Positions 1 through 64,000 of a stretch of 64,000 nucleotides of DNA are shown here, piece after piece. The notes beneath the pieces are model-generated. The model had not been told where the DNA came from. It saw only the letters and a list, made by a program, of their open reading frames with translations, and made no database searches. The stretch comes from Buxus sempervirens. Its lineage: Eukaryota > Streptophyta > Magnoliopsida > Buxales > Buxaceae. Each line of letters begins with the position of its first letter. The stretch's first letter is position 1. The DNA lies in assembly GCA_947561395.2 (NCBI GenBank), contig OX387183.1:30492853-30556852 (forward strand), in the 5' to 3' direction. Both the position numbers and the translations under genes were made by a program.

Positions 1-399
1 GTTTTGCTGCTCGGAAACTTTGATAGCCTATATTTTCTCCATCCGGACTCTGATTCTGGCAAATTCAATTTCGTTAGAACCGTATCGGAGTCCTCTATCC
101 ATTAGGATAGGGTTAAGCACCTGGATCGGGGTTTAGCAGGAAGTCAACTTTCAGCTCCCCTCAAGTTTGACCGTCTCATATCTTCTTCATCCGGAACCCG
201 ATCTGAGCAAACTTAGTTGCGTTAGAATCGTGTCAGGATTTCCTACTCATTAGGAAGAAGTATGGTGATCAAATTTCACCTGATCAAAAAGTCAACTTTC
301 ATCCCCAAAGGGTTTGACTTTTGTCTTTTAGCACATTTTCTGTTTTCTTTTTTCCTTTTTCTTTTTCTTTTTTGTTTGATCAAAATTTGGGTGCTTACA
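1..399 (-). mobile_element. LTR fragment of a Tat/Ogre-like gypsy element (third copy)
   Basis: This stretch resembles 3640-4023 over most of its length: shared phrases include CATCCGGACTC, GAGTCCTCTATCCATT and TTTCAGCTCCCC in the same order. It ends in GGTGCTTACA at 399, which reads TGTAAGCACC on the minus strand, the start of an LTR. Unlike the copies ending at 4023 and 17213, no polypurine tract follows. Instead the sequence from 400 matches 15047 onward. I infer the 5' LTR or solo LTR of a further minus-strand element inserted into element 1's LTR. Its other end is outside the window. Confidence 0.55.
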
Positions 400-1663
400 C
401 CATTGGTTGCCAAATGATTTTTGAGCTATCTTGATTAGCTATGCCAAAATGAGCTAGGCTTTGGGCTTGGGGCCCTTTACCTGGGCTTGGGCTTGAAAGC
501 CCAAGACTTCCTGAGTTAGGGTTTGGAAACCCTAACCTTTGTTGGGTTCAAAGGACTTAGTGGGCCCGACAGGCCTCGCCCTTGGTCTCGGCCAAACCAC
601 AACTTAAACTAAACATGCATGCCCCCGTGTTGGGCTTTGGTTGGCCTCCAATGGATTTGGCCCATTAAATCAATTTGGTAATCTTTGTTTAGCAAAAGTA
701 AGCTTGTCGGGCTTAGTGGGCCCCGTTGGAAGGCCCACATGAAATCAAATTGGACCGGATTGGTCCATGACCCACCTTGGGTTTCTAGTTGACCTGGAAA
801 CAATGTTGGTTCATCCGGATTGATCAAACAAAGCACAAAAATAGCACAATATCACAAAATATGGAAACTGGCATTTTGACTGTGTAGCCGACCTTAGTTG
901 TCGGCTACAAACAAAGCCACTTGTATCCGACCATGATGGTCGGTTACAAAGAAAAACCCTGTTGATCCGACCTAAGTTGTCGGATCATCACAGAAAGTGG
1001 TCTTTTCGGATTTTGCCAATGGGCTTGGGTTCCTGGGCTTTCTAGGGTGTTCCAATAATTGTGTAGGCCCACAATGGTTCAAGGAAGTGGAAGACCACAC
1101 TTTTGGTCTACTTTGGGGTGTTTACAACAAAGGAAGGAGGAGGGGAGGCATGGGGGGTTGCCTCCTCCCATTCAAACCACATACCACAACCGAACAGGGA
1201 CCATGTTGTTCCTGTTTTGGTTTCCCCATTCACGCAAACGGCACACACACAAGATTCATATATGTATAACAAAACATGGCAAGAAACTATACCTTGGGGT
1301 CTTAAGCCCTTCTTCTAGTGTGTAGGCACCTCTTGGAGCTCCTACAGCAGCTAGAGCCTTCCTCTTGCACCACTAACAGCAGCAAACCTCCTCCTTGCTT
1401 GGGGGAACATGGAGAAGAAGAAGAAAAGAGAGAGAGAGAGAGAGAGAGAGAGCCTTGAGGTAATGCTTGAAGGGTTTGGGGAGCCAAAGCGGGGCAAGAG
1501 GAAGGGATTTTGGAGCAGGAACAAAGGGGGAAGAAAGGAGAAAAACAACAAAGAAAAGCCAACCCCTTGAATGGGGCTGTTGTTGCCTTTTTATAGAAAA
1601 ACTTTTGTATCCGGCATTTAATGTCGGATATACTACCCTTCCTTTGTATCCGGCATTTTAAGT

Positions 1664-3301
1664 CAGTCAATAAGGAGAAGAGTGAGGTGTTCATGGCCGC
1701 AGTCCCATATCACACCAAACAGGAAATTTTGCATGTGTTAGGTTTCAAGGAGGGCTCCTTACCTGTGAGGTACTTGGGTGTACCATTGATATCGTCCAGG
1801 CTGTCTGCTAGGGATTGTGAACCATTGCTGCAGAAGGTGCAAGCGCAGGTGGCTTCATGGAGGGGTAAAGCTTTATCATATGCTGGTAGGCTAATGTTAA
1901 TAAGGTCAGTCTTGTTTTCTTTGACTATCCATTGGTTATCAGTGTATATCCTTCCTAAGGAGGTCATATATAAGGTGGAGAGAATGTGTAGACAATTCCT
2001 TTGGGCAGGTACAGGTAATGCAAGGAAGGTGAGCAAGGTCAAGTGGGGGCATGTGTGTGCCTCATTCAACCAAGGTGGACTTGGAGTATTGAGCTTGCCC
2101 TTGTGGAACAAATGTGCAGTCATGAGACAAACGTGGTTGGTGGCCAGTAGAGCTGATAACCTTTGGGTTGCATGGGTTACCTCAAACCTACTTAGAAGGC
2201 GAAATTTTTGGACTGTCCAGGTACCTTCGACTGCATCCTGGGTATGGAGGAAGATCTTGAAGATGAGGAGTGTGGCTAGTACATTTATCAAACACAGGAT
2301 TAATAATGGAAGGGGTACATCTTTGTGGTATGACAACTAGCATCCAGTGGGGCCGCTTGCTCAGACTTATGGCGTGCGATTGATTTATGATTCTGGACTC
2401 CCTGCAGCGGCTGTGGTGAGTGATATTCGAGATGGGGAGGAGTGGGACCTTCCAGTAGCGGTATCGGCAGATCTCCTTGAGGTTTGGGCAAGAATTCATG
2501 AACTTCCTACTCCTTGTGTAGGTGAAGAGGATAGAATCATATGGACGGGGTCAGACTCTGGATTGTTTGATGTGAGCAGCACGTATAAGAAGCTTGATAT
2601 TGGCCACACAGTAGTAAGTTGGAGTAGGTTGGTGTGGTATCCAAATAATATTCCCAGGCATGCCTTCATACTATGGATGGCTATCCGTTGTGCCTTACTT
2701 ACCAGAGATAAACTGTTCAAGTGGGGACTTATCCAAGGGGCGACATGTGTTCTGTGTAGGAGGGAGGATGAGACTGTCCAACACTTGTTTTTTGAGTGTA
2801 GCTACTCTAAAGCTATATGGAGGAAGATGATGAGAAGGAATTGCTTACGATACTCAGGTTTACAATGGGAAGCTCTTATACATTGGGGCTCAATGAATTG
2901 GGTTTCTAATAATCCGATTAATCTAGTTAGAAGGATGTCATTGGCAGCAACTGTGTATCATGTGTGGCTGGAAAGAAACAGGAGGATCTTCAAGAATGCG
3001 GCTCTACCACATGGGGAGGTGTGCAAGTTCATTTACCAAGACGTTCTATTTCGTTTCCATGGTACTAGGGTCGTAGTGAAGGACAATGACGTCCATAGAC
3101 AGGTACTAGCTAATTGGGGTTTTAACTGGTTGGTAGTTTGATTTGGACCTTGTGGTCATTGTGCATGTAGTGTGTGTATTTGGAGTACCCATAGTGTGTG
3201 GTGTTCTGTGTTTGCGGTTGGTTGGGTGATGTGGTCACCCTCTCTTGTACATATTGTTTATCTTCTTAATGGAACTTACTTAATTTCCAAAAAAAAAAAA
3301 A
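1664..3301 (+). mobile_element. LINE A, 5'-truncated L1-type element
   Basis: The element starts abruptly inside the reverse transcriptase domain (VNKEKSEVF) and ends in a poly(A) tail at 3289-3301, preceded by TTGTACAT and the family's 3' terminus (ACTTAATTTCC). 5' truncation of this kind is usual for target-primed reverse transcription. The flank resumes with ATGTCAGATAC, resembling the GTCGGATAC-type words upstream, but I cannot define a clean target-site duplication beyond GTCA-type microhomology. The 3' UTR runs from 3142 to about 3288. Confidence 0.88.
1666..3141 (+). pseudogene. LINE A ORF2 remnant: RT C-terminal part plus zf-RVT
   Basis: This is the last ~490 codons of an L1 ORF2. 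It begins after the catalytic FADD motif, carries the PVRYLGVPL and LSYAGRLMLI blocks that close the RT region, and continues into the zf-RVT domain with CVLCRREDET followed by HLFFEC, a CxxC...H...C pattern. A tryptophan codon in the conserved DNWHP block has become TAG at 2338-2340; the frame then continues unchanged to the TGA at 3141. Both halves are plainly one former gene. It lacks endonuclease and catalytic RT motifs, so it cannot be active. Confidence 0.88.
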
Positions 3302-4023
3302 TGTCAGATACAAACACAATTATTTCAAAATTTTAATTTTCTGCGCGTATCTGTCAGCGAATCAGCGCGAATCTCGCGGGCAAATCTCTTGTATCCGGAA
3401 ATATATGTCGGATAAGAAGAGAGGAGTGTGTATCCGACACAAATCGGATATTTACAAATTTAGTCCCTGGATATTCGCAGATTATTCTGATACACTTGGA
3501 TATTCACAGATTTGGTCCCTGCGCATTTTTTATTTAGTCCCTGAGATATTTTGAATGTTTGGATATTCATGGATTGCCCCTCGAGATATTTTCTTGCGCC
3601 TCTCGCCACGTGTGCAGCCTTTTGCCACATGTGCAGTTTCCGGCTTTTGTTGCTCGAAAACTTCAACAGCTCATATCTTCTTCATCCGGACTCCGATTTG
3701 GGCAAACTCAATTGCGTTAGGACTGTATCAGAGTCCTCTATTCATTGGGATAGGATTAAGTAGCTGATTTGGGGTTTCGGATAAATTCAACTTTCAGCTC
3801 CCCCTCAAGTTTGACCAGCCTGCAGATCCTTCATCCAGACTTCAATTCCAGTAAACTCAGTTGCGTTGGAACCGTGTCGGGATTCTCTATCCATTAAGAT
3901 AAAGCAAGTTGGCCAATTATCACTTGATCAAAAGGTCAACTTTTTGTCCCTTCAGGGTTTGACTTTTCAACTAGGGTTTGCCTTTCTGGCACTTCCGGGG
4001 GTGAAAAAAATGAGGTGCTTACA

Positions 4024-4043
4024 GTAGTCCCTCTTTGCCGGAG
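4024..4043 (-). promoter_or_regulatory. Polypurine tract of element 1
   Basis: On the minus strand the sequence reads CTCCGGCAAAGAGGGACTAC directly before the LTR start TGTAAGCACC. A purine-rich run ending at the 3' LTR is where plus-strand DNA synthesis is primed in LTR retrotransposons. The same arrangement recurs at 17214-17233. Confidence 0.6.
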
Positions 4044-6209
4044 TCACCTTGGGGATGAACGCCAAAGAAAAAGAAGAACCTCGTTTTTGTGCCCTGCATT
4101 TTTGTTGACATGATTGACGAGCTTAGTCCTTTTCGGATCTTTTTTCAATGAAAGGGAAACACGAAATGGCTTCCACTTCCTGGCTTTGGATTTTTTTAGT
4201 GAAAGGGAAACACGAAATGGCTTCCACTTTCTTGCTTTGGAGCTTGCTTACACTCAATTCTTGGGTTTTTTGGAGCAACTCCTCGGCATTTAATTTGAGT
4301 TTTGAAGGGATTAGATGGGACTTGAGCTCGCCAACCTGTTTCAATGTTGATGCAAAGTGCTCAACAATGTTCTTTTTCTCTTGTTTGTTCCATTTAAAGC
4401 TTTTAGGTGATTTCAGTCATGATTTCTTTTATCCTTTTTTCATATTTGGGACTTTTGAGGACAGTTTTTTTTTCGAGTTTGGTTAGGGAATGGAAGGAGG
4501 GAGGAGAAGATGCTCTTGGCGAGGAGGTGCTCTTAGTGCTGCTCGGTGCCTCAAGGGAGCTCACAAACCTGTCCTATTCTATTTACAAAAGTGGGAAAAG
4601 GAAAAATTTACAAAAGGGGCCATCCTGCCCAAAGACTTCTTCTTTTTGTCTCCTTCTTCATGAGAGGGTCTTCATCTCTTTCTTTTTCATGGTCTCCTTT
4701 TCCTCAGGGGAAGGGTGCTTCTATCAGTTCCTTTTCCTAGTGAGGTAGGGGCCTCCCAGTTTTGGGATAACTCCACCAGGGATTGGTGGGAGTCCCTACC
4801 ACTTCACTTTCTTGCACAGCTCAGTTCCTTCTTATCGGGTGTGAGCTTATCACGCATATGGGGGCTCTTGCTGGGGATCCGTGGAGCCTTCTTGTATATG
4901 CCTCTTCTTTTGCAAGACCAGCCTCTTCAGACTGGGCATGGTCTTGACATGCAGCTTCAAGTTTCTCGGAGACTCTGCTTGGGGAAAAGAATTTGTTGGG
5001 GGCAAAGTAAGTCTTTGCAATTCCCCTGTCAATGTATTGCTGCATCGGCCTTCCACTATTTTGCCTTTCTTCTGTTCTCGTCCTTCTTGACACTTCATGA
5101 TTTCTTCTGGTTCTTTTGCTTTGCCTGGGCCTACAAAATTCTCACAGAGCAGTGAGGTATCTGAGACTTAGAAAGGGGTAAGCGCTTAAGGCTTACTCGC
5201 TTTTAGTGTGTGTGCAAGTGCACATGACTGAAACGAAGTTTTTCCAAAATTTTTTTTTTCAAAACTTGTACAAGTGATTTTAAAAAGAGAGGCGGGACCA
5301 GCGACCATGGTGAATTGCCTTGTTAACTCGAAGTGTTTCGGGACGATGTGTTTGACACGCATTCCTATGAGATTCCTGACTTGTGCCAACAGAGGCATTG
5401 CAGAGGTTTAACATTTGGGGGCATTTCAAAGGATGTTCTCCCGTTCCCAGTCTTGGTTTTCCCTCACCTTGACCCAGCTTTTCAGGGTAGTTTCAGGATT
5501 TTGCAATTGAGGGTTTTTCCCTTTTTCTTTTCCCTTGGGTTAGTGCTTGCCCCAGCTTAAGGGTTTTTGGCCAACTCTTGTGCATCGTGTCCCATAGATC
5601 AGAGAGGTCTTCATATTAGGACGAAACATCGGCTTAGTTTTAAATCTGAGAAATGAAGGGATATAAGGCTCAAATTCTTATCTTTTCATTTTCAGGTTTT
5701 ACTTTGTGTCTTGCCAAAGCTCGTTCTTCTTTTAGATTCCTTCATCATTGATCCGCATAAATTCCATTTGTCACATTTCCTGCAATCAGAAAGGACTTTT
5801 TAATGGGATGAAACGAAGGCTGAGGTTTTTAGCTCATGAAAGAAAGGGAATATGGCTCAAAGTTTCTTTGCAAATGGGTCAAGTCATGTTTTACCCTTTT
5901 CTTGGCTGCTTGGGCTTTGCTACTACCTTTTTGCCTTCCTTTATTTTCTTTTCTGAGGCCCTTCGTGGCCTTCACCTTTTCCTTTTGTTTTTCCTTTCCT
6001 CTGTTCTGGGATTATCTTAGCTTTTTGCTTTGATTAGCAAGTCCCAGTGTATTTTTTGCTTTCTTTTCCTCTTCTTTGTTTCTACTCATCCATGTCTTCT
6101 CTTCTTTACCCAACTCCAGATTTAGGGCTCATGACTCAGTGGGTTTAGAAGAAAGAAAATTAGGCTCAAATGGTTGGACTAGAGATATGACTTTGAAACT
6201 GGGGGAAAT
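4044..6209 (-). other. Non-coding 3' region of element 1, left part
   Basis: No credible gene. It is homologous to the region right of 17214: the openings (4010-4135 and 17200-17310), the CAGAGAGG...AGGAC...AAATGAAGG blocks (5600-5690 and 19850-19920) and the AGAAAGGAC blocks (5788 and 20040) occur in the same order. It contains a 51-bp direct duplication (4149-4178 and 4200-4229) with the motif GGGAAACACGAAATGGCTTC, the same unit that forms the long array at 9455-10210. C/T-rich runs dominate 5880-6110. Short open frames are low-complexity by-products. Confidence 0.6.
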
Positions 6210-6222
6210 AAAGCAAGGTTGG

Positions 6223-6754
6223 ACTAGGGCCCACTCGCATTTGTTTTTTGAGTGCTCTTATAGTACCCATGTGTGGAACAATGTTTTGGCTCGTAATGGA
6301 GTGACAAGGACACATCATTCATGGGCGGACATTGTGCAATGGGCTGCATCTCTGAACCTTGGTAGCCCCCAAGCCATCCTCATATTCAAGCTCTCTCTTG
6401 CAGCAAGTGTTTACCACATATGGCGGGAAAGAAACAGAAGGGTGTTCCGGAATTCATATTTGCCGTGGGAACAGTTGGTATCACTTATCGCTCTTGATGT
6501 TAGAGGCAAGGCTAACTTGAAGCGTGTGACTGTCCCAGATTCCCCTCTCCATCGCCATCTTGTTGATAGTTGGGATTTAGACTGGGATCTTGTAAGGTGA
6601 CGATTGGGTATTTTTGCAATCTCTAGTGTTCATGTCATGTGCCCTGATTCTTTAAGGAGCACATTGGGTTGCCTTGTTTGACCTCTCATTGTACAAATCA
6701 TTATTTTATATACTACTTTGGACTTACCTTCCAAAAAGAAAAAAAAAAAAAAAA
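6223..6754 (+). mobile_element. LINE B, short 5'-truncated L1-type copy
   Basis: Only the end of the zf-RVT domain and the 3' UTR remain, with poly(A) to about 6754. It is flanked by a 13-bp target-site duplication with one mismatch: AAAGCAAGGTTGG at 6210-6222 and AAAGCAAGGATGG at 6752-6764. The 3' UTR (GTGCCCTGAT, AAGGAGCACATTGGGTT, ATTGTACA) is nearly the same as that of LINE F at 41620-41750, so B and F belong to one subfamily. Confidence 0.9.
6232..6600 (+). pseudogene. LINE B zf-RVT C-terminal fragment
   Basis: About 122 codons, beginning HSHLFFEC and ending in a TGA after DLDWDLVR. It contains the last Cys/His ligands of zf-RVT and the conserved SLAASVYHIWRERNRRVF block. No stop or frameshift is visible, but it is only a tail: the CxxC pair and all enzyme domains are missing. 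It matches the C-terminus of LINE F (41200-41602) residue for residue in most places. Confidence 0.85.
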
Positions 6755-6764
6755 GCAAGGATGG

Positions 6765-7419
6765 CTTTTCATCCTTTTGCAGAAGTTGTGACAACTTCAA
6801 ATGTTCACACGAATTCATTCAGGAATCTATTTATCCTTTTTATTTTCTTTTTCAGCTTTGCCCCGGTGTGGGGTGACTAGACACAACACGGGTATTTGAA
6901 TAACACGATCAAGTCCAAAGTGTTTTGACTAGCGTTTCTTAAGATTAAGGATTCATGAAAGATGGCCTCTCATCCTTTCTTAGAGACATGATGTTAAAGC
7001 CAGCCTCGGCCCTTAGCTGGTTTGGACACTTTCTCTCTCTTCTTGTTCTTTTCCTTTCTTTTCTCTCAAGGATTGTATAGGGGTCATCTTGGCTTTTTGC
7101 TCTTATTAGCAAGTCCCAGTGTAAAGATAGGTTGGGAAGGAAAATCAAGGCCTGGATCGAGAAAGATTGCCTTTGGCTCAGTCAAGGTTCTCATGGGATA
7201 GTGCACCGCACCCAACTAAAGACACCTTTGAGCAACTCAGTATTTCTTCATGATCATGGTTGTGCCAAAAAAAAAGGTGCAGTCTCAGAGCAATGTCATC
7301 ATTGACCACTACTTGTACATTTTTTCAAAAGGCTTTTCACAAAAGCTTGCATGAAAGTAAAAAAGCATTTAAATTAATTACATGACAACCACCCCTACCA
7401 GGGATATTTAGTGCCAAAA
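6765..7419 (-). other. Non-coding 3' region of element 1, right part
   Basis: Continuation of element 1 after LINE B. The phrase GATGGCC-CTCATCCTTT near 6960 recurs near 20600 in element 2. I see no gene. It leads directly into the decayed gag on the minus strand, leaving no room for pol. Confidence 0.5.
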
Positions 7420-9212
7420 GTAGAGTTCAACTTATCCTGGTCATGGCGGACTCGGAGTGGAACCGTGCCTGGTGAAGATTTTGGATTTCGGGATTGCTCT
7501 CTGCCTTGCAGTTTTACCAACTTGTTCAACTGGTACCACTTGAAGACGCCTGATTGTGGTTAGGGAGAGGATTCGTGGTAGTGGCTACGGGAGGAGTTGG
7601 TGCTGGAGGATCGACCGAGATACGCTTGTTGTCAATCAGGTCCTAGACATCGTTCTTTAGTTCCCTGCAGCGATTGGTATGATGTCCCAGAGCTCCCATG
7701 TGGTAGTCGCAATATTCATTGGGGTAGTAGGAGCAACTGTTGGTCGGCTGCTGAGTGGGTTGCTTCTTCTGTAAGTACCCTTTCTACAATAGGGTTGGCA
7801 GCAATTCTGACAATGGATAAGGTAGGGGTATGAACACCCTGTTCAATCTTGCTTGGAATTCCTCTTTGGTCCACCTCGGCCGTCCTACAGATTGTGCCCC
7901 CTGGTCACTGTTCTGATTTTCCCCCTGTCAGGTGCCGAAAAGTGGAAGGGCCTGTTCGGCTGGACATAATTGACAATCTCATCTTCTTTCCTTCTTTTCG
8001 TACCTCTCCCGCCAACGGGGTTCCTTCTCTGCTCGGTCGCAAAGCCTGCCAATTTGCTAGACTTAACTCCATCCTCTATTCTGTCTGCCACAACAACCAA
8101 GTCGGAGAAACTTGCAGCAAACTGCCCTAGTAGCAGAGTGTAGTACATCTGCCCCAGTGTCGAGATGAATAGTGTCACCATCTCTTTCTCCAACATGGGT
8201 GGTTGTACCATTCAGGCCATTTCCCGCCATCTCTTTGCATATCCACGAATGGATTCAGTGCTTTTCTTAGTCATCTTTTGCAATTCCATCCAAGTGGGCA
8301 AGACCTCCATGTTGAACTTGAAGTGTTCAAGGAATGTGCTAGCCAGGTCGTCCCAAGTCCTGATCTGGTTCTTGTCCAGACTGGCAAACCATTTCTGAGC
8401 TGAGCCTATCAACGAACGCTAGAAGAATTGAATCATAATTCTCTCATCATAGGCGTACTGGCACATATCCTCGTAGTATGCCCTGAGGTGGGACAATGGG
8501 CAGCCACTTCCGTTGAACTTCACAAAGTCCGGGCACTTGAACTTGGGCGGAAGTTGCAAATTAGGGAAAAATCCCAGTCTATCCAGTGAGGCTTCCTTCG
8601 GCATAAGATCTCGGTTCACATTCCACATTTGTTCTTTCAGCATTTGCAAATCCGCTTGCATCTGGGCTGAGATACTTGCTGCCTCCTGTGCTCTATACCA
8701 CTCTTCTTCTTCATGCCCTATTCCTTGTGGCATTACTAGTTGTTGTGGAATAGCAAGGGGTGCCGGAATATGCAACGGCGGCTCTGGTTGAACTGGCCAA
8801 TGTTGTGGAATTTGTTGCTCTAGCGGTTGCAAGTTCAGCTGTGGGAGAACTGGTGGCGGCTGCTCTAGCATGACTGGCACAGGCTGAGGGGCCAACCTCT
8901 GCGGTGGTGGTACTGGTAGCTCCTGGGGAGGTGCCGGCTGTTGTGGAGACACTGGCAACTGCTGCCGGGGTTGCACAAACTGTTGTAGTGCTTGCAGCCT
9001 TTCCATTTGCTGCATCATGGTCGCCATCATGGTCGACATGTTGGCCATTTGCTAGTTCAGTCCGGTGATCACTGGGTGATCTTCCAGTTTCTCTTGTTCT
9101 AGAGGTGGAGGTAGAGGTAGTGCCTGTTCTTGTTCCTCGGCAGGATCAATCTGTAGCCTTCTTCCGAAACACAAGAGAATTGGGCTACGGTTTGCAATTT
9201 TGGAACCTTGGT
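7420..9212 (-). pseudogene. gag: Decayed gag of a Ty3/gypsy element (Retrotrans_gag)
   Basis: Read on the minus strand, the frame starts near 9212 (ANRSPILLCFGRR), passes through a Pro/Gln-rich segment (about 9000-8740), then the gag core: LPPKFKCPDFVKF, DERIMIQFF, GSAQKWFASLD, TWDDLASTFLEHF and GYAKRWREMA. It ends in a YCDYH...GHHTNRC modified zinc-knuckle motif (about 7660-7740). These blocks are typical of plant Tat-type gag. In-frame stops interrupt it: TAG near 9054, TAG at 8419, TGA at 8212-8214 and TAG near 7645, several explainable as CAG-to-TAG or CGA-to-TGA changes. No protease, RT, RNase H or integrase follows. Gag would package element RNA; this copy cannot be translated whole. 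Confidence 0.82.
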
Positions 9213-9454
9213 ATTAAAAAAGGGCACAAGTTAGTCCAAAGAATTTACATTAAAAAATGAGATATAATGCATGTCAATGCAGATTATTTTTTATCTTTTT
9301 TTTTTTTTTTGATTTCCACTTGATCTCTTTTTAGCTGCCGTTCGGGAGCAAGGGGAGAGTCCTTGGTTTTGATCTCCAGAAACTACAGGAGTTGATTTCT
9401 GAAGGATTGGTAGTTACAGAAGTCGGTTTCCCTTTGGGAAGCGGTGATTTTAAC
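9213..9454. other. Non-coding leader between gag and tandem array
   Basis: AT-rich stretch with a long T-run at 9298-9311. No gene or RNA is recognised. On the minus strand it lies upstream of gag and is probably part of element 1's 5' untranslated region. Confidence 0.4.
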
Positions 9455-10210
9455 TAATTTTTGGAAACACAAAATGGTTTCAGAGTAGCGGAAGCACGAA
9501 ATAGCTTCGACTAAGATTTTGGGAAACACGAAATGGCTTCAACTGGGGAAACACAAAATGGTTTCAACTTTGGAAACACGAAGTGGTTTCAGAGTAGCAG
9601 AAGTGCGAAATGGCTTCGACTAAGATTTTGGGAAACACGAAATGGTTTTAGAGTAGCAGAAGCACGACATGGCTTCGACTAAGATTTTGGAAACTCGAAA
9701 TGGTTTCAATTTTGGAAACACGAAATGGTTTCGAAGTTGGGGAACACGAAATGGTTCCAGATTTTTGGGAAACGCGAAATGGTTTCAAAGTTGGGGAACA
9801 CAAAATGGTTCCAGATTTTTGGGAAACACGAAATGGTTTTAGAATTGGAAACACAAAATGGTTTCAATTTTGGAGAACATGAAATGGTTTCGAAGTTGGG
9901 GAACACGAAATGGTTCCAGATTTTTGGGAAACGCGAAATGGTTTTAGAGTAGCGGAAGCACGAAATGGCGTCGACTAAGATTTTGGGAAACACGAAATGG
10001 TTTCAAAGTAGCGGAAGCACGAAATGGCTTCGACTAAGATTTTGGAAGCACGAAATGGCTTCAACTACGACTTGGAAACATGAAATGGTTTCAGGTTTGG
10101 AAACACATAATGGCTCCAAATTTGTGGAACACGAAATGGCTCCAAATTTGGGGAACCCGAAATGGCTCCAGAGTAGCAAAAATGCGAAATGGTTCCTACT
10201 AAGATTTTGC
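9455..10210. repeat. Degenerate tandem array of GAAACACGAAATGGTTTC units
   Basis: More than 20 copies of a 20-35 bp unit built around GGAAACACGAAATGGTTTC or GAAGCACGAAATGGCTTCGA. Spacers such as AAAGTTGGG, AGATTTTTGG and GACTAAGATTTTGG occur in recurring combinations, so there is a higher-order pattern. Each unit contains a short inverted repeat (GAAA...TTTC or CGAAatggcTTCG). The array lies between gag and the primer binding site of element 1. Open frames across it (repeats of NGF/EMV or of PFRVS) result from the repeat and are not genes. Confidence 0.88.
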
Positions 10211-11599
10211 CATTTAGGGACGAGGAGAAGAGTCCTCGATTTTGGGGGTAGTCCCGGTTTGGGAAGAGTCCCTGTTTGGGAAGAGTCCCCATTTTTGGGG
10301 CCAACACGAAACAATTCCCAAGGGCTGCAGAAGCACAAAATGGCCTCAACCAAGGTTTAAGATTTATCAATTGACATTTTGACACATTTGGTCTTCACTT
10401 GGATTTGAAATTTCTTCTTTCTTTTCTTTTCATCATTTTTTTCTTTTTCAATTTGGCTGATGGTCTTCAGCAAGGGTCAAGCTCATCCTTGATTTTTCTT
10501 GACTTATTATTTTGGGCTAGGTCATAGCCAAATGATTCTTTTCCTGATTAGGATGAAACTGCTTAAGGCACAGGGAATTGGAGCCATTCTTAGTCCCGAT
10601 GTGACTTTGAATTGGGAAATTTTTGCATTATCTCTTTTGAAAATGACTTAATCAAAAATGTTTGTGCAAGTGATTTTGAAGTGTGTGCACTCAATGCATG
10701 AGGATGCTGGCACAAATTTACAGTAAGGGCTAAATGATATTACCATTCAGAAATCCAGTATAAAAGAAATGACTATAAAAAATTACATCAAAAGGGGTGT
10801 GTGCACAGTGCTAAAAAGGTTTGTGCCTAGCGAGACATGACCCCTAGACATACTCGTGTATGGAAGCACCACTGAGTCCCGGTCTGCTTTCTTTCATCTG
10901 CTCTTTCGTCTGCCGTTGACTTCAGGTGCCAGACCAAAAGAATTTACAACTTGCCAGTGAGGGCAAAAATTACATGATATTCACAAAAATCTGCAAAGGA
11001 TTCATCCTTAAGGCTGTTGGGAGCCAAAAGGAAGGATACAAATTCGCTTCAAGGCGGGCTGGCCAAATTCCTAAATCTAGGGTTTCATCCCTCCGCTCTG
11101 ATCTGGCCTACTTTTATCTGACTGTCTGATCTGGCCGGCTTTCATCTGCTCAAAAGGCCGACCCAGACTCCGAGTGCTTCCAGCGGACTCAAATGGGTCA
11201 AGGCCCACAGCTCGCAGGACTCTATGCATGGATCTGGGGTGGTTCCCCTGATCAAAGTTAGGTTGGCCTCCTAAATTAGGGCTAAGGTAGCCCATGATCT
11301 AGGGTTTACTCAATTCAATGCCAAAAAGCAGGGGTTGCTGCCCCTAATGGACTCTTGGGTTTTAAATTGATTTTACCCTTCTTGTTTCGTCATTCACAAC
11401 ACATTATATAACTCTCACAAAACGTGGTTTGCTTAGAAGCGTTAAGTGGGGAAGGATACCCAGCCTGAGACTGTAAAACCCTAATTTTTCTACATGATTT
11501 TATTGGAAAAATATAATTAATAAGCTGTGTGTATGTAAGGAATCTCGGTGGGCGAGCATGCACCAAATCCTGGGATTTCAAATAACTCTTCGAGCGGCA
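10211..11599. other. Non-coding interior of element 1
   Basis: No gene is supported. A few decayed array units run on to about 10350 (GAAACAATTCCC, GCACAAAATGGCC). The remainder is unique-looking sequence with short open frames lacking any recognisable motif. Confidence 0.4.
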
Positions 11600-13560
11600 A
11601 GTAGGTATGGTAAGTATAAATACTTAAAGTAGTTGCTTCGTAGGTTTCGTTTCGCACACATCGAGATTGAAGGAGATCACGGCTGTTTGTTCTAGGGTTT
11701 TGTGAGAGGAGCTGACTTGTGGGTTTTCATTGTCGCTAAGAGAAGTTTCGAAGATCGTCCTTGCGAAGAAAGTTCAGAGGGTCGACTGATGGACTTGCGA
11801 ACAGTGGATTGAAGGAGGATCTATTGGGGGCTTTGCTGTTCGAGTAGTTGTTGCAAGGATTTTGAGCGTGCAAGAGGTGAGTAGCATCGTTTTAATCTGG
11901 TTTTGGTTTTGATCATTGAGTTTAGTCGTATTACATAAGTTTTTGGAAAATACAGTTTCGAACGTGAGTTTTTGGAAGGATTTTTAGAGATAAATTTTGA
12001 TGTGTTTAGAATAATTTCGAAGCTTGTTTAAACGTCCTTTGGGGATAGTAGAAGGTTAGGAAAATTGTTACAGAGGTCAAATTTTTGGTCAGTCATGGAG
12101 ATTTGGAAATAACAGAGAGTTGAAACTCGTAGGGGGTGTCTGCCGGGTTGGCAGCTACCTAGCGCCAACTAGTTTAGTCAGCGCGAGAGGTTGTTTTAGT
12201 TCTCACCAAGCTCGCGCTCAACTTGCGCCGAGTGTTTTCGTTAGCGCGAGATCGATTCTTAGTATCCGCCAAGTTCGCGCCCATCTCTCATCTAGTTTAA
12301 TTTCAGTTAGCGCGAAGTGTATTTGTATAACCGAGTTATCGCCGAAAGCGCCAGAGGTCAACGCAAACCCTAAGACTTAGCCGAAATGTGGATTTGACCA
12401 AATAAAGCTAGATTTCGATATTTTGAGGGTTCAATCACTTAGCCGATGACTTGTTTAGGATCTTAGAAATACTGTTACCTGTTCAAACAACCTGAGATTA
12501 TTAAGTGGAATTATTGGTGATCCTTAGGAGTTTCTGAAGTAAATTTTAAGGGATATCGGTAGGTTATGTTACTGTTCCTAACACTAGGAGTTCATGATTT
12601 AGATCTCTCTTTTGTTATACACTGTTCTTGATTGAGAATTTATTTAACCTGGTTTTACTTGATTGAAAGTTCTAAAATGTATTTGTAAAGTTTATCTTGG
12701 TGTGAGTAAATGGGTTTTATTACCAAAGGTCTTGTGTTCTGGGATGGGAATAATCACTGAAAGTACATGAGGTACTGTTCTAGTCCAGAGGGACATGTGT
12801 TGAGCTGTGTTGTGTGGTGCATGATGATGAGTATTGTTGATTTAATATGATGTCAGAGTTGAGTATTATAGGATGGTTTTCTGTTTTGGTTTAGTTTGTC
12901 TTGGATCCATGCTTAAGCTTAGTAATGTGATGGTATTGTTGGTTGTTGTAATTGCATGGCCTTGTGTGTTGCCACGACCGGTGTAGAGCAGCCAAAAACC
13001 CTGAGTAGGCTTGGTTGTCAATGCCGAAACCTGAGGAGTAGGCCGGCATTGGATGACGAATTCTGAGTAGGCTTGGTTGTCAATGCCGAAACCCGGGGAG
13101 TAGGCCGGCATTGGATGACGAAACCTTGAGTAGGCTTGGTTGTCAATGCCGAAACCCGGGGAGTAGGCCGGCATTGGATGACGAAACCCTGAGTAGGCCG
13201 GAACTGTGTACATGGAGGTGTGGAGTGTCTACTTGGCATGTTAATTAATCAACTTAACAATAGTCATGACCATTGACCATTCAAAGTGTTGTCGGTGTTG
13301 TTATTGAAATGTGATTGGAAACTGTTATTGGTTTTTGGATTTAAACTTGGAAATTGTCTTGGTTGCTTTAATCGTACTGGTTATTTATCGATGCATAATT
13401 TGAACTGTTGTTAACTATTTTCTGCATGCATTATGCTACTCGCTAAGATATTTGTATCTCACTTTTTTGTTTTTGTTTTGTTTTCAGATACTCTAGGTGA
13501 GGAGACTACTGGGGTAGATCTGACTGAGACATATAGAGAGGAAGATTACTATTACATTCC
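11600..13560 (+). other. Possible transcription unit or LTR interior with TATA box and 3' splice site
   Basis: A good TATA motif (AAGTATAAATACTT, about 11612-11625) is followed by GT/GA-rich leader-like sequence with GAGGTGAGT at about 11875, a plausible 5' splice site. Much later there is a pyrimidine tract ending in TTTTCAG at about 13488. Reading on from it gives a short acidic tail (DTLGEETTGVDL..., REEDYYYIP) ending in TAG near 13564. I do not recognise the product. It could be a leader exon, intron and last exon of an element-borne transcript, or chance. The 3' splice site and acidic tail are the more persuasive parts. Confidence 0.25.
13001..13205. repeat. 62-63 bp tandem repeat, three units
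   Basis: Three consecutive units start with TGAGTAGGCTTGG (13002, 13064, 13127), and a partial fourth starts at 13190. Each contains CAATGCCGAAACC, GGAGTAGGCCGGCATTGGAT and GACGAA. Units differ at only a few bases. GCCGGCAT and ATGCCG give each unit internal dyad symmetry. The minus-strand frame through it (PTQG, NAGLLP-like repeats) is not a gene. Confidence 0.9.
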
Positions 13561-13784
13561 TTAGACCTGTAGGTTATTTTTGAATTGGACTTTTGAAATT
13601 AATTAAATTTTGGAAGTGTAATAAAGTAGTTCAAGGATGAATCATTTGATTTTAATTAAGTTGAATATTGAATTCTTAGAAAATAAAATGTTTGTGCACT
13701 CAGATATGTTTTAGTTTAGGTGATTATCCAGCAATCACAATTATTTAAGATCCTTACCTAACACTCCGTGAGACGTGTTAAACA

Positions 13785-13801
13785 TGGATCCGGGGTGTTA
13801 C
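13785..13801. mobile_element. Terminus of an unidentified LTR-type element
   Basis: The sequence ends in GATCCGGGGTGTTACA, which reads TGTAACACCCCGGATC on the minus strand, a form common at plant gypsy LTR ends. I could not find its partner terminus. It may mark the right edge of the 11600-13800 unit. Confidence 0.35.
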
Positions 13802-14478
13802 AGAGACATAAGCCTACAAGGGTCTGGACCATTACTGGATCCTCGCGTGCCACGGTAAGAAACCTGTGGTGCTAATTGACTCTAGAAAACTAGGGAGATG
13901 GGTTTACCCTGCTTTCCCTAGCAATCCACGGGGCGTAGGTGCTAATACCATCCCAAGAGTCAGTTCATAGGAATCAGAAGGGTGGCTGCTAGAGAGGTCT
14001 AAGTTTTGGAAGAGAAGGTGCAATATCCGCATTCACTCATTCATCCAGGATTGGATTATCCACGTAGTCCCCCTCATGCGTGTCACCCCACACAGTTTAT
14101 CACAAAACTTGGAAAAGAAATCCATCCATGGTGTGGTGGTGTGCCCGTGTGTGCAACTGGGCTGAGTGTTGTGTCTAATCGGATGAGATTTGACAGGATT
14201 TTGTTGATAAAGGAATTTTTACCGTCTCGTATAGTAAGGTGCAGAATTGGCCCGCAATACGAGGTTATGGGAGAGTCCCCAGGTAAGTGGAGGGCCTCAA
14301 AGGACCACTTAAATTCCACTTTCCTTAGGCAATTATCTCGTCGTTTTGATAGGACTCCTCAAAATACGCAGTTGCGTGTATCCCACGCCTTACTAAGCAA
14401 GGTAGTAAAACCCTAAAATTGACTAAAAATCCCTCTTAGGTTGACTCATTCAAACCAGGGGTTCTATTGGGCTGAGAG
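13802..14478. other. Non-coding stretch before the primer binding site
   Basis: No gene is supported. An open frame at 14006-14416 (+) has no recognisable motif and ends among stop-rich sequence. On the minus strand this is the part of element 1 immediately downstream of the primer binding site, normally untranslated leader. Confidence 0.4.
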
Positions 14479-14497
14479 GTCCCCGGCGGAGTCGCCA
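14479..14497 (-). promoter_or_regulatory. Primer binding site (tRNA-Arg type) of element 1
   Basis: On the minus strand this reads TGGCGACTCCGCCGGGGAC. Tat/Ogre-lineage elements are primed by tRNA-Arg and carry TGGCGACTCC...GGGGAC next to the 5' LTR. The LTR end (minus strand ...CATGCACACA) lies three bases away, the usual spacing. It fixes the orientation of element 1 as minus, in agreement with the gag frame. Confidence 0.78.
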
Positions 14498-14500
14498 GGC

Positions 14501-15180
14501 TGTGTGCATGGTCGCACGGGTAAAATGGGAAATTGGAGTCGCCACTGCCTGATGGTATGCAGGCAGACACCTGGGTGCTTAAGTTTGCTTAATCTGATGG
14601 TCTGCGGCTTGAGATTCTAAGTAAGTTCTCGGTTATGGTCTGGGGAAGTCCGTAGACACCCCAATCCACCCCGTCGAACGATGGCTCCTATGATTTCCTT
14701 GGTTTGAGTCAACTTTGGTTTCTTACTCACCCGATTCCTAAATCAACATGCACATTTGATTGAGTCTTGCGGGACCGCCAAAGTGGTGTGGGTCCCTTTA
14801 CTTGATTTTATATTTTTAGCTTAGAATCATCTGAGTCTGATTGGGGTGGGCCCTGTTGGAAGGCCCACGGACTCCTTGATGGGCTTGGTTAAGCCCACAT
14901 GCCCCCTAGTGGGCCTCAGTTTAGCCTGAGAGGCCCTTTGGGTTCGGTTTAATGAATTGATTTTATTTGAATTTTAAGTTGGGAATTAAATGATTTCCAT
15001 GCCAAGCTGGGCCGGGATTGCTTTGTGGGCCCTTGAGCGGGCCACACCATTGGTTGCCAAGTGATTTTTGAGTTATCTTGATTAGTTATGCCAAAATGGG
15101 CCAGGCTTGGGCTTGAAAGCCCAAGACTTCCTGAGTTAGGGTTTAGAAACCCTAACCTTTGTAAGGTTCAAAGGACTTCC
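14501..15180 (-). mobile_element. 5' LTR of element 1, left part, interrupted by element 2
   Basis: The LTR edge TGTGTGCATGG abuts the primer binding site. Positions 15047-15180 match 400-555 in the other LTR closely, including TTGATTAG-TATGCCAAAATG, CCTGAGTTAGGGTTT and TTCAAAGGACTT. The match stops at about 15180, where element 2 begins. The rest of the LTR is expected beyond the insertion and is not seen in this window. The phrase GGAGTCGCCACTGCCTG (14537) recurs at 15199 in the LTR of element 2, showing the two elements are related. Confidence 0.6.
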
Positions 15181-15194
15181 TGTGTTACATGTTT

Positions 15195-17213
15195 TATGGA
15201 GTCGCCACTACCTGAAATGGTGCAGGTAGACACCTTGTTTGATTTTTTTGATCTGCACTAGTGATTCCGGATAAGTGACCCGATTACAACCCAGGGAAGT
15301 CCTTGAACACCCTGGGTTGCCCCACCGAAATGGGTTCCCTTAAATTAGTTGGATATTTAATGGGCTCTCTTATTTATTATTTTTATTTTTAACAAATTCC
15401 AATAATAACATATCTACATTGGGAGATGTAAGATTAAACAAACAAAACTAATAATGACATTCTAAAAACAAATTCAAATAAAACATATCTAATTTCAATG
15501 CTTGTTTCATTTGCTTTTTCACTTTCTTATTATTTATTATTTATGTTTTGTTTTGTTTTCTATTGTTTTTATCATGCAAGATTAACTAATTACTAATTTA
15601 CAAGGCAAGAAAATGAGATCACTTGAACTACTTTTAACCATGGCCTAATTACTAATTTACAAAAGAAACAAAAAAAAAAATGAAACAACCTGAATTACTG
15701 CGCTATCCACATTCAAAGATTCATATCTCCCTCAATTATTAACCAAATTGTGCGAAATTTGATTCCTTAGAATCATGACTTTAAGCACTAAAATAACCTA
15801 TAGCAGTTTTCAAAAATTCATTTTCATTTAAGAGATATGAAGCTCCAAAATTTACTGTTAGACATTTCCAATTGAAAATCTGAACCAAAGAAAATTAAAA
15901 ACAAAATACCTACTCATAATGTAGGGTCTCGAGCATATTTTTAGATTAAACTAAAATAAAAATACCACAAATCTCATGAGGACTCCAGACTTGAATCAAA
16001 CTAGAACTAGGTGAAAAAAATTGGTTTATCTGGAAAATAGGTGCAAACCTAATGCAGAAAAAAAAACTCAAAACTTTACATCTTTGTCTTTTTTTTTTTT
16101 TACATGATAAAATTACCCAAAGCCATCAAACATATATACATGTCTTTCGCCAATCATGTAATCTCATCTCAAAAATTGTAATGAAAAGAGAGGTCTCATA
16201 CAATATATTAAACAAATGACTCACCTGTTATGGATTGACACTTCAAATCAGGTCTTGGAACCTTGGTGTGTCGTAAACAGCAGTTTTCCTTTCTCCCTCC
16301 TTGCTAGTAGACGTCCCTCTTCTTTTCTGCACTTCTTCCTACTTGCTGCTTTTTCTTTCAATGAACTCTCTTACTTGCTCTCTTTTTTGCTCCTGACTTC
16401 AAGCCGTTTTATAGAGGATTCCCACCCCTTCAACTTCTTAACCCCTAACATTTCCTCTTCCTCTCCTAAACCTCTCATTTCCTTAATTTCTCCTCTTCCT
16501 CTCTTAAACAACTAACCCTTCCTCTTCCTCTCTTTAAACAACTAACCCTTCCTCTTCCTCTTCCTCTCTTAAACAACTAACCCTTCCTCTTCCTCTTCCT
16601 CTTCCTCTCTCTTCCTCTCTTTAAACAACTAACCCTTCCTCTTCCTCTCTTAAACACCCTCATTCAATTAGGTTTGGTCAAAGTCTATTTTGTCCCACAT
16701 TTTTATTAGGCTTATATATATATTTTTAAGCTTTGTCTCAATATCTCAAGAGAATATGAGTTGGACCAATTCGTCCAACTCATTTCTCTTTGTTTATTTT
16801 TATTATTATTATTTTTTTAATCTTAAACTTTTATTAACTTTGTTATTTATTTGCATAAGAAACCCCATTAGGAAACTTACTTATTTACTAAAACAACCCC
16901 ACAAATTTTTAATTTATCATTGGTTACATGGCAGCCACCATGGCGTACACGTGGCTGCCATGTGGCATCCAATTTCGATTTTGTAAAAATCCCCAAACTA
17001 CCCTTTATTTATTTTATTCATAACTTAGCCGTTTGAGATCCGATTTGAGCACAGTTTGGTGCATCCGAATCAGCTAAGAATTCTCTTTATTATGGGCTTG
17101 TTAATTCAAAAAGACGGGTCCATTATAAAAACCTTGATTTACGTGCCCACATATATGCCGATTTAAGATATGCTTCTTGGGCAATTTTATGCTGCAAAAA
17201 TGGGGTGCTGACA
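15195..17213 (-). mobile_element. 3' LTR of Tat/Ogre-like element 2
   Basis: On the minus strand it starts TGTCAGCACCCC at 17213, directly after a polypurine tract, and ends ...GGCGACTCCATAAAACA at 15195. It is AT-rich and non-coding. It includes a pyrimidine-rich microsatellite (16430-16660) and, near 16920-16965, the inverted pair ATGGCAGCCACC...GTGGCTGCCAT. Similar features (TGGAGTCGCCACT near one end, GGTGCTxACA at the other) occur in the LTRs of element 1. Confidence 0.55.
16430..16660. repeat. CTTCCT-rich microsatellite with a longer repeat
   Basis: Runs of CCTCTTCCTCTT alternate with the phrase TTAAACAACTAACCC, which occurs four times, so the array has a unit of roughly 35-60 bp made of a fixed spacer and a variable (CTTCCT)n part. 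It is non-coding. Confidence 0.88.
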
Positions 17214-17233
17214 GTTGCCCCTCTTTGTCAGAG
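17214..17233 (-). promoter_or_regulatory. Polypurine tract of element 2
   Basis: On the minus strand, CTCTGACAAAGAGGGGCAAC immediately precedes the LTR start TGTCAGCACC. A run of AAAGAGGGG before TGT is typical of Tat/Ogre 3' LTRs. Compare 4024-4043. Confidence 0.7.
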
Positions 17234-17870
17234 TCACCATGGTGATGAATGACAAAGAATAAAAAGAACCCTATTTTTGCACTTTGCATTTCTGTCAACA
17301 TAACCGATGAGTCAGGTCCTTTAATGTTTTCAAAAATGCAGAAGCGCCAGTGCAAGCTCTGCGTTGCTTTGGCTCACTTCCAAGTTCTGGGGACTTTCCT
17401 TGCCATTGGGCGTTTGGAATTGTTCCCCTTTTTTAGTTTGAATTGAAAAAGATGGGTTGGACTTAGACTCACTGACTTGTTTCAGCGTTGATGCAAAAGT
17501 GCTTCAACAGTGTTCTTTTCCTGTTGTTTTTTTTTTCCATTGACTTTTGACTTCTTTTATCTTTTCACTTTTTCTTTCTTTTTTTTTTTTCTTAAGGTTC
17601 TTTTGGTTTTTTTTTTTTTTAAGTTTGAAGTTCTTTATCCCCCATGTAGGTACACTACCCCTTAACTTTATTTGGCTTCTAAAGGGTTTAAGAGTCACTG
17701 CTATCCAGCACACCGAAGAGTTCCGAATCCTAGTTCAAATCCTGTGATACAAAAGTGGGAAAATGAAAATTACAATAGGGGCCATTTGCCCAGCAGTTCT
17801 TCATTTTGTCTTCTTCTTTATGTCTTGATTCTCTATCATTTTTAGGAATGGGAACATCTTATTCAACTTT
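17234..17870 (-). other. 3' region of element 2, start
   Basis: Homologous to 4044-4500 of element 1 (GAGTCACC-TGG-GATGAA, TTGATGCAAA-GTGCTTCAACA-TGTTC). It contains T-runs at 17525-17640. No gene. Confidence 0.5.
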
Positions 17871-19170
17871 GCGGATGCGCCTTGCTCCTTAGGGACACCT
17901 TGTCCTTCAGTCTTGGGAGACGCTCTGCTCCTTTTCAGGTCTTTGCTCATTGTTCTTCAATCGGGTGGCTTTGGCCTCAACTTTTTTGCGGTTTGGAGAT
18001 TCTTTGCTCCAAGGATGCCATGTCCTTCAGTCTTGGGAGACGCCTTGCTCCTTAAGGACACATTTTCGTGTCATTCAAATGTGGAAGACGCCTTACTCCA
18101 TAGGGACACATTTCCATGTCATACAAATGTGGGAGACACCTTACTCCTTAGGGACACATTTCCGTGTCATTTAGATGTGGGAGACAACTTGCTCCTTAGG
18201 GACACATTTCTGTGTCATTCAAATGTGGGAGACGCCTTGCTCCTTAGAGACACATTTCCGTGTCCATTTAGATGTGGGAGACACCTTTCTCCGAAGGTCT
18301 TCAATCTTGGGAGACACCTTGCTCCATTAGTTTAGGAGTCGCCTTGCTCCAGGGACACCTTGCCCTTTCAATCTTGAGAGACGCCTTGCTCAATTATTTC
18401 GGAGTCGCCTTGCTCCAGGGACGCTTTGCCCTTTCTGTGAGACGCCTTCCTCTTTGTGATTGGGAGACGCCTTGCTCCTTAATTTTGGAGTCACTTTGCT
18501 CCAGGGACACCTTGCCCTTTCAGTCTTGAGAGACACCTTGCTCTCTGTGGTTGGGAGACGCCTTGCTCCTTCTATCTAAGGAGATGCTTTTCTCTCTGTG
18601 GTTGGGAGACGCCTTGCTCCTTTAGTTTCGGAGTCGCCTTGCTCCAGGGACGCCTTGCTCTCTATGGTTGGGAGACGCCTTGCTCCTTAATTTCGGAGTC
18701 ACCTTGCTCCAGGGACGCCTTGCCCCTTTCAATCTTGAGAGACGCCTTGCTCTCTGTGGTTGGGAGACACCTTGTTCTTTAATTTTGGAGTCGCCTTGCT
18801 CCAAGGACGCCTTGCCCCTTTCAGGCTTGAGAGACGCCTTGCTCTCTGTGGTTGGGAGACGCCTTGCTCCTTCTGTCTTGGGAGACGCCTTACTTCTTAT
18901 GTCTTGATTTTTGGGAGGCACCTTGCTCCTTAATTCTTCAATTTTGGGAGACATCTTGCTCCTTATGTTTTGATTTTTACGAGGCACCTTGCTCCTTCTG
19001 TCTTGGGAGATGCCTTGCTCCTGATGTCTTGATTTTTAGGAGGCACCTTGCTCCTTCTATCTTGGGAGACGCCTTGCTCCTTATGTCTTGATTTTTGGGA
19101 GGCACCCTGCTCCTTCTATCTTGGGAGACGCCTTGCTCCTTAGGGTTGGGAGACACCTTGCTCCTTCAGT
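17871..19170. repeat. Tandem array of GGGAGACGCCTTGCTCC units
   Basis: More than 20 imperfect copies of GGGAGACGCCTTGCTCCTT, joined by recurrent spacers: GGGACACATTTCCGTGTCATTCAAATGT (about 18050-18280), TCGGAGTCGCCTTGCTCCAGGGACGCCTTGCC (18330-18830) and ATGTCTTGATTTTTGGGAGGCACC (18890-19110). The spacers define three blocks, so the array grew by local amplification of different composite units. It lies in the 3' region of element 2. Tat/Ogre elements are known to carry tandem repeats between pol and the 3' LTR. Frames through it (GDALLLRDTFPC repeats) are by-products. Confidence 0.88.
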
Positions 19171-20657
19171 CTTTGCCCAACATGTGAGATGTGCTGGGGA
19201 TATCTTTGTCTTGCATCCGATATGTGAGTATACCGTGATGAATTTCTTCTGTGCCCAATGTGTGTCTACATTGTGACGATTCTATCTCGCACCCAACATG
19301 TGAGATACACTGTGGTGGCTTTGTCTGTCTGTTTCAAGTTTTGTCAGTACCTGCAAAAGTTCATATGGAGTTTAGTCAATTGGACTTTTATTTGTCCATT
19401 ATCAGAATTATGTATGCAAATTCAAACAATATCTCTTTGATTAGAATCTCTTGGGGATTCACCAAATGTTTGGAGTTCTTTTTTTTTCTTTTTTCTTCTT
19501 TTTTTTTTCTAAAGTGGGTCCATCAGCAAGACCAGTAATCCTTAGGTAAGTCACCCAACACTCTCATTTAAACTTATGAAGTGGTGCCTCCTGGCATTCC
19601 CTGTGAGGGTCTCAACATTTTTTTAATAGCATGCCCCAGGTTGGAATGAGAGGAATTGTTTTGGTTCAGGAGGTTTCTTTGGCATTGCCCTTTCCCCAGC
19701 TCTTTTGCCTTCCTCTCTTTTATTTTTCTTTTCTAGCCCTTGTCTGAGGATTGTGGAATGGTTTTTCTCTCATTGGTTCCCTCTCTCAGGTTCAGTGTCT
19801 TGCCCCACTCTGAGGGTCTTGTCAATTTCCACGGATCATGACCCAACGATCAGAGAGGACTTATCAGTAGGACAAAATGTAGGCTTTGGTTTTGGTGTTC
19901 AGAAATGAAGGATAAACGGACTCAAACCCTATATAGCTTCATTCTATGGGTAACCATTATGTCTAGCAAAAGTTCTTCTGTCCTTTTGTTCTGTCATTGC
20001 CAGTTTGTCTGAGATTCAGTGTTACATTCTCTGTAATAAGAAAGGACTTCATAATAGGACTAAACGTATGCTGGGTTCAGGGGTCCGAAAGAAATGATAT
20101 GAAGGCTCAAATTTGATGAATGGGGTGAGGGCCATGTTCTGTCCATTTTTCCTGCTAAGGCTTGCTTCATCTTTTGTTCCTTTGGCCTTGGTTCCATCTT
20201 TGCTCTGTATTTCTTTTCTTCTTTTTCCATCTTTGTTCTCTTCTTTTTCTTTTTTGGGTTCTTTACCACAATCTTTGACTCTTGCTTTCAGCGTTTGCCC
20301 CAGCTTTTGTTTTTTTTTTCTTCTTCCTTTTTTTTTCAAGGGATTGCCCAAGTTCTTTCTTTGCATTCTTATTTTCTAGGGTTTACCCCGTTCCTCCTGT
20401 TTTTGCCCCCTTTGTTTTTAGGGTGCTTTTCGCTTTGCCCTATCTTCACCTTGGTCTTTCATGTGTCTCCAATTTCAGAAGCTTCATGCCCCAGTTTTGA
20501 AGACAAAACATTTTTTTTTGGTAGGGTTAATGAAGGAATTGTTAGGCTCAAAATGTGTCGCTAGGGTTTCATCTTGTGTCAGATGATTTTTGGAGAAAAT
20601 CAAAGATGGCCTTTCATCCTTTTTACAAAGAATGTAATACTTATTTGTCTTTGCACA
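19171..20657 (-). other. 3' region of element 2, remainder
   Basis: Homologous to 5400-6200 and 6900-7000 of element 1 (CAGAGAGGACTTATCAGTAGGAC, AGAAAGGACTTCATAATAGGAC, GATGGCCTTTCATCCTTT). A degenerate ACATGTGAGAT repeat lies at 19176-19310. No gene; C/T-rich low-complexity sequence dominates 20130-20360. LINE C begins at about 20658 and the rest of element 2 is not found. Confidence 0.5.
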
Positions 20658-20663
20658 ATACAT

Positions 20664-21080
20664 CAAAAGCTTCTCACCCGAGATAGGCTAGCCAAATGGG
20701 GTGTAGCCCACCAGAAATCCTGTGTTTTTTGCAGGAGGGAGAACGAGACTATCAACCACCTCCTCTTCTCTTGCTCTTACAGTAAGGGTATATGGCAGCA
20801 AGTACTATCTTGGAATTGCTACTTGTATCAACCCAGATTGTGGCTTGAAACAGTGGAGTGGGCACATGCTTCTTTTGTGGGGAAGGATCCAATCTTAAAA
20901 ATTGCAAGAGTCTCATTGGGAGCTGTCGTTTATCACATATGGTTGGAAAGAAACAGGCAAGTGTTCAAGAATAGCTACCTGCTACCTGAAGTTATCATTG
21001 AAAAAATAAGGTGGGATACTCAAGCTAGGCTTGCCAATCAGGAGCTGGTGATTAAAGACACACCAAGAAGTAGACAAGTA
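20664..21080 (+). pseudogene. LINE C zf-RVT domain, first part
   Basis: Starts at HQKLLTRDRLAKWGV, includes CVFCRRENET with HLLFSC (CxxC...H...C zinc ligands) and YHIWLERNRQVF. It is open to the break after RSRQV. The frame resumes at 51051 with VNSWGLNWKFG and a TGA at 51084-51086. It is the tail of an ORF2 without endonuclease or RT. The open frame continuing past 21080 belongs to D and is a chance fusion. Confidence 0.85.
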
Positions 21081-21082
21081 TC

Positions 21083-21808
21083 TTGTTATCTCATGAGCTA
21101 CTTCACAATTATCATGTTGCATGCAATAAAGAGAAGGTTGCTGTTAAGGTTGATTTAAGGAAAGCTTATGACACAGTCTCCTGGAGATGCATTCTATCAA
21201 TCCTTCATGGGATGAATTTTCCAAGCATGTTTATCAATTGGATTGAACAGTGTATATCTACCCCGAGGTTCTCTTTATTAATAAATGGGAGTATGGTTGG
21301 ATTCTTTTCAAGTGCTAGGGGGGTTCGCCAAGGAGATCCAATTTCTCCATATTTGTTTGTGCTGACAATGGAGTTGTTCAATATGCTCATCAAGGAGGAG
21401 ACGAAAGTAGGGTTTACACATCATGCTAGATGTGAGCAACAAGATATTACACATCTGTGCTTCGCGGATGACCTGCTTATGTTTGCACAAGCCGATTCTT
21501 CATCCATTCAGTGTCTCAAGGCAGCATTACTGAGGTTGAATAGCTTGGCGGGTCTCCAGGTGAATAGTGAGAAGAGTAGCATCTTTGTGAGTGGAGTGGG
21601 GGAGGAGAAGAAACTTGAGATTGCCAATCAGTTGGGGTTTCAGTTAGCGCAGTTACCTATACGATACTTGGGACTCCCCCTAATTTCCACCAGATTAACA
21701 GCAAAAGATTGTGAGCCGCTGATTATGAGTGTCAAGTCGAAGACACAATCGTGGAAAGGAAGGGCGTTATCATATGCAGGGAGGATGACATTGGTAAAGA
21801 CAGTGCTG
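21083..21808 (+). pseudogene. LINE D reverse transcriptase segment
   Basis: About 242 codons of RT starting at LSHELLHNYH. Visible motifs: KVDLRKAYDTVSW (motif A, catalytic Asp present), GVRQGDPISPYLF, and FADD at 21471-21482 (motif C, both Asp present), then LPIRYLGLPL and LSYAGRMTLVKTVL. It carries no stop. N-terminal endonuclease and the fingers part of RT are missing through 5' truncation, and the frame is cut by F. Confidence 0.88.
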
Positions 21809-21855
21809 CGGAGGATGACATTGGTAAAGACAGTGCAGGGAGGATGACATTGGTA
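21781..21855 (+). repeat. Templated triplication at the 5' junction of LINE F
   Basis: GAGGATGACATTGGTAAAGACAGTGC occurs at 21781-21806, again at 21811-21836, and in part (GAGGATGACATTGGTA) at 21840-21855. The first copy is D's own coding sequence. The next two lie between D and the first base of F, so they are filler copied from the adjacent target during insertion. Confidence 0.88.
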
Positions 21856-21857
21856 GT

Positions 21858-22450
21858 GACCAGTTTGTGCATTGCTTTGTGGAGATACTCAACAAGCATG
21901 TGAACTGTTACCTTACAGTTGTTTATGGTGCAAATGATGCCGCTGAGCGGAGGCTATTGTGGAGACAGCTTCCCTTACTTGCTCCTACACAACCATGGAT
22001 ACTCATGGGTGACTTTAACTGCGTGCGATCTGCTTCAGAAAAGTTAGGGGGTAAAGAGATCAACCATGTTGCCACTGACGAGTTTAATGCGTGCATTGAT
22101 GAATGTGAAGTTGTTGAGCTCAAATCTAAAGGGTTATTTTATACATGGGCGAACCAAAGTGAGGGGCAAAGGCGTATCACATGCAGGTTGGATCGTGCTC
22201 TTGTCAATCTACCTTGGCACCACGCCATGTGCCCATCTGAAGTGCAAATCATGAATCCGGGCATATCTGATCACTCTCCATTGCTGGTATCAATTTTCTC
22301 TGATTGGAAGCAAGGTAAGAAGCCATTTAGATTCTTTAATTTTTGGGCTCAAAGGCCGGACTTCCTTCCTTTGGTTGAGGAAGCTTGGAAAGTAGAAGTG
22401 TTTGGCTCCCCAATGTTTCGAATTTCTAAGAAGCTTCAAGAAGTCAAGCT
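21858..22450 (+). pseudogene. LINE F ORF2, endonuclease C-terminal part
   Basis: The frame opens DQFVHCFVEI and includes VVYGANDAAERR, the catalytic-site motif GDFNCVRS, then KSKGLFYTWANQ, DRALVN and SDHSP, all conserved in the AP-endonuclease domain of L1 ORF2. The first ~80 residues (WNIRGLND, ETK) are missing by 5' truncation. It is open until LINE E's T-run at 22452, after KKLQEVK. Confidence 0.9.
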
Positions 22451-22568
22451 TTTTTTTTTTTTGGAATGTAAGGAGTTCGTATAGTATAAATGAGAAACTA
22501 TTTACAAGTACAGGAGTCTGACACGGCTCACATCAAAACAGAAAAAACAACCCTAAGGCATATAGTGC

Positions 22569-25500
22569 TTAGGTTACAAAAACTGGATTGATTCTCCAAT
22601 TAGCACATATTTCTCTGTTTTCCGGAGTGTCTTTTACACGCTCCTCTATGTGAGAGTGCCGCATGCTAACATCAGACACAATGAGCTGAATAATTTCCTC
22701 ATGTGGTAATGCATTGTTCTGGAATAGGCGTCTGTTCCTTTCTCTCCAAATATGGTAGACCACAGCTGCCATAGATACCTTTTTTATCCTCACTGGTAAG
22801 GATTTACCCTTCAAATTTTGGGAGGCCCACTGTATCTCATCCTCCCAACTAATGTGTTGTCTTCTAATGCAATTTAACCTCTGTATACTTTCCCATATTG
22901 TTCTTGATATCCGGCAAGAGAAAAAAAGATGATTCAGGTCCTCTACATGTGCTCTACAAAAAACACAATTTGAGGCCTGCAGGATATTCAGGTTAAGAAG
23001 AAGGCTCTGGGTGAGCAACCTTCCATGGAATGCCAACCAAAGTATAAAAGCTTGCCGCGGAATATTCTGATTAAACCACACAACATCATTCCAACTTACC
23101 TTCGGTGCTCTGGTACGCAAGTTCTCATAAGCTTCTTTGATGCTATACTCTCCTGATTTTGCTGGTTTCCACGTAATACTATCCAATTGGTTCTGATCAG
23201 GTCCTGGTAGCATGCTCAGATAGCTCCAAAGTTCCTGGAGTTCATGTGTAAGAGCCACTGGTGGGTTCCATGAGTTATCTTGGATAATCTCAGACACTCT
23301 TGAATGTAGAGGAAGACCTGTATCATACATTATCCTTCTACCATACTTCTGAAATAATGACCCCAAGGGGTGCCAATGGTCTAGCCAAAGCCATGTGTTC
23401 ACTCCATTCCGAACCTTGTAGTGCACTTGCTGGAAAAGTCTTGTTCTTTGCTTCAAGATCTTCCTCCAAATCCATGATGCTTTGACCGGAACCGGACAAC
23501 TCCAGATATTCCTACCTCTTAAAAGGTATGAGTTGGTCCACTCAACCCACAAAGATGCTTCTCCCTTAATAATACGCCACAAATGTTGAGTGATTGCCGC
23601 TTGGTTCCACTGCTGTAAATTAAGAATACCCAGTCCTCCTTCCTCTTTTGGTGAACAAATCCTTGCCTAGCTAATAGGGTTTATCTTCTTCCTTAGATCA
23701 GGACCAGCCCAAAAAAAACTTCTACAAAGGCTTTCAATTTCAGTAACAATCTTCTTTGGAAGTTGAAAGCTTGTCAACCAATACACAGCCGATGAGAACA
23801 ACATTGATTTGATGAGTTGAGTTCTACCTGCATATGACAGAAATCTTGCTTTCCAGCCTTGGATCTTTGCCTTAATCTTCAAAACAAGTGGCTCACAGTC
23901 CCTAGGTCTTAACCTAGATGTGATCAGTGGCAATCCCAAATACTTTATAGGTAGTGAGCCCAAAGGAATCTGAAATCTACTAGTAACCTGATCCTTCACG
24001 TCTTGGTCCATCGCACATGGGAACAGCATGCTTTTCTCCACATTCATATTGAGCCCTGTTATAGCAGCAAACTCATTCAAACTTTCAAAAATACAATTCA
24101 GTGATTGAACGTCTCCTTTAGAAAAGATCACCAAATCGTCGGCAAAACATAGTGCTTTGATATCTTGCTTTTTACATCTTGGGTGATAGCTGAATCCTTG
24201 TTGAGATTTCTTGCATAGGATACCCATCAAAAGCTCCATTATCAACACGAACAGATATGGCGACATCGGATCTCCTTGCCTTAGTCCTTTTGTGCCTTTA
24301 AAGAAACCCACCAGCGTACCATTCATATTCAATGAGTAAGAAGTAGTTGATACACACTCCATCACCCACCCAATGAACTTCCCCGGTATATTCATAGCTG
24401 CCATCAACAATGGGAGTACTTCCCAGTTCACCGAGTCATAAGCTTTCATTATATCCACCTTGATAGTGCTTCGTGGCTTCCCCTTCTGAAGGTGGTAATC
24501 ATGAACTAATTCTTGAGTGAGCATCACATTGTCTGAAATTTTCCTTCCAGGAATAAAAGCACTTTGTTGAGGACCCACCAGGTCACCTACTAGGTTCTTT
24601 AACCTGTTTGCAATGATTTTCGATATGCACTTATATATGGTATTCACACAAGATATAGGTCGGTAATCAGTTACCTTTGATGGGTTTTCGCACTTAGGCA
24701 CCAAGGTAAGCACAGTAGCATTTGATTGTTTAAGAAGCTTGGTAGAGATGAAGAAACTCTTGATAGCCCTTATGACATCCTGCCCTACCACATTCCATGC
24801 ACACTTGAACATCTTGGGAGTAAACCCATCAGGTCCAGGTGCCTTATCGTCTTTCAAACTGAACATGGTCTTCCTTATTTCCTCATCAGCTACTTCAGCA
24901 TTGAGCTCCTCCCTTTGGCTTTCAGAGATTCTCCTATGTATAAAGTTTTCCAACTCTCTTGAACTTCCTTGCCAATTTAGTTTTGTACCCCCCAAGGTTT
25001 CCTTGTAGTGCTGCTCAAATCTAACCTTAATCCTGTCCCAGTCAGTGACTTTGGTGCCATCCTCCTCATAGAGACTAACAATTCTGTTATGCTCCTGTCT
25101 CCCTACCAAGGACTTGTAGAAGAATTCAGTGTTAGCATCACCCAGCTTGAGCCATTGAATGCGAGACTTCTGTCTCAACTGTGCTTCGACATTCCTGGAC
25201 TTCTCTGCAAGTTTAGTCCTAAGCTCACTCTCATTTCTGAGCAGCTCCTGATTTAAAGGGTCAGCAAATAACTTCTCTTGACATTTCTGGAGTTGAAGCC
25301 TGCACTCATAGACTTGGGCTTCAAGGTTCTGAAATTTTCCTCTACTCCATTCCTTTAACTTCATCTTTAGATTCTTTAGCTTCTTATATAGGCAGTACAT
25401 AGGCTGACCTTCCACTTGGATGCCCCAAGCGTCCTTCACAATATCAATGAACTCACTGTGATCAGTCCAGAAATTGAAGAATTTGAACGGTTTTGGACCT

Positions 25501-26216
25501 TTGGACAAAGAATTAGTAACTGTGATTACCGCCGGGCTATGATCAGATATGTTTGGAGCAAGAAAATCCACCTCAGAACCTGCAAATTGGTGCATCCACT
25601 CATGATTTACCATGACTCTATCCATCTTACATTGTATTCTTCTATCACCTTCTGATCTATTGCTCCACGTGTATAAAAAGCCTTTACTCTTCAATTCAAG
25701 GAGCATACACTCGTCAATGAATCTGTTAAAATCCATAACAGCAGCTTCATGGATTGGTCTACCCCCTACTTTCTCATTAGAATTCCTTACACAGTTGAAA
25801 TCACCTACTACAATCCAAGGGCAGTTCGGAATTAATGCTTTCAGGTCATGCCACAGCGTTTTACGAAGCTCATATCCATTAGCTCCATACACAAAAGAGG
25901 CCACACACTGCTGATCTGTAGCCTTGAGGACAACTTGACAATGGATGACCTGATCAGAATTAAAGATTCTCTTAATATCAATTGTAATCGGGTTCCAACA
26001 TACCCACAGTCTTCCTTTTAAAGCACATGAATAGTTATCAATAGAGTTCCACCTAGGACAAATGGATGAGAGAATTAAGTTCTTGTTAATCTGCCGCACC
26101 TTTGTTTCTATAAGGCAAACCACATTCAGGTCATATCTATGAATTAAATCCTTCACTTCGTATCTTTTTGCGGGGTCATTCAACCCCCTGATGTTCCAGA
26201 CCCCCCACTTAATCAT
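22569..26216 (-). pseudogene. LINE E ORF2: endonuclease, RT, zf-RVT; one stop
   Basis: About 1215 codons. The N-terminal endonuclease starts MIKWGVWNIRGLNDPAK with ETK (Glu37), GDFNCVRN near 25800 and SDHSP. A linker (EKSRNVEAQLRQKSRIQWL) leads to RT: KAPGPDGF near 24830, YRPISCVNT, SAFIPGRK, KVDIMKAYDSVNW, GLRQGDPMSPYLF and FADD near 24140. zf-RVT follows with CVFCRAHVED...HLFFSC near 22950. The single defect is TAG at 23667-23669 in NPIS-W-ARICSPKEEGGLG, where Trp is expected. The start ATG lies inside the ORF1 end (ATGATTAA overlap), suggesting translation by termination and reinitiation. Confidence 0.93.
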
Positions 26217-27679
26217 GGATCTTAAGTGGTATGTTCTTCATCTTCTGCACAGCAGAAATCTCAGCTCCTTTGGAGTATGCTTTCCCTTTGGCTGCCTTCA
26301 TTTCAACTTCATCCACAAGGATACCCTTCTTCTTCTTTTTCCTACTTCTCTTACCTTCACTACCTGAGGATTCCAACACCTCCTCACTAGTGTGATTCTC
26401 CAGAACTGAAAATCTGGTTGGGCTCTCAATCCCAGATAGACTTCCTTGACATAGCCCGGCCACTGCAGGATCAGAATTATTCTGTATTTGTACCCTTTCA
26501 TTCTCCACTACATTATCCACATCAGGCACCTCCGAACATTCTTCCACTCTAGGTTCTGTAGTTGCCACAGTAGGCATCTCTACCGCCCTATCCACAAGCC
26601 ATATCCCTTGTAGGTTCGTTTGGTATTGTTCCTTCATGTTCAGCATTATCATTCCTACCCACGACTGAAAGGTTCCCTGAAGTGTTGTTCACATGCTCCG
26701 AGATAGATGGGCGTAGATCAGCATCTATGTCCACCCTTTTCCCTGTTGGTTTCCAGACTTGAGTGGGTGCCTTGGGGCACTTTGCTAACCCATGTCCAAA
26801 TACTTTGCAATTTGTGCAGCATAGAGGCTTCCACAGGTACTCCACTTCGATTTCCAACACTTTCTCTGCAGACTTAAGAAGAAGCTTTCCAGGTAGTTCA
26901 CTCCCAGCTTCAATTTCAACACACACCTTAGCATAGCTGATACGAGTCCTCTTTTCTGTGTTTTCATCCATAAACAATGGAACTCCTACACCACTAGCAA
27001 TATGTCCAATGCCTTTAACAGTCCAGAATTCTAAAGGGATATTAAACATCTTGATCCATATTGGGATTTTCTTGAGCTCAGACTTGATAAATTGCATTCC
27101 AGGTTGCCACTCCTTCAACACCATTAACCGACCACCTATATGCCAAGGGCCTGCCTCAAGCACTCTGTGCTTCATCTGAACATCAGAGAACCTGAAAATG
27201 AGGAATCCTTCATCATTTGTATTGGTTTCCACAGAGCTGCCCCATATCTTTCCCACAATTGACTTTACCACAGCAAAAGGCACTTTCCTATCGATAAAGT
27301 GACCAACAAGACATCCCTCCCAAGACTTTATGCCTTCTTCCACCACCTCCGTCGAGGGAGAGATGACCGGCACTCCATCAGAGAAAGATGGGGCAAAGAA
27401 CTCTAGCTTTGATCTGGCGAACGCCTTATCTACAAACAACGTATTCCACTGTCTAGTGGAAGAGAAGCCTCTCTTTGCAGCGAGCGAACCTGCAGTATTA
27501 TCCTTTTGCTGATAGTCACTCCCGCTCCCCACCATTAAACCACTCGGGTTAACGTTCTGGCTCGGGTTGGGGTTGGCCTCAAAAGCATATCCAGGATCCG
27601 GGTGAGAAGAAGCATTTTCGGTTTGGCCCGGGTGAGCAATTGGCGGAAAATTTGAATTTGAAAGGTCAAAACCAGACAT
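26209..27679 (-). pseudogene. LINE E ORF1: DUF4283-type RNA-binding protein, frameshifted
   Basis: Starts MSGFDLSNSNFPP at 27679. The central region (WEGCLVGHFIDRK, GPWHIGGRLMVLKEWQPGM, KKIPIWIKMFNIPLEFW, GVPLFMDENTEKRTRISYAKVCVEIE) is the DUF4283 domain of plant LINE ORF1. It is followed by the zinc knuckle CTNCKVFGHGLAKC (CxxCx4Hx4C). A frameshift between about 26650 and 26590 moves the acidic and basic C-terminus (SRKKKKKGILVDEVEMK) into another frame, ending TAA at 26209. ORF1 binds the element's RNA; its loss would disable the copy in cis. Confidence 0.9.
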
Positions 27680-28640
27680 GGTTTTGATGGATCAGAAAAC
27701 CATCACACCTGACTGCAAACCCGGCCAAAAAACCACCTCCAACAACCAACACGAACCTTCACTTGCTCAGGCAATGAACTGCCTTGCTCCACGATCACTC
27801 CAAAAAACTATGCTCCACCTCTGCAAACAGTATCTCCACGACCTCCTCCGAAAACCACGAATGCAGCACGAACACAAACCGGAACCTTCGAGCAGAGCTT
27901 GGAACCTCACGAACAGAAAGCCTCACGACCAGATCCAGATCCAGATGCTCACGACCAGATCCAGATGATCAGGACCAGATCCAGGCTCAAAAAGCCTTGC
28001 AGCGAGACTTACTTGCTCACGGAACCTTGATACCTCCTCAAAGCTCCCAGAGAACTTGCTTCAAACGTACTAGAAACTTGCTACACTCAAAACGAATCAC
28101 TGCCCGAGCTTCAACTCCTTGGATGCACCACGAGCCCGGAACGCCAGAAACTCAGACCTCCATGACGAGCCAAAACACCTGCTCCGCACTCAGAACCTTG
28201 CTCCTCACATCCACGACAATGACGACCTCACAGCCCAGAGCATGCACGACCACGAGCAACACACCACGAACCACGAACAAGCACTCCAGAACCAAGAAAG
28301 CCACGGTCGGCAGTATGCCGGCGAGAGCCCTCCCAAGTCGCCCTAGCTCCAAGTCACCCTCCAAAGAATGTTAACAAAGGCTTGCAAACAGTGAAGGACA
28401 CGAACAGTGGTGGTCACGAACAGCACCTTCGAAATAGCATGGGAAAACTTGGAATGCCCACGAACAGTATAGAAACTCCCCACGAATAATAAATCCACGA
28501 ACAATAATAAGGAATAGACAATCCACGAACAATAATAAAACCACGAACAATAAAGGAATCCCACGAAAAGAAACGCCACAAGCAGAACAAGACGAAGCAC
28601 TCCCACGAATAAGAGATCCCCACAGACAAGAATCCCCAAG
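27680..28640 (-). promoter_or_regulatory. LINE E 5' UTR with TTCGTGG-type repeats
   Basis: Non-coding, about 960 bp. On the minus strand it is full of TTCGTGG and ATTGTTCGTGG words (plus strand CCACGAACAATAATAA at 28495-28550). The same words fill the 5' UTRs of G, I, M and S. By analogy with other L1 elements this region should hold the internal promoter. I see no TATA box I would trust. Open frames on the plus strand at 27678-28374 are antisense by-products. Confidence 0.6.
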
Positions 28641-28653
28641 AGAAGTCAAGCTT

Positions 28654-30427
28654 AAACTCAAGGAATGGAGCACTCGACTGAATTTTGCTCAAATCTCATC
28701 TCATGTCCATCATGCTAGGCTGCGTCTTGAACAGGTCCAGAAGCAATTGCATGATGAACCCCAAAATACCACCCTTGCTCAACTCCAGACCTCACTAAGG
28801 CAGCAACTTTACCACTTATTAAGATGTGAGGAATCTCAACTCAGAGAAAAGTCAAGGGTTCAATGGTTGGCAGAAGGTGATAGCAACTCCACTTTCTTTC
28901 ATAATGCCTTAAAATCAAGAAGAGCCCTTAATAATTTTTCCAGCATTTTCACTGAAGAAGGCCACAAGTTGACCAAGCAAAAGGATGTTTCGGATCACAT
29001 TGTCAAGCACTTTTAAGACAACTTGGGTACAGTTGAGAATTGTCACCTTGATGGCATGCCTTCCTTTTCCACATGTCTTACCCAAGATCAGAAATGCCAG
29101 CTTGAGGAGGAGGTTACTCGTGAAGAAGTTAAAGCCACGATTTTCTCATTAAAAGATGATAAGGCTCCTGGCCCTGACGGCTTTACACCTCACTTCTTCA
29201 AGAGGTGCTGGGATATTGTGGGTGAGGACACACTGGAAGCGGTGCTAAGTTTTTTCAAAGATGGATCCTTGCTGAAACAGTGGAATACCACAGCTATTTC
29301 CCTTGTGCCAAAATGTTCCAGCCCAAGTAAGGTCTCCGACTATAGGCCTATTTCATGTGTCAATACTCTTTACAAGTGCATTTCAAAAATCATTGCAAAT
29401 AGGCTCAAAAGAATTGTTGGTGATATTGTTGGAAATTACCAGTCAGCTTTCATCCCAGGGCGGGGTATCTCTGAGAATGTGCTTCTTGCCCATGAATTAT
29501 TACATAACTATCACCTGCATGGTCCTCATAGAAAATGTGCTCTCAAAGTGGACATTCGTAAAGCTTTCGACTCGATCTCATGGGATTGCATTAGGGAGAT
29601 GCTGCATGTCTTACAATTCCCAAGTAAGTTTGTTCGCTGGATAATGGAGTGTGTAACTACTCCAACTTTTTGAGTGATGATAAATGGTTCTCTCTGCGGT
29701 TTCTTTAAGGGAGCTAAAGGGCTACGGCAGGGTGATCCTATGTCTCCATACCTTTTTGTGCTGGTGATGGAGATTTTTCATATGATACTGCAGCGAAACA
29801 CTACCCATGGCTTTACTTATCACTACAGATGTGAGGCCATAGGCCTTAAGTTGCTATGCTTTGCAGATGATCTATTTATGTTCTCTAAGGCTGACATTTC
29901 CTCCTTGCAGTGCATTCTCAACTCCCTCCATGAGTTCCAACAACTCACGGGGCTTCATTTAAACAAGCAGAAGAGTTCCATATATCTCAGCGGTGTGGAC
30001 CATGCCATGAAAATTGAGCTTGGTACATTCACAGGAATTCCTCATGGAGATCTGCCTGTTAGGTATCTTGGACTCCCTCTCTTTACTTCCAAGCTATCAA
30101 GGAGAGATTGTGAGCTCCTCATTAACCAGGTTAAGTCCAAGGCTCAATCTTGGAAGGGACGTTGCCTCTCCTATGCGGGTAAGCTTACTCTCATTAAAGC
30201 TGTCTTGTTCTCTATCAAGGTTCATTGGCTCTCTTCTTTCATCATCCCTAAAGGAGTTATTATAGAATTGGAAAAGATTGCCGGGAGGTTTCTTTGGTCG
30301 GGACCTGATCTCAAACGGAAAATGAACCCCATTAGCTGGAAAATCATTTGTGCTCCAAAAAAGGAGGGTGGCCTTGGGTTACTCCACTTGAGTACATGGA
30401 ATAAAGCAGCAACGATGAAGCATATAT
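28654..30427 (+). pseudogene. LINE F ORF2, linker and reverse transcriptase
   Basis: Continues from 22450 with LKEWSTRLNFAQ and EKSRVQWLAEGDSNSTFF, then KAPGPDGFTPHFF (29161), YRPISCVNTLYKCISKI, SAFIPGRGI, KVDIRKAFDSISW, GLRQGDPMSPYLF, FADD at 29870-29881 and YLGLPLFTSKLS. Stops at 29014-29016 (TAA, where relatives have Gln) and 29671-29673 (TGA, where relatives have Ser) break it. The RT active site is otherwise intact. G interrupts it after TMKHI. Confidence 0.9.
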
Positions 30428-32130
30428 AGTTGTTTGCGCCTGGAGGTGAAGTGGTGGTCCGTGAGCAGCACTTGGTGTTTCTGTTTCGTGAGCTGCAGTT
30501 GGAGGTGTTAGTGTGTCGCTTCGCCTGGAGGTTTTGGGAGTAGCACCTGGAGGTGATTGTGTGCAGCACTTGGTGTTGAAGCAAGTGCTGCTGGAGGTTT
30601 GTGAGTAGGGACATCTGTAGGTGTTGAGAGCCACACCTGGAGGTCTTGATAGCAGCACCTGGCGTCGGAAGCAGGTGCTGTTGGAGTTGTTAGTGAGCTG
30701 GAGCTTCTGGAGGGGTTCGTGAACAACACCTATAGTTGTTTGCGCTCGTTCGTGAGCAACACTTGGAGGTTGCGAAGGAAGCAGGTGCTGTTGGAGTCGG
30801 AAGCAGGTGCTGTTGGAGTTGATAGCAGCACCTGGCGTCGGAAGCAGGTGCTGTCGGAGTTGTTAGTGAGCTGGAGCTTTTGGAGGGGTTCGTGAACAAC
30901 ACCTATAGTGTTTTACGCTCGTTCGTGAACAACACCTTTAGTTGATTAGTGAGATTCGCGAAGGCTGCATGTGAGGTTCGCGAAGGTCGTAGGTTCCGAC
31001 CTGCTCTCGTTCGCCGTCTCTTGCCGGCGACCTCGTTTCCGACAGTAAGCTGTTTTTGCTTGATTGTTGCTCGTGGATTGTCCGGGGATTTACTGGTGTT
31101 ATTGTTATCGATGGAGGTATTGGTTGCTGAAGTTATTGGCTGGAGTCTTTACTCGTCGACTGTCCGTGAACTTGCTAGTGGAAGTGCGCGGGGGTTTCTT
31201 ATCGTTGAACTCAGCAAGTGGTTAACGGCACTTAGTTTGGCATGTTGTCCTTCTGTTTGTGGATCTATTCTGTTCGTGGAGCACTTGTTGTCTATGCTCT
31301 ACTCTGGCGTGGTTTTCCTCTCTCCGTGAAGTTCTTGGCCGTGGGTCTTTATCCCCGTGAATTTTATTTCCAGTCTCGGAGTACCTATCTGTGGGTTTCT
31401 CTTGCCAAGTTCTGTTCGTGGGAGTCTTTTGCAAAGGTCTGAGCGTGGTGATTAGTGTGTGAGATTATCCGCGGATTTCACCTCCGCTGTTCGTGTCTCT
31501 GGTAGTGGTTCGTGATTTTTGTTCGTGGTTCTCCGTGGGTTCTGCTCGTGAAGTTGCCTGATCGTGATCATCCCTTATTATTGGTCGTGGTTTATTATAG
31601 TTTGTGGAAGTTTCTGGTTTTTGTTCGTGGGCATTTCTAAGTTTTTCGTCCTCAGTGTCTCTATCATTTGTCTCTGGTCCTGGGGTTCTTACCGGTGGTC
31701 CATTTTCGTGGAGTATCTGTAACTGTTCGTGGAGTTTCTATTCAGATTATTGGTTACAGACCTATTTCTGCTGTTCGTAGCTATTTGTTGTCGTTATCTT
31801 CTGTAACTGTTGCGGAGCTTCTGGTCGTGGTTGTTATCTGTGAGGAGTAGCTGCTCGAGGGAAACTGGTTGAGGTCTGGTTGTTCTTAATCGGTGGTCGT
31901 GGGAAGAGGTGCTGCTGTGGGGGGTTAATTTGTGGCTTTGTCTGGCCTGCTCTGTGGTGTAGAGTGTTCGGGGTATCTTCTTGATCCGGTGGATCTGCTC
32001 CGGCAACTTTCTGGTTCGATTCAGTGGAGATTGAACCGGGGTTTTTTCTGGTTTCTCTGGCTCATCCTAGATTGGGCAGTGGCGGGCTTCCTCTGTTGGA
32101 TTTTGAATTTTGGCTGGGCGTAAGTCAGAA
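30428..32130 (+). promoter_or_regulatory. LINE G 5' UTR with a 173-bp direct repeat
   Basis: A 1.7-kb leader. The block beginning GGCGTCGGAAGCAGGTGCTG at 30661 recurs at 30834 with few differences over about 100 bp (GAGCTGGAGCTT, GGGGTTCGTGAACAACACC, CTCGTTCGTGA), a 173-bp period. Shorter GCAGCACTTGG and CACCTGGAGG words fill 30430-30660. Further on come many TTCGTGG, CCGTGG and GTTCGTGA words (31480-31800). Repeated monomers in an L1 5' UTR suggest a promoter; that role is inferred. Confidence 0.65.
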
Positions 32131-33663
32131 ATGGCTGCTGCCGTGCTGGGGGAGTCTTCTTCTGATTTAATTTCTAAGAAAGACTTCTTACCTGATCAGG
32201 ATCTGGTAGGTCAACAACAAGAGCATATGTGTCGGGATGATACCAATGTTGGTAATCAATTCGGAGGACTGTCTGAACCTCAGTTTCCGCCTTTGGAAAA
32301 GTCTTGCCATCAAGGCAGAGAGTCTTACACTGAAGCAGGAGCTGTAGGTGAGACTGCTCCGCCTGTTTGTGCAGAACCAATGGAAAACCAATGGAAGGCT
32401 GGCATGGTACAGCAAGGAAACAAAAGATGGTCGTCCTTATTTGGTAACAATGTAAATGCCAGGGCAAAGATGCTTTATGTTGAACCTCAGGTTGTCGAAG
32501 GTAAAGTAATTGTAACTCCTCCACAGCAAGTTACTGAAGATGGTATTAAACAGTGGGAAGGGAGCATTGTTGGGCATTTCCTTGATAAAGACTTGCCATT
32601 TCCGGTAGTAAGAAGCCTGGCTGAGAAGCTATGGGGCAGATTGGGGCCTGTCCAGGTGTCTGCTGTTGGGAGAGGTTTTTTTGTGTTCAAGTTCAGTAAC
32701 CATGAGATGCGTGAGAAAGTGCTGCAGGGGGCTCCATGGCATCTTGGGGGGAGACTTATGATATTAAGGGAGTGGGAACCTAACATGCAATTCGTCAAAG
32801 CTAAGCTTACAAAGGTTCCAATGTGGATTAAACTTTATAATATCCCTATGGAGTATTGGTCACCTGAAGGTTTAAGCATCATAGCAAGTGGAGTTGGGAA
32901 ACCTCTCTTCATGGATCGTCAAACTGAGAACAAGACCAGGTTGGGTTTTGCTAAAGTTTGTGTGGAGATGGACGTGGATTGCCAATGCCCTGATAAAATT
33001 TTTATTAATACTTTTGGGGATGAGTCGAATGTTGTTGATGATGTGCAAATTGATGTTGAGTATATATGGAAGCCGTTGAAATGTGGTCATTGTAAGACTT
33101 TTGGTCACTCGGAAAACACTTGTAGAAGACCTAAGAAGGCTGTTTGGATACCATCCCACCAGGTAAATAAGGATGCTGGTAATGCAAGCAAGGAGGGTCA
33201 CATTTCGGATTATCCAAATCTGGATGATGGAAGTGCAAAGTGCATGGAGGACAAAGAAACACAAGAGACACAAGTGGGAGACAAGGCTCAGGCGGATCAG
33301 TGGCGAGTGATTAAGGCCAAAGGCAAAGAGGTATTGGTTGAGCTGGCCTCTTCCCCACCTCAAATTGGTGATGCGGAAGATGAAGGGTCGAAAACCTCTA
33401 CATCTGCAGATGATAGATTATCTAGTAATGAATCGATTGTTCCTGAATCTCTTACCCATGAAGATATCAATGTGGAAAACAAATTTGAAGGGTTGGGGGA
33501 TGCTGATGATGTAGTGTCAACAAGGAGCTCATTGAAGAAGAAACACAAGAGGAAGAAGAAGATCCTAGTTGATGAGATAGCAATGAAACTAGCTAAAAGT
33601 AAGAAAGGTTTTGGTGACCCAAGGGGAGCTAAGGGGCTGGGTGAGGGAGCTGATTTCCTATGA
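32131..33663 (+). CDS. LINE G ORF1: DUF4283-type RNA-binding protein with CCHC knuckle
   Basis: An intact frame of 510 residues from ATG 32131 (MAAAVLGESSSD); the frame is open slightly upstream without an ATG. Domains: a variable N-terminus (1-90), the DUF4283-like region (about 95-275: WEGSIVGHFLDKD, GAPWHLGGRLMILREWEPNM, KVPMWIKLYNIPMEYW, GKPLFMDRQTENKTRLGFAKVCVEMD), then CGHCKTFGHSENTC (CxxCx4Hx4C), an acidic spacer and a Lys-rich tail (KKKHKRKKKILVDEIAMK) that is the ORF1 C-terminal signature in this family. The stop TGA at 33661-33663 overlaps the ORF2 ATG. It looks translatable. Confidence 0.93.
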   Translation: MAAAVLGESSSDLISKKDFLPDQDLVGQQQEHMCRDDTNVGNQFGGLSEPQFPPLEKSCHQGRESYTEAGAVGETAPPVCAEPMENQWKAGMVQQGNKRWSSLFGNNVNARAKMLYVEPQVVEGKVIVTPPQQVTEDGIKQWEGSIVGHFLDKDLPFPVVRSLAEKLWGRLGPVQVSAVGRGFFVFKFSNHEMREKVLQGAPWHLGGRLMILREWEPNMQFVKAKLTKVPMWIKLYNIPMEYWSPEGLSIIASGVGKPLFMDRQTENKTRLGFAKVCVEMDVDCQCPDKIFINTFGDESNVVDDVQIDVEYIWKPLKCGHCKTFGHSENTCRRPKKAVWIPSHQVNKDAGNASKEGHISDYPNLDDGSAKCMEDKETQETQVGDKAQADQWRVIKAKGKEVLVELASSPPQIGDAEDEGSKTSTSADDRLSSNESIVPESLTHEDINVENKFEGLGDADDVVSTRSSLKKKHKRKKKILVDEIAMKLAKSKKGFGDPRGAKGLGEGADFL

Positions 33664-35134
33664 TTAAAATAGGAACTTGGAACATTAGGGGTCTTAATGA
33701 CCCTGCAAAGCAAAGTGAAGTGAAAGCATTGATAGATAGCCGGAAAATCTGTTGTATTTGTCTTATTGAGACGAAAGTAAGGCAAGTGAACTCTTATTTT
33801 GTGAAGAATTTACTGTGTCCGAATTGGAGCTTGCTCACTAACTACGACCAATCCATCAAAGGGCGTATTTGGATGCTATATGATAACCAAGTTTTGAGAA
33901 TTAATTCTTTAAGTGTCACGGATCAGCTTATTCATTGCTATATGGAGATGTTACTTGTACATAAGAGCTGTTTTTTCACTTGTGTGTATGGTTCTAATGA
34001 CTACAAGGAAAGGAGAGAATTGTGGCAGCAGTTAAGGCATAATGCAGTGGATCATCCTTGGATGGTCATCGGGGATTTTAACTGTGTCCGTAGACAGGAG
34101 GAGAAGGTAGGTGGCAAAAGTATCAAGAGGCAACCAACTGAGGATTTTAACAATTGCATAAACTCTTGTGCCTTGTCTGATTTGAAGGCCAAAGGGTATT
34201 TTCTCTCTTGGAGCAATCAGAGTTCATCATCAAGAAGAATTGCATGCAAACTCGACAGATCTCTTGTGAACAAGGCTTGGTTTTCAGAATTCTTATCTTC
34301 TGAAGTGGAATTTTTAAATCCTGGAATTTCTGATCATTGTCCGATGGTAGTAACTATTTATCCGGAAATCAAATGGGGGGCAAGACCGTTCAGATTTTTC
34401 AATCATTGGTCTTCGAATGAGAATTTCATTCCTTTGGTAGCTGCGGCCTGGAATCACCAATTTGATGGTCACCCTATGTTCCGTGTTGTAAAAAAGCTTC
34501 AGGTGGTGAAAGCTTCCCTCAAGGCTTGGAGTAGAAATGAGAATTTCGTCAATATCTCTTGCAAAGTCACTCAGATTAGAACTGAATTAGCAGATATTCA
34601 AAAGAGATGTTTTGTGTCTGCCCCGGCTGAGGATGATTTAGTCAAAGAGAGATCATTAAAAGCTGAATTGATGAAGGCTACTAGAATTGAAGAATCACAA
34701 TTGAAACAGAAGTCCAGGATCTCGTGGCTACAGGAGGGGGATAAAAACTCATGGTTCTTCCATAACCACATGATCTCTAGAAGGGCTTCAAACAAAATTC
34801 TCAGCATCACTCAAGATGAGGGTAACATCATTTCAGATCACAAGGGTATTAGTAAAGCATTTGTGGACCACTTCTCGAATATTATGGGTAGGGATGACCC
34901 AGTTGACTTGCAGAATTTTCCGGATCTTCCTAGAAAGTTAACTGCGGATCATGTCAGAAGTGTTATGGAGGAGGTTACAGCTGAGGAAGCAAAGGCCACC
35001 CTATTCTCTCTAAAGGAGGATAAAGCTCCTAGAACGGATGGTTTCACGGCTGCTTTCTTTAAGAAAGCTTGGGCGATTGTAGGGTCGGATGTGATTGAAG
35101 CCATTCTTAGTTTCTTCAAGGATGGTAAATTGCT
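33660..35134 (+). pseudogene. LINE G ORF2, endonuclease to start of RT
   Basis: Opens MIKIGTWNIRGLNDPAK in an ATGA overlap with ORF1. The endonuclease motifs ETK, GDFNCVRR (34074), KAKGYFLSW, DRSLVN and SDHCPMV are present, then KSRISWLQEGDKNSWFFHN and the beginning of RT. The RT block reads KAPRTDGF where relatives have KAPGPDGF, two substitutions in a strongly conserved turn. The frame is cut after FFKDGKLL by LINE H; the tail of the open frame (FFFFLEGKSKLY) is translated T-run. Confidence 0.92.
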
Positions 35135-38100
35135 TTTTTTTTTTTTTTTGGAAGGTAAGTCCAAATTGTATTAATGAGAAAAAGGATATTTACAATGAGG
35201 CATAAGACACGCAAGTACCAGTAGGTACATTACAACAAAAACACTTTAACAAGATAGAACATGTAGCATGATCGTGGGGTTACAAGTAAAGTTCCCAAGA
35301 TAATCGCCAATTATTGATGAGCTGCCTGTGAGTAGGGGTGTCAAGGATACGGGTCCGTGCCATATTGGCTTTTCCTTGTACATCAAACATAATGCTATCT
35401 GTAAGAACTTGCTGGGGGAGGTATGCATTCTTGAAAATTCTCCGGTTTCTTTCCCTCCACACGTGGTATACGGTAGCTGCAAGAGATAGGTAGAGAAGCT
35501 GCCGAGCCTTGACATCACCCAGTCTAAGTGAAGATATCCATTGTATTAGATCCCTCCAAGGTCTGTTTAATCTGGTCACACAGTTTAGTAACAACATATG
35601 GTTCCAAATTTCTTTGGTGTAGGTGCAATCAAAGAAAAGGTGCTCATGGGATTCATCACCTCGTCTACATAGGACACACTTGGCCTGTTGGACAATTCCC
35701 ATTCTGTGCAGCCGGTCACATGTGAGTAGTCTTTGATTAATGGCTAACCATAAAGTAAAAGCATGCTTCGGGATGTGGTTATGAAACCATACCAGATCGT
35801 GCCATGTTGCCAATGGTTTGGGGACTTGTAAGCTTTGATATGCACTACTGATGTTGAAGGCACCTGTTTTGGATGGCGTCCATGTGAAGATATCATCAAT
35901 ATCACAGCATGGCTTGGGCATTCGATCAAGCTTCCCCCATACTTCAATCAAATCCAATGTCACAGCAACCGGTGGATCCCATTCATCTTCTGATATTATT
36001 GCACTTACCTTGGCATGGCATTGGAGACCTGAGTCGTATATGAGACGCTGGCCATATTTTGGGAACAAAGGACCATCGGGGTGCCAGTTATCATACCATA
36101 GTGAAGTTTGTTCTCCATTGTGTATTTTCTTCTTGACCAACAAGGCCATTGAGGACCTTGCTCGGAGGACTTTCCTCCAAGCCCAGGAGCAGCTTGCTGG
36201 TATGTTAAGTATCCAAAAGTTGCGGCCCTTGATGAGGTAATGATGTACCCACCGAACCCACAAAGAGTCATGTGACGTTAGGACTCTCCATGCATGCTTC
36301 ATGATTGCTGCTTTGTTCCAAGAGTAGAGCTTGAAGAGCCCCAGGCCACCCTCCTTGCGGGGGGTGCACACCACATCCCAACTGATTGGGTTCATTTTGT
36401 GCTTTAATTGTGGTCCTGTCCAAAGGAATCTTCTACAAATCTTTTCCAGCTCATCAATCACTCCTTTTGGAAGGATAAAAGTTGACAACCAGTGCACTTT
36501 TATAGAGAAGAGAACTGCTTTGATGAGCAAAAGCTTACCTGCATACGAGAGACATCTGCCCTTCCATGATTGTGCTTTCTCTTTGATTCGAGATATGAGT
36601 GGCTCACAATCTCGCCATGAGAGTTTGGAGGTGAAGAGAGGAAGCCCAAGATACTTCACCGGAAGGGTGCCAAGAGAGAACCCCATTTGCATACTAAGCT
36701 CCTTCTGCTGCTCCTCAGGAACTCCACTTAGGAACATAGAACTTTTCATATTGTTGACTTGCAAACCTGTGAGTGTTTGGAAGTCATGTAGAGCCTTCTG
36801 AATACATCCCAAAGAGGACTTATCAGCAGCAGAGAACACAAAGAGGTCATCAGCAAAACATAGGAGTTTAAGACCCATTGCTTCACATCGATGGTGGTGA
36901 GTAAACCCATGATGAGTATTCTGAATTAGGAGCCTGTTAAACACCTCCATTGCCAGGACGAATAAATATGGTGACATGGGATCCCCTTGGCGCAACCCAT
37001 TTGCACCCTTGAAGAAACCCACCAAACTTCCATTAAGCATGATCGAAAATGCTGTAGTAGACACACACTCCATGATCCAGGCAGTGAAGGTGCTTGGGAA
37101 CCCCATGGCATTGAGCATGTCCTCAATACTTCTCCATGAAATAGAATCAAAAGCCTTACGAAGATCAACCTTTAAGGCGCATTTTTTGTGGTTGGTGGGT
37201 AGATGGTAATTATGCAATAACTCATGTGTGAGGAGCACGTTTTCTGCACTTCCTCTAGCTGGAAGAAATGCGGATTGGTAGCTGCCCACGAGCTCACCCA
37301 CAACACTCTTCAGTCGGTTGGCAAGAATTTTAGAGATGCATTTGTAGAGTGTATTGACACATGAGATGGGCCTGAAGTCAGTTACCTTATTCGGGTTGGT
37401 GCATTTTGGTACAAGGGTGATAGCCGAAGTGTTCCACTGCTTTAGTAATCTTCCAGATTTGAAGAAACTTAGAATTGCTTGAACTACATCGCTTCCCACA
37501 ATATCCCATGCTTTCTTGAAGAATGCCGGAGTAAACCCATCTGGACCTGGAGCCTTGCCATCCTTCAAGGAAAATAGAGTAACCTTCACCTCATTAGCAG
37601 TTATATCCTTCTCTAAATTCGTCCTTTGCTCAGCAGATAGATAAGTACTAAATTCAGGCATGGGCATTGAGCTGGTGTCATGGTTAGCCCCCAACATGTT
37701 CTGGAAATAGTGGAGAATATGGTTGGATACCTCAGTTGAATCAGTCAGTTTTTGCCCCTCATCATTCATAATACAGGTGATTGTATTTGTTGCTCTTCTT
37801 GCAATCAAAGAATTGTGAAAGAAGGCTGTATTCCGATCCCCTTCAGCAAGCCATTGTACTCTTGATTTTTGCATGAGTTGGGCTTCCTCATGGTGTAGAC
37901 ATGTTGAGAGCTGACGTCTGAGATTGCTTTCTTGTTGGAATAGCATATTGCTTTGTGGATTATCATGCAACCTTTTCTGAATATCAGCTAATTGCATCCT
38001 CAATGCTTGAACCTGTGAAGATATATCTGCAAATCTTAGCTGTTTGCTCCACTCCCGAAGCTTGGCTTTTACTGATTGTAACTTTTTAGCCACTCTGAAC

Positions 38101-38178
38101 ATTGGAGAACCAGGTACCTCTATTGCCCATGCCTCAGTAACGATCTGAAGAAAGTCCGGGTGAGAAGTCCAGAAATTG
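35135..38178 (-). mobile_element. LINE H, 5'-truncated L1-type element in G
   Basis: Flanked by the 16-bp duplication AGGATGGTAAATTGCT (35119-35134 and 38179-38194). The T-run at 35135-35149 is its poly(A). Truncation is at the end of the endonuclease domain. This is the innermost layer on the deepest path of the nest and so is among the youngest insertions. Confidence 0.94.
35280..38177 (-). CDS. LINE H ORF2 (N-truncated): intact RT and zf-RVT
   Basis: An uninterrupted frame of about 965 element-derived codons, from NFWTSHPDFLQIV to the stop at 35280. The frame can extend into G's DNA to an ATG at 38201, adding eight foreign residues. RT motifs are all present: KAPGPDGFTPAFF near 37550, YRPISCVNTLYKCISKI, SAFLPARGS, KVDLRKAFDSISW, GLRQGDPMSPYLF and FADD near 36850. 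zf-RVT has CVLCRRGDES...HLFFDC near 35670. Endonuclease is missing, so autonomous insertion is not expected, but an RT-competent protein cannot be excluded. Confidence 0.92.
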   Translation of the reverse strand, partial: NFWTSHPDFLQIVTEAWAIEVPGSPMFRVAKKLQSVKAKLREWSKQLRFADISSQVQALRMQLADIQKRLHDNPQSNMLFQQESNLRRQLSTCLHHEEAQLMQKSRVQWLAEGDRNTAFFHNSLIARRATNTITCIMNDEGQKLTDSTEVSNHILHYFQNMLGANHDTSSMPMPEFSTYLSAEQRTNLEKDITANEVKVTLFSLKDGKAPGPDGFTPAFFKKAWDIVGSDVVQAILSFFKSGRLLKQWNTSAITLVPKCTNPNKVTDFRPISCVNTLYKCISKILANRLKSVVGELVGSYQSAFLPARGSAENVLLTHELLHNYHLPTNHKKCALKVDLRKAFDSISWRSIEDMLNAMGFPSTFTAWIMECVSTTAFSIMLNGSLVGFFKGANGLRQGDPMSPYLFVLAMEVFNRLLIQNTHHGFTHHHRCEAMGLKLLCFADDLFVFSAADKSSLGCIQKALHDFQTLTGLQVNNMKSSMFLSGVPEEQQKELSMQMGFSLGTLPVKYLGLPLFTSKLSWRDCEPLISRIKEKAQSWKGRCLSYAGKLLLIKAVLFSIKVHWLSTFILPKGVIDELEKICRRFLWTGPQLKHKMNPISWDVVCTPRKEGGLGLFKLYSWNKAAIMKHAWRVLTSHDSLWVRWVHHYLIKGRNFWILNIPASCSWAWRKVLRARSSMALLVKKKIHNGEQTSLWYDNWHPDGPLFPKYGQRLIYDSGLQCHAKVSAIISEDEWDPPVAVTLDLIEVWGKLDRMPKPCCDIDDIFTWTPSKTGAFNISSAYQSLQVPKPLATWHDLVWFHNHIPKHAFTLWLAINQRLLTCDRLHRMGIVQQAKCVLCRRGDESHEHLFFDCTYTKEIWNHMLLLNCVTRLNRPWRDLIQWISSLRLGDVKARQLLYLSLAATVYHVWRERNRRIFKNAYLPQQVLTDSIMFDVQGKANMARTRILDTPTHRQLINNWRLSWELYL

Positions 38179-38194
38179 AGGATGGTAAATTGCT

Positions 38195-40369
38195 GAAGCA
38201 AGTAAATTCAACTTCCATTACACTTGTCCCAAAGTGCCTCAATCCAGCCAAGGTATCTGACTACAGACCAATTTCTTGTGTGAATATTCTCTATAAGTGT
38301 ATTTCGAAAATTATTGCAAACAGATTCAAGCAAATCATTGGGGATATTGTTGGAGACTACCAAGCGGCCTTTATTCCGGGGAGATCGATTGCTGATAATA
38401 TTTTGTTAACTCATGAGCTACTGCATAGCACTCATCTGAACAAAGGTAGGCCTAGGTGTGCTATAAAGGTCGATATCAGCAAAGCTTACGACTCAGTATC
38501 GTGGAAATGTGTTCGGAAAACTCTCTCTGTGCTAGGTTTTCCACATAAGTTCATTGGGTGGGTGATGGAATGCATTTCGACCACATCGTACTCGATAATG
38601 ATTAATGGTGGTATGAATGGTTTCTTCAAAGGAGTAAAGGGCTTGAGACAGGGTGATCCTATGTCCCCTTACGTTTTTGTTCTCATCATGGAAGTGTTTA
38701 ATGCTATTCTTCAAGAGAGTACTAACAAACCAGCTTTCAAGTTCTTCCCCAAGTGCTCCAAGTTGAACATCAAATCAGTAAGTTTTGCAGATGATTTGAT
38801 ACTTTTTTCTGCAGGAGAAGAAGAGTCCATTGAATGTGGCATGGAAGCATTGCAGAAACTCCATATCACCTCAGGCCTCAAAGTCAATAATGAAAAAACT
38901 ACCATGTTCCTGGCTGGGATGGATGATAGTATGAAGAATCATCTAAGTGGTAGATTTGGGCTGAAGCTTGGAAACCTTCCCATTAAGTACTTGGGGCTGC
39001 CGTTGTTGTCCTCTAAGCTCAACCCTAGGGATTGTGAGCCTTTGGTGTCTCGCATAAAAATGAGAATCCAATCTTGGAAGAACAACAATCTTTCTTATGC
39101 GGGAAGGATCACACTCATCAACTCGGTTCTATTTTCCATAGCAGTATATTGGCTTTCAATATTTGACATTCCCAAATGTGTATCCAATGAAATTCAAAAG
39201 GAATGTCGCCACTTTTTATGGGCTGGGCAGAATTCATCAAAAAAGGTATGTCCTATTGCTTGGAAAGTTGTTTGTGCACCAAAAGATCAAGGAGGACTTG
39301 GCATAAAAAGATTACATATCTGGAACAAGGCGGCCATTCTAAAGTATATATGGGCAATTGTCAACAAGTCACAATCACTTTGGGTGAAATGGACTAGAAG
39401 CTACCTCATAAGAGACAGGAATTTTTGGGCTATACAATGCCCATCAAGGTGTACATGGATATGGAGGAAGATATTACAAGCTAGATGCCATGCAGCAGAT
39501 ATTTTGAAGGCTAGAGTGTACAACGGTGTCGGCACCTCTCTATGGTATGATAATTGGCATCCAGATGGCCCAATTGTCCCAAGGTATGGACATCGGATTG
39601 TCTATGATTCAGGCCTTCATATTTCAGCCCCGGTGAGTAGTATTATTGAGCATAATGAATGGTCTGTTCCCCCAGCTGTCACCATTGAGCTCATGGAGGT
39701 ATGGAGCAAATTATGTCTACTACCAAAACCGGATGACTCAAGGGAGGATAGGTTGGTATGGACAGCTTCCAAATCAGGTGTGTTTAACATTGCGAGTACT
39801 TATAACTACATGCTTCCAACATCTCATCCGGTCCCATGGAAGAAGGTAGTGTGGTTTCCGTTGAACATTCCTCGGCATGCAATGATTCTATGGATGGCAA
39901 TTAACAATGGCCTACTCACACTGGAAAAACTTTAAAATGGGGAGTGGTTTCTCAAACATCGTGTGTGCTATGTAGGCGTGCTAATGAATCTCTTCACCAT
40001 CTCTTTTTCTTATGTAGTTACAGTTGGCAGGTTTGGAAAAGTATGCTTCAATTAAATTGCAAGCGTAGAACCAATCGAAGATGGACCAGGTTGATCGAGT
40101 GGATGGTAAGAAGATGTTCTGGAGCAAATCCGATTAATGTCATCTTGAAGTTATCATTGGCAGCATCGGTCTATCACATATGGAAGGAAAGGAACAGGAG
40201 GTGTTTCAAGAATAGTTACTTGCCAGCACAAGAGGTGAGTAATCATATTCGGTTTGATGTCCAAGCAAGGTTGTTCAGCTCCAGATTCACAGTCAAGGAT
40301 ACTGACCACAATAGGAAGGTGGTTGACAATTGGGGTCTCACATCGGCATTTCAGTTTTCTGGGCTGTAG
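38195..40369 (+). pseudogene. LINE G ORF2, RT and zf-RVT
   Basis: Resumes after H with LKQVNSTSITLVPKC, YRPISCVNILYKCISKI, AAFIPGRSI, KVDISKAYDSVSW, GLRQGDPMSPYVF and FADD near 38785, then YLGLPLLSSKL and the zf-RVT region. At about 39931-39934 one T is missing in a T-run (LTLEKL then LKWGVVSQ in another frame), a frameshift just before CVLCRRANES...HLFFLC. The second frame ends at 40369. Apart from this shift and the H insertion the gene is whole. Confidence 0.92.
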
Positions 40370-40592
40370 CATCCCCTGTATCTCTTTAATGTATTGTGTC
40401 ATTATGACATAGTCTGGTGGTATAGCCTAGGACAAGGTATATTTGTATCCCATGGTTAAGAGGTGGTTGTGTCTTTTGGTTACCTTAGTGTGTATGGGGT
40501 ATCCTTGGTGCTGCTTGAACCTTTTGTAATTATTTCTCTTTATTAATATACTTGGGACTTAACTTCCAAAAAAAAAACGATGAAGCATATAT

Positions 40593-41602
40593 GGAAAATT
40601 TTGGTTGATGGCAGCTCCCTTTGGGTTAGATGGGTACACAGGTATCTTATTAAAGACCGGAATTTCTGGACTTTAAGTGTGCCTACTAACTCTTCATGGG
40701 CATGGAGGAAGATTCTCAAGTTGTGGTATGGAATGGCCCACCTAATTAAAAAGAAGATCTATAATGGTTTGAGCACCTCCTTGTGGTATGATAATTGGCA
40801 TCCGGTGGGGCCACTTTTCAGTAAGTATGGTAATCGGTTGATCTATGACTCTGGTCTCACACGTCATGCTATGGTTAGCAGCATAATCTCTGGTTATACA
40901 TGGGATCCACCTGTAGCAGCATCTCCAGATTTAATTGAAGTCTGGAGTAGGCTTGATGAGCTGCCACACCCATCACCTGAACAAGACGATGTTGTAGTGT
41001 GGACTCCTTCAAATTCAGGTACTTTTGACATATCTAGTGCTTATAAGCACTTCGATACACATAGGAGCCAAGTGGCTTGGTATGGACTCATATGGTTCTC
41101 TAAACACATCCCTAAACATGCTTTTATATTGTGGCTCGCTGTGAATCAAAGGTTGCTAACCAAGGACCGGTTGCATAATAAGGGTATTGTTAACAACCCT
41201 TCGTGCGTGTTCTGTAGAGCACGTGACGAGTCTCACTCACACTTATTCTTTGAGTGTACTTACAGTGCCCATGTGTGGAACCGTGTTTTGGAGAATAATG
41301 GAGTCGCAAGGCTACATCATACTTGGGTGGATGTTGTGCAATGGGCTGCATCCTTGAAGCTGGGTAGCCCACATGCCACCCTCATTTTCAAGCTCTCTTT
41401 TGCAGCAAGTGTCTACCACATCTGGAGGGAAAGAAACAGAAGAGTATTCAGAAATTGTTATATGCCATGGGAAGATTTGGGGTCGCTAATCGCTTTGGAT
41501 GTTAGAGGGAAAGCAAACTTGAAGCATGTGGCTCTACCTGACTCCCCCCTCCACCGCCATCTTGTTGATAGGTGGGACTTAGAGTGGGATCTTGTAAGGT
41601 GA
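40593..41602 (+). pseudogene. LINE F ORF2, zf-RVT domain
   Basis: The third piece resumes WKILVDGSSLWVRW and runs uninterrupted to the TGA at 41602: WYDNWHPVGPL, IYDSGLTRHA, then CVFCRARDES...HLFFEC (zinc ligands) and YHIWRERNRRVF. The 3' UTR at 41603-41745 carries ATTGTACAT and CTTACCTTCC before the poly(A). Confidence 0.9.
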
Positions 41603-41765
41603 TGATTGGGTAACCTTGTATTCTCTTGTGCTCTTGTGTGTTTTTGTCATGTGCCCTGATACATTAAGGAGCACATTGGGTTGTCTTGTTTGATTTGCCA
41701 TTGTACATATCTTTTTTCAATATTATCACTTTGGACTTACCTTCCAAAAAAAAAAAAAAGTGCTG

Positions 41766-41887
41766 TTTGGCATTCAAGTTTATTGGCTTTCGGTCTTCAG
41801 TCTTCCTAAGAAGGTGCTTAATGAGCTGGAGAAAATATGCAGAGACTTCTTATGGGCAGGTCCAGAAATGAAGAGGAAGATCATTCC
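41766..41887 (+). pseudogene. LINE D RT C-terminal continuation
   Basis: Directly after F's poly(A), the frame reads FGIQVYWLSVFSLPKKVL, EKICRDFLWAGP and KRKIIP. This is the block that follows LSYAGRMTLVKTVL in every related copy here. It stops at the T-run of LINE I. Confidence 0.85.
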
Positions 41888-42063
41888 TTTTTTTTTTTTT
41901 TTTGGAAAGTAAGTTTTCCATTAGTAAAGGGAGCTGCTTTACAAGACCAAGGTGGGCATACCCACCTAAAACAATGAAACAAATTACATTAAAACAACCC
42001 TACTGGGAACAATGGCTATCTCATTAGAAATGCTACTACAAACATAAACCCAAAACAAAGTAA

Positions 42064-45000
42064 TTACGGTGCACGGTGGGAGATGATCCCCTCAAGTCCC
42101 CAATGAGATGCAAGCTCCCTGTTGTTGGGCGTATCAATGATAGTAAAGCTGGCAGAGCATAGCTTGAGATTGATATCACGAATAATAAGTGTCATTAAGT
42201 TATCCTGCGAAAGATAGTTGTTGGTGAAGACCCTTCTATTTCTCTCACACCAAATATGGTAAATGACTGCTGCCATAGAAAGCTTGAGAAGGGTTGATGA
42301 GAAACCTTTACCAGCCGCCTTGCGTTGCACCCAGTCGATTGTGTCCTTCCATGACCTATTAGATAGCCTGATGCAATTTTTAGAGAGTACATCCTTTCAA
42401 ATTCTCTTGGTGTAGACACATGCAAAAAAGAGGTGGTCATGGGTCTCCACATCCCTTCTACAGAACATACAAGTAGCTTGGTTGATAGCTCCCCATTTGA
42501 GTAACCTTTCCTTAGTTAACAACTTTTCATGGATAGCTAACCAGAGGAGGAAAGAGTGTTTCGGGATAGGTAGGTGGTGCCAAACCAATGAGTACCAAGG
42601 AACGTCGGGTTTAACCTCAAGAAGAGAGGTGTAGGCAGAGAGCATTGTAAACATACCCGATTTTGATGGTAACCATGTTGTTTGATCATCTCTTGAACTG
42701 TCCAAACCGGGTAGATCTTGAAGTCTTTGCCAAGCTTCAATAAGGTCCATGGATCTAGATAAGGGCACATCCCAATCGTTGCCACTGATAATTGCTTCCA
42801 CTTTGGCATTTACTGGAAGCCCGGAGTCATAAATGAGTCGTTCACCATAAGCAACCACCAATGGGCCAACCGGATGCCAGTTATCATACCATAGAGAAGT
42901 ACAGCGGCCATTGAAAACCCTCTTCTTAATAAGTGCATTTGCTGTTGGTCTTATTTTCAATATTTTCTTCCAAGCCCATGAAGAGTGAGATGGAGGGTTA
43001 ATAGCCCAGAAACTTCGGTCCTTGATGAGGTTAATGTGGACCCAATTAGTCCATAAGTTTTGAGCTCCGGTTGTAATCATCCAGCAGTACCTTAACATGG
43101 CAGCTTTGTTCCAAGTGCATAGCTTGAAGAGACCAAGTCCACCATCCTTATAAGGTGAGCATGCTATTTCCCACTTGATGGGAATAATCTTCTTTCTCAT
43201 GTCGGGTCCTTTCCAAAGAAAATTTCTGCAAAGCTTTTCAAGCTCTCTAATAACCTTCATTGGGAGCATGAAAGCCGATAACCAATAAATCTTGATGGAG
43301 AAGAGGACAGATTTCACCAAGGCAAGGCGGCCAGCATAGGAGAGGTGGCGCCCCTTCCAAGCTTGAGTAGTAGCAGCAATCCGGTTAAGAAGGGGCTCAC
43401 ACTCCGTAGGAGTCAATTTCGAAGATACCAATGGCAACCCCAAGTAGGTAGCTGGTAGAGCGCCAAGAGAGAAACCCGAGCATGAGGATAGAGCTTGCTT
43501 CAACTGGCTGTCAGTACCACTAACATACATTAATGTCTTGCTTTTGTTGACATGAAGACCTGAAATAAGCTGGAATTTGCACAAAGCATCAGAGAAGCAA
43601 TTAATGGAGTTGCAATCGGCCTTGGAAAATAGAAAGAGGTCATCAGCGAAGCATAGAGAGGAGATGCCTAGTTTCTTGCACTTGGCATGGAAGGAAAACC
43701 CTTGCAGCGTGCTATGCTTCAAGATCATAGTAAAATAACTCCATAACAAGAACAAAAAGGTAAGGCTGTCGGATCGCCTTTCCTAAGGCCGCGGGAACTT
43801 TGGTAGAAACCAAATAAGCTTCCATTAATGAGCAAAGAGAATGATGGTGTAGATATGCACTCCATTATCCACTTGGTGAAGCTTTGTGGGAAATTCATGT
43901 GACACAAGATGGAAGAAATACAGCCCCATTCCACCATGTCAAAAGCTTTCCTCAAGTCCACCTTAATTGCACAGTTTGCAACACCAGACCGAAGATGGTA
44001 GCCATGTAACAACTCATGCGTAAGCAAAACATTGTCCATAATACTCCTTCCCGGGATAAAGGCAGTTTGGTTGTCCCCCACAAGGTCACCAATGACATGC
44101 TTGAACCTGTTTGCCAAAATTTTCGATATGCATTTATAAACTGTATTGACACATGAAATCGGTCTGAAGTCGCATACCTTAGAAGGGTTAAGGCACTTAG
44201 GGACAAGAGTAATAGAAGAGTGATTCAGTTGCTTGAGGAGCTTGCCCGAACTGAAGAAACTCAATATGGCTTTCACTGTATCTGTGCCCACAATGGACCA
44301 TGCTTTTTTAACGAAAGCGGGTGTGAAGCCATCAGGCCCAGGGGACTTATCATCTTTGAGTTGGAACATAGTGGCCTTAACCTCATCCGCAGTGATGTCG
44401 TCTTCAAGTGCTTGGGCTTGGTCAGGTCGGAGCTTCCTCTCGAAGGGGGGGGAGATCATCAGACTGAGGGTTAATTGTTGTGCCCATCAACACCCTAAAG
44501 TGGTTCAAGAACTCGTCTTTGATGAGCTGTTGGTCAGTTATCTTGGAACCATCTTCAGTGTATAAACTTAGCACTCGGTTTCTGGCCCTCCTTGAGAGAA
44601 GAGAACTATGGAAAAAACCAGTGTTAGAGTCACCTTCTTTTAACCACTGGACTCGGGATTTTTGCCTTATCTGTGCTTCCTCATCCCTGATTGCATGCGC
44701 CAACTGTGACCGAAGGTCTCTCTCTTGTCGCGCTAACCCAACATCCGTAGGATGAGAAAAACATTCCTTTTGGCAAGAAGCAAGGTCAGATCGGATGCTT
44801 TGGATTTTTGAAGCCATATCAGAGAACTTTTTAGCTCTACTCCACGCCTTCAGTCTAACCTTTAAGAGCCTCAGTTTCTTTGCAAGAATGAACATTGGGG
44901 TTCCCACCACTGTAGAAGACCAAACCTCAGCAACAGTCGGTAGGAAATCATCATGAGTAGTCCAATAATTGAAGAATCTGAATGGTTTGTTCAGGATTTG

Positions 45001-45711
45001 ACCTTGAGGAAAGATAGAGATCACCACCGGCGAGTGATCCGAAATACCAGGAGCCAAGAATTCCGCCTCCGACCAGTTAAACTCCTGCAACCATTCTTGG
45101 TTAACTAGTGCTCTATCAAGCTTGCATGAGATATTTCTATCACCTTCACTACGGTTGGACCATGAGAGAGTAAGCCCTTTGAACTTCAAGTCAACACATC
45201 CACAGTCATCGACAAAGCTATTGAAATCATGAGTTGCCTGTAGGTTTATATGCTTACCTCCTTGCTTTTCTGAACTGCTCCTAACAAAGTTAAAATTTCC
45301 CATCATCAGCCACGGAGCATTAGGTGAGAGTGCATACAGATCTCGCCACATGTGGCGTCTTTCCTTGAAGTCATTTTGGCCATAAACAAAGGAAACAAAA
45401 CAAGCCTTTTGCAAGTGAATGATCTCCAACCAGCAATGAATGTATTGATCTGAAATGGAAATAGTGGTTAGTTTAACCTCCTTATGGTTGAAAAGGACCC
45501 ATATACGCCCCTTCAAGGCACTAGAGTAGTTTGCAAACATCTCCCATTGGGGGCAAATCAGATTCTTGACAACAGTAGCATTAACCGCTCTTACTTTTGT
45601 TTCGACAAGGCACAAAACCTGAAGCTGTTGTGATGCAATGAAGTTTCTAACTTCATAATGTTTGGCAGGATCATTAAGACCCCGTATGTTCCACGAGGCT
45701 AGCTTAATCAT
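42064..45711 (-). pseudogene. LINE I ORF2 with three frameshifts and a stop
   Basis: Starts MIKLASWNIRGLNDPAK in an ATGA overlap with ORF1. Endonuclease: ETK, GNFNFVRS (relatives GDFNCVRS, so a catalytic-motif Asp is Asn here) and SDHSPVV. Linker KSRVQWLKEGDSNTGFF. A C8 run at 44446-44453 causes the first frameshift. RT follows with KSPGPDGFTPAF, AFIPGRSI and KVDLRKAFDMVEW. Two more shifts lie near 43770 and 43735 around the GDP-PYLF block. FADD is near 43640. TGA at 42397 replaces Trp before the final zf-RVT part (CMFCRRDVET...HLFFAC). Clearly inactive. Confidence 0.9.
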
Positions 45712-47665
45712 GGAGAATGCTTGGACACCATATCCCCCTGGGAAGGTCCCAAATTCAGCACCTTCCCAGACGTTCTTGCATGTCTCATGGCAAATTCATC
45801 AACTAGCAATTTCTTTTTACCTTTTTTCCTTTGTTTCTTTCGAGAAGAGCTCCCGTCATCAACATTTTGAGGCGTGTCAGCAAGGATGCCAAACCTATTT
45901 GGGGAGTCCAATGAAAGGGTTGGGAGGGCCATCTCATGCTTACTTGCGGCTGCTTCATGCACCAAGTCCTCATGAGTTGTTTCCTGCATCAAGTCCTCAT
46001 GAGCTGCTTCATGAACCAAGTCCTCGTGATCTGGAATTCCAACTGGGCTAGGGGGCGAGTGGTGGGTGTCAATGGGAGCCTTTTCCTTCCTTCTGTGATT
46101 TATAGATGTCCAACCATTCGAACCAATCGCATCCTTGCTACCATAAGTAAACATGGAACCATTCGAGTCCGAGATGCTATCATGTGGAATACGAGCATGA
46201 GTATCCACTACAGCAACATTTGCAGTTATACTTGAAGCATGCGCACCCGAGGCGTTTGTTATTCCACTCAAAGCATGTGAATCCAAGGCAGTTGTTATTC
46301 CACTCAAAGCATTTGCACGAGGTGTGTGATTAGCTTGGTCACATGTCGTGGGCGCAAGGCTCGGATCCGTAGTATCCTCTATAGGTATTGTCTTACCCGA
46401 TGGTTGCCACACTTGGGAGGTGACTTTCCGGGGACACTTGGTAGATGAGTGACCAAATACTGCACATGAAGAGCAAGCTAGTGGTTTCCACATGTACTCA
46501 ACTCGTATTTCAGTGAGCTCGTTATCTCCCATTTGTAGCATGAGTTTCTCAGGAAAATTACATTGGTGGTCGATTTCAACACAAACTTTGGCAAAGCTCA
46601 ACCGTGATCTAGATTCAGTGGCTTCATCCATGAACAATGGACGCCCAATACCGCTAGCTACGTAGCTCATTCCTCTAGGAGTCCAGTACTCAAGAGGGAG
46701 ATTGAACAGTTTGATCCAAACTGGTAGTTTACCAAGCTCAGCTTTGGCAAATGTCATTCGGGGTTGCCATTCTCTCAGAACAAATAGGCGACCAGCAAGG
46801 TGCCATGGCCCAGCTTCAAGCACTTTGTTCCTCATCTGTGGGTTACTGAACCGAAATAAGAAGAAGCCGTCTTCATTAATGGAGGTTTCCACCGTGCCTC
46901 CTTTGCCCCACAGCTTGGAGACAATACCTTTGACTGCTGCAAATGGGAGTTTTTTGTCGATAAAATAGCCAACAAGGCAGCCTTCCCAAATTTTCAGACC
47001 TTCTTCAGCTACCTCAGGAGGAGGTTGGATGATAAGCTGTCCATCGGAGGAAGAAGAGGGCTGGATATAGTCAAGCTTTGCCTTACTATGCATGGACGTG
47101 GAGAAGAGGTCAGACCAGGCCAAAGCAGGCTTGGTGGGGCCAGGTGGTGCAGGAGCAAGGGACTGGCCAAGTGGAGCAACCGGGTGCATGTCCAAGCTAG
47201 AGGCCGGGTCAAAACAGGTGGTCCAGACGGGCCATTGGAACCAGATGGAGCATTGGTTTCTGATGGGCCATTGGAACCAGATGGAGCATTGTTTCCGGAC
47301 GGGCCATTGGAACCAGAGGTGGGTGGAGCACTGTCTCCAAGTGAGCTAGGGAGGTCGTGGAAGCCAACACCAAGCAGAGAAGCCGCTTCAGAACTAGGGC
47401 CTGCTGTGGCAGGCAGATGAGGAGGCAGAAGGTTGGCACTGCTGCTGGTAAGAGCCGCTTCAGAACCAGGGCCTGCAAGAGGTAGGTAGGTGGACTTACC
47501 GCAATGGGTAGTAGCAGCAGGGACAGAATATGATGGGGTGGATGTAGGACCCAAAATAGGCATGGTTGTGTTTGGCGCTGGCAGAGATGCAGCACCAACC
47601 TTGGAAGCACGAAAACCAGGGCCAAGCAATGGCAGCGCTGGAAAACTGCTCAAGTCGTCGGCCAT
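45708..47665 (-). pseudogene. LINE I ORF1 with internal 12-residue repeats; frameshifted
   Basis: Starts MADDLSSFPALPL at 47665. The N-terminal half is rich in Pro, Ser and Ala and holds three copies of a 12-residue unit of type NGPSGSNAPSGS (36-bp DNA unit, 47220-47330). A one-base shift near 47210-47225 separates it from the rest (LDMHPVAPLGQ onward), which has the DUF4283-like region (WEGCLVGYFIDKK, GPWHLAGRLFVLREWQPRM, KLPVWIKLFNLPLEYW), the knuckle CSSCAVFGHSSTKC and the Lys-rich tail KKQRKKGKKKLLVDEFAMR. It ends TGA at 45708, overlapping ORF2. Confidence 0.88.
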
Positions 47666-48185
47666 GGTTAACTTCTGAACTCAACAAACCGGCAGCGACC
47701 GGACCATGCACACGGGAAGCTCCAACAGAAGCCCGAACCAGGAATGGACAGAAAAATCCACGGTCGGGAGAAGCACAACTGGTGCAGACGAAATAGTAAC
47801 GATGCTCACGAACAGACCCCGAAAATCCCACAAACCTTGAACTGGACACAGATGCTGTTCACGAACAATCACGAAGCGCCAACTGAACTTAGGTCCCACG
47901 GCCAAGAAGCACCGACTGAACTTGATACCACGGACGGGATAACCACAACTGCTACAGACGAAACAGTCCAGAAACAATCACGAAGGCGCGAGCCTTGTTT
48001 GCCGCTCACAAGAGCCACGAGCCTTGAGCGGCACCAGCACGAACAGATTCAGGAACCCACGAACTAATTTCCCGAAGCCACTACAATGCTCCCGATCAAT
48101 AAGTCATGAACAAGAAAACCCAGTAGTCACGACCAATGCCAACGATGCTCACGAACCATGCACAGGAAATGCGCTCCACGTACAG
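47666..48185 (-). promoter_or_regulatory. LINE I 5' UTR
   Basis: Non-coding leader of about 520 bp, dotted with TTCGTGA and CCGTGG words on the minus strand (CACGAAC on the plus strand at 47815, 47855, 48040 and 48145), as in the other leaders. It ends abruptly against coding sequence of fragment K. Confidence 0.55.
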
Positions 48186-48660
48186 TCAACCCCCAATCAG
48201 TCCCGACGAACCTGCATACCTGTTCTCGAGCCATTCAATACACCTAGGCCACGATCGAGTAACCTGCGGAGCTCCATTCAAGTGAAGAAGACCATGCCAA
48301 ATTGCTTCACTATACTCACATTCAAAGAAGAGATGGTGTTGCGTTTCATTCTGCTGCCTACAGAGAATACACACTGCCGATTGGATTACCCCCCATTCAA
48401 ATAGTTGATTCTTGGTTAGGAGCCTACCTCTAATTGCCATCCATGAGATGAAGGAGTGCCTTGGGATTGCCATGCTATGCCATATTAATTTGTGCCACTT
48501 AACCTGGTGTCCACTCCCGCCAAGTGCCTTATATGCACTCTTCATACTAAATATTCCTGATTGAGCTAGAACCCATACCACTTGGTCATTCTTATGAGGA
48601 GCCTACCTCTAATTGCCATCCATGAGATGAAGGAGTGCCTTGGGATTGCCATGCTATGCA
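48186..48660 (-). mobile_element. LINE fragment K (zf-RVT piece with internal duplication)
   Basis: A minus-strand piece of zf-RVT: NDQVVWVLAQSGIFSMKSAYKAL, MAIPRHSFISWMAIRGRLLTKNQL, CILCRQQNET...HLFFEC. It has neither a 5' part nor a 3' UTR. The 62 bp at 48418-48480 (GGAGCCTACC to GCTATG) are repeated at 48598-48660, so the order is block, upstream part, block again. K is in the same orientation as I and touches I's 5' end. I infer that it was added by template switching at the end of I's synthesis. Confidence 0.7.
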
Positions 48661-48898
48661 TAGCAAGGTACAAGTCCGGAATAATCCTTGTGATATCCAC
48701 ATTCTTAACAATTGGGATTTGCATGTTTTAGCACCCACGGTGCCACAAAGGTAATGGTCGATGTTGGGGTTGTGATGTGAAGTTATGTGGATGAGTTTTT
48801 GATGTACGTGTATGTGTGTTGAGCATTGGCTCTGGTTGCGTGTACCTCAGTGTGGGGTAACGTCACTCTTTTGTACATTCTTTCCCTCTTTGAACGTT
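48661..48898 (+). pseudogene. Probable LINE D C-terminus and 3' UTR
   Basis: The + strand reads KVQVRNNPCDIHILNNWDLHVL and ends TAA near 48755, the usual zf-RVT ending, followed by a 3' UTR with TTTGTACATTC. Assignment to D rests on position (after I, before J) and on D's tail appearing after J at 51027. If right, the target lost about 1 kb when I inserted. It could instead be an independent truncated LINE. Confidence 0.55.
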
Positions 48899-48920
48899 AA
48901 GTAATAATATTAAATAAAAG

Positions 48921-51020
48921 AGGGCAAGGCATATGACTCCGTGAAGTGGAAGTGTATAAGAAGTATCCTAAGTGCGATGAGATTCCCCACAAGGTTTATA
49001 GAGTGGGTGATGGAATGCATATCCACCCCTTCCTTCTCATTAATGATTAATGGAGGCTTGAATGGTTTCTTTAAAGGAACTAATGGGATTAGACAAGGTG
49101 ACCCTCTCTCCCCGTATCTGTTTGTACTAGTCATGGAAATGTTCAACATGCAGATCAAGGAAGTAACGGAGGTTGACTTCAAGTTTCACCACAGATGCCA
49201 GCCTCAAAATATCAAAATGTTATGCTTTGCTGATGACTTGTTCTTGTTTTGCCATGGGGATATGATGTCACTGCAGTGTATGCTCCAAGGCCTTGGGAAA
49301 CTTGAGATGGCGGCAGGACTGAAAACCAACAAAGAAAAGAGTTCCATCTACTTTTGTGGGGTTGAGGAAGAAACAAAGTACTCAATGCTAGAAAGGTCAG
49401 GCCTTCTAGAAGGAGAACTTCCTGTAAGGTACCTGGGGCTTCCACTTGTGTCAACAAGGCTAGCTGCAAAAGACTGTGAACCCCTGATTAACCGAGTCCA
49501 AGCTAGGCTACAATCATGGAAATGCAGAAATTTGTCATATGCCGGGAGACTCTTACTTGTAAAATCGGTGCTCCAATCCATATGCCTTTTCTGGATATCT
49601 AATTTTATGCTCCCTAAGGGAGTATTGAAAGAAATTGACAAAATTTGTAGATGTTTTTTATGGACAGGGTCAAAGCACAAGAGGAAAATTGTCCCTGCGA
49701 GTTGGACTGCAGTTTGTGCCCCGAAAGAGGCTGGAGGATTGAACCTCTTCAGTATGTACGAATGGAACAAAGCTGCCATCTTCAAGCACATATGGAGAGT
49801 AGTGGCACATGAAGACGGCCTATGGACTGCATGGGTGCACAAATGGCTACTTAAAGGCCACAACTTCTGGGCGATTAGTATCCCTTCTTCATGTTCATGG
49901 GCATGGAGAAAGATCTTGAGAAACCGTGCTCACGCACGCCCGTTTGTAAAGCATAGTGTTCACAATGGGAAGAGTACATCATTGTGGTATGATAATTGGC
50001 ATGTGGATGGTCCCCTTATTGGAAAATATGGGCAAAGAGCAATCTATGATTCTGGGCTTTCAAGAACAGCAATGGTTGAAGAGATTATTCACCAACAAGA
50101 TTGGGATCCACCTGTGGCAGTGTCAGCTGATTTGATTGAGATATGGAACAAGCTTGATCTTCTTCCAAAGCCAAATAGTAGCCTTGAAGACATCATCACA
50201 TGGAGTACTTCAAAATCTGGAAAGTTTGCAATGGGAGAAACGTACAGAGCACTACTTGGTCATAGGCCAGTTGTTGCATGGTCAAAGCTGGTTTGGTCCA
50301 ACCCTTGCATTCCGAGGCATTCCTTCATACTTTGGCTAGCAATCATGAATGGCCTTGCTACAGTAAACAAGCTTCATGAATGGGGCATTGTGAGGAGCAA
50401 CACATGTGTTCTTTGCAGGTTACAGGTGGAGACCATCCCACATCTTTTCTTTGAATGCACATATAGTTGGACGATATGGAAACAACTACTACAAAAGAAT
50501 GAAGTCACGGCACTGAACCGGCCTTGGGAGAGTCTCATTCAATGGGCAGCTCATCACTTTACAGGAAAAAGTCTAGCAAAAACTATTGCTAGAGTGTCAC
50601 TTGCAGCAAGTGTGTACCATATTTGGAAGGAGAGAAATAGACGAATATTTAAAGCAAGCTACTTGCCAGCACAAAAAGTCTACTCCTTGGTGATGGCCGA
50701 TATCAAGGATATGGGTGCAACACTTACTATCCAACCTACTGAGTACGACCGGGCAAGGAAAGTTTTGGAGAAGTGGGAGATAAGGTGGCATCCTTCCATG
50801 CATCATGCACGTGTTTAGTTTTGTTTAGTTTTTTTGTGTACTGTGTACTTTGTTTGTGGTATGGATCTTGGATCTCGGTTGGGGATACTTGATTGATTGA
50901 TGCTTAGGCTCCGACCATGAGGCGTCTGTTTGTCCAAGGTGGACTATTGTCACCTTGACGTACTATGTACATACTTTTTCCATTGAATGAATCACTTACT
51001 TACTTTCCAAAAAAAAAAAA
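48921..51020 (+). mobile_element. LINE J, 5'-truncated L1-type element
   Basis: Begins within the RT active-site block (GKAYDSVKW) and ends with CTTACTTACTTTCC and poly(A) at 51009-51020. AACGTT occurs at 48893-48898 and 51021-51026, a likely short target-site duplication, leaving about 22 bp of A/T-rich filler (48899-48920) at the 5' junction. It is of the same subfamily as P (shared GIRQGDPLSPYLFVLVMEMF and SIYFCGVEE). Confidence 0.85.
48923..50818 (+). CDS. LINE J ORF2 C-terminal part: RT palm to zf-RVT, uninterrupted
   Basis: About 630 codons without stop or frameshift. Visible: KAYDSVKW, STPSFSLMING, GIRQGDPLSPYLF, FADD near 49228, VRYLGLPLVSTRL and LSYAGRLLLVKSVL, then zf-RVT with WYDNWHVDGPL, CVLCRLQVET...HLFFEC near 50410 and YHIWKERNRRIF, ending at TAG 50818. 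The first catalytic Asp of RT and all upstream domains are missing, so no activity is expected. It lacks its natural start. Confidence 0.9.
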   Translation, partial: GKAYDSVKWKCIRSILSAMRFPTRFIEWVMECISTPSFSLMINGGLNGFFKGTNGIRQGDPLSPYLFVLVMEMFNMQIKEVTEVDFKFHHRCQPQNIKMLCFADDLFLFCHGDMMSLQCMLQGLGKLEMAAGLKTNKEKSSIYFCGVEEETKYSMLERSGLLEGELPVRYLGLPLVSTRLAAKDCEPLINRVQARLQSWKCRNLSYAGRLLLVKSVLQSICLFWISNFMLPKGVLKEIDKICRCFLWTGSKHKRKIVPASWTAVCAPKEAGGLNLFSMYEWNKAAIFKHIWRVVAHEDGLWTAWVHKWLLKGHNFWAISIPSSCSWAWRKILRNRAHARPFVKHSVHNGKSTSLWYDNWHVDGPLIGKYGQRAIYDSGLSRTAMVEEIIHQQDWDPPVAVSADLIEIWNKLDLLPKPNSSLEDIITWSTSKSGKFAMGETYRALLGHRPVVAWSKLVWSNPCIPRHSFILWLAIMNGLATVNKLHEWGIVRSNTCVLCRLQVETIPHLFFECTYSWTIWKQLLQKNEVTALNRPWESLIQWAAHHFTGKSLAKTIARVSLAASVYHIWKERNRRIFKASYLPAQKVYSLVMADIKDMGATLTIQPTEYDRARKVLEKWEIRWHPSMHHARV

Positions 51021-51050
51021 AACGTTCAAAAAAAAAGAAGTAGACAAGTA

Positions 51051-51086
51051 GTGAACTCCTGGGGGTTGAATTGGAAATTTGGGTGA
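51051..51086 (+). pseudogene. LINE C zf-RVT C-terminus, second part
   Basis: Twelve codons (VNSWGLNWKFG, stop) that complete the C-terminus interrupted at 21080. The NWGxNW-type ending is common to these LINEs. C's 3' UTR follows to 51212. Confidence 0.8.
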
Positions 51087-51212
51087 GTGTAGGTCACATA
51101 AGTTTGTCTTATTGATGCTTGTAACTGATTATCTGGTGTTATTTCTCATGTTTTTTTGTAGCTGATGCCTTGTGTTGGTTGCCTTGGGGGCTGTTTGAAC
51201 CTCCATTGTACA

Positions 51213-51337
51213 TTTTTTTTTGGAAGGTAAGTCCAAAGTATGTATTACTAAAACAAAGATTTACAATAGTGTCAAAACAAAAAACAAAGACCGCCTCTCA
51301 TAAGTGAGGCATAAAACCAAAGAGAAACACTAATAAC
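51213..51337 (-). mobile_element. LINE fragment T (3' UTR only)
   Basis: A T-run followed by GGAAGGTAAGTCC, the reverse complement of the family's 3' terminus, and about 100 bp of 3' UTR. No coding sequence. It cuts off the tail of LINE C. A second T-run with GGA follows at 51338-51350. Confidence 0.75.
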
Positions 51338-51347
51338 TTTTTTTTTT

Positions 51348-51657
51348 GGACATCAAAGGCAAGGCATTATCTTCGACATCAAAGGCAAGGCATTACATTT
51401 GAAGCATGTAGTTAAGGACACTCCTAGAAATAGGAATATCTGCCACAATTGGGGTCTTAATGTAAATTTTCGTTACTAGCCTGTATTGTTTGCTTGTTTG
51501 TCCCCATGTCCTTGGGGCTCTTCTTCTTGCTTTCTATTTTCTCACTTGTATGTTTTTTCGTTAGGGGTGCCTCATGGTACCTACTTTCTGCCCTTAACTT
51601 TGTAATCTGGTATTTACTTTAATGCATTTGGACTTAATTTCCAATAAAAAAAAAAAA
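51348..51657 (+). mobile_element. LINE fragment U (last zf-RVT residues and 3' UTR)
   Basis: The + strand reads IKGKALHLKHVVKDTPRNRNICHNWGLNVNFRY and stops near 51478, then a 3' UTR and poly(A) to 51657 (GGACTTAATTTCC). The first 21 bases, GACATCAAAGGCAAGGCATTA, are present twice (51349-51369 and 51375-51395), a short duplication at the 5' junction. Confidence 0.85.
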
Positions 51658-51752
51658 CTTTTTTTTTTTGGAAAAGTTGAGGTTCAATTAAATAAAAGGA
51701 AGAATGTACAAAGCAGATAGTGGGCATACTGAGGTTCAATTAAATAAAAGGA
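51658..51752 (-). mobile_element. LINE fragment V (3' end, partly duplicated)
   Basis: A T-run with GGAAAAGTTGAGG and a short 3' UTR (TTTGTACATTC on the minus strand). GAGGTTCAATTAAATAAAAGGA is repeated at 51678 and 51731, a 53-bp tandem duplication ending where LINE M begins. Confidence 0.65.
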
Positions 51753-52157
51753 TGCTTCTTGGCCGTGGGTTCTAGGTTTCTGGATTCGGCTCCTGTGGTT
51801 TTCCAGCTACGCATGTTCGAGCTTCGTCGGCTTGGGGTTCAAGATCTGCTCGTAGCCTGTGCTGAGGTGGGGTTCTGGTCGTGGTTTATTCTGGCCGTGG
51901 TTTATTCTGGCCGTGATTTATTCTGGCCGTCGTTAGTGACTGTGCGGATCGGCAGTTCAAGGGTGATTATTAATCTGTTTGTAGCTATTATTCTATTTGA
52001 ATCGAAGGAATTGATCGGCAGCGCCTGAGTGGGTTTAATCTGTTCGTGGCCATTATTCTGTTCGGGGGGTTTTGTTTCGCGGCCAGTATTCTGGTTTGTG
52101 ACGAAGCAGCTTCGGACTGTTTTGATGGTTTAGAGGCTTGCTCTGGAAATCCCGGCA
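51753..52157 (+). promoter_or_regulatory. LINE M 5' UTR
   Basis: About 400 bp. It contains three adjacent copies of TTTATTCTGGCCGTG (51885-51935), TTCGTGG words and GATCGGCAG twice. Shorter than the leaders of G and E. Promoter role is inferred by analogy. Confidence 0.5.
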
Positions 52158-53783
52158 ATGGGTTCTTCTGCTGTGTCTGTTCCGGCCGAAGTGCCTTTCT
52201 CTCCATCCCGGCGGCCTGGTTCTCCAGTCCTGCCTGTGGTATGTGAGACTATTAATCGGCAAGCTTTTTCCCTTGAGATCTCTGATCGCCGTTCCTTCCC
52301 GCCTCTGCCGCCTCCTACTTGTGCGAATTCTGGCCAGACCACCAGCGGGTTTCAAGCTGCCCAGGTTGGCTCTGGTCATCTGAATCAAGTCAGTAAAACA
52401 GAGGCTCGTTTTAGTTCTGCCTCTTTGTGTGGCGATGTGGAGAATTCGAACTCTACCCGAATTGGTAAGGCTTGGTCTGACTTGTTTCAAAGCGAGCTGG
52501 CGGATAAAGTGAAACTCTCTTACGTTGAGCCAAGGATTATTGAAGGCCGTGTTGTGGTTTCTCCACCTCAGGAGGTGATAAACCAAGGAGTGCACATTTG
52601 GAAAGGTTGCCTAGTTGGTTATTTTTTGGACAGAAGTCTCCCACTTAACATTATCAAAAATCTTGCTGCTAAGATGTGGGGCAAGGTTGAAGTGATCAGC
52701 ATCGAGAATGGGTTTTATATCCTTCGTTTTGCATCCTCTTTGGTTAGAGACAAGGTTCTTAAGCAAGGACCTTGGTACATGGCAGGCAGATTATTGGTCA
52801 TCAAAGAATGGGAGCCTAACTTAATGCTTGAGAAGTCCCAACTAACGAAAGTTCCAATCTGGGTTAAATTTTTTAATGTGCCATTACAGCTTTGGACTCC
52901 AACAGGGCTCAGCATTGTGGCTAGTGGGATTGGCAAGCCTTTATTCCTTGATGAGATGACAGCGAATCGTTCCAAACTAAGTTTTGCTCGAGTTTGTGTG
53001 GAAGTGGATACCAATTGTACTTATCCGGACAGAATATATATCTAGCATGAAGACGTTAATATGCCCGAATCAGTAATCACCACTGAGTATGGCTGGAAGC
53101 CAGTTAAGTGCAAGGTCTGCAATGTGTTTGGTCATGCCGATGCTCGTTGTTCCAGGGTGAGGGCTAGAGAGTGGAGACCAACCGGAAGAGTGTTTTCTAC
53201 TGTTCATGATGTCTCTGAATTGCCGGAAGGAAGTATCGAGGCGGGGGCTGATCATGAGACAGGGATTGCTACTACTGAGCAAGAGCGTGTTGGTTTCACT
53301 CAGCCCCAGTGTGAGGTCGGGTCTGACTATGTTGCACCTGAAGTCGCCCCACCTAGTCCAGATAATATGATGGTGTTGTCCGAATCTAGTGATGCCATGC
53401 AACAAGCTCCACAAGATGAACATATCGAACGGTGGAGTACATTGTCCAAAGGCAAGGAAATTCTGGTGGAGGAAAGTAGCCCTCCTATAAATATGGAGCA
53501 AGGCCAAGGGGCGACTCCTGGAATTCATCTCATGATGCAGTCTACAACTTGTGAAAACCATGTCATCATTGAAACGAATGCAAATCAGTTTGAGGCTCTG
53601 AATGAGGAATCGAATATGTGCACTAACTCCACATCCATCTCAAAGAAGCAACGTAAGAAAATCAGGAAAAGACTATTGGTGGATGAGATTGCAATGAAGG
53701 AAGCTAGGAATGCAAAAATTCCAATCACCATTGGATCAGGTAGTACCTGTGAGGGTCCTAATGATCACTTGTTCTCCTTATGA
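52158..53783 (+). pseudogene. LINE M ORF1: DUF4283-type protein with one stop
   Basis: Starts MGSSAVSVPAEVPFSPSRRPG. The DUF4283-like region spans WKGCLVGYFLDRSLPL, GPWYMAGRLLVIKEWEPNL, KVPIWVKFFNVPLQLW, GKPLFLDEMTANRSKLSFARVCVEVD. TAG at 53043-53045 interrupts it; LINE S has CAG (Gln) at the same place, so this is a simple C-to-T change. The frame continues with the knuckle CKVCNVFGHADARC and the basic tail KKQRKKIRKRLLVDEIAMK to TGA 53783, overlapping ORF2 by ATGA. Confidence 0.92.
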
Positions 53784-56700
53784 TCAGGTTTGCTACATGG
53801 AATATAAGGGGTCTAAATGACCCCTCCAAGCAACGGGAAGTCAAGAATCTCCTAACCGCTCAAAAATTAAACATGTTGTGCCTAGTGGAGACGAAAGTTA
53901 GAAGGGTGAATGCTGCCTATGTCAAAAATATCATATGCCCTCACTGGAGTTGTATCACAAACTATGATCATGCTTTGAAGGGACGCATTTGGGTCTGTTA
54001 TGACCCCACGATTATCTCTATTTCTAAGGTCTATGAATCTCACCAAATTATCCATTGCTGGATTGATTTTCAGGTCCCAGGCAAATCAGCTTACATATCT
54101 TTTATTTACGGGGATAATGATGCATTAGAAAGGAAAGCACTTTAGTGAAGCTTGAGGCTTTGTTATGTGGATAGGCCGTGGCTTCTAGTTGGTGATTTTA
54201 ATTGTGTTAGGAAGGATTCTGAGAAGGTGGGAGGTAAGAAATTAAACTCAGTTGCTACCCAAGAATTCAATTCGTGTATAAAGGATTGCTATTTGCTTGA
54301 AATGAACTACAAGGGTTTCTCCCTCACCTGGAGCAATATGAGTGCTGGTCATAGGCGTATCTCATGCAAATTGGACCGGGTCTTGGTTAATATGGCTTGG
54401 ATTAATCAGTTCACCCATTCTGAAGTTGAATTTCTGCCACCAGGAATCTCTGAACACAGTCCCGTATTGGTCACACTTGAACCTGAAGTGCTGAAGCTCA
54501 ATAGACCATTTAAGTTTTTTAACTTTTGGGCCACGAGTGAAGACTTTCTTCCTTTGGTTGCTGATGTGTGGAGGGTCTCAATTGTAGGCAAGCCCATGTT
54601 CCAGCTTACTTCCAAGCTCAAGATCCTCAAAGTACGCTTGAAAGAATGGAGCATGAAGAAAGAATTCTCTCTTGCTACTGTCAAAGCCATTGAAGTTAGG
54701 GGCAAACTGGAGCAGTGTCAGAAGGCATTACAAGTTCATCCTGCAGATCCCCACTTGCATACCATAGAAGGGAAGTTGAGAAGAGACCTTGCAGAACTAC
54801 TAAGAGTTGAGGAAGCCCAATACAAGCAGAAATCTAGAATACAATGGTTGAAGGAGGGTGATCAAAACTCTAAATTCTTCTTTAACTCCATGATGTTCAG
54901 AAGATCTCATAATTCCATTACCAAGTTGAATGACACCAATGGAAGAGAAATCTTAGACCAAGTTCAGTTAAAGCAGCATATTGTCTCCCATTACTGTAAT
55001 TTGTTGGGTGGAGGGGATGGGTCTCTGGATCCCTTCGAAGTTGAGTTTGACAACTTCTTGGTCCCTGACCAAATTCAAGCGTTACAATCAGATATCACTG
55101 ATGAAGAGATCAAGTCAACAATGTTTATGCTCAAGGATGAGAAAGCGCCAGGTCCTGATGGATTTACCTCGGGTTTCTTTAAGAAGGCTTGGGATATAGT
55201 CGGGAATGATGTCACAACGGCCATTAAATCTTTCTTCTCTTCTGGGCGGTTACTCAAGCAGGTGAACCACTCTAGCATCAGCCTTGTTCCCAAAAAAGGT
55301 AAGCCTTCCACGATTTCTGATTACCGTCCCATCTCGTGCGTCAACACCATATATAAATGCATCTCAAAAATCTTAGCCAACAGATTCAAGGCCGTTTTGG
55401 GACATTTGGTAGGCATGCATCAGTCAGCGTTCATACCTGGTCAAAGGATGGTTGATAATATCTTGATAACACATGAACTGTTTAGAAACTACCACCTTAA
55501 CAAAGGAACTCCAAGGTGTGCTCTTAAGATCGACATCAAAAGGGCTTTTGAATCCATTGATTGGAGTTGTGTTGAAAAGGTTTTGAAAGGCTTTAGATTC
55601 CCCTCTCGTTTTATCTCTTGGGTTATGGAATGTGTTACTACTCCGTCCTATTCGATTATGATTAATGGCAGTATGGAGGGCTTCTTCAAAGGGGGCAAGG
55701 GCCTTAGACAAGGAGACCCTATTTCTCCGTACCTGTTTGTTTTGGTTATGGAATTATTTGATAAGGTTTTGAAGGACAAGACAGCTGTTAATTTCAGGCC
55801 TCATCCCAAATGCTCCCAGCCTTCTATCAAGCAACTGTGCTTTGCAGATGATCTTTTTGTCTTCGCTCATGGGGACATTAACTCTATCTTATGTGTTTCT
55901 TCTGCTCTCACCCACTTTGGCAGGTTATCTGGCTTGATTGTCAATAAAGAAAAGAGTGCGGTTTTCATGTCAGGTATATCTGAGCATGTGAAGGGTGAAA
56001 TACTGCAGGTGCTGGGGTTCAATGAAGGGCATATTCCTGTGAAATACCTAGGATTGCCTCTTATATCTACTGGTCTGACTGCCAGAGATTGTGATCCTCT
56101 CATTCAAAGACTTATTGCTAGGACCCAGTCATGGCAAGGACGGTTTTTATCCTATGCAGGTCGCCTTTTGTTGGTCAAGTCAGTCTTGTTCTCTCTTGCA
56201 GTTTTCTGGATGTCTGTCTACATTTTGCCCAAGGAAGTCCTATACAAGATGGAGAAAATTTGCAGGCATTTCTTATGGGCTGGATGTAGTCAAGAAGCCA
56301 AGATATGTAAGGTTAAGTGGGATCAAGTTTGCTCTCCTATTGACAGAGGTGGTCTTGGTGTCTTGAATCTTCATCTTTGGAATAAGTGTGCAGTCCTACG
56401 ACAAGCTTGGCTAGTGGGCAGCAAGGCAGATAACCTTTGGGTATCATGGGTCAAAACCAATTTACTTAGAGGAAGGAATTTTTGGAGTGTTCCAGTCCCC
56501 TCCACGGCTTCTTGGGTGTGGAGGAAAACGCTTAGGCAAAGGGATATTGCTTCCAGGTTCATAAAGCATATAGTCAACAATGGGAGGAACACCTCAATAT
56601 GGTATGATAATTGGCATCCTCTTGGCCCTTTGGCCCCCAGGTATGGTAGGAGATTGATTTATGATTCAGGATTATCTGATGATGCTTTGGCCCATGAGCT

Positions 56701-56908
56701 TCTAACCAATGCCGATTGGGATAGCCCTATTGCTACTTCATTAGATTTGATTGAGGTATGGGCGAGGTTACCAGACCTCCCAAGGCCTAACCCAGATATG
56801 GACGACAGGATCATTTGGACTCCCTCTCCCACTGGAATCTACAGCACCAGCAGCACCTATAAAGCCTTGGAGACTAGTCGGTCTTCCGTTGCTTGGGCGA
56901 GATTGGTT
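53780..56908 (+). pseudogene. LINE M ORF2, broken in zf-RVT
   Basis: Opens MIRFATWNIRGLNDPSK. The endonuclease has ETK, then two adjacent stops TAG TGA at 54143-54148, and continues in the same frame with GDFNCVRK and KGFSLTWSN; the SDHSP block reads SEHSP. RT: KAPGPDGFTSGFF (55144), YRPISCVNTIYKCISKI, SAFIPGQR, KIDIKRAFESIDW (second acidic residue Glu instead of Asp), GLRQGDPISPYLF, FADD at 55841. zf-RVT begins WYDNWHPLGPL but breaks after SVAWARLV near 56908. The remaining open frame to 57028 is antisense of N. Confidence 0.9.
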
Positions 56909-57538
56909 TGTTTTGAAAGAGCCTTGCATTTCTTTCTCTCCATAGGTGATATATCATCGCTGCTAAGGAAGATTTCCCAACTGCATGCTGGAGCTCTTTC
57001 CCCTTCCAGTAGGAGTAAGCCCAATTGATGATTAGTGGCCATTGGTTTGGCTTGACTGAAACACAATTTCTCTTCATGATATCGGACCATACTGCTGCAG
57101 AATACTCACACTGGAAGAAAAGATGGTTCAAATCTTCAATGCTTTTTTGGCAAAGGACACACCTCGAGGTGTTGATGACATTCATTCTTAGGAGTCTGTC
57201 TTGAGTCAGGAGACGGTGATGAATTGCTAACCATAGGATAAAAGCATGTCTTGGGATGCACCCCTTAAACCACACGATGTTACTCCATGGTACATTTGGA
57301 TTTATTGTTCTCAATGCATGGTAAGCAGACTTGATGGAGAACATACCTGAAGCAGTCAGTCGCCAAACGACCTTGTCATCCTTGCTTTGGTCAGGGATTG
57401 GGAGATTAAGGAGGTCGTCCCAGGCTTCAAGGAGGTCATAGCTTTGGGCAATAGGGGGCTGCCACGAATTCTGGAGGATGATGGCAGCCACTGGGGCATT
57501 GAGTGGAAGTCCCGCATCGTATCTCATTCTCTCGCCAT
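56909..57538 (-). pseudogene. LINE fragment N: zf-RVT piece
   Basis: On the minus strand: YGERMRYDAGLPLNAPVAAI, KVVWRLTASGMFSIKSAY, IPRHAFILWLAI, CVLCQKSIED...HLFFQC, AAMIYHLWRERNARLFQN, ending at the junction with M. No 3' UTR or poly(A), so it is truncated at both ends. M and N face each other head-on inside the same domain, which needs an inversion or end joining. Confidence 0.85.
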
Positions 57539-57794
57539 AGAAAACGATTTGCCCTAAATCTAAACTTTCTCTCATCTTTGTCACTGCCACCCTCCGGCGA
57601 CTGGTACCTACAAACCCACTCAAAGAACCAATTCCAAAACCCCCTATTTTGCTTTGAAATTCCATTGTCCAGAACAGACAGGTCGTTCTAAGTTCTGGGG
57701 GTATGATTTTTTTGCCAGTCGCTCAATATCCACTGTTGCATGGTGCTTCAAATTTGAAGTTCAAACCCATTTCTCATTTAAATCCCTCTCTAAG
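57539..57794. other. Unassigned stretch next to fragment N
   Basis: Not LINE-like. The minus frame here (MEFQSKIGGFGIGSLSGF...) is open but has no recognisable motif and is joined to N by chance. It may be original host DNA. Confidence 0.35.
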
Positions 57795-57986
57795 TAGGGT
57801 TGGTAACGAGTGAGATATATATCCGAATTCGATCCGAATCCGATCCGAAACCGAAATTGCCGGATTCAAATATAGGATTTAGATCCGTGGTTCGAATACG
57901 GATCTGAAATCTAAGATCCGAAAAAATTCGGATTCAAATACGAATATACATATATCCGATCCGTATTCGACCGATTGCCACCCCTA
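57795..57986. mobile_element. ATCCGA-rich palindromic element, MITE-like
   Basis: About 190 bp filled with GATCCGAATC, ATCCGA and TCGGAT in both orientations. The ends TAGGGTTGGTAACG (left) and, inverted, TAGGGGTGGCAATCGG (right) form imperfect terminal inverted repeats. Non-coding. No clear target-site duplication, so the class is uncertain. Confidence 0.5.
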
Positions 57987-58680
57987 CACCAAACACAACA
58001 AGAAGCAACCAAGCTCATACTAGCGTAAACACAATACAAACATATCTAAGAGAAATGAACACAGACACCCATACTTAGATAAAACTACAATTGAGATCCC
58101 ATTTCTGCATAACCTGCCTATGATAACTGTTATCACTAAGCACTAATGGAGTACCTGCCACTCTGTTGTTTCAGGCAAAGCAGAGTTCTTAAAAATCCTT
58201 CGGTTTCTCTCACACCATATATGATACACAGCTGCAGCCAAGGACAAACGCCTTAGAAGGTGTAAGGGAGATTTAGAGCACCATGCTCGAGCACCATTCT
58301 CAACCATGAGGTCCCAAGAGGGGAGAGGAGTCGTAGTGCTAAGGCCATTCTTGTACATAAGAGCTCTCCAAATATGTGTACTATAGTCACACTGGAAGAA
58401 AAGGTGGTCAATGGTTTCATTACACTTGCGGCAAAGTACACATACCGCATTATGTATGATACCCCACCTGATGAGCCTATCCTTAGTAAGGAGAGCTTTC
58501 TTGATTGCAAGCCATGTCACGAATGAATGCCTGGGAATGTTGGTTGAGTACCAAACCAATCTCGCCCAAGCAACAGGAGACCGACTAGTCTCCAAGGCTT
58601 TGTAGGTGCTGCTGATGCTGTAGATTCCAGTGTGAGAGGGGGTCCAAGTGATCCTGTCGTCCATATCTAGGTTAGGCCTT
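57987..58680 (-). pseudogene. LINE fragment O: zf-RVT domain and 3' UTR
   Basis: From 58680 the minus strand reads NLDMDDRITWTPSHTGIYSISSTYKALETSRSPVAWARLVWYSTNIPRHSF, then CVLCRKCNET...HLFFQC, YHIWCERNRRIF and ALPETT. A frameshift near 58160 precedes VAGTPLVLSDNSYHRQVMQKW and a stop near 58083. It is a close relative of LINE M (M reads PDMDDRIIWTPSPTGIYS at 56790). LINE P's T-run cuts its upstream side. Confidence 0.85.
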
Positions 58681-58893
58681 TTTTTTTTTTTTTTTTTTGG
58701 AAAATAAGTAAGTTCCATTAGTGAAGAAGGAAAAAGATAAAGGAGATAATGTACAACCGAGGCCGATGCCCACAAGGAGATTATACTAATCTCCAACAGC
58801 AACGAACACACAAAGACCTACTCAACTATGCAACATAGTTACAACAAACCAGCCCCCAATGAGTCTCACACGAGGCTAGAGAGATGACTACAA

Positions 58894-61547
58894 TCATGCA
58901 TGAGCACTATGTGGTTTCCATGAAATCCCCCAATTATGCAGGACTTGTCTCGCTCTTGCACTATCAGGGGGGGAGATACTATTCGTTGCAATCTTGTCCT
59001 TGATATCAGTTGTCACTAGCGTATGAACCCTTTGTGCTGGGAGATAACTTGCTTTAAATACTCGTCTGTTCCACTCCTTCCAAATATGGTAAATACTTGC
59101 TGCAAGAGATAGTCTAGCAAGGGTATTAGCTAACCCTGGTCCTGTGAACTCCAGCGATGCCCATTGAATGAGGTCCTCCCAAGTCCTTTTCAATGGTGGG
59201 ATGCAATTCCTTTGTAGAAGCTGCTTCCATATTTTCCAACTATAGGTGCACTCAAAAAAGAGATGTGGAATGGACTCCTCCTGCTGTCTGCAAAGGACAC
59301 ATGTTTTGGTCCCCACAATGCCCCAATCATAAAGTCTGTTAACTGTAGCAAAGCCATTCTTAAAAGCAAGCCAAAGAAGGAAGGAATGCCTCGGGATACA
59401 AGGCGTGACCCATACCAACTTTGACCATATCACAGCTGGTTTATGAGGTAGCAATGCTCTGTACGTTGCTCCCATGTCAAACTTTCCAGACGATGACGTG
59501 GTCCATATAACCTCATCATCAAGACTACTATCAGGCTTAGGCATGAGGTCAAGCTTGTTCCATATGTCAATCAAATCTGGTGAGGCAGCAACTGGCGGAT
59601 CCCATTCTTGTTGGTTAACAATTTGCTCCACCAATGCTGATTTTTGAAGGCCAGAGTCATAAATCATTCTCTGTCCATACCTGTCAATGAGAGGACCATC
59701 CACGTGCCAAGCATCGTACCACAGTGATGTGCCTCTCCCATTATGAACAATATGCTTCAAAAATGGTCGAACTTTGTCTCTATTTCTCAAGATCTTCCTC
59801 CATGCCCACGAACATGAGGATGGTATATTCAGCTCCCAGAAGTTATGGCCTTTGAGAAGCCATTTATATACCCATGCAATCCACAAGCAGTCCTCCCTTG
59901 CTAAAATTCTCCATATGTGTTTGAACACAGCAGCTTTGTTCCATTCGTTCATACTGAATAGATTAAGTCCTCCAACTTCTTTCGGGTAGCAAACCGAATC
60001 CCAGCTCACTAGAACAATCTTCTTCTTGTTCTTTGACCCTGTCCATAGGAAGCATCTGCAGGTTTTATCAATTTCATTCAGCACTCCTTTAGGGAGTATA
60101 AAACTTGATATCCAGAATACACATATAGATTGAAGCACAGACTTTACTAGGATGAGTCTCCCTGCATAAGAAAGATTTCTACACTTCCATGATTGCAACC
60201 TAGCTTGAACTCGGTCCACAAGGGGCTGGCAATCTTTTACCGATAATCTAGTTGAAATAAGTGGTAACCCGAGGTACTTTACTGGTAGGTCACCCAATTG
60301 CAGGCCAGAACTCTCTAGCATTGAGAGCTTCATATTCTCTTCAACCCCACAGAAGTAAATCGAGCTCTTCTCCTTATTAGATTTCAACCCTACCGCCTTC
60401 TCAAGTTTCTCAAGACTTTGAAGCATACACTGCATGGATTGCTTGTCCCCATGGCAGAAGAGAAAGAGATTATCAGCAAAACACAACATCTTGATATTTT
60501 GAGCTTGGCATCTATGATGGTACTTGAAGCCAACTCTCGTTGTTTCCTCAAGCTGCATTTTGAACATCTCCATTACCAGCACAAACAGGTATGGGGAAAG
60601 TGGATCTCCCTGCCTAATCCCATTTGTTCCTTTGAAGAACCCTGTTAAGCCTCCATTTATCATTAGAGAGAATGATGGAGTGGATGTGCATTCCATGACC
60701 CATGCTGTAAACGGAGTCATACGCCTTGCAAAGATCAACTTTCATGGCACATTTTGCTTGCGGGCTTTGCAGGTGGTAGTTATGCATCAACTCCTGAGTG
60801 AGTAATATATTATCTGATATACTTCTCCCTGGGATGAAGGCTGACTGGTACTGTCCAACTAAAGAAGATATGATCCCTTTAATTCTGTTCGCCAAAATCT
60901 TTTTTTTTTTTTTTTGGAAAGTGAGTCCAAGTATAATATAAATGAAATGGTAGTTACAATGAAACCCGAACAAACGTAGGCACCCTACGAGACGAGAAGC
61001 CTAGGAGACGCAATAAGGAACATGGGGTACGCAGACCCAACAAGGCACACACGCCTACTACACAAATGTAGGGGTAATCTCCCAATTTGAAAAAAAAATT
61101 CTATTTAGCCTATTATCCTTCACAATTTCTGTAGATAGACCAAACTTCATCTTGATATCTGTAGTGATCACCTTTGTTTGCCAAAATCTTTGAAATGCAT
61201 TTGTAAATTACGTTAACACAAGAGATAGGCCGATAATCGCTAGCCTTTTCTGGATTGCTACACTTGGGAACCAAGGTGAGAGATGTGGCATTCACTTGCT
61301 TGAGCATCTTGCCTGAAGAGAAGAAGTCCTTTATTGCTTCAGACACATCATTTCCTACTACTGCCCATGCACATTTAAAAAACTTAGCTGTAAATCCGTC
61401 AGGTCCTGGCGCTTTGTCATCTTTGAGGGAGAACATGGTGTTTCTAATCTCTTCCATCGTGATATCAGCTTGAATCCCTTGAGCTTGCTCCTCAGTCAGT
61501 TTACTATAGAAGTCAGGCATATCAAATTCCTCATGCATGGTACTTGA
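58894..61547 (-). pseudogene. LINE P ORF2 remnant: RT and zf-RVT, deletion and active-site change
   Basis: Upstream part (61547-61180): DMPDFYSKLTEEQAQG, KAPGPDGFTAKFF, YRPISCVNVIYKCISKILAN. After Q: SAFIPGRSISDNILLTQELMH, KVDLCKAYDSV, then about 65 bp are missing compared with J (KWKC...RFIE), shifting the frame before WVMECTSTPSFSLMING near 60710. The RT active site reads FADN at 60469-60480 instead of FADD, so a metal-binding Asp is lost. The rest is open to 58894: CVLCRQQEES...HLFFEC and YHIWKEWNRRVF. It cannot encode a working RT. Confidence 0.88.
60902..61179 (-). mobile_element. LINE Q, short 5'-truncated insertion in P
   Basis: A 278-bp insertion: a T-run (60902-60915), 3' terminus GGAAAGTGAGTCC, about 145 bp of 3' UTR, and the last ~37 zf-RVT codons (61173-61061: VITTDIKMKFGLSTEIVKD, SNWEITPTFV, stop). 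Flanked by the 11-bp duplication GCCAAAATCTT. Confidence 0.9.
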
Positions 61548-61549
61548 AT

Positions 61550-62021
61550 AGTTTTTTTTTTTTGGAAGGTAAGTCCAAAATTGCATTAATGGTAAAAAAA
61601 AATGTGTACAATAGAGATTCCAGCAGCCCTAAGGCACCCAACTATATGTTGGTAACAAAAAGAACAAAGAAACTAATAAATGACATTCATTACAATAACC
61701 GCCAAGAAAGTCCCCATCTATGCACGATTTGTCTATGGTGAGGAGTGGCCACAAGCACTACCTTAGTGGAGAGTTTGCCAAGTATATCAGCCACAATATT
61801 GTGAAGAACCCAAGCATGGGGGTGATAACAGTTTTGAAAGATCCGGTTATTGCGTTCCCTCCAAATCTGGTACACCGCAGTAGTGAATGACAACTTTGCC
61901 AAGTTAGAGATAGGCCCTTGGTGGGAGAAGCTTGATGTGGCCCAAGAGATCCAATCATTCCAGCTTCTTGTTCCTGTAGGTAAGCAATTCATTGATAGGA
62001 GAGTAGCAATTCATTGATGAA
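61550..62021 (-). mobile_element. LINE R, 5'-truncated copy
   Basis: T-run at 61549-61562 with GGAAGGTAAGTCC, 3' UTR, then a zf-RVT C-terminus on the minus strand (61996-61690): MNCLPTGTRSWNDWISWA, KLSFTTAVYQIWRERNNRIF, VLVATPHHRQIVHRWGLSW, stop. No damage within this piece. At its 5' end GCAATTCATTGAT appears twice (from 61986 and again from 62008), a short junction duplication. No clear target-site duplication. Confidence 0.85.
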
Positions 62022-62399
62022 TCTATATTTTACCCTTTATTATATAAAGGCATTGGTGGGTGGCGTGGAGGGGTGTGTGTGCTTTTCTTTGTTTTGGTAG
62101 AATGGCAACAGAAATATGGTGTATTCATAGTAGCTTGCACTCTAATCACAATCTGATGGATAAAGAAGGCATTGGTGGGATCTGAATTGGTTTCATCATG
62201 TTGGTGAGTTTTCCATCTACAACAATCAGGATGTTTTTTGGTTCTATCAGATGGTCAATGAAGAATTTAGAAAGCTCCTTCTTGTGCTTTTGTTGGGGCG
62301 TTGGTAAATAATGAAATGCTAAGATATCTATGCACCGAGCAACTTGAATCAATTTATTGGGAGATTCTTGTTCGTGGATAATTTTGTCCATGAGTTCGT
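62022..62399. other. Unassigned stretch between R and S
   Basis: AGGCATTGGTGGG occurs at 62047 and 62167. A minus-strand frame (62391-62146, 81 codons; PTPQQKHKKELSKFFIDHL, KNILIVVDGKLTNMMKPIQI) is open but I do not recognise it, and its first part is antisense of TTCGTGG-type leader. The stretch could be the start of LINE S's 5' UTR or host DNA. Confidence 0.3.
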
Positions 62400-62935
62400 G
62401 AAGGTTCTTGCTCGAGTTGCTTGCTTGGGGTTTACTGTTTTGCTGCGCATGGTATCTTGTTAGTGGTTTCGTTGCACCTGGTTCGTGAGTCTGGGCCGAT
62501 TGTTCGTAAATATTGTCTGTGAGTCTGAGCAGATTGTTCGCACCAGATTGTCCGTGGTTATCTGATTGTTCGCACCAGATTGTTTGTGATTACCAGATTG
62601 TTCGTGGTTTCAGTGTGTTCGCACTTGTTCGTGGTTATCAGATTGTTAGTGGTTATCAGATTGGTCGCTCTAGTTGTCTGGTTCTATCCGAAGGTTCTGT
62701 TCGTGGTTATCAGATTATTGTTCATTGTTCGTGGTTTCAGATTGTTCGCACTAGTCCGAAGGTTCTGTTCGAAGGTTTCAGCTTCCGTATGTGGGATCTG
62801 TTCGAGGGTTTCAGCTCGTGGTTATCAGATTGTTCGTGCTTCTGTATGTGGGTTCTGTTCGTAGTTTCAGCTTCCGTCGGTCAGTGCTTGGTTGGTACTT
62901 CGATGGTCTAGATGATTGCTCCGGAAATCCCTGAC
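62400..62935 (+). promoter_or_regulatory. LINE S 5' UTR with TTCGTGGTTATCAGATTG repeats
   Basis: About 540 bp, the left edge uncertain. Words such as CAGATTGTTCG, TTCGTGGTTATCAGATTG and TTCGAAGGTTTCAG recur many times between 62490 and 62880 with irregular spacing. It leads directly to ORF1 at 62936. A promoter role is inferred by analogy with other L1 leaders. Confidence 0.6.
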
Positions 62936-64000
62936 ATGGGTTCTCATGCTATGCCTGATTCACTGGCCGAAGTGGCTTCTCCTTCCCAGCGGCCAGGTTC
63001 CCCAGCTCCGACTGTTGCTATTGAAACAAATAATCGGCAAGCTAGTGCGCCGAGGACTACTCACGCGAGCCCTGATCGCCGAACCTTATTTGAGACTTTG
63101 TTCCCGCCATTGCCCCCTGCCACCTGTGCGAGCAATGGCCAGACCAGCAGCGGGTTTGTCGCTGCCCAGGTTGGCTCTGACCTGCTGTATCAGGGCAGAG
63201 CGACAGATGCTCATATTAGTGCTGCTTCTTTGAGTTGCAATGTGGAGAAGTCGAGTTCTTCCCGAAGTGGTAAGTCTTGGTCCGACTTATTTCAAAGTGA
63301 GCTGGAGGATAAAACCAAGCTTACCTATGTTGAACCAAGGATTGTTGAAGGACGTATTGTGGTTACTCCACCCAAGGACGTGATTAACCAAGGTGTGCAC
63401 ATTTGGAAAGGCTGCCTAGTTGGCTATTTTTTGGACAGAAGTCTCCCACTTAACACTATCAAAAACCTTGCTGCTAAGATGTGGGGCAAGGTTGAGGTTA
63501 TCAACATTGAGAATGGGTTTTATATTCTTCGGTTTGCTTCCTCCTTGGTTAGAGACAAGGTCCTCAATCAAGGACCTTGGTACATGGCAGGCAGATTATT
63601 GGTCATCAAAGAATGGGAACCTAATCTACTGCTGGAGAAGTCCCAATTAACGAAAGTTCCAATCTGGGTTAAATTTTTTAATGTGCCTCTCCAGCTATGG
63701 ACTCCATCAGGGCTCAGTATTGTGGCTAGTGGGATCGGCAAGCCTCTATTCCTGGATAAGATGACAGAGAACCGTTCCAAATTGAGTTTTGCTCGAGTTT
63801 GTGTGGAAGTGGATACCAAGTGTGCTTACCCGGACAAAATCTATATCCAGCATGAAGAGGACAGTGTACCCGAATCAGTAATCACCACTGAATATGGCTG
63901 GAAGCCAGTCAAATGCAACGTATGCCATGTGTTTGGTCATGCCGCTTCTCGTTGTTCCAAGGTGAGGGCTAGAGAGTGGAGGCCAACTGGAAGAGTTTTT
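62936..64000 (+). CDS. LINE S ORF1 (partial at window end): DUF4283-type RNA-binding protein
   Basis: Open from ATG 62936 (MGSHAMPDSLAEVASPSQRPG) to the last base, 355 codons without a stop. The ATG matches that of M ORF1 in position and context. After a Ser/Pro-rich N-terminus comes WSDLFQSELEDKTKLTYVEP, then the DUF4283-like region (WKGCLVGYFLDRSLPL, GPWYMAGRLLVIKEWEPNL, KVPIWVKFFNVPLQLW, GKPLFLDKMTENRSKLSFARVCVEVD) and the CCHC knuckle CNVCHVFGHAASRC. At the codon where M has a stop, S has Gln. This is the best-preserved ORF1 here together with that of G; ORF2 would follow outside the window. Confidence 0.92.
   Translation, partial: MGSHAMPDSLAEVASPSQRPGSPAPTVAIETNNRQASAPRTTHASPDRRTLFETLFPPLPPATCASNGQTSSGFVAAQVGSDLLYQGRATDAHISAASLSCNVEKSSSSRSGKSWSDLFQSELEDKTKLTYVEPRIVEGRIVVTPPKDVINQGVHIWKGCLVGYFLDRSLPLNTIKNLAAKMWGKVEVINIENGFYILRFASSLVRDKVLNQGPWYMAGRLLVIKEWEPNLLLEKSQLTKVPIWVKFFNVPLQLWTPSGLSIVASGIGKPLFLDKMTENRSKLSFARVCVEVDTKCAYPDKIYIQHEEDSVPESVITTEYGWKPVKCNVCHVFGHAASRCSKVRAREWRPTGRVF

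What the first reader, a model, noticed from the sequence alone, without database searches (positions are those of the whole stretch)
20658..51212. LINE-in-LINE nest resolved to six levels
Target-site duplications and reading-frame continuity order the insertions: LTR element 2 > C > D > F > G > H on the deepest path, with E also in F, and I and J also in D. Nesting of LTR elements is common in plants; a deep nest made almost wholly of L1-type LINEs is less usual and gives a relative time series of insertions in one locus.
Basis: partly seen in the sequence, partly recalled or inferred. Interest (0 to 1): 0.72.

Follow-up and report, generated by a model that had tools for sequence, protein, structure and literature searches.

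The report
LINE-in-LINE nest in putative plant centromere
A stack of LINE jumping genes, each inserted inside an older one, is real, and it lies in a stretch found once on each of 14 chromosome-sized pieces of this genome where such elements pile up, most likely the centromere.

Summary
The nest is real: five LINEs lie one inside another (C > D > F > G > H), with E also in F, and I and J also in D. Relatives without the insert show the empty site for D, F, E, G and H; their target duplications are 16, 6, 13, 16 and 16 bp. I has none: beyond it D is partly deleted and inverted. J's 5' side carries an inverted copy of D's end. The sixth level, an LTR element around C, is not shown. Identity to the closest relative found rises with depth: C 94.4%, D 98.6%, F about 99.1%, G and H about 99.7%. 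The larger point is location. In searches with six nest families, 236 of 246 hit rows fall in one interval per contig on 14 contigs that hold 98.5% of the assembly; these intervals with margins are 3.35% of it. RNase H-domain hits avoid them (1 of 150 inside). The LINEs are divergent, and 8 of 8 open ORF2s tested lack RNase H. Best reading: centromeres built largely of several centromere-restricted L1 families. Centromeric LINEs are known (poplar, sunflower, banana, others); CENH3 location could not be tested.

The parts
20656..21080 (+). LINE C, 5'-truncated, 3' part of ORF2 (left piece), ending in the target duplication 21065-21080
   Evidence: matches to 7 of 7 relatives start at 20656; 94.4% to L030 over 425 bp; ORF2 aa 1059-1200
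51035..51220 (+). LINE C, right piece: duplication 51035-51050, end of ORF2, 3' UTR, interrupted at about 51213 by another minus-strand LINE-like tail (K)
   Evidence: 6 of 6 relatives given join 21079 to 51035 with 15 bp overlap; poly-T of 9 at 51213
21081..51036 (+). LINE D with all that is nested in it; own pieces 21081-21808, 41760-41887, 48204-48599 (inverted), about 48597-48659 (repeat), 48658-48891, tail about 51023-51036
   Evidence: 726/738, 127/129, 390/396 and 233/234 letters identical to L038; positions
21809..41759 (+). LINE F with its inserts, in D; 5'-truncated; own pieces 21851-22451, 28641-30427, 40577-41759; the stretch before 21851 holds extra copies of about 30 bp of the target
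   Evidence: 9 of 9 relatives given show the empty site; array 21775-21855, period 30 x 2.8; closest copy about 99.1%
22452..28640 (-). LINE E in F; ORF1 with DUF4283 (26591-27691), ORF2 interrupted by one stop (22572-23666 and 23670-26237)
   Evidence: duplication 22439-22451 / 28641-28653; 13 bp overlap on 4 of 5 relatives, 10 bp on the fifth
30428..40576 (+). LINE G with its insert H, in F; ORF1 with DUF4283 (32107-33660), ORF2 pieces 33660-35134 and 38179-40351
   Evidence: duplication 30412-30427 / 40577-40592; closest copy about 99.7%
35135..38178 (-). LINE H in G, 5'-truncated, 975-codon open frame of ORF2 (35283-38207)
   Evidence: duplication 35119-35134 / 38179-38194 with empty site in L014; RVT_1 and zf-RVT; closest copy about 99.7%
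41888..48203 (-). LINE I in D; ORF1 with DUF4283 (45711-47345), ORF2 in several frames (42067-45795)
   Evidence: poly-T of 16 at 41888; no duplication
48204..48659 (-). rearranged D: inverted piece 48204-48599 and a repeat of about 63 bp
   Evidence: L038 2506-2111 and 2318-2230; L040 and L041 2292-2230 for the repeat
48925..51022 (+). LINE J in the 3' end of D, 5'-truncated (start approximate)
   Evidence: ORF2 aa 587-1205; poly-A of 14 at 51009; inverted D end 48889-48928; D tail resumes at about 51023

Best explanation
The nest samples a LINE-packed interval that occurs once on each of 14 chromosome-sized contigs and is most likely the centromere. Several divergent L1 families insert there by target-primed reverse transcription: endonuclease nick, reverse transcription from the poly-A end, frequent 5' truncation, and a duplication that is 13-16 bp in four of the five clean cases. 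Because the niche is already full of LINEs, new copies land in older LINEs and the nest deepens. Shown here: the insertions and their order, the clustering, the family diversity, and no RNase H in 8 of 8 open ORF2s tested. Inferred: that the intervals are functional (CENH3) centromeres, that the contigs are whole chromosomes, and that the restriction is targeting rather than loss elsewhere.
For: Junctions and empty sites. Tails. Domains. Clustering: of the 150 best RVT_1 hits 92 are L1-type by match length and 90 of these lie within 1 Mb of one point on each of 14 contigs holding 666.1 of 676.5 Mb, against 4 of 58 short, LTR-type hits. Family searches, rows inside the intervals with 0.5 Mb margins, the query's own place included: C 35 of 41, D 40 of 40, F 43 of 44, G 39 of 41, H 39 of 40, J 40 of 40 (tallied in 116, 132). 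Control: RNase H domain 1 of 150. Of the non-self copies printed at 98% or more for D, F, G, H and J, 32 of 32 lie in the intervals, which favours targeting over later loss. LINE-on-LINE is general: 16 of 20 LINEs with open ORF2 from 12 contigs have LINE coding sequence in the first kb of the 3' flank examined; LINE coding is 57% of those flanks and 58% of the window. Identity to the closest relative rises with depth.
Against: No CENH3, FISH, Hi-C or read data. The telomere search did not complete, so whole chromosomes are assumed from contig size. The intervals were drawn from the RVT_1 hits; the six family searches test them independently. Only the best 40 or 150 candidates are scored, so weak or old arm copies are under-counted. 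Outside the intervals: 6 C rows, 2 G rows, 1 F and 1 H row just beyond the C9 margin, and 2 of 92 L1-type RVT_1 hits. The closest copies of D, F, G and H are on the same contig, which would also fit local duplication.
Confidence: 0.83

Rival explanations
1. The LINEs insert anywhere but survive only in one gene-poor, poorly recombining block per chromosome, because arm copies are lost by selection or deletion.
For: Plausible for old copies; some diverged relatives do lie outside (C8:20086471 at 86%; C8:49084509 and C12:21188958 at 76%).
Against: The youngest copies show the same restriction: 32 of 32 non-self copies at 98% or more are in the intervals. Frames with an RNase H domain, some of L1 ORF2 size, are widespread in arms.
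Confidence: 0.12
2. The nest is an assembly artefact: mis-joined repeats.
For: A very repetitive region; no reads could be inspected.
Against: Mis-joins do not make matched 13-16 bp duplications with poly-A tails at four inserts, nor agree with uninterrupted relatives on several contigs; closest-relative identity also follows the order of the nest.
Confidence: 0.03
3. Copies spread among and within the intervals by segmental duplication or conversion rather than by retrotransposition.
For: The closest copies of D, F, G and H lie on the same contig C3.
Against: The inserts have poly-A tails and their own duplications at different sites; D's closest relative L038 carries neither F nor I at those sites, nor D's rearrangement.
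Confidence: 0.05

Closest known systems
Celine, centromeric L1 LINE of poplar (PMC11288735; abstract, Results parts 1-2 of 3, subsection on Celine-like LINEs, and Discussion read)
   Same: ORF1 with DUF4283, ORF2 with endonuclease and RT, no chromodomain; duplications of the same order (10-30 bp there); clusters in centromeres; copies nested in one another (one 46.5-kb read there held 9 copies).
   Different: Described as one family, about 15% of the core centromeric contigs in P. simonii, about 7% of copies nested in themselves and about 65% in LTR elements. Here many groups share the niche and LINE-in-LINE is the usual flank.
LINEs of Salicaceae centromeres (PMC12046899, passages) and of yellowhorn (PMC8647845, passages)
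   Same: LINEs enriched in centromeres; in P. euphratica a second LINE, TE_00000009, besides L1-1_PTr, so more than one centromeric LINE family in a species is already on record.
   Different: LINEs are 7.85-12.62% of the poplar centromeres and 4.2 of 23 Mb in yellowhorn; here 57-58% LINE coding in the DNA sampled, a biased sample.
HaCEN-LINE of sunflower (PMC4628103, passages) and Nanica of banana (PMC8423783, passages)
   Same: LINEs located in the centromeres of nearly all or all chromosomes.
   Different: Found there with a tandem repeat (sunflower) or with CRM elements and, on two chromosomes, 5S rDNA (banana); no long satellite array in this window.
Plant L1s with RNase H, Ta11 group (PMC5348765, passages; Smyshlyaev 2013 seen only in its reference list)
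   Same: Plant L1s; the RNase H lies at the C-terminal end of ORF2.
   Different: 8 of 8 open ORF2s from the intervals lack RVT_3, and RVT_3 hits avoid the intervals (1 of 150); whether those hits are LINEs was not checked.

Membership tests
L1-type LINE | ORF2 with endonuclease and reverse transcriptase | tested here: met
   8 of 8 open ORF2s from the intervals; E in the window
L1-type LINE | poly-A tail, target duplication, frequent 5' truncation | tested here: met
   tails at 7 of 7 inserts; duplications at 5 of 7, not clear at I and J; C, D, F, H and J truncated
Celine-like centromeric LINE (L1-CS subclade) | ORF1 with DUF4283, no chromodomain | tested here: met
   3 of 3 ORF1s scanned have DUF4283; no chromodomain listed in any protein scanned
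Celine-like centromeric LINE (L1-CS subclade) | RT tree places it in L1-CS | not tested
   no reference plant LINE sequences were at hand
Celine-like centromeric LINE (L1-CS subclade) | location in CENH3 chromatin | not testable with these tools
   proxy only: one interval on each of 14 contigs
Ta11-type plant L1 with RNase H | RNase H domain in ORF2 | tested here: not met
   no RVT_3 at E up to 0.1 in 8 of 8 open ORF2s
   left flank 19698-20546 matches L012 at 82%; no continuation found on the right; the genome search with this flank did not complete

The most novel reading that the evidence does not exclude
A whole radiation of L1 families without RNase H (about 14 groups below 75% identity, by my cut-off) is centromere-restricted in this genome, while L1s with RNase H are kept to the arms. 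The centromeres of all 14 chromosomes would then be made mostly of mutually nested LINEs without a dominant satellite, and centromere targeting would be an old property of a clade rather than of one recent family.
Probability: 0.4. Interest if true: 0.8.

Novelty: new variant of a known kind. Interest (0 to 1): 0.62.

Why it matters
How LINEs find centromeres is called unclear in the Celine paper (PMC11288735). Many divergent families sharing one niche, beside elements of the same genome that avoid it, would let shared protein features of targeting be separated from family history. Nests with five ordered layers give a relative clock of centromere growth that needs no mutation rate.

Tried and rejected
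Divergence from relatives as a clock was rejected: F differs from L020 by 8%, yet dN/dS is 0.12 and F's closest copy is about 99.1% identical. G against its broken relative in L014 gave 0.31, and the excess cannot be divided between the two copies.

Twin priming as the origin of D's inverted piece was rejected: the piece lies inside D beyond I, not at D's 5' end. An insertion-linked rearrangement fits better (inference).

Forsythia suspensa (14 chromosomes, 688.79 Mb) was considered as the source and set aside, since the passages read describe satellite centromeres (PMC11374533). The species is unknown, and that it is a plant is inferred from the LINE type. The passages seen of PMC12477314 added nothing.

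The LTR level was sought on the right without result. Never answered: closest relatives of E and I, the LTR-flank search, a DUF4283 census, the telomere pattern.

Literature: seven answered searches of an open-licence library. In their listings I saw no report of many LINE families sharing centromeres beyond the two in P. euphratica, nor of the RNase H contrast; subscription papers are mostly not covered.

'About 99.1%', 'about 99.7%' and 'about 98.7%' are inferred from bit scores (27, 9 and 18 bits below the self match); the tables print 99, 100 and 99. The 22 long RNase H frames and the 32 copies at 98% or more were counted by eye. Window coverage used a query panel that includes window ORFs.
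Full report
What was checked. LINE coding pieces were mapped by protein comparison, DNA was compared with relatives from the same genome, and junctions were read directly.

The nest. C is a plus-strand LINE cut at 20656. D sits in C (duplication 21065-21080 / 51035-51050), F in D (21803-21808 / 41760-41765), E on the minus strand and G on the plus strand in F (22439-22451 / 28641-28653 and 30412-30427 / 40577-40592), and H on the minus strand in G (35119-35134 / 38179-38194). Each of these five sites is seen uninterrupted in relatives: 6 of 6, 9 of 9, 5 of 5, 5 of 5 and 1 of 1 of those given to the call. One fetched relative of C (L031) was not given, because its match breaks off at 21069. I (minus) and J (plus) also sit in D. 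The order C > D > F > G > H is shown, five LINE levels deep.

Untidy junctions. F's 5' side carries extra copies of about 30 bp of its target. J's 5' side carries a 40-bp inverted copy of D's end. Beyond I, D lacks about 480 bp, runs inverted for 396 bp, repeats about 63 bp of that piece, lacks 146 bp and goes on. I read these as repair by template switching during or after insertion; that is inference.

The LTR level. The DNA left of C (19698-20546) resembles the start of L012 at 82%, nothing on the right continues it, and C's 3' UTR is cut at about 51213 by a further LINE-like tail. An enclosing LTR element is possible but not shown.

Order in time. The closest relative found is 94.4% for C (425 bp), 98.6% for D (1476 of 1497 bp), about 99.1% for F, about 99.7% for G and about 99.7% for H. 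J, in D, is about 98.7%. This follows the nest, with G and H equal. At the rate used in the Celine paper (1.3e-8 per site and year) D and its closest relative parted about 0.5 million years ago, and the inserts in D would be younger; this is arithmetic on one borrowed rate. Raw divergence from relatives with open ORF2 is no clock, since it is mostly synonymous (F 0.12, D 0.09; between such relatives of one family 0.08-0.26).

Location. Of the 150 best RVT_1 hits 92 are L1-type by match length; 90 of these lie within 1 Mb of a single point on each of 14 contigs, which hold 666.1 of 676.5 Mb. Of the 58 short, LTR-type hits 4 do. DNA searches with six nest families put 236 of 246 rows in these intervals (spans with 0.5 Mb margins, 3.35% of the genome): C 35 of 41, D 40 of 40, F 43 of 44, G 39 of 41, H 39 of 40, J 40 of 40, own places included. 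Each family reaches 11 to 14 of the 14 contigs. Non-self copies printed at 98% or more are all inside, 32 of 32.

RNase H contrast. The RVT_3 domain gave 1 of 150 inside the intervals. Of the 150, 22 lie in open frames of 1000 codons or more, the size of an L1 ORF2, and none of these is inside; I did not check them for an RT. Eight of eight open ORF2s from the intervals have endonuclease, RT and zf-RVT and no RVT_3.

Composition. The 3' flanks (3.1 kb each) of 20 LINEs with open ORF2 are 57% LINE coding, and 16 of 20 have it within the first kb examined; reversed flanks gave no hits. The window is 58% LINE coding: 10% in 1-20655, 83% in 20656-51212, 75% beyond; its own ORFs were in the query panel. 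No long satellite array lies in the window (periods up to 500). ORF2s from different intervals are mostly 45-66% identical between groups, while some are near-identical across contigs, such as L009 on C4 and L010 on C10 at 98.5%. In the RT tree E, G, H, I and J stand on their own deep branches (J beside a second J-like copy, P), F joins L018-L020 and L026, and D joins L022, L023 and L025; C was not in the tree.

Reading. One interval on each contig that makes up nearly all of the assembly is the pattern expected of centromeres, and published centromeric LINEs behave alike (PMC11288735, PMC12046899, PMC8647845, PMC4628103, PMC8423783). What seems new is the number of divergent groups sharing the niche and the high LINE share in the DNA sampled. 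CENH3 location and membership in the L1-CS subclade are untested.

Limits. Searches score only the best 40 or 150 candidates. Copies outside exist: 6 C rows, 2 G rows, 1 F and 1 H row just past the C9 margin, and 2 of 92 RVT_1 hits. E and I could not be searched. The LINE share is not from a random sample. Long reads were not available.

Noticed in passing
51213-64000: A second pile of LINEs right of the nest: a plus-strand LINE at about 52121-56983 followed by minus-strand LINE pieces, a J-like copy at 58985-60712 on the minus strand (76.7% to J), and a second ORF1 at 62899-64000 that is 82.5% like 52121-53195.
   Followed up: partly
9457-10209 and 18034-19173: Short tandem arrays in the non-LINE left part, with units such as AACACGAAATGGTTTC and GACGCCTTGCTCC; about 0.8 and 1.1 kb, too short for a typical centromeric satellite.
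   Followed up: no
1-20655: Mostly non-LINE repeat DNA similar to stretches beside LINEs on other contigs (L009, L010, L028), with weak direct repeats about 13-14 kb apart (4584-4662 / 17748-17822 and 5495-5864 / 19747-20114), perhaps an old LTR element.
   Followed up: partly
21775-21855: About 30 bp of the target repeated 2.8 times at the 5' junction of F.
   Followed up: partly
C8:20085062-20086832 (outside the window): A C-family piece outside the intervals lies about 1 kb from an RNase H hit.
   Followed up: no
C3 interval: The closest copies of D, F, G and H are all on the same contig, 100-300 kb from the nest, which hints at local spread.
   Followed up: no
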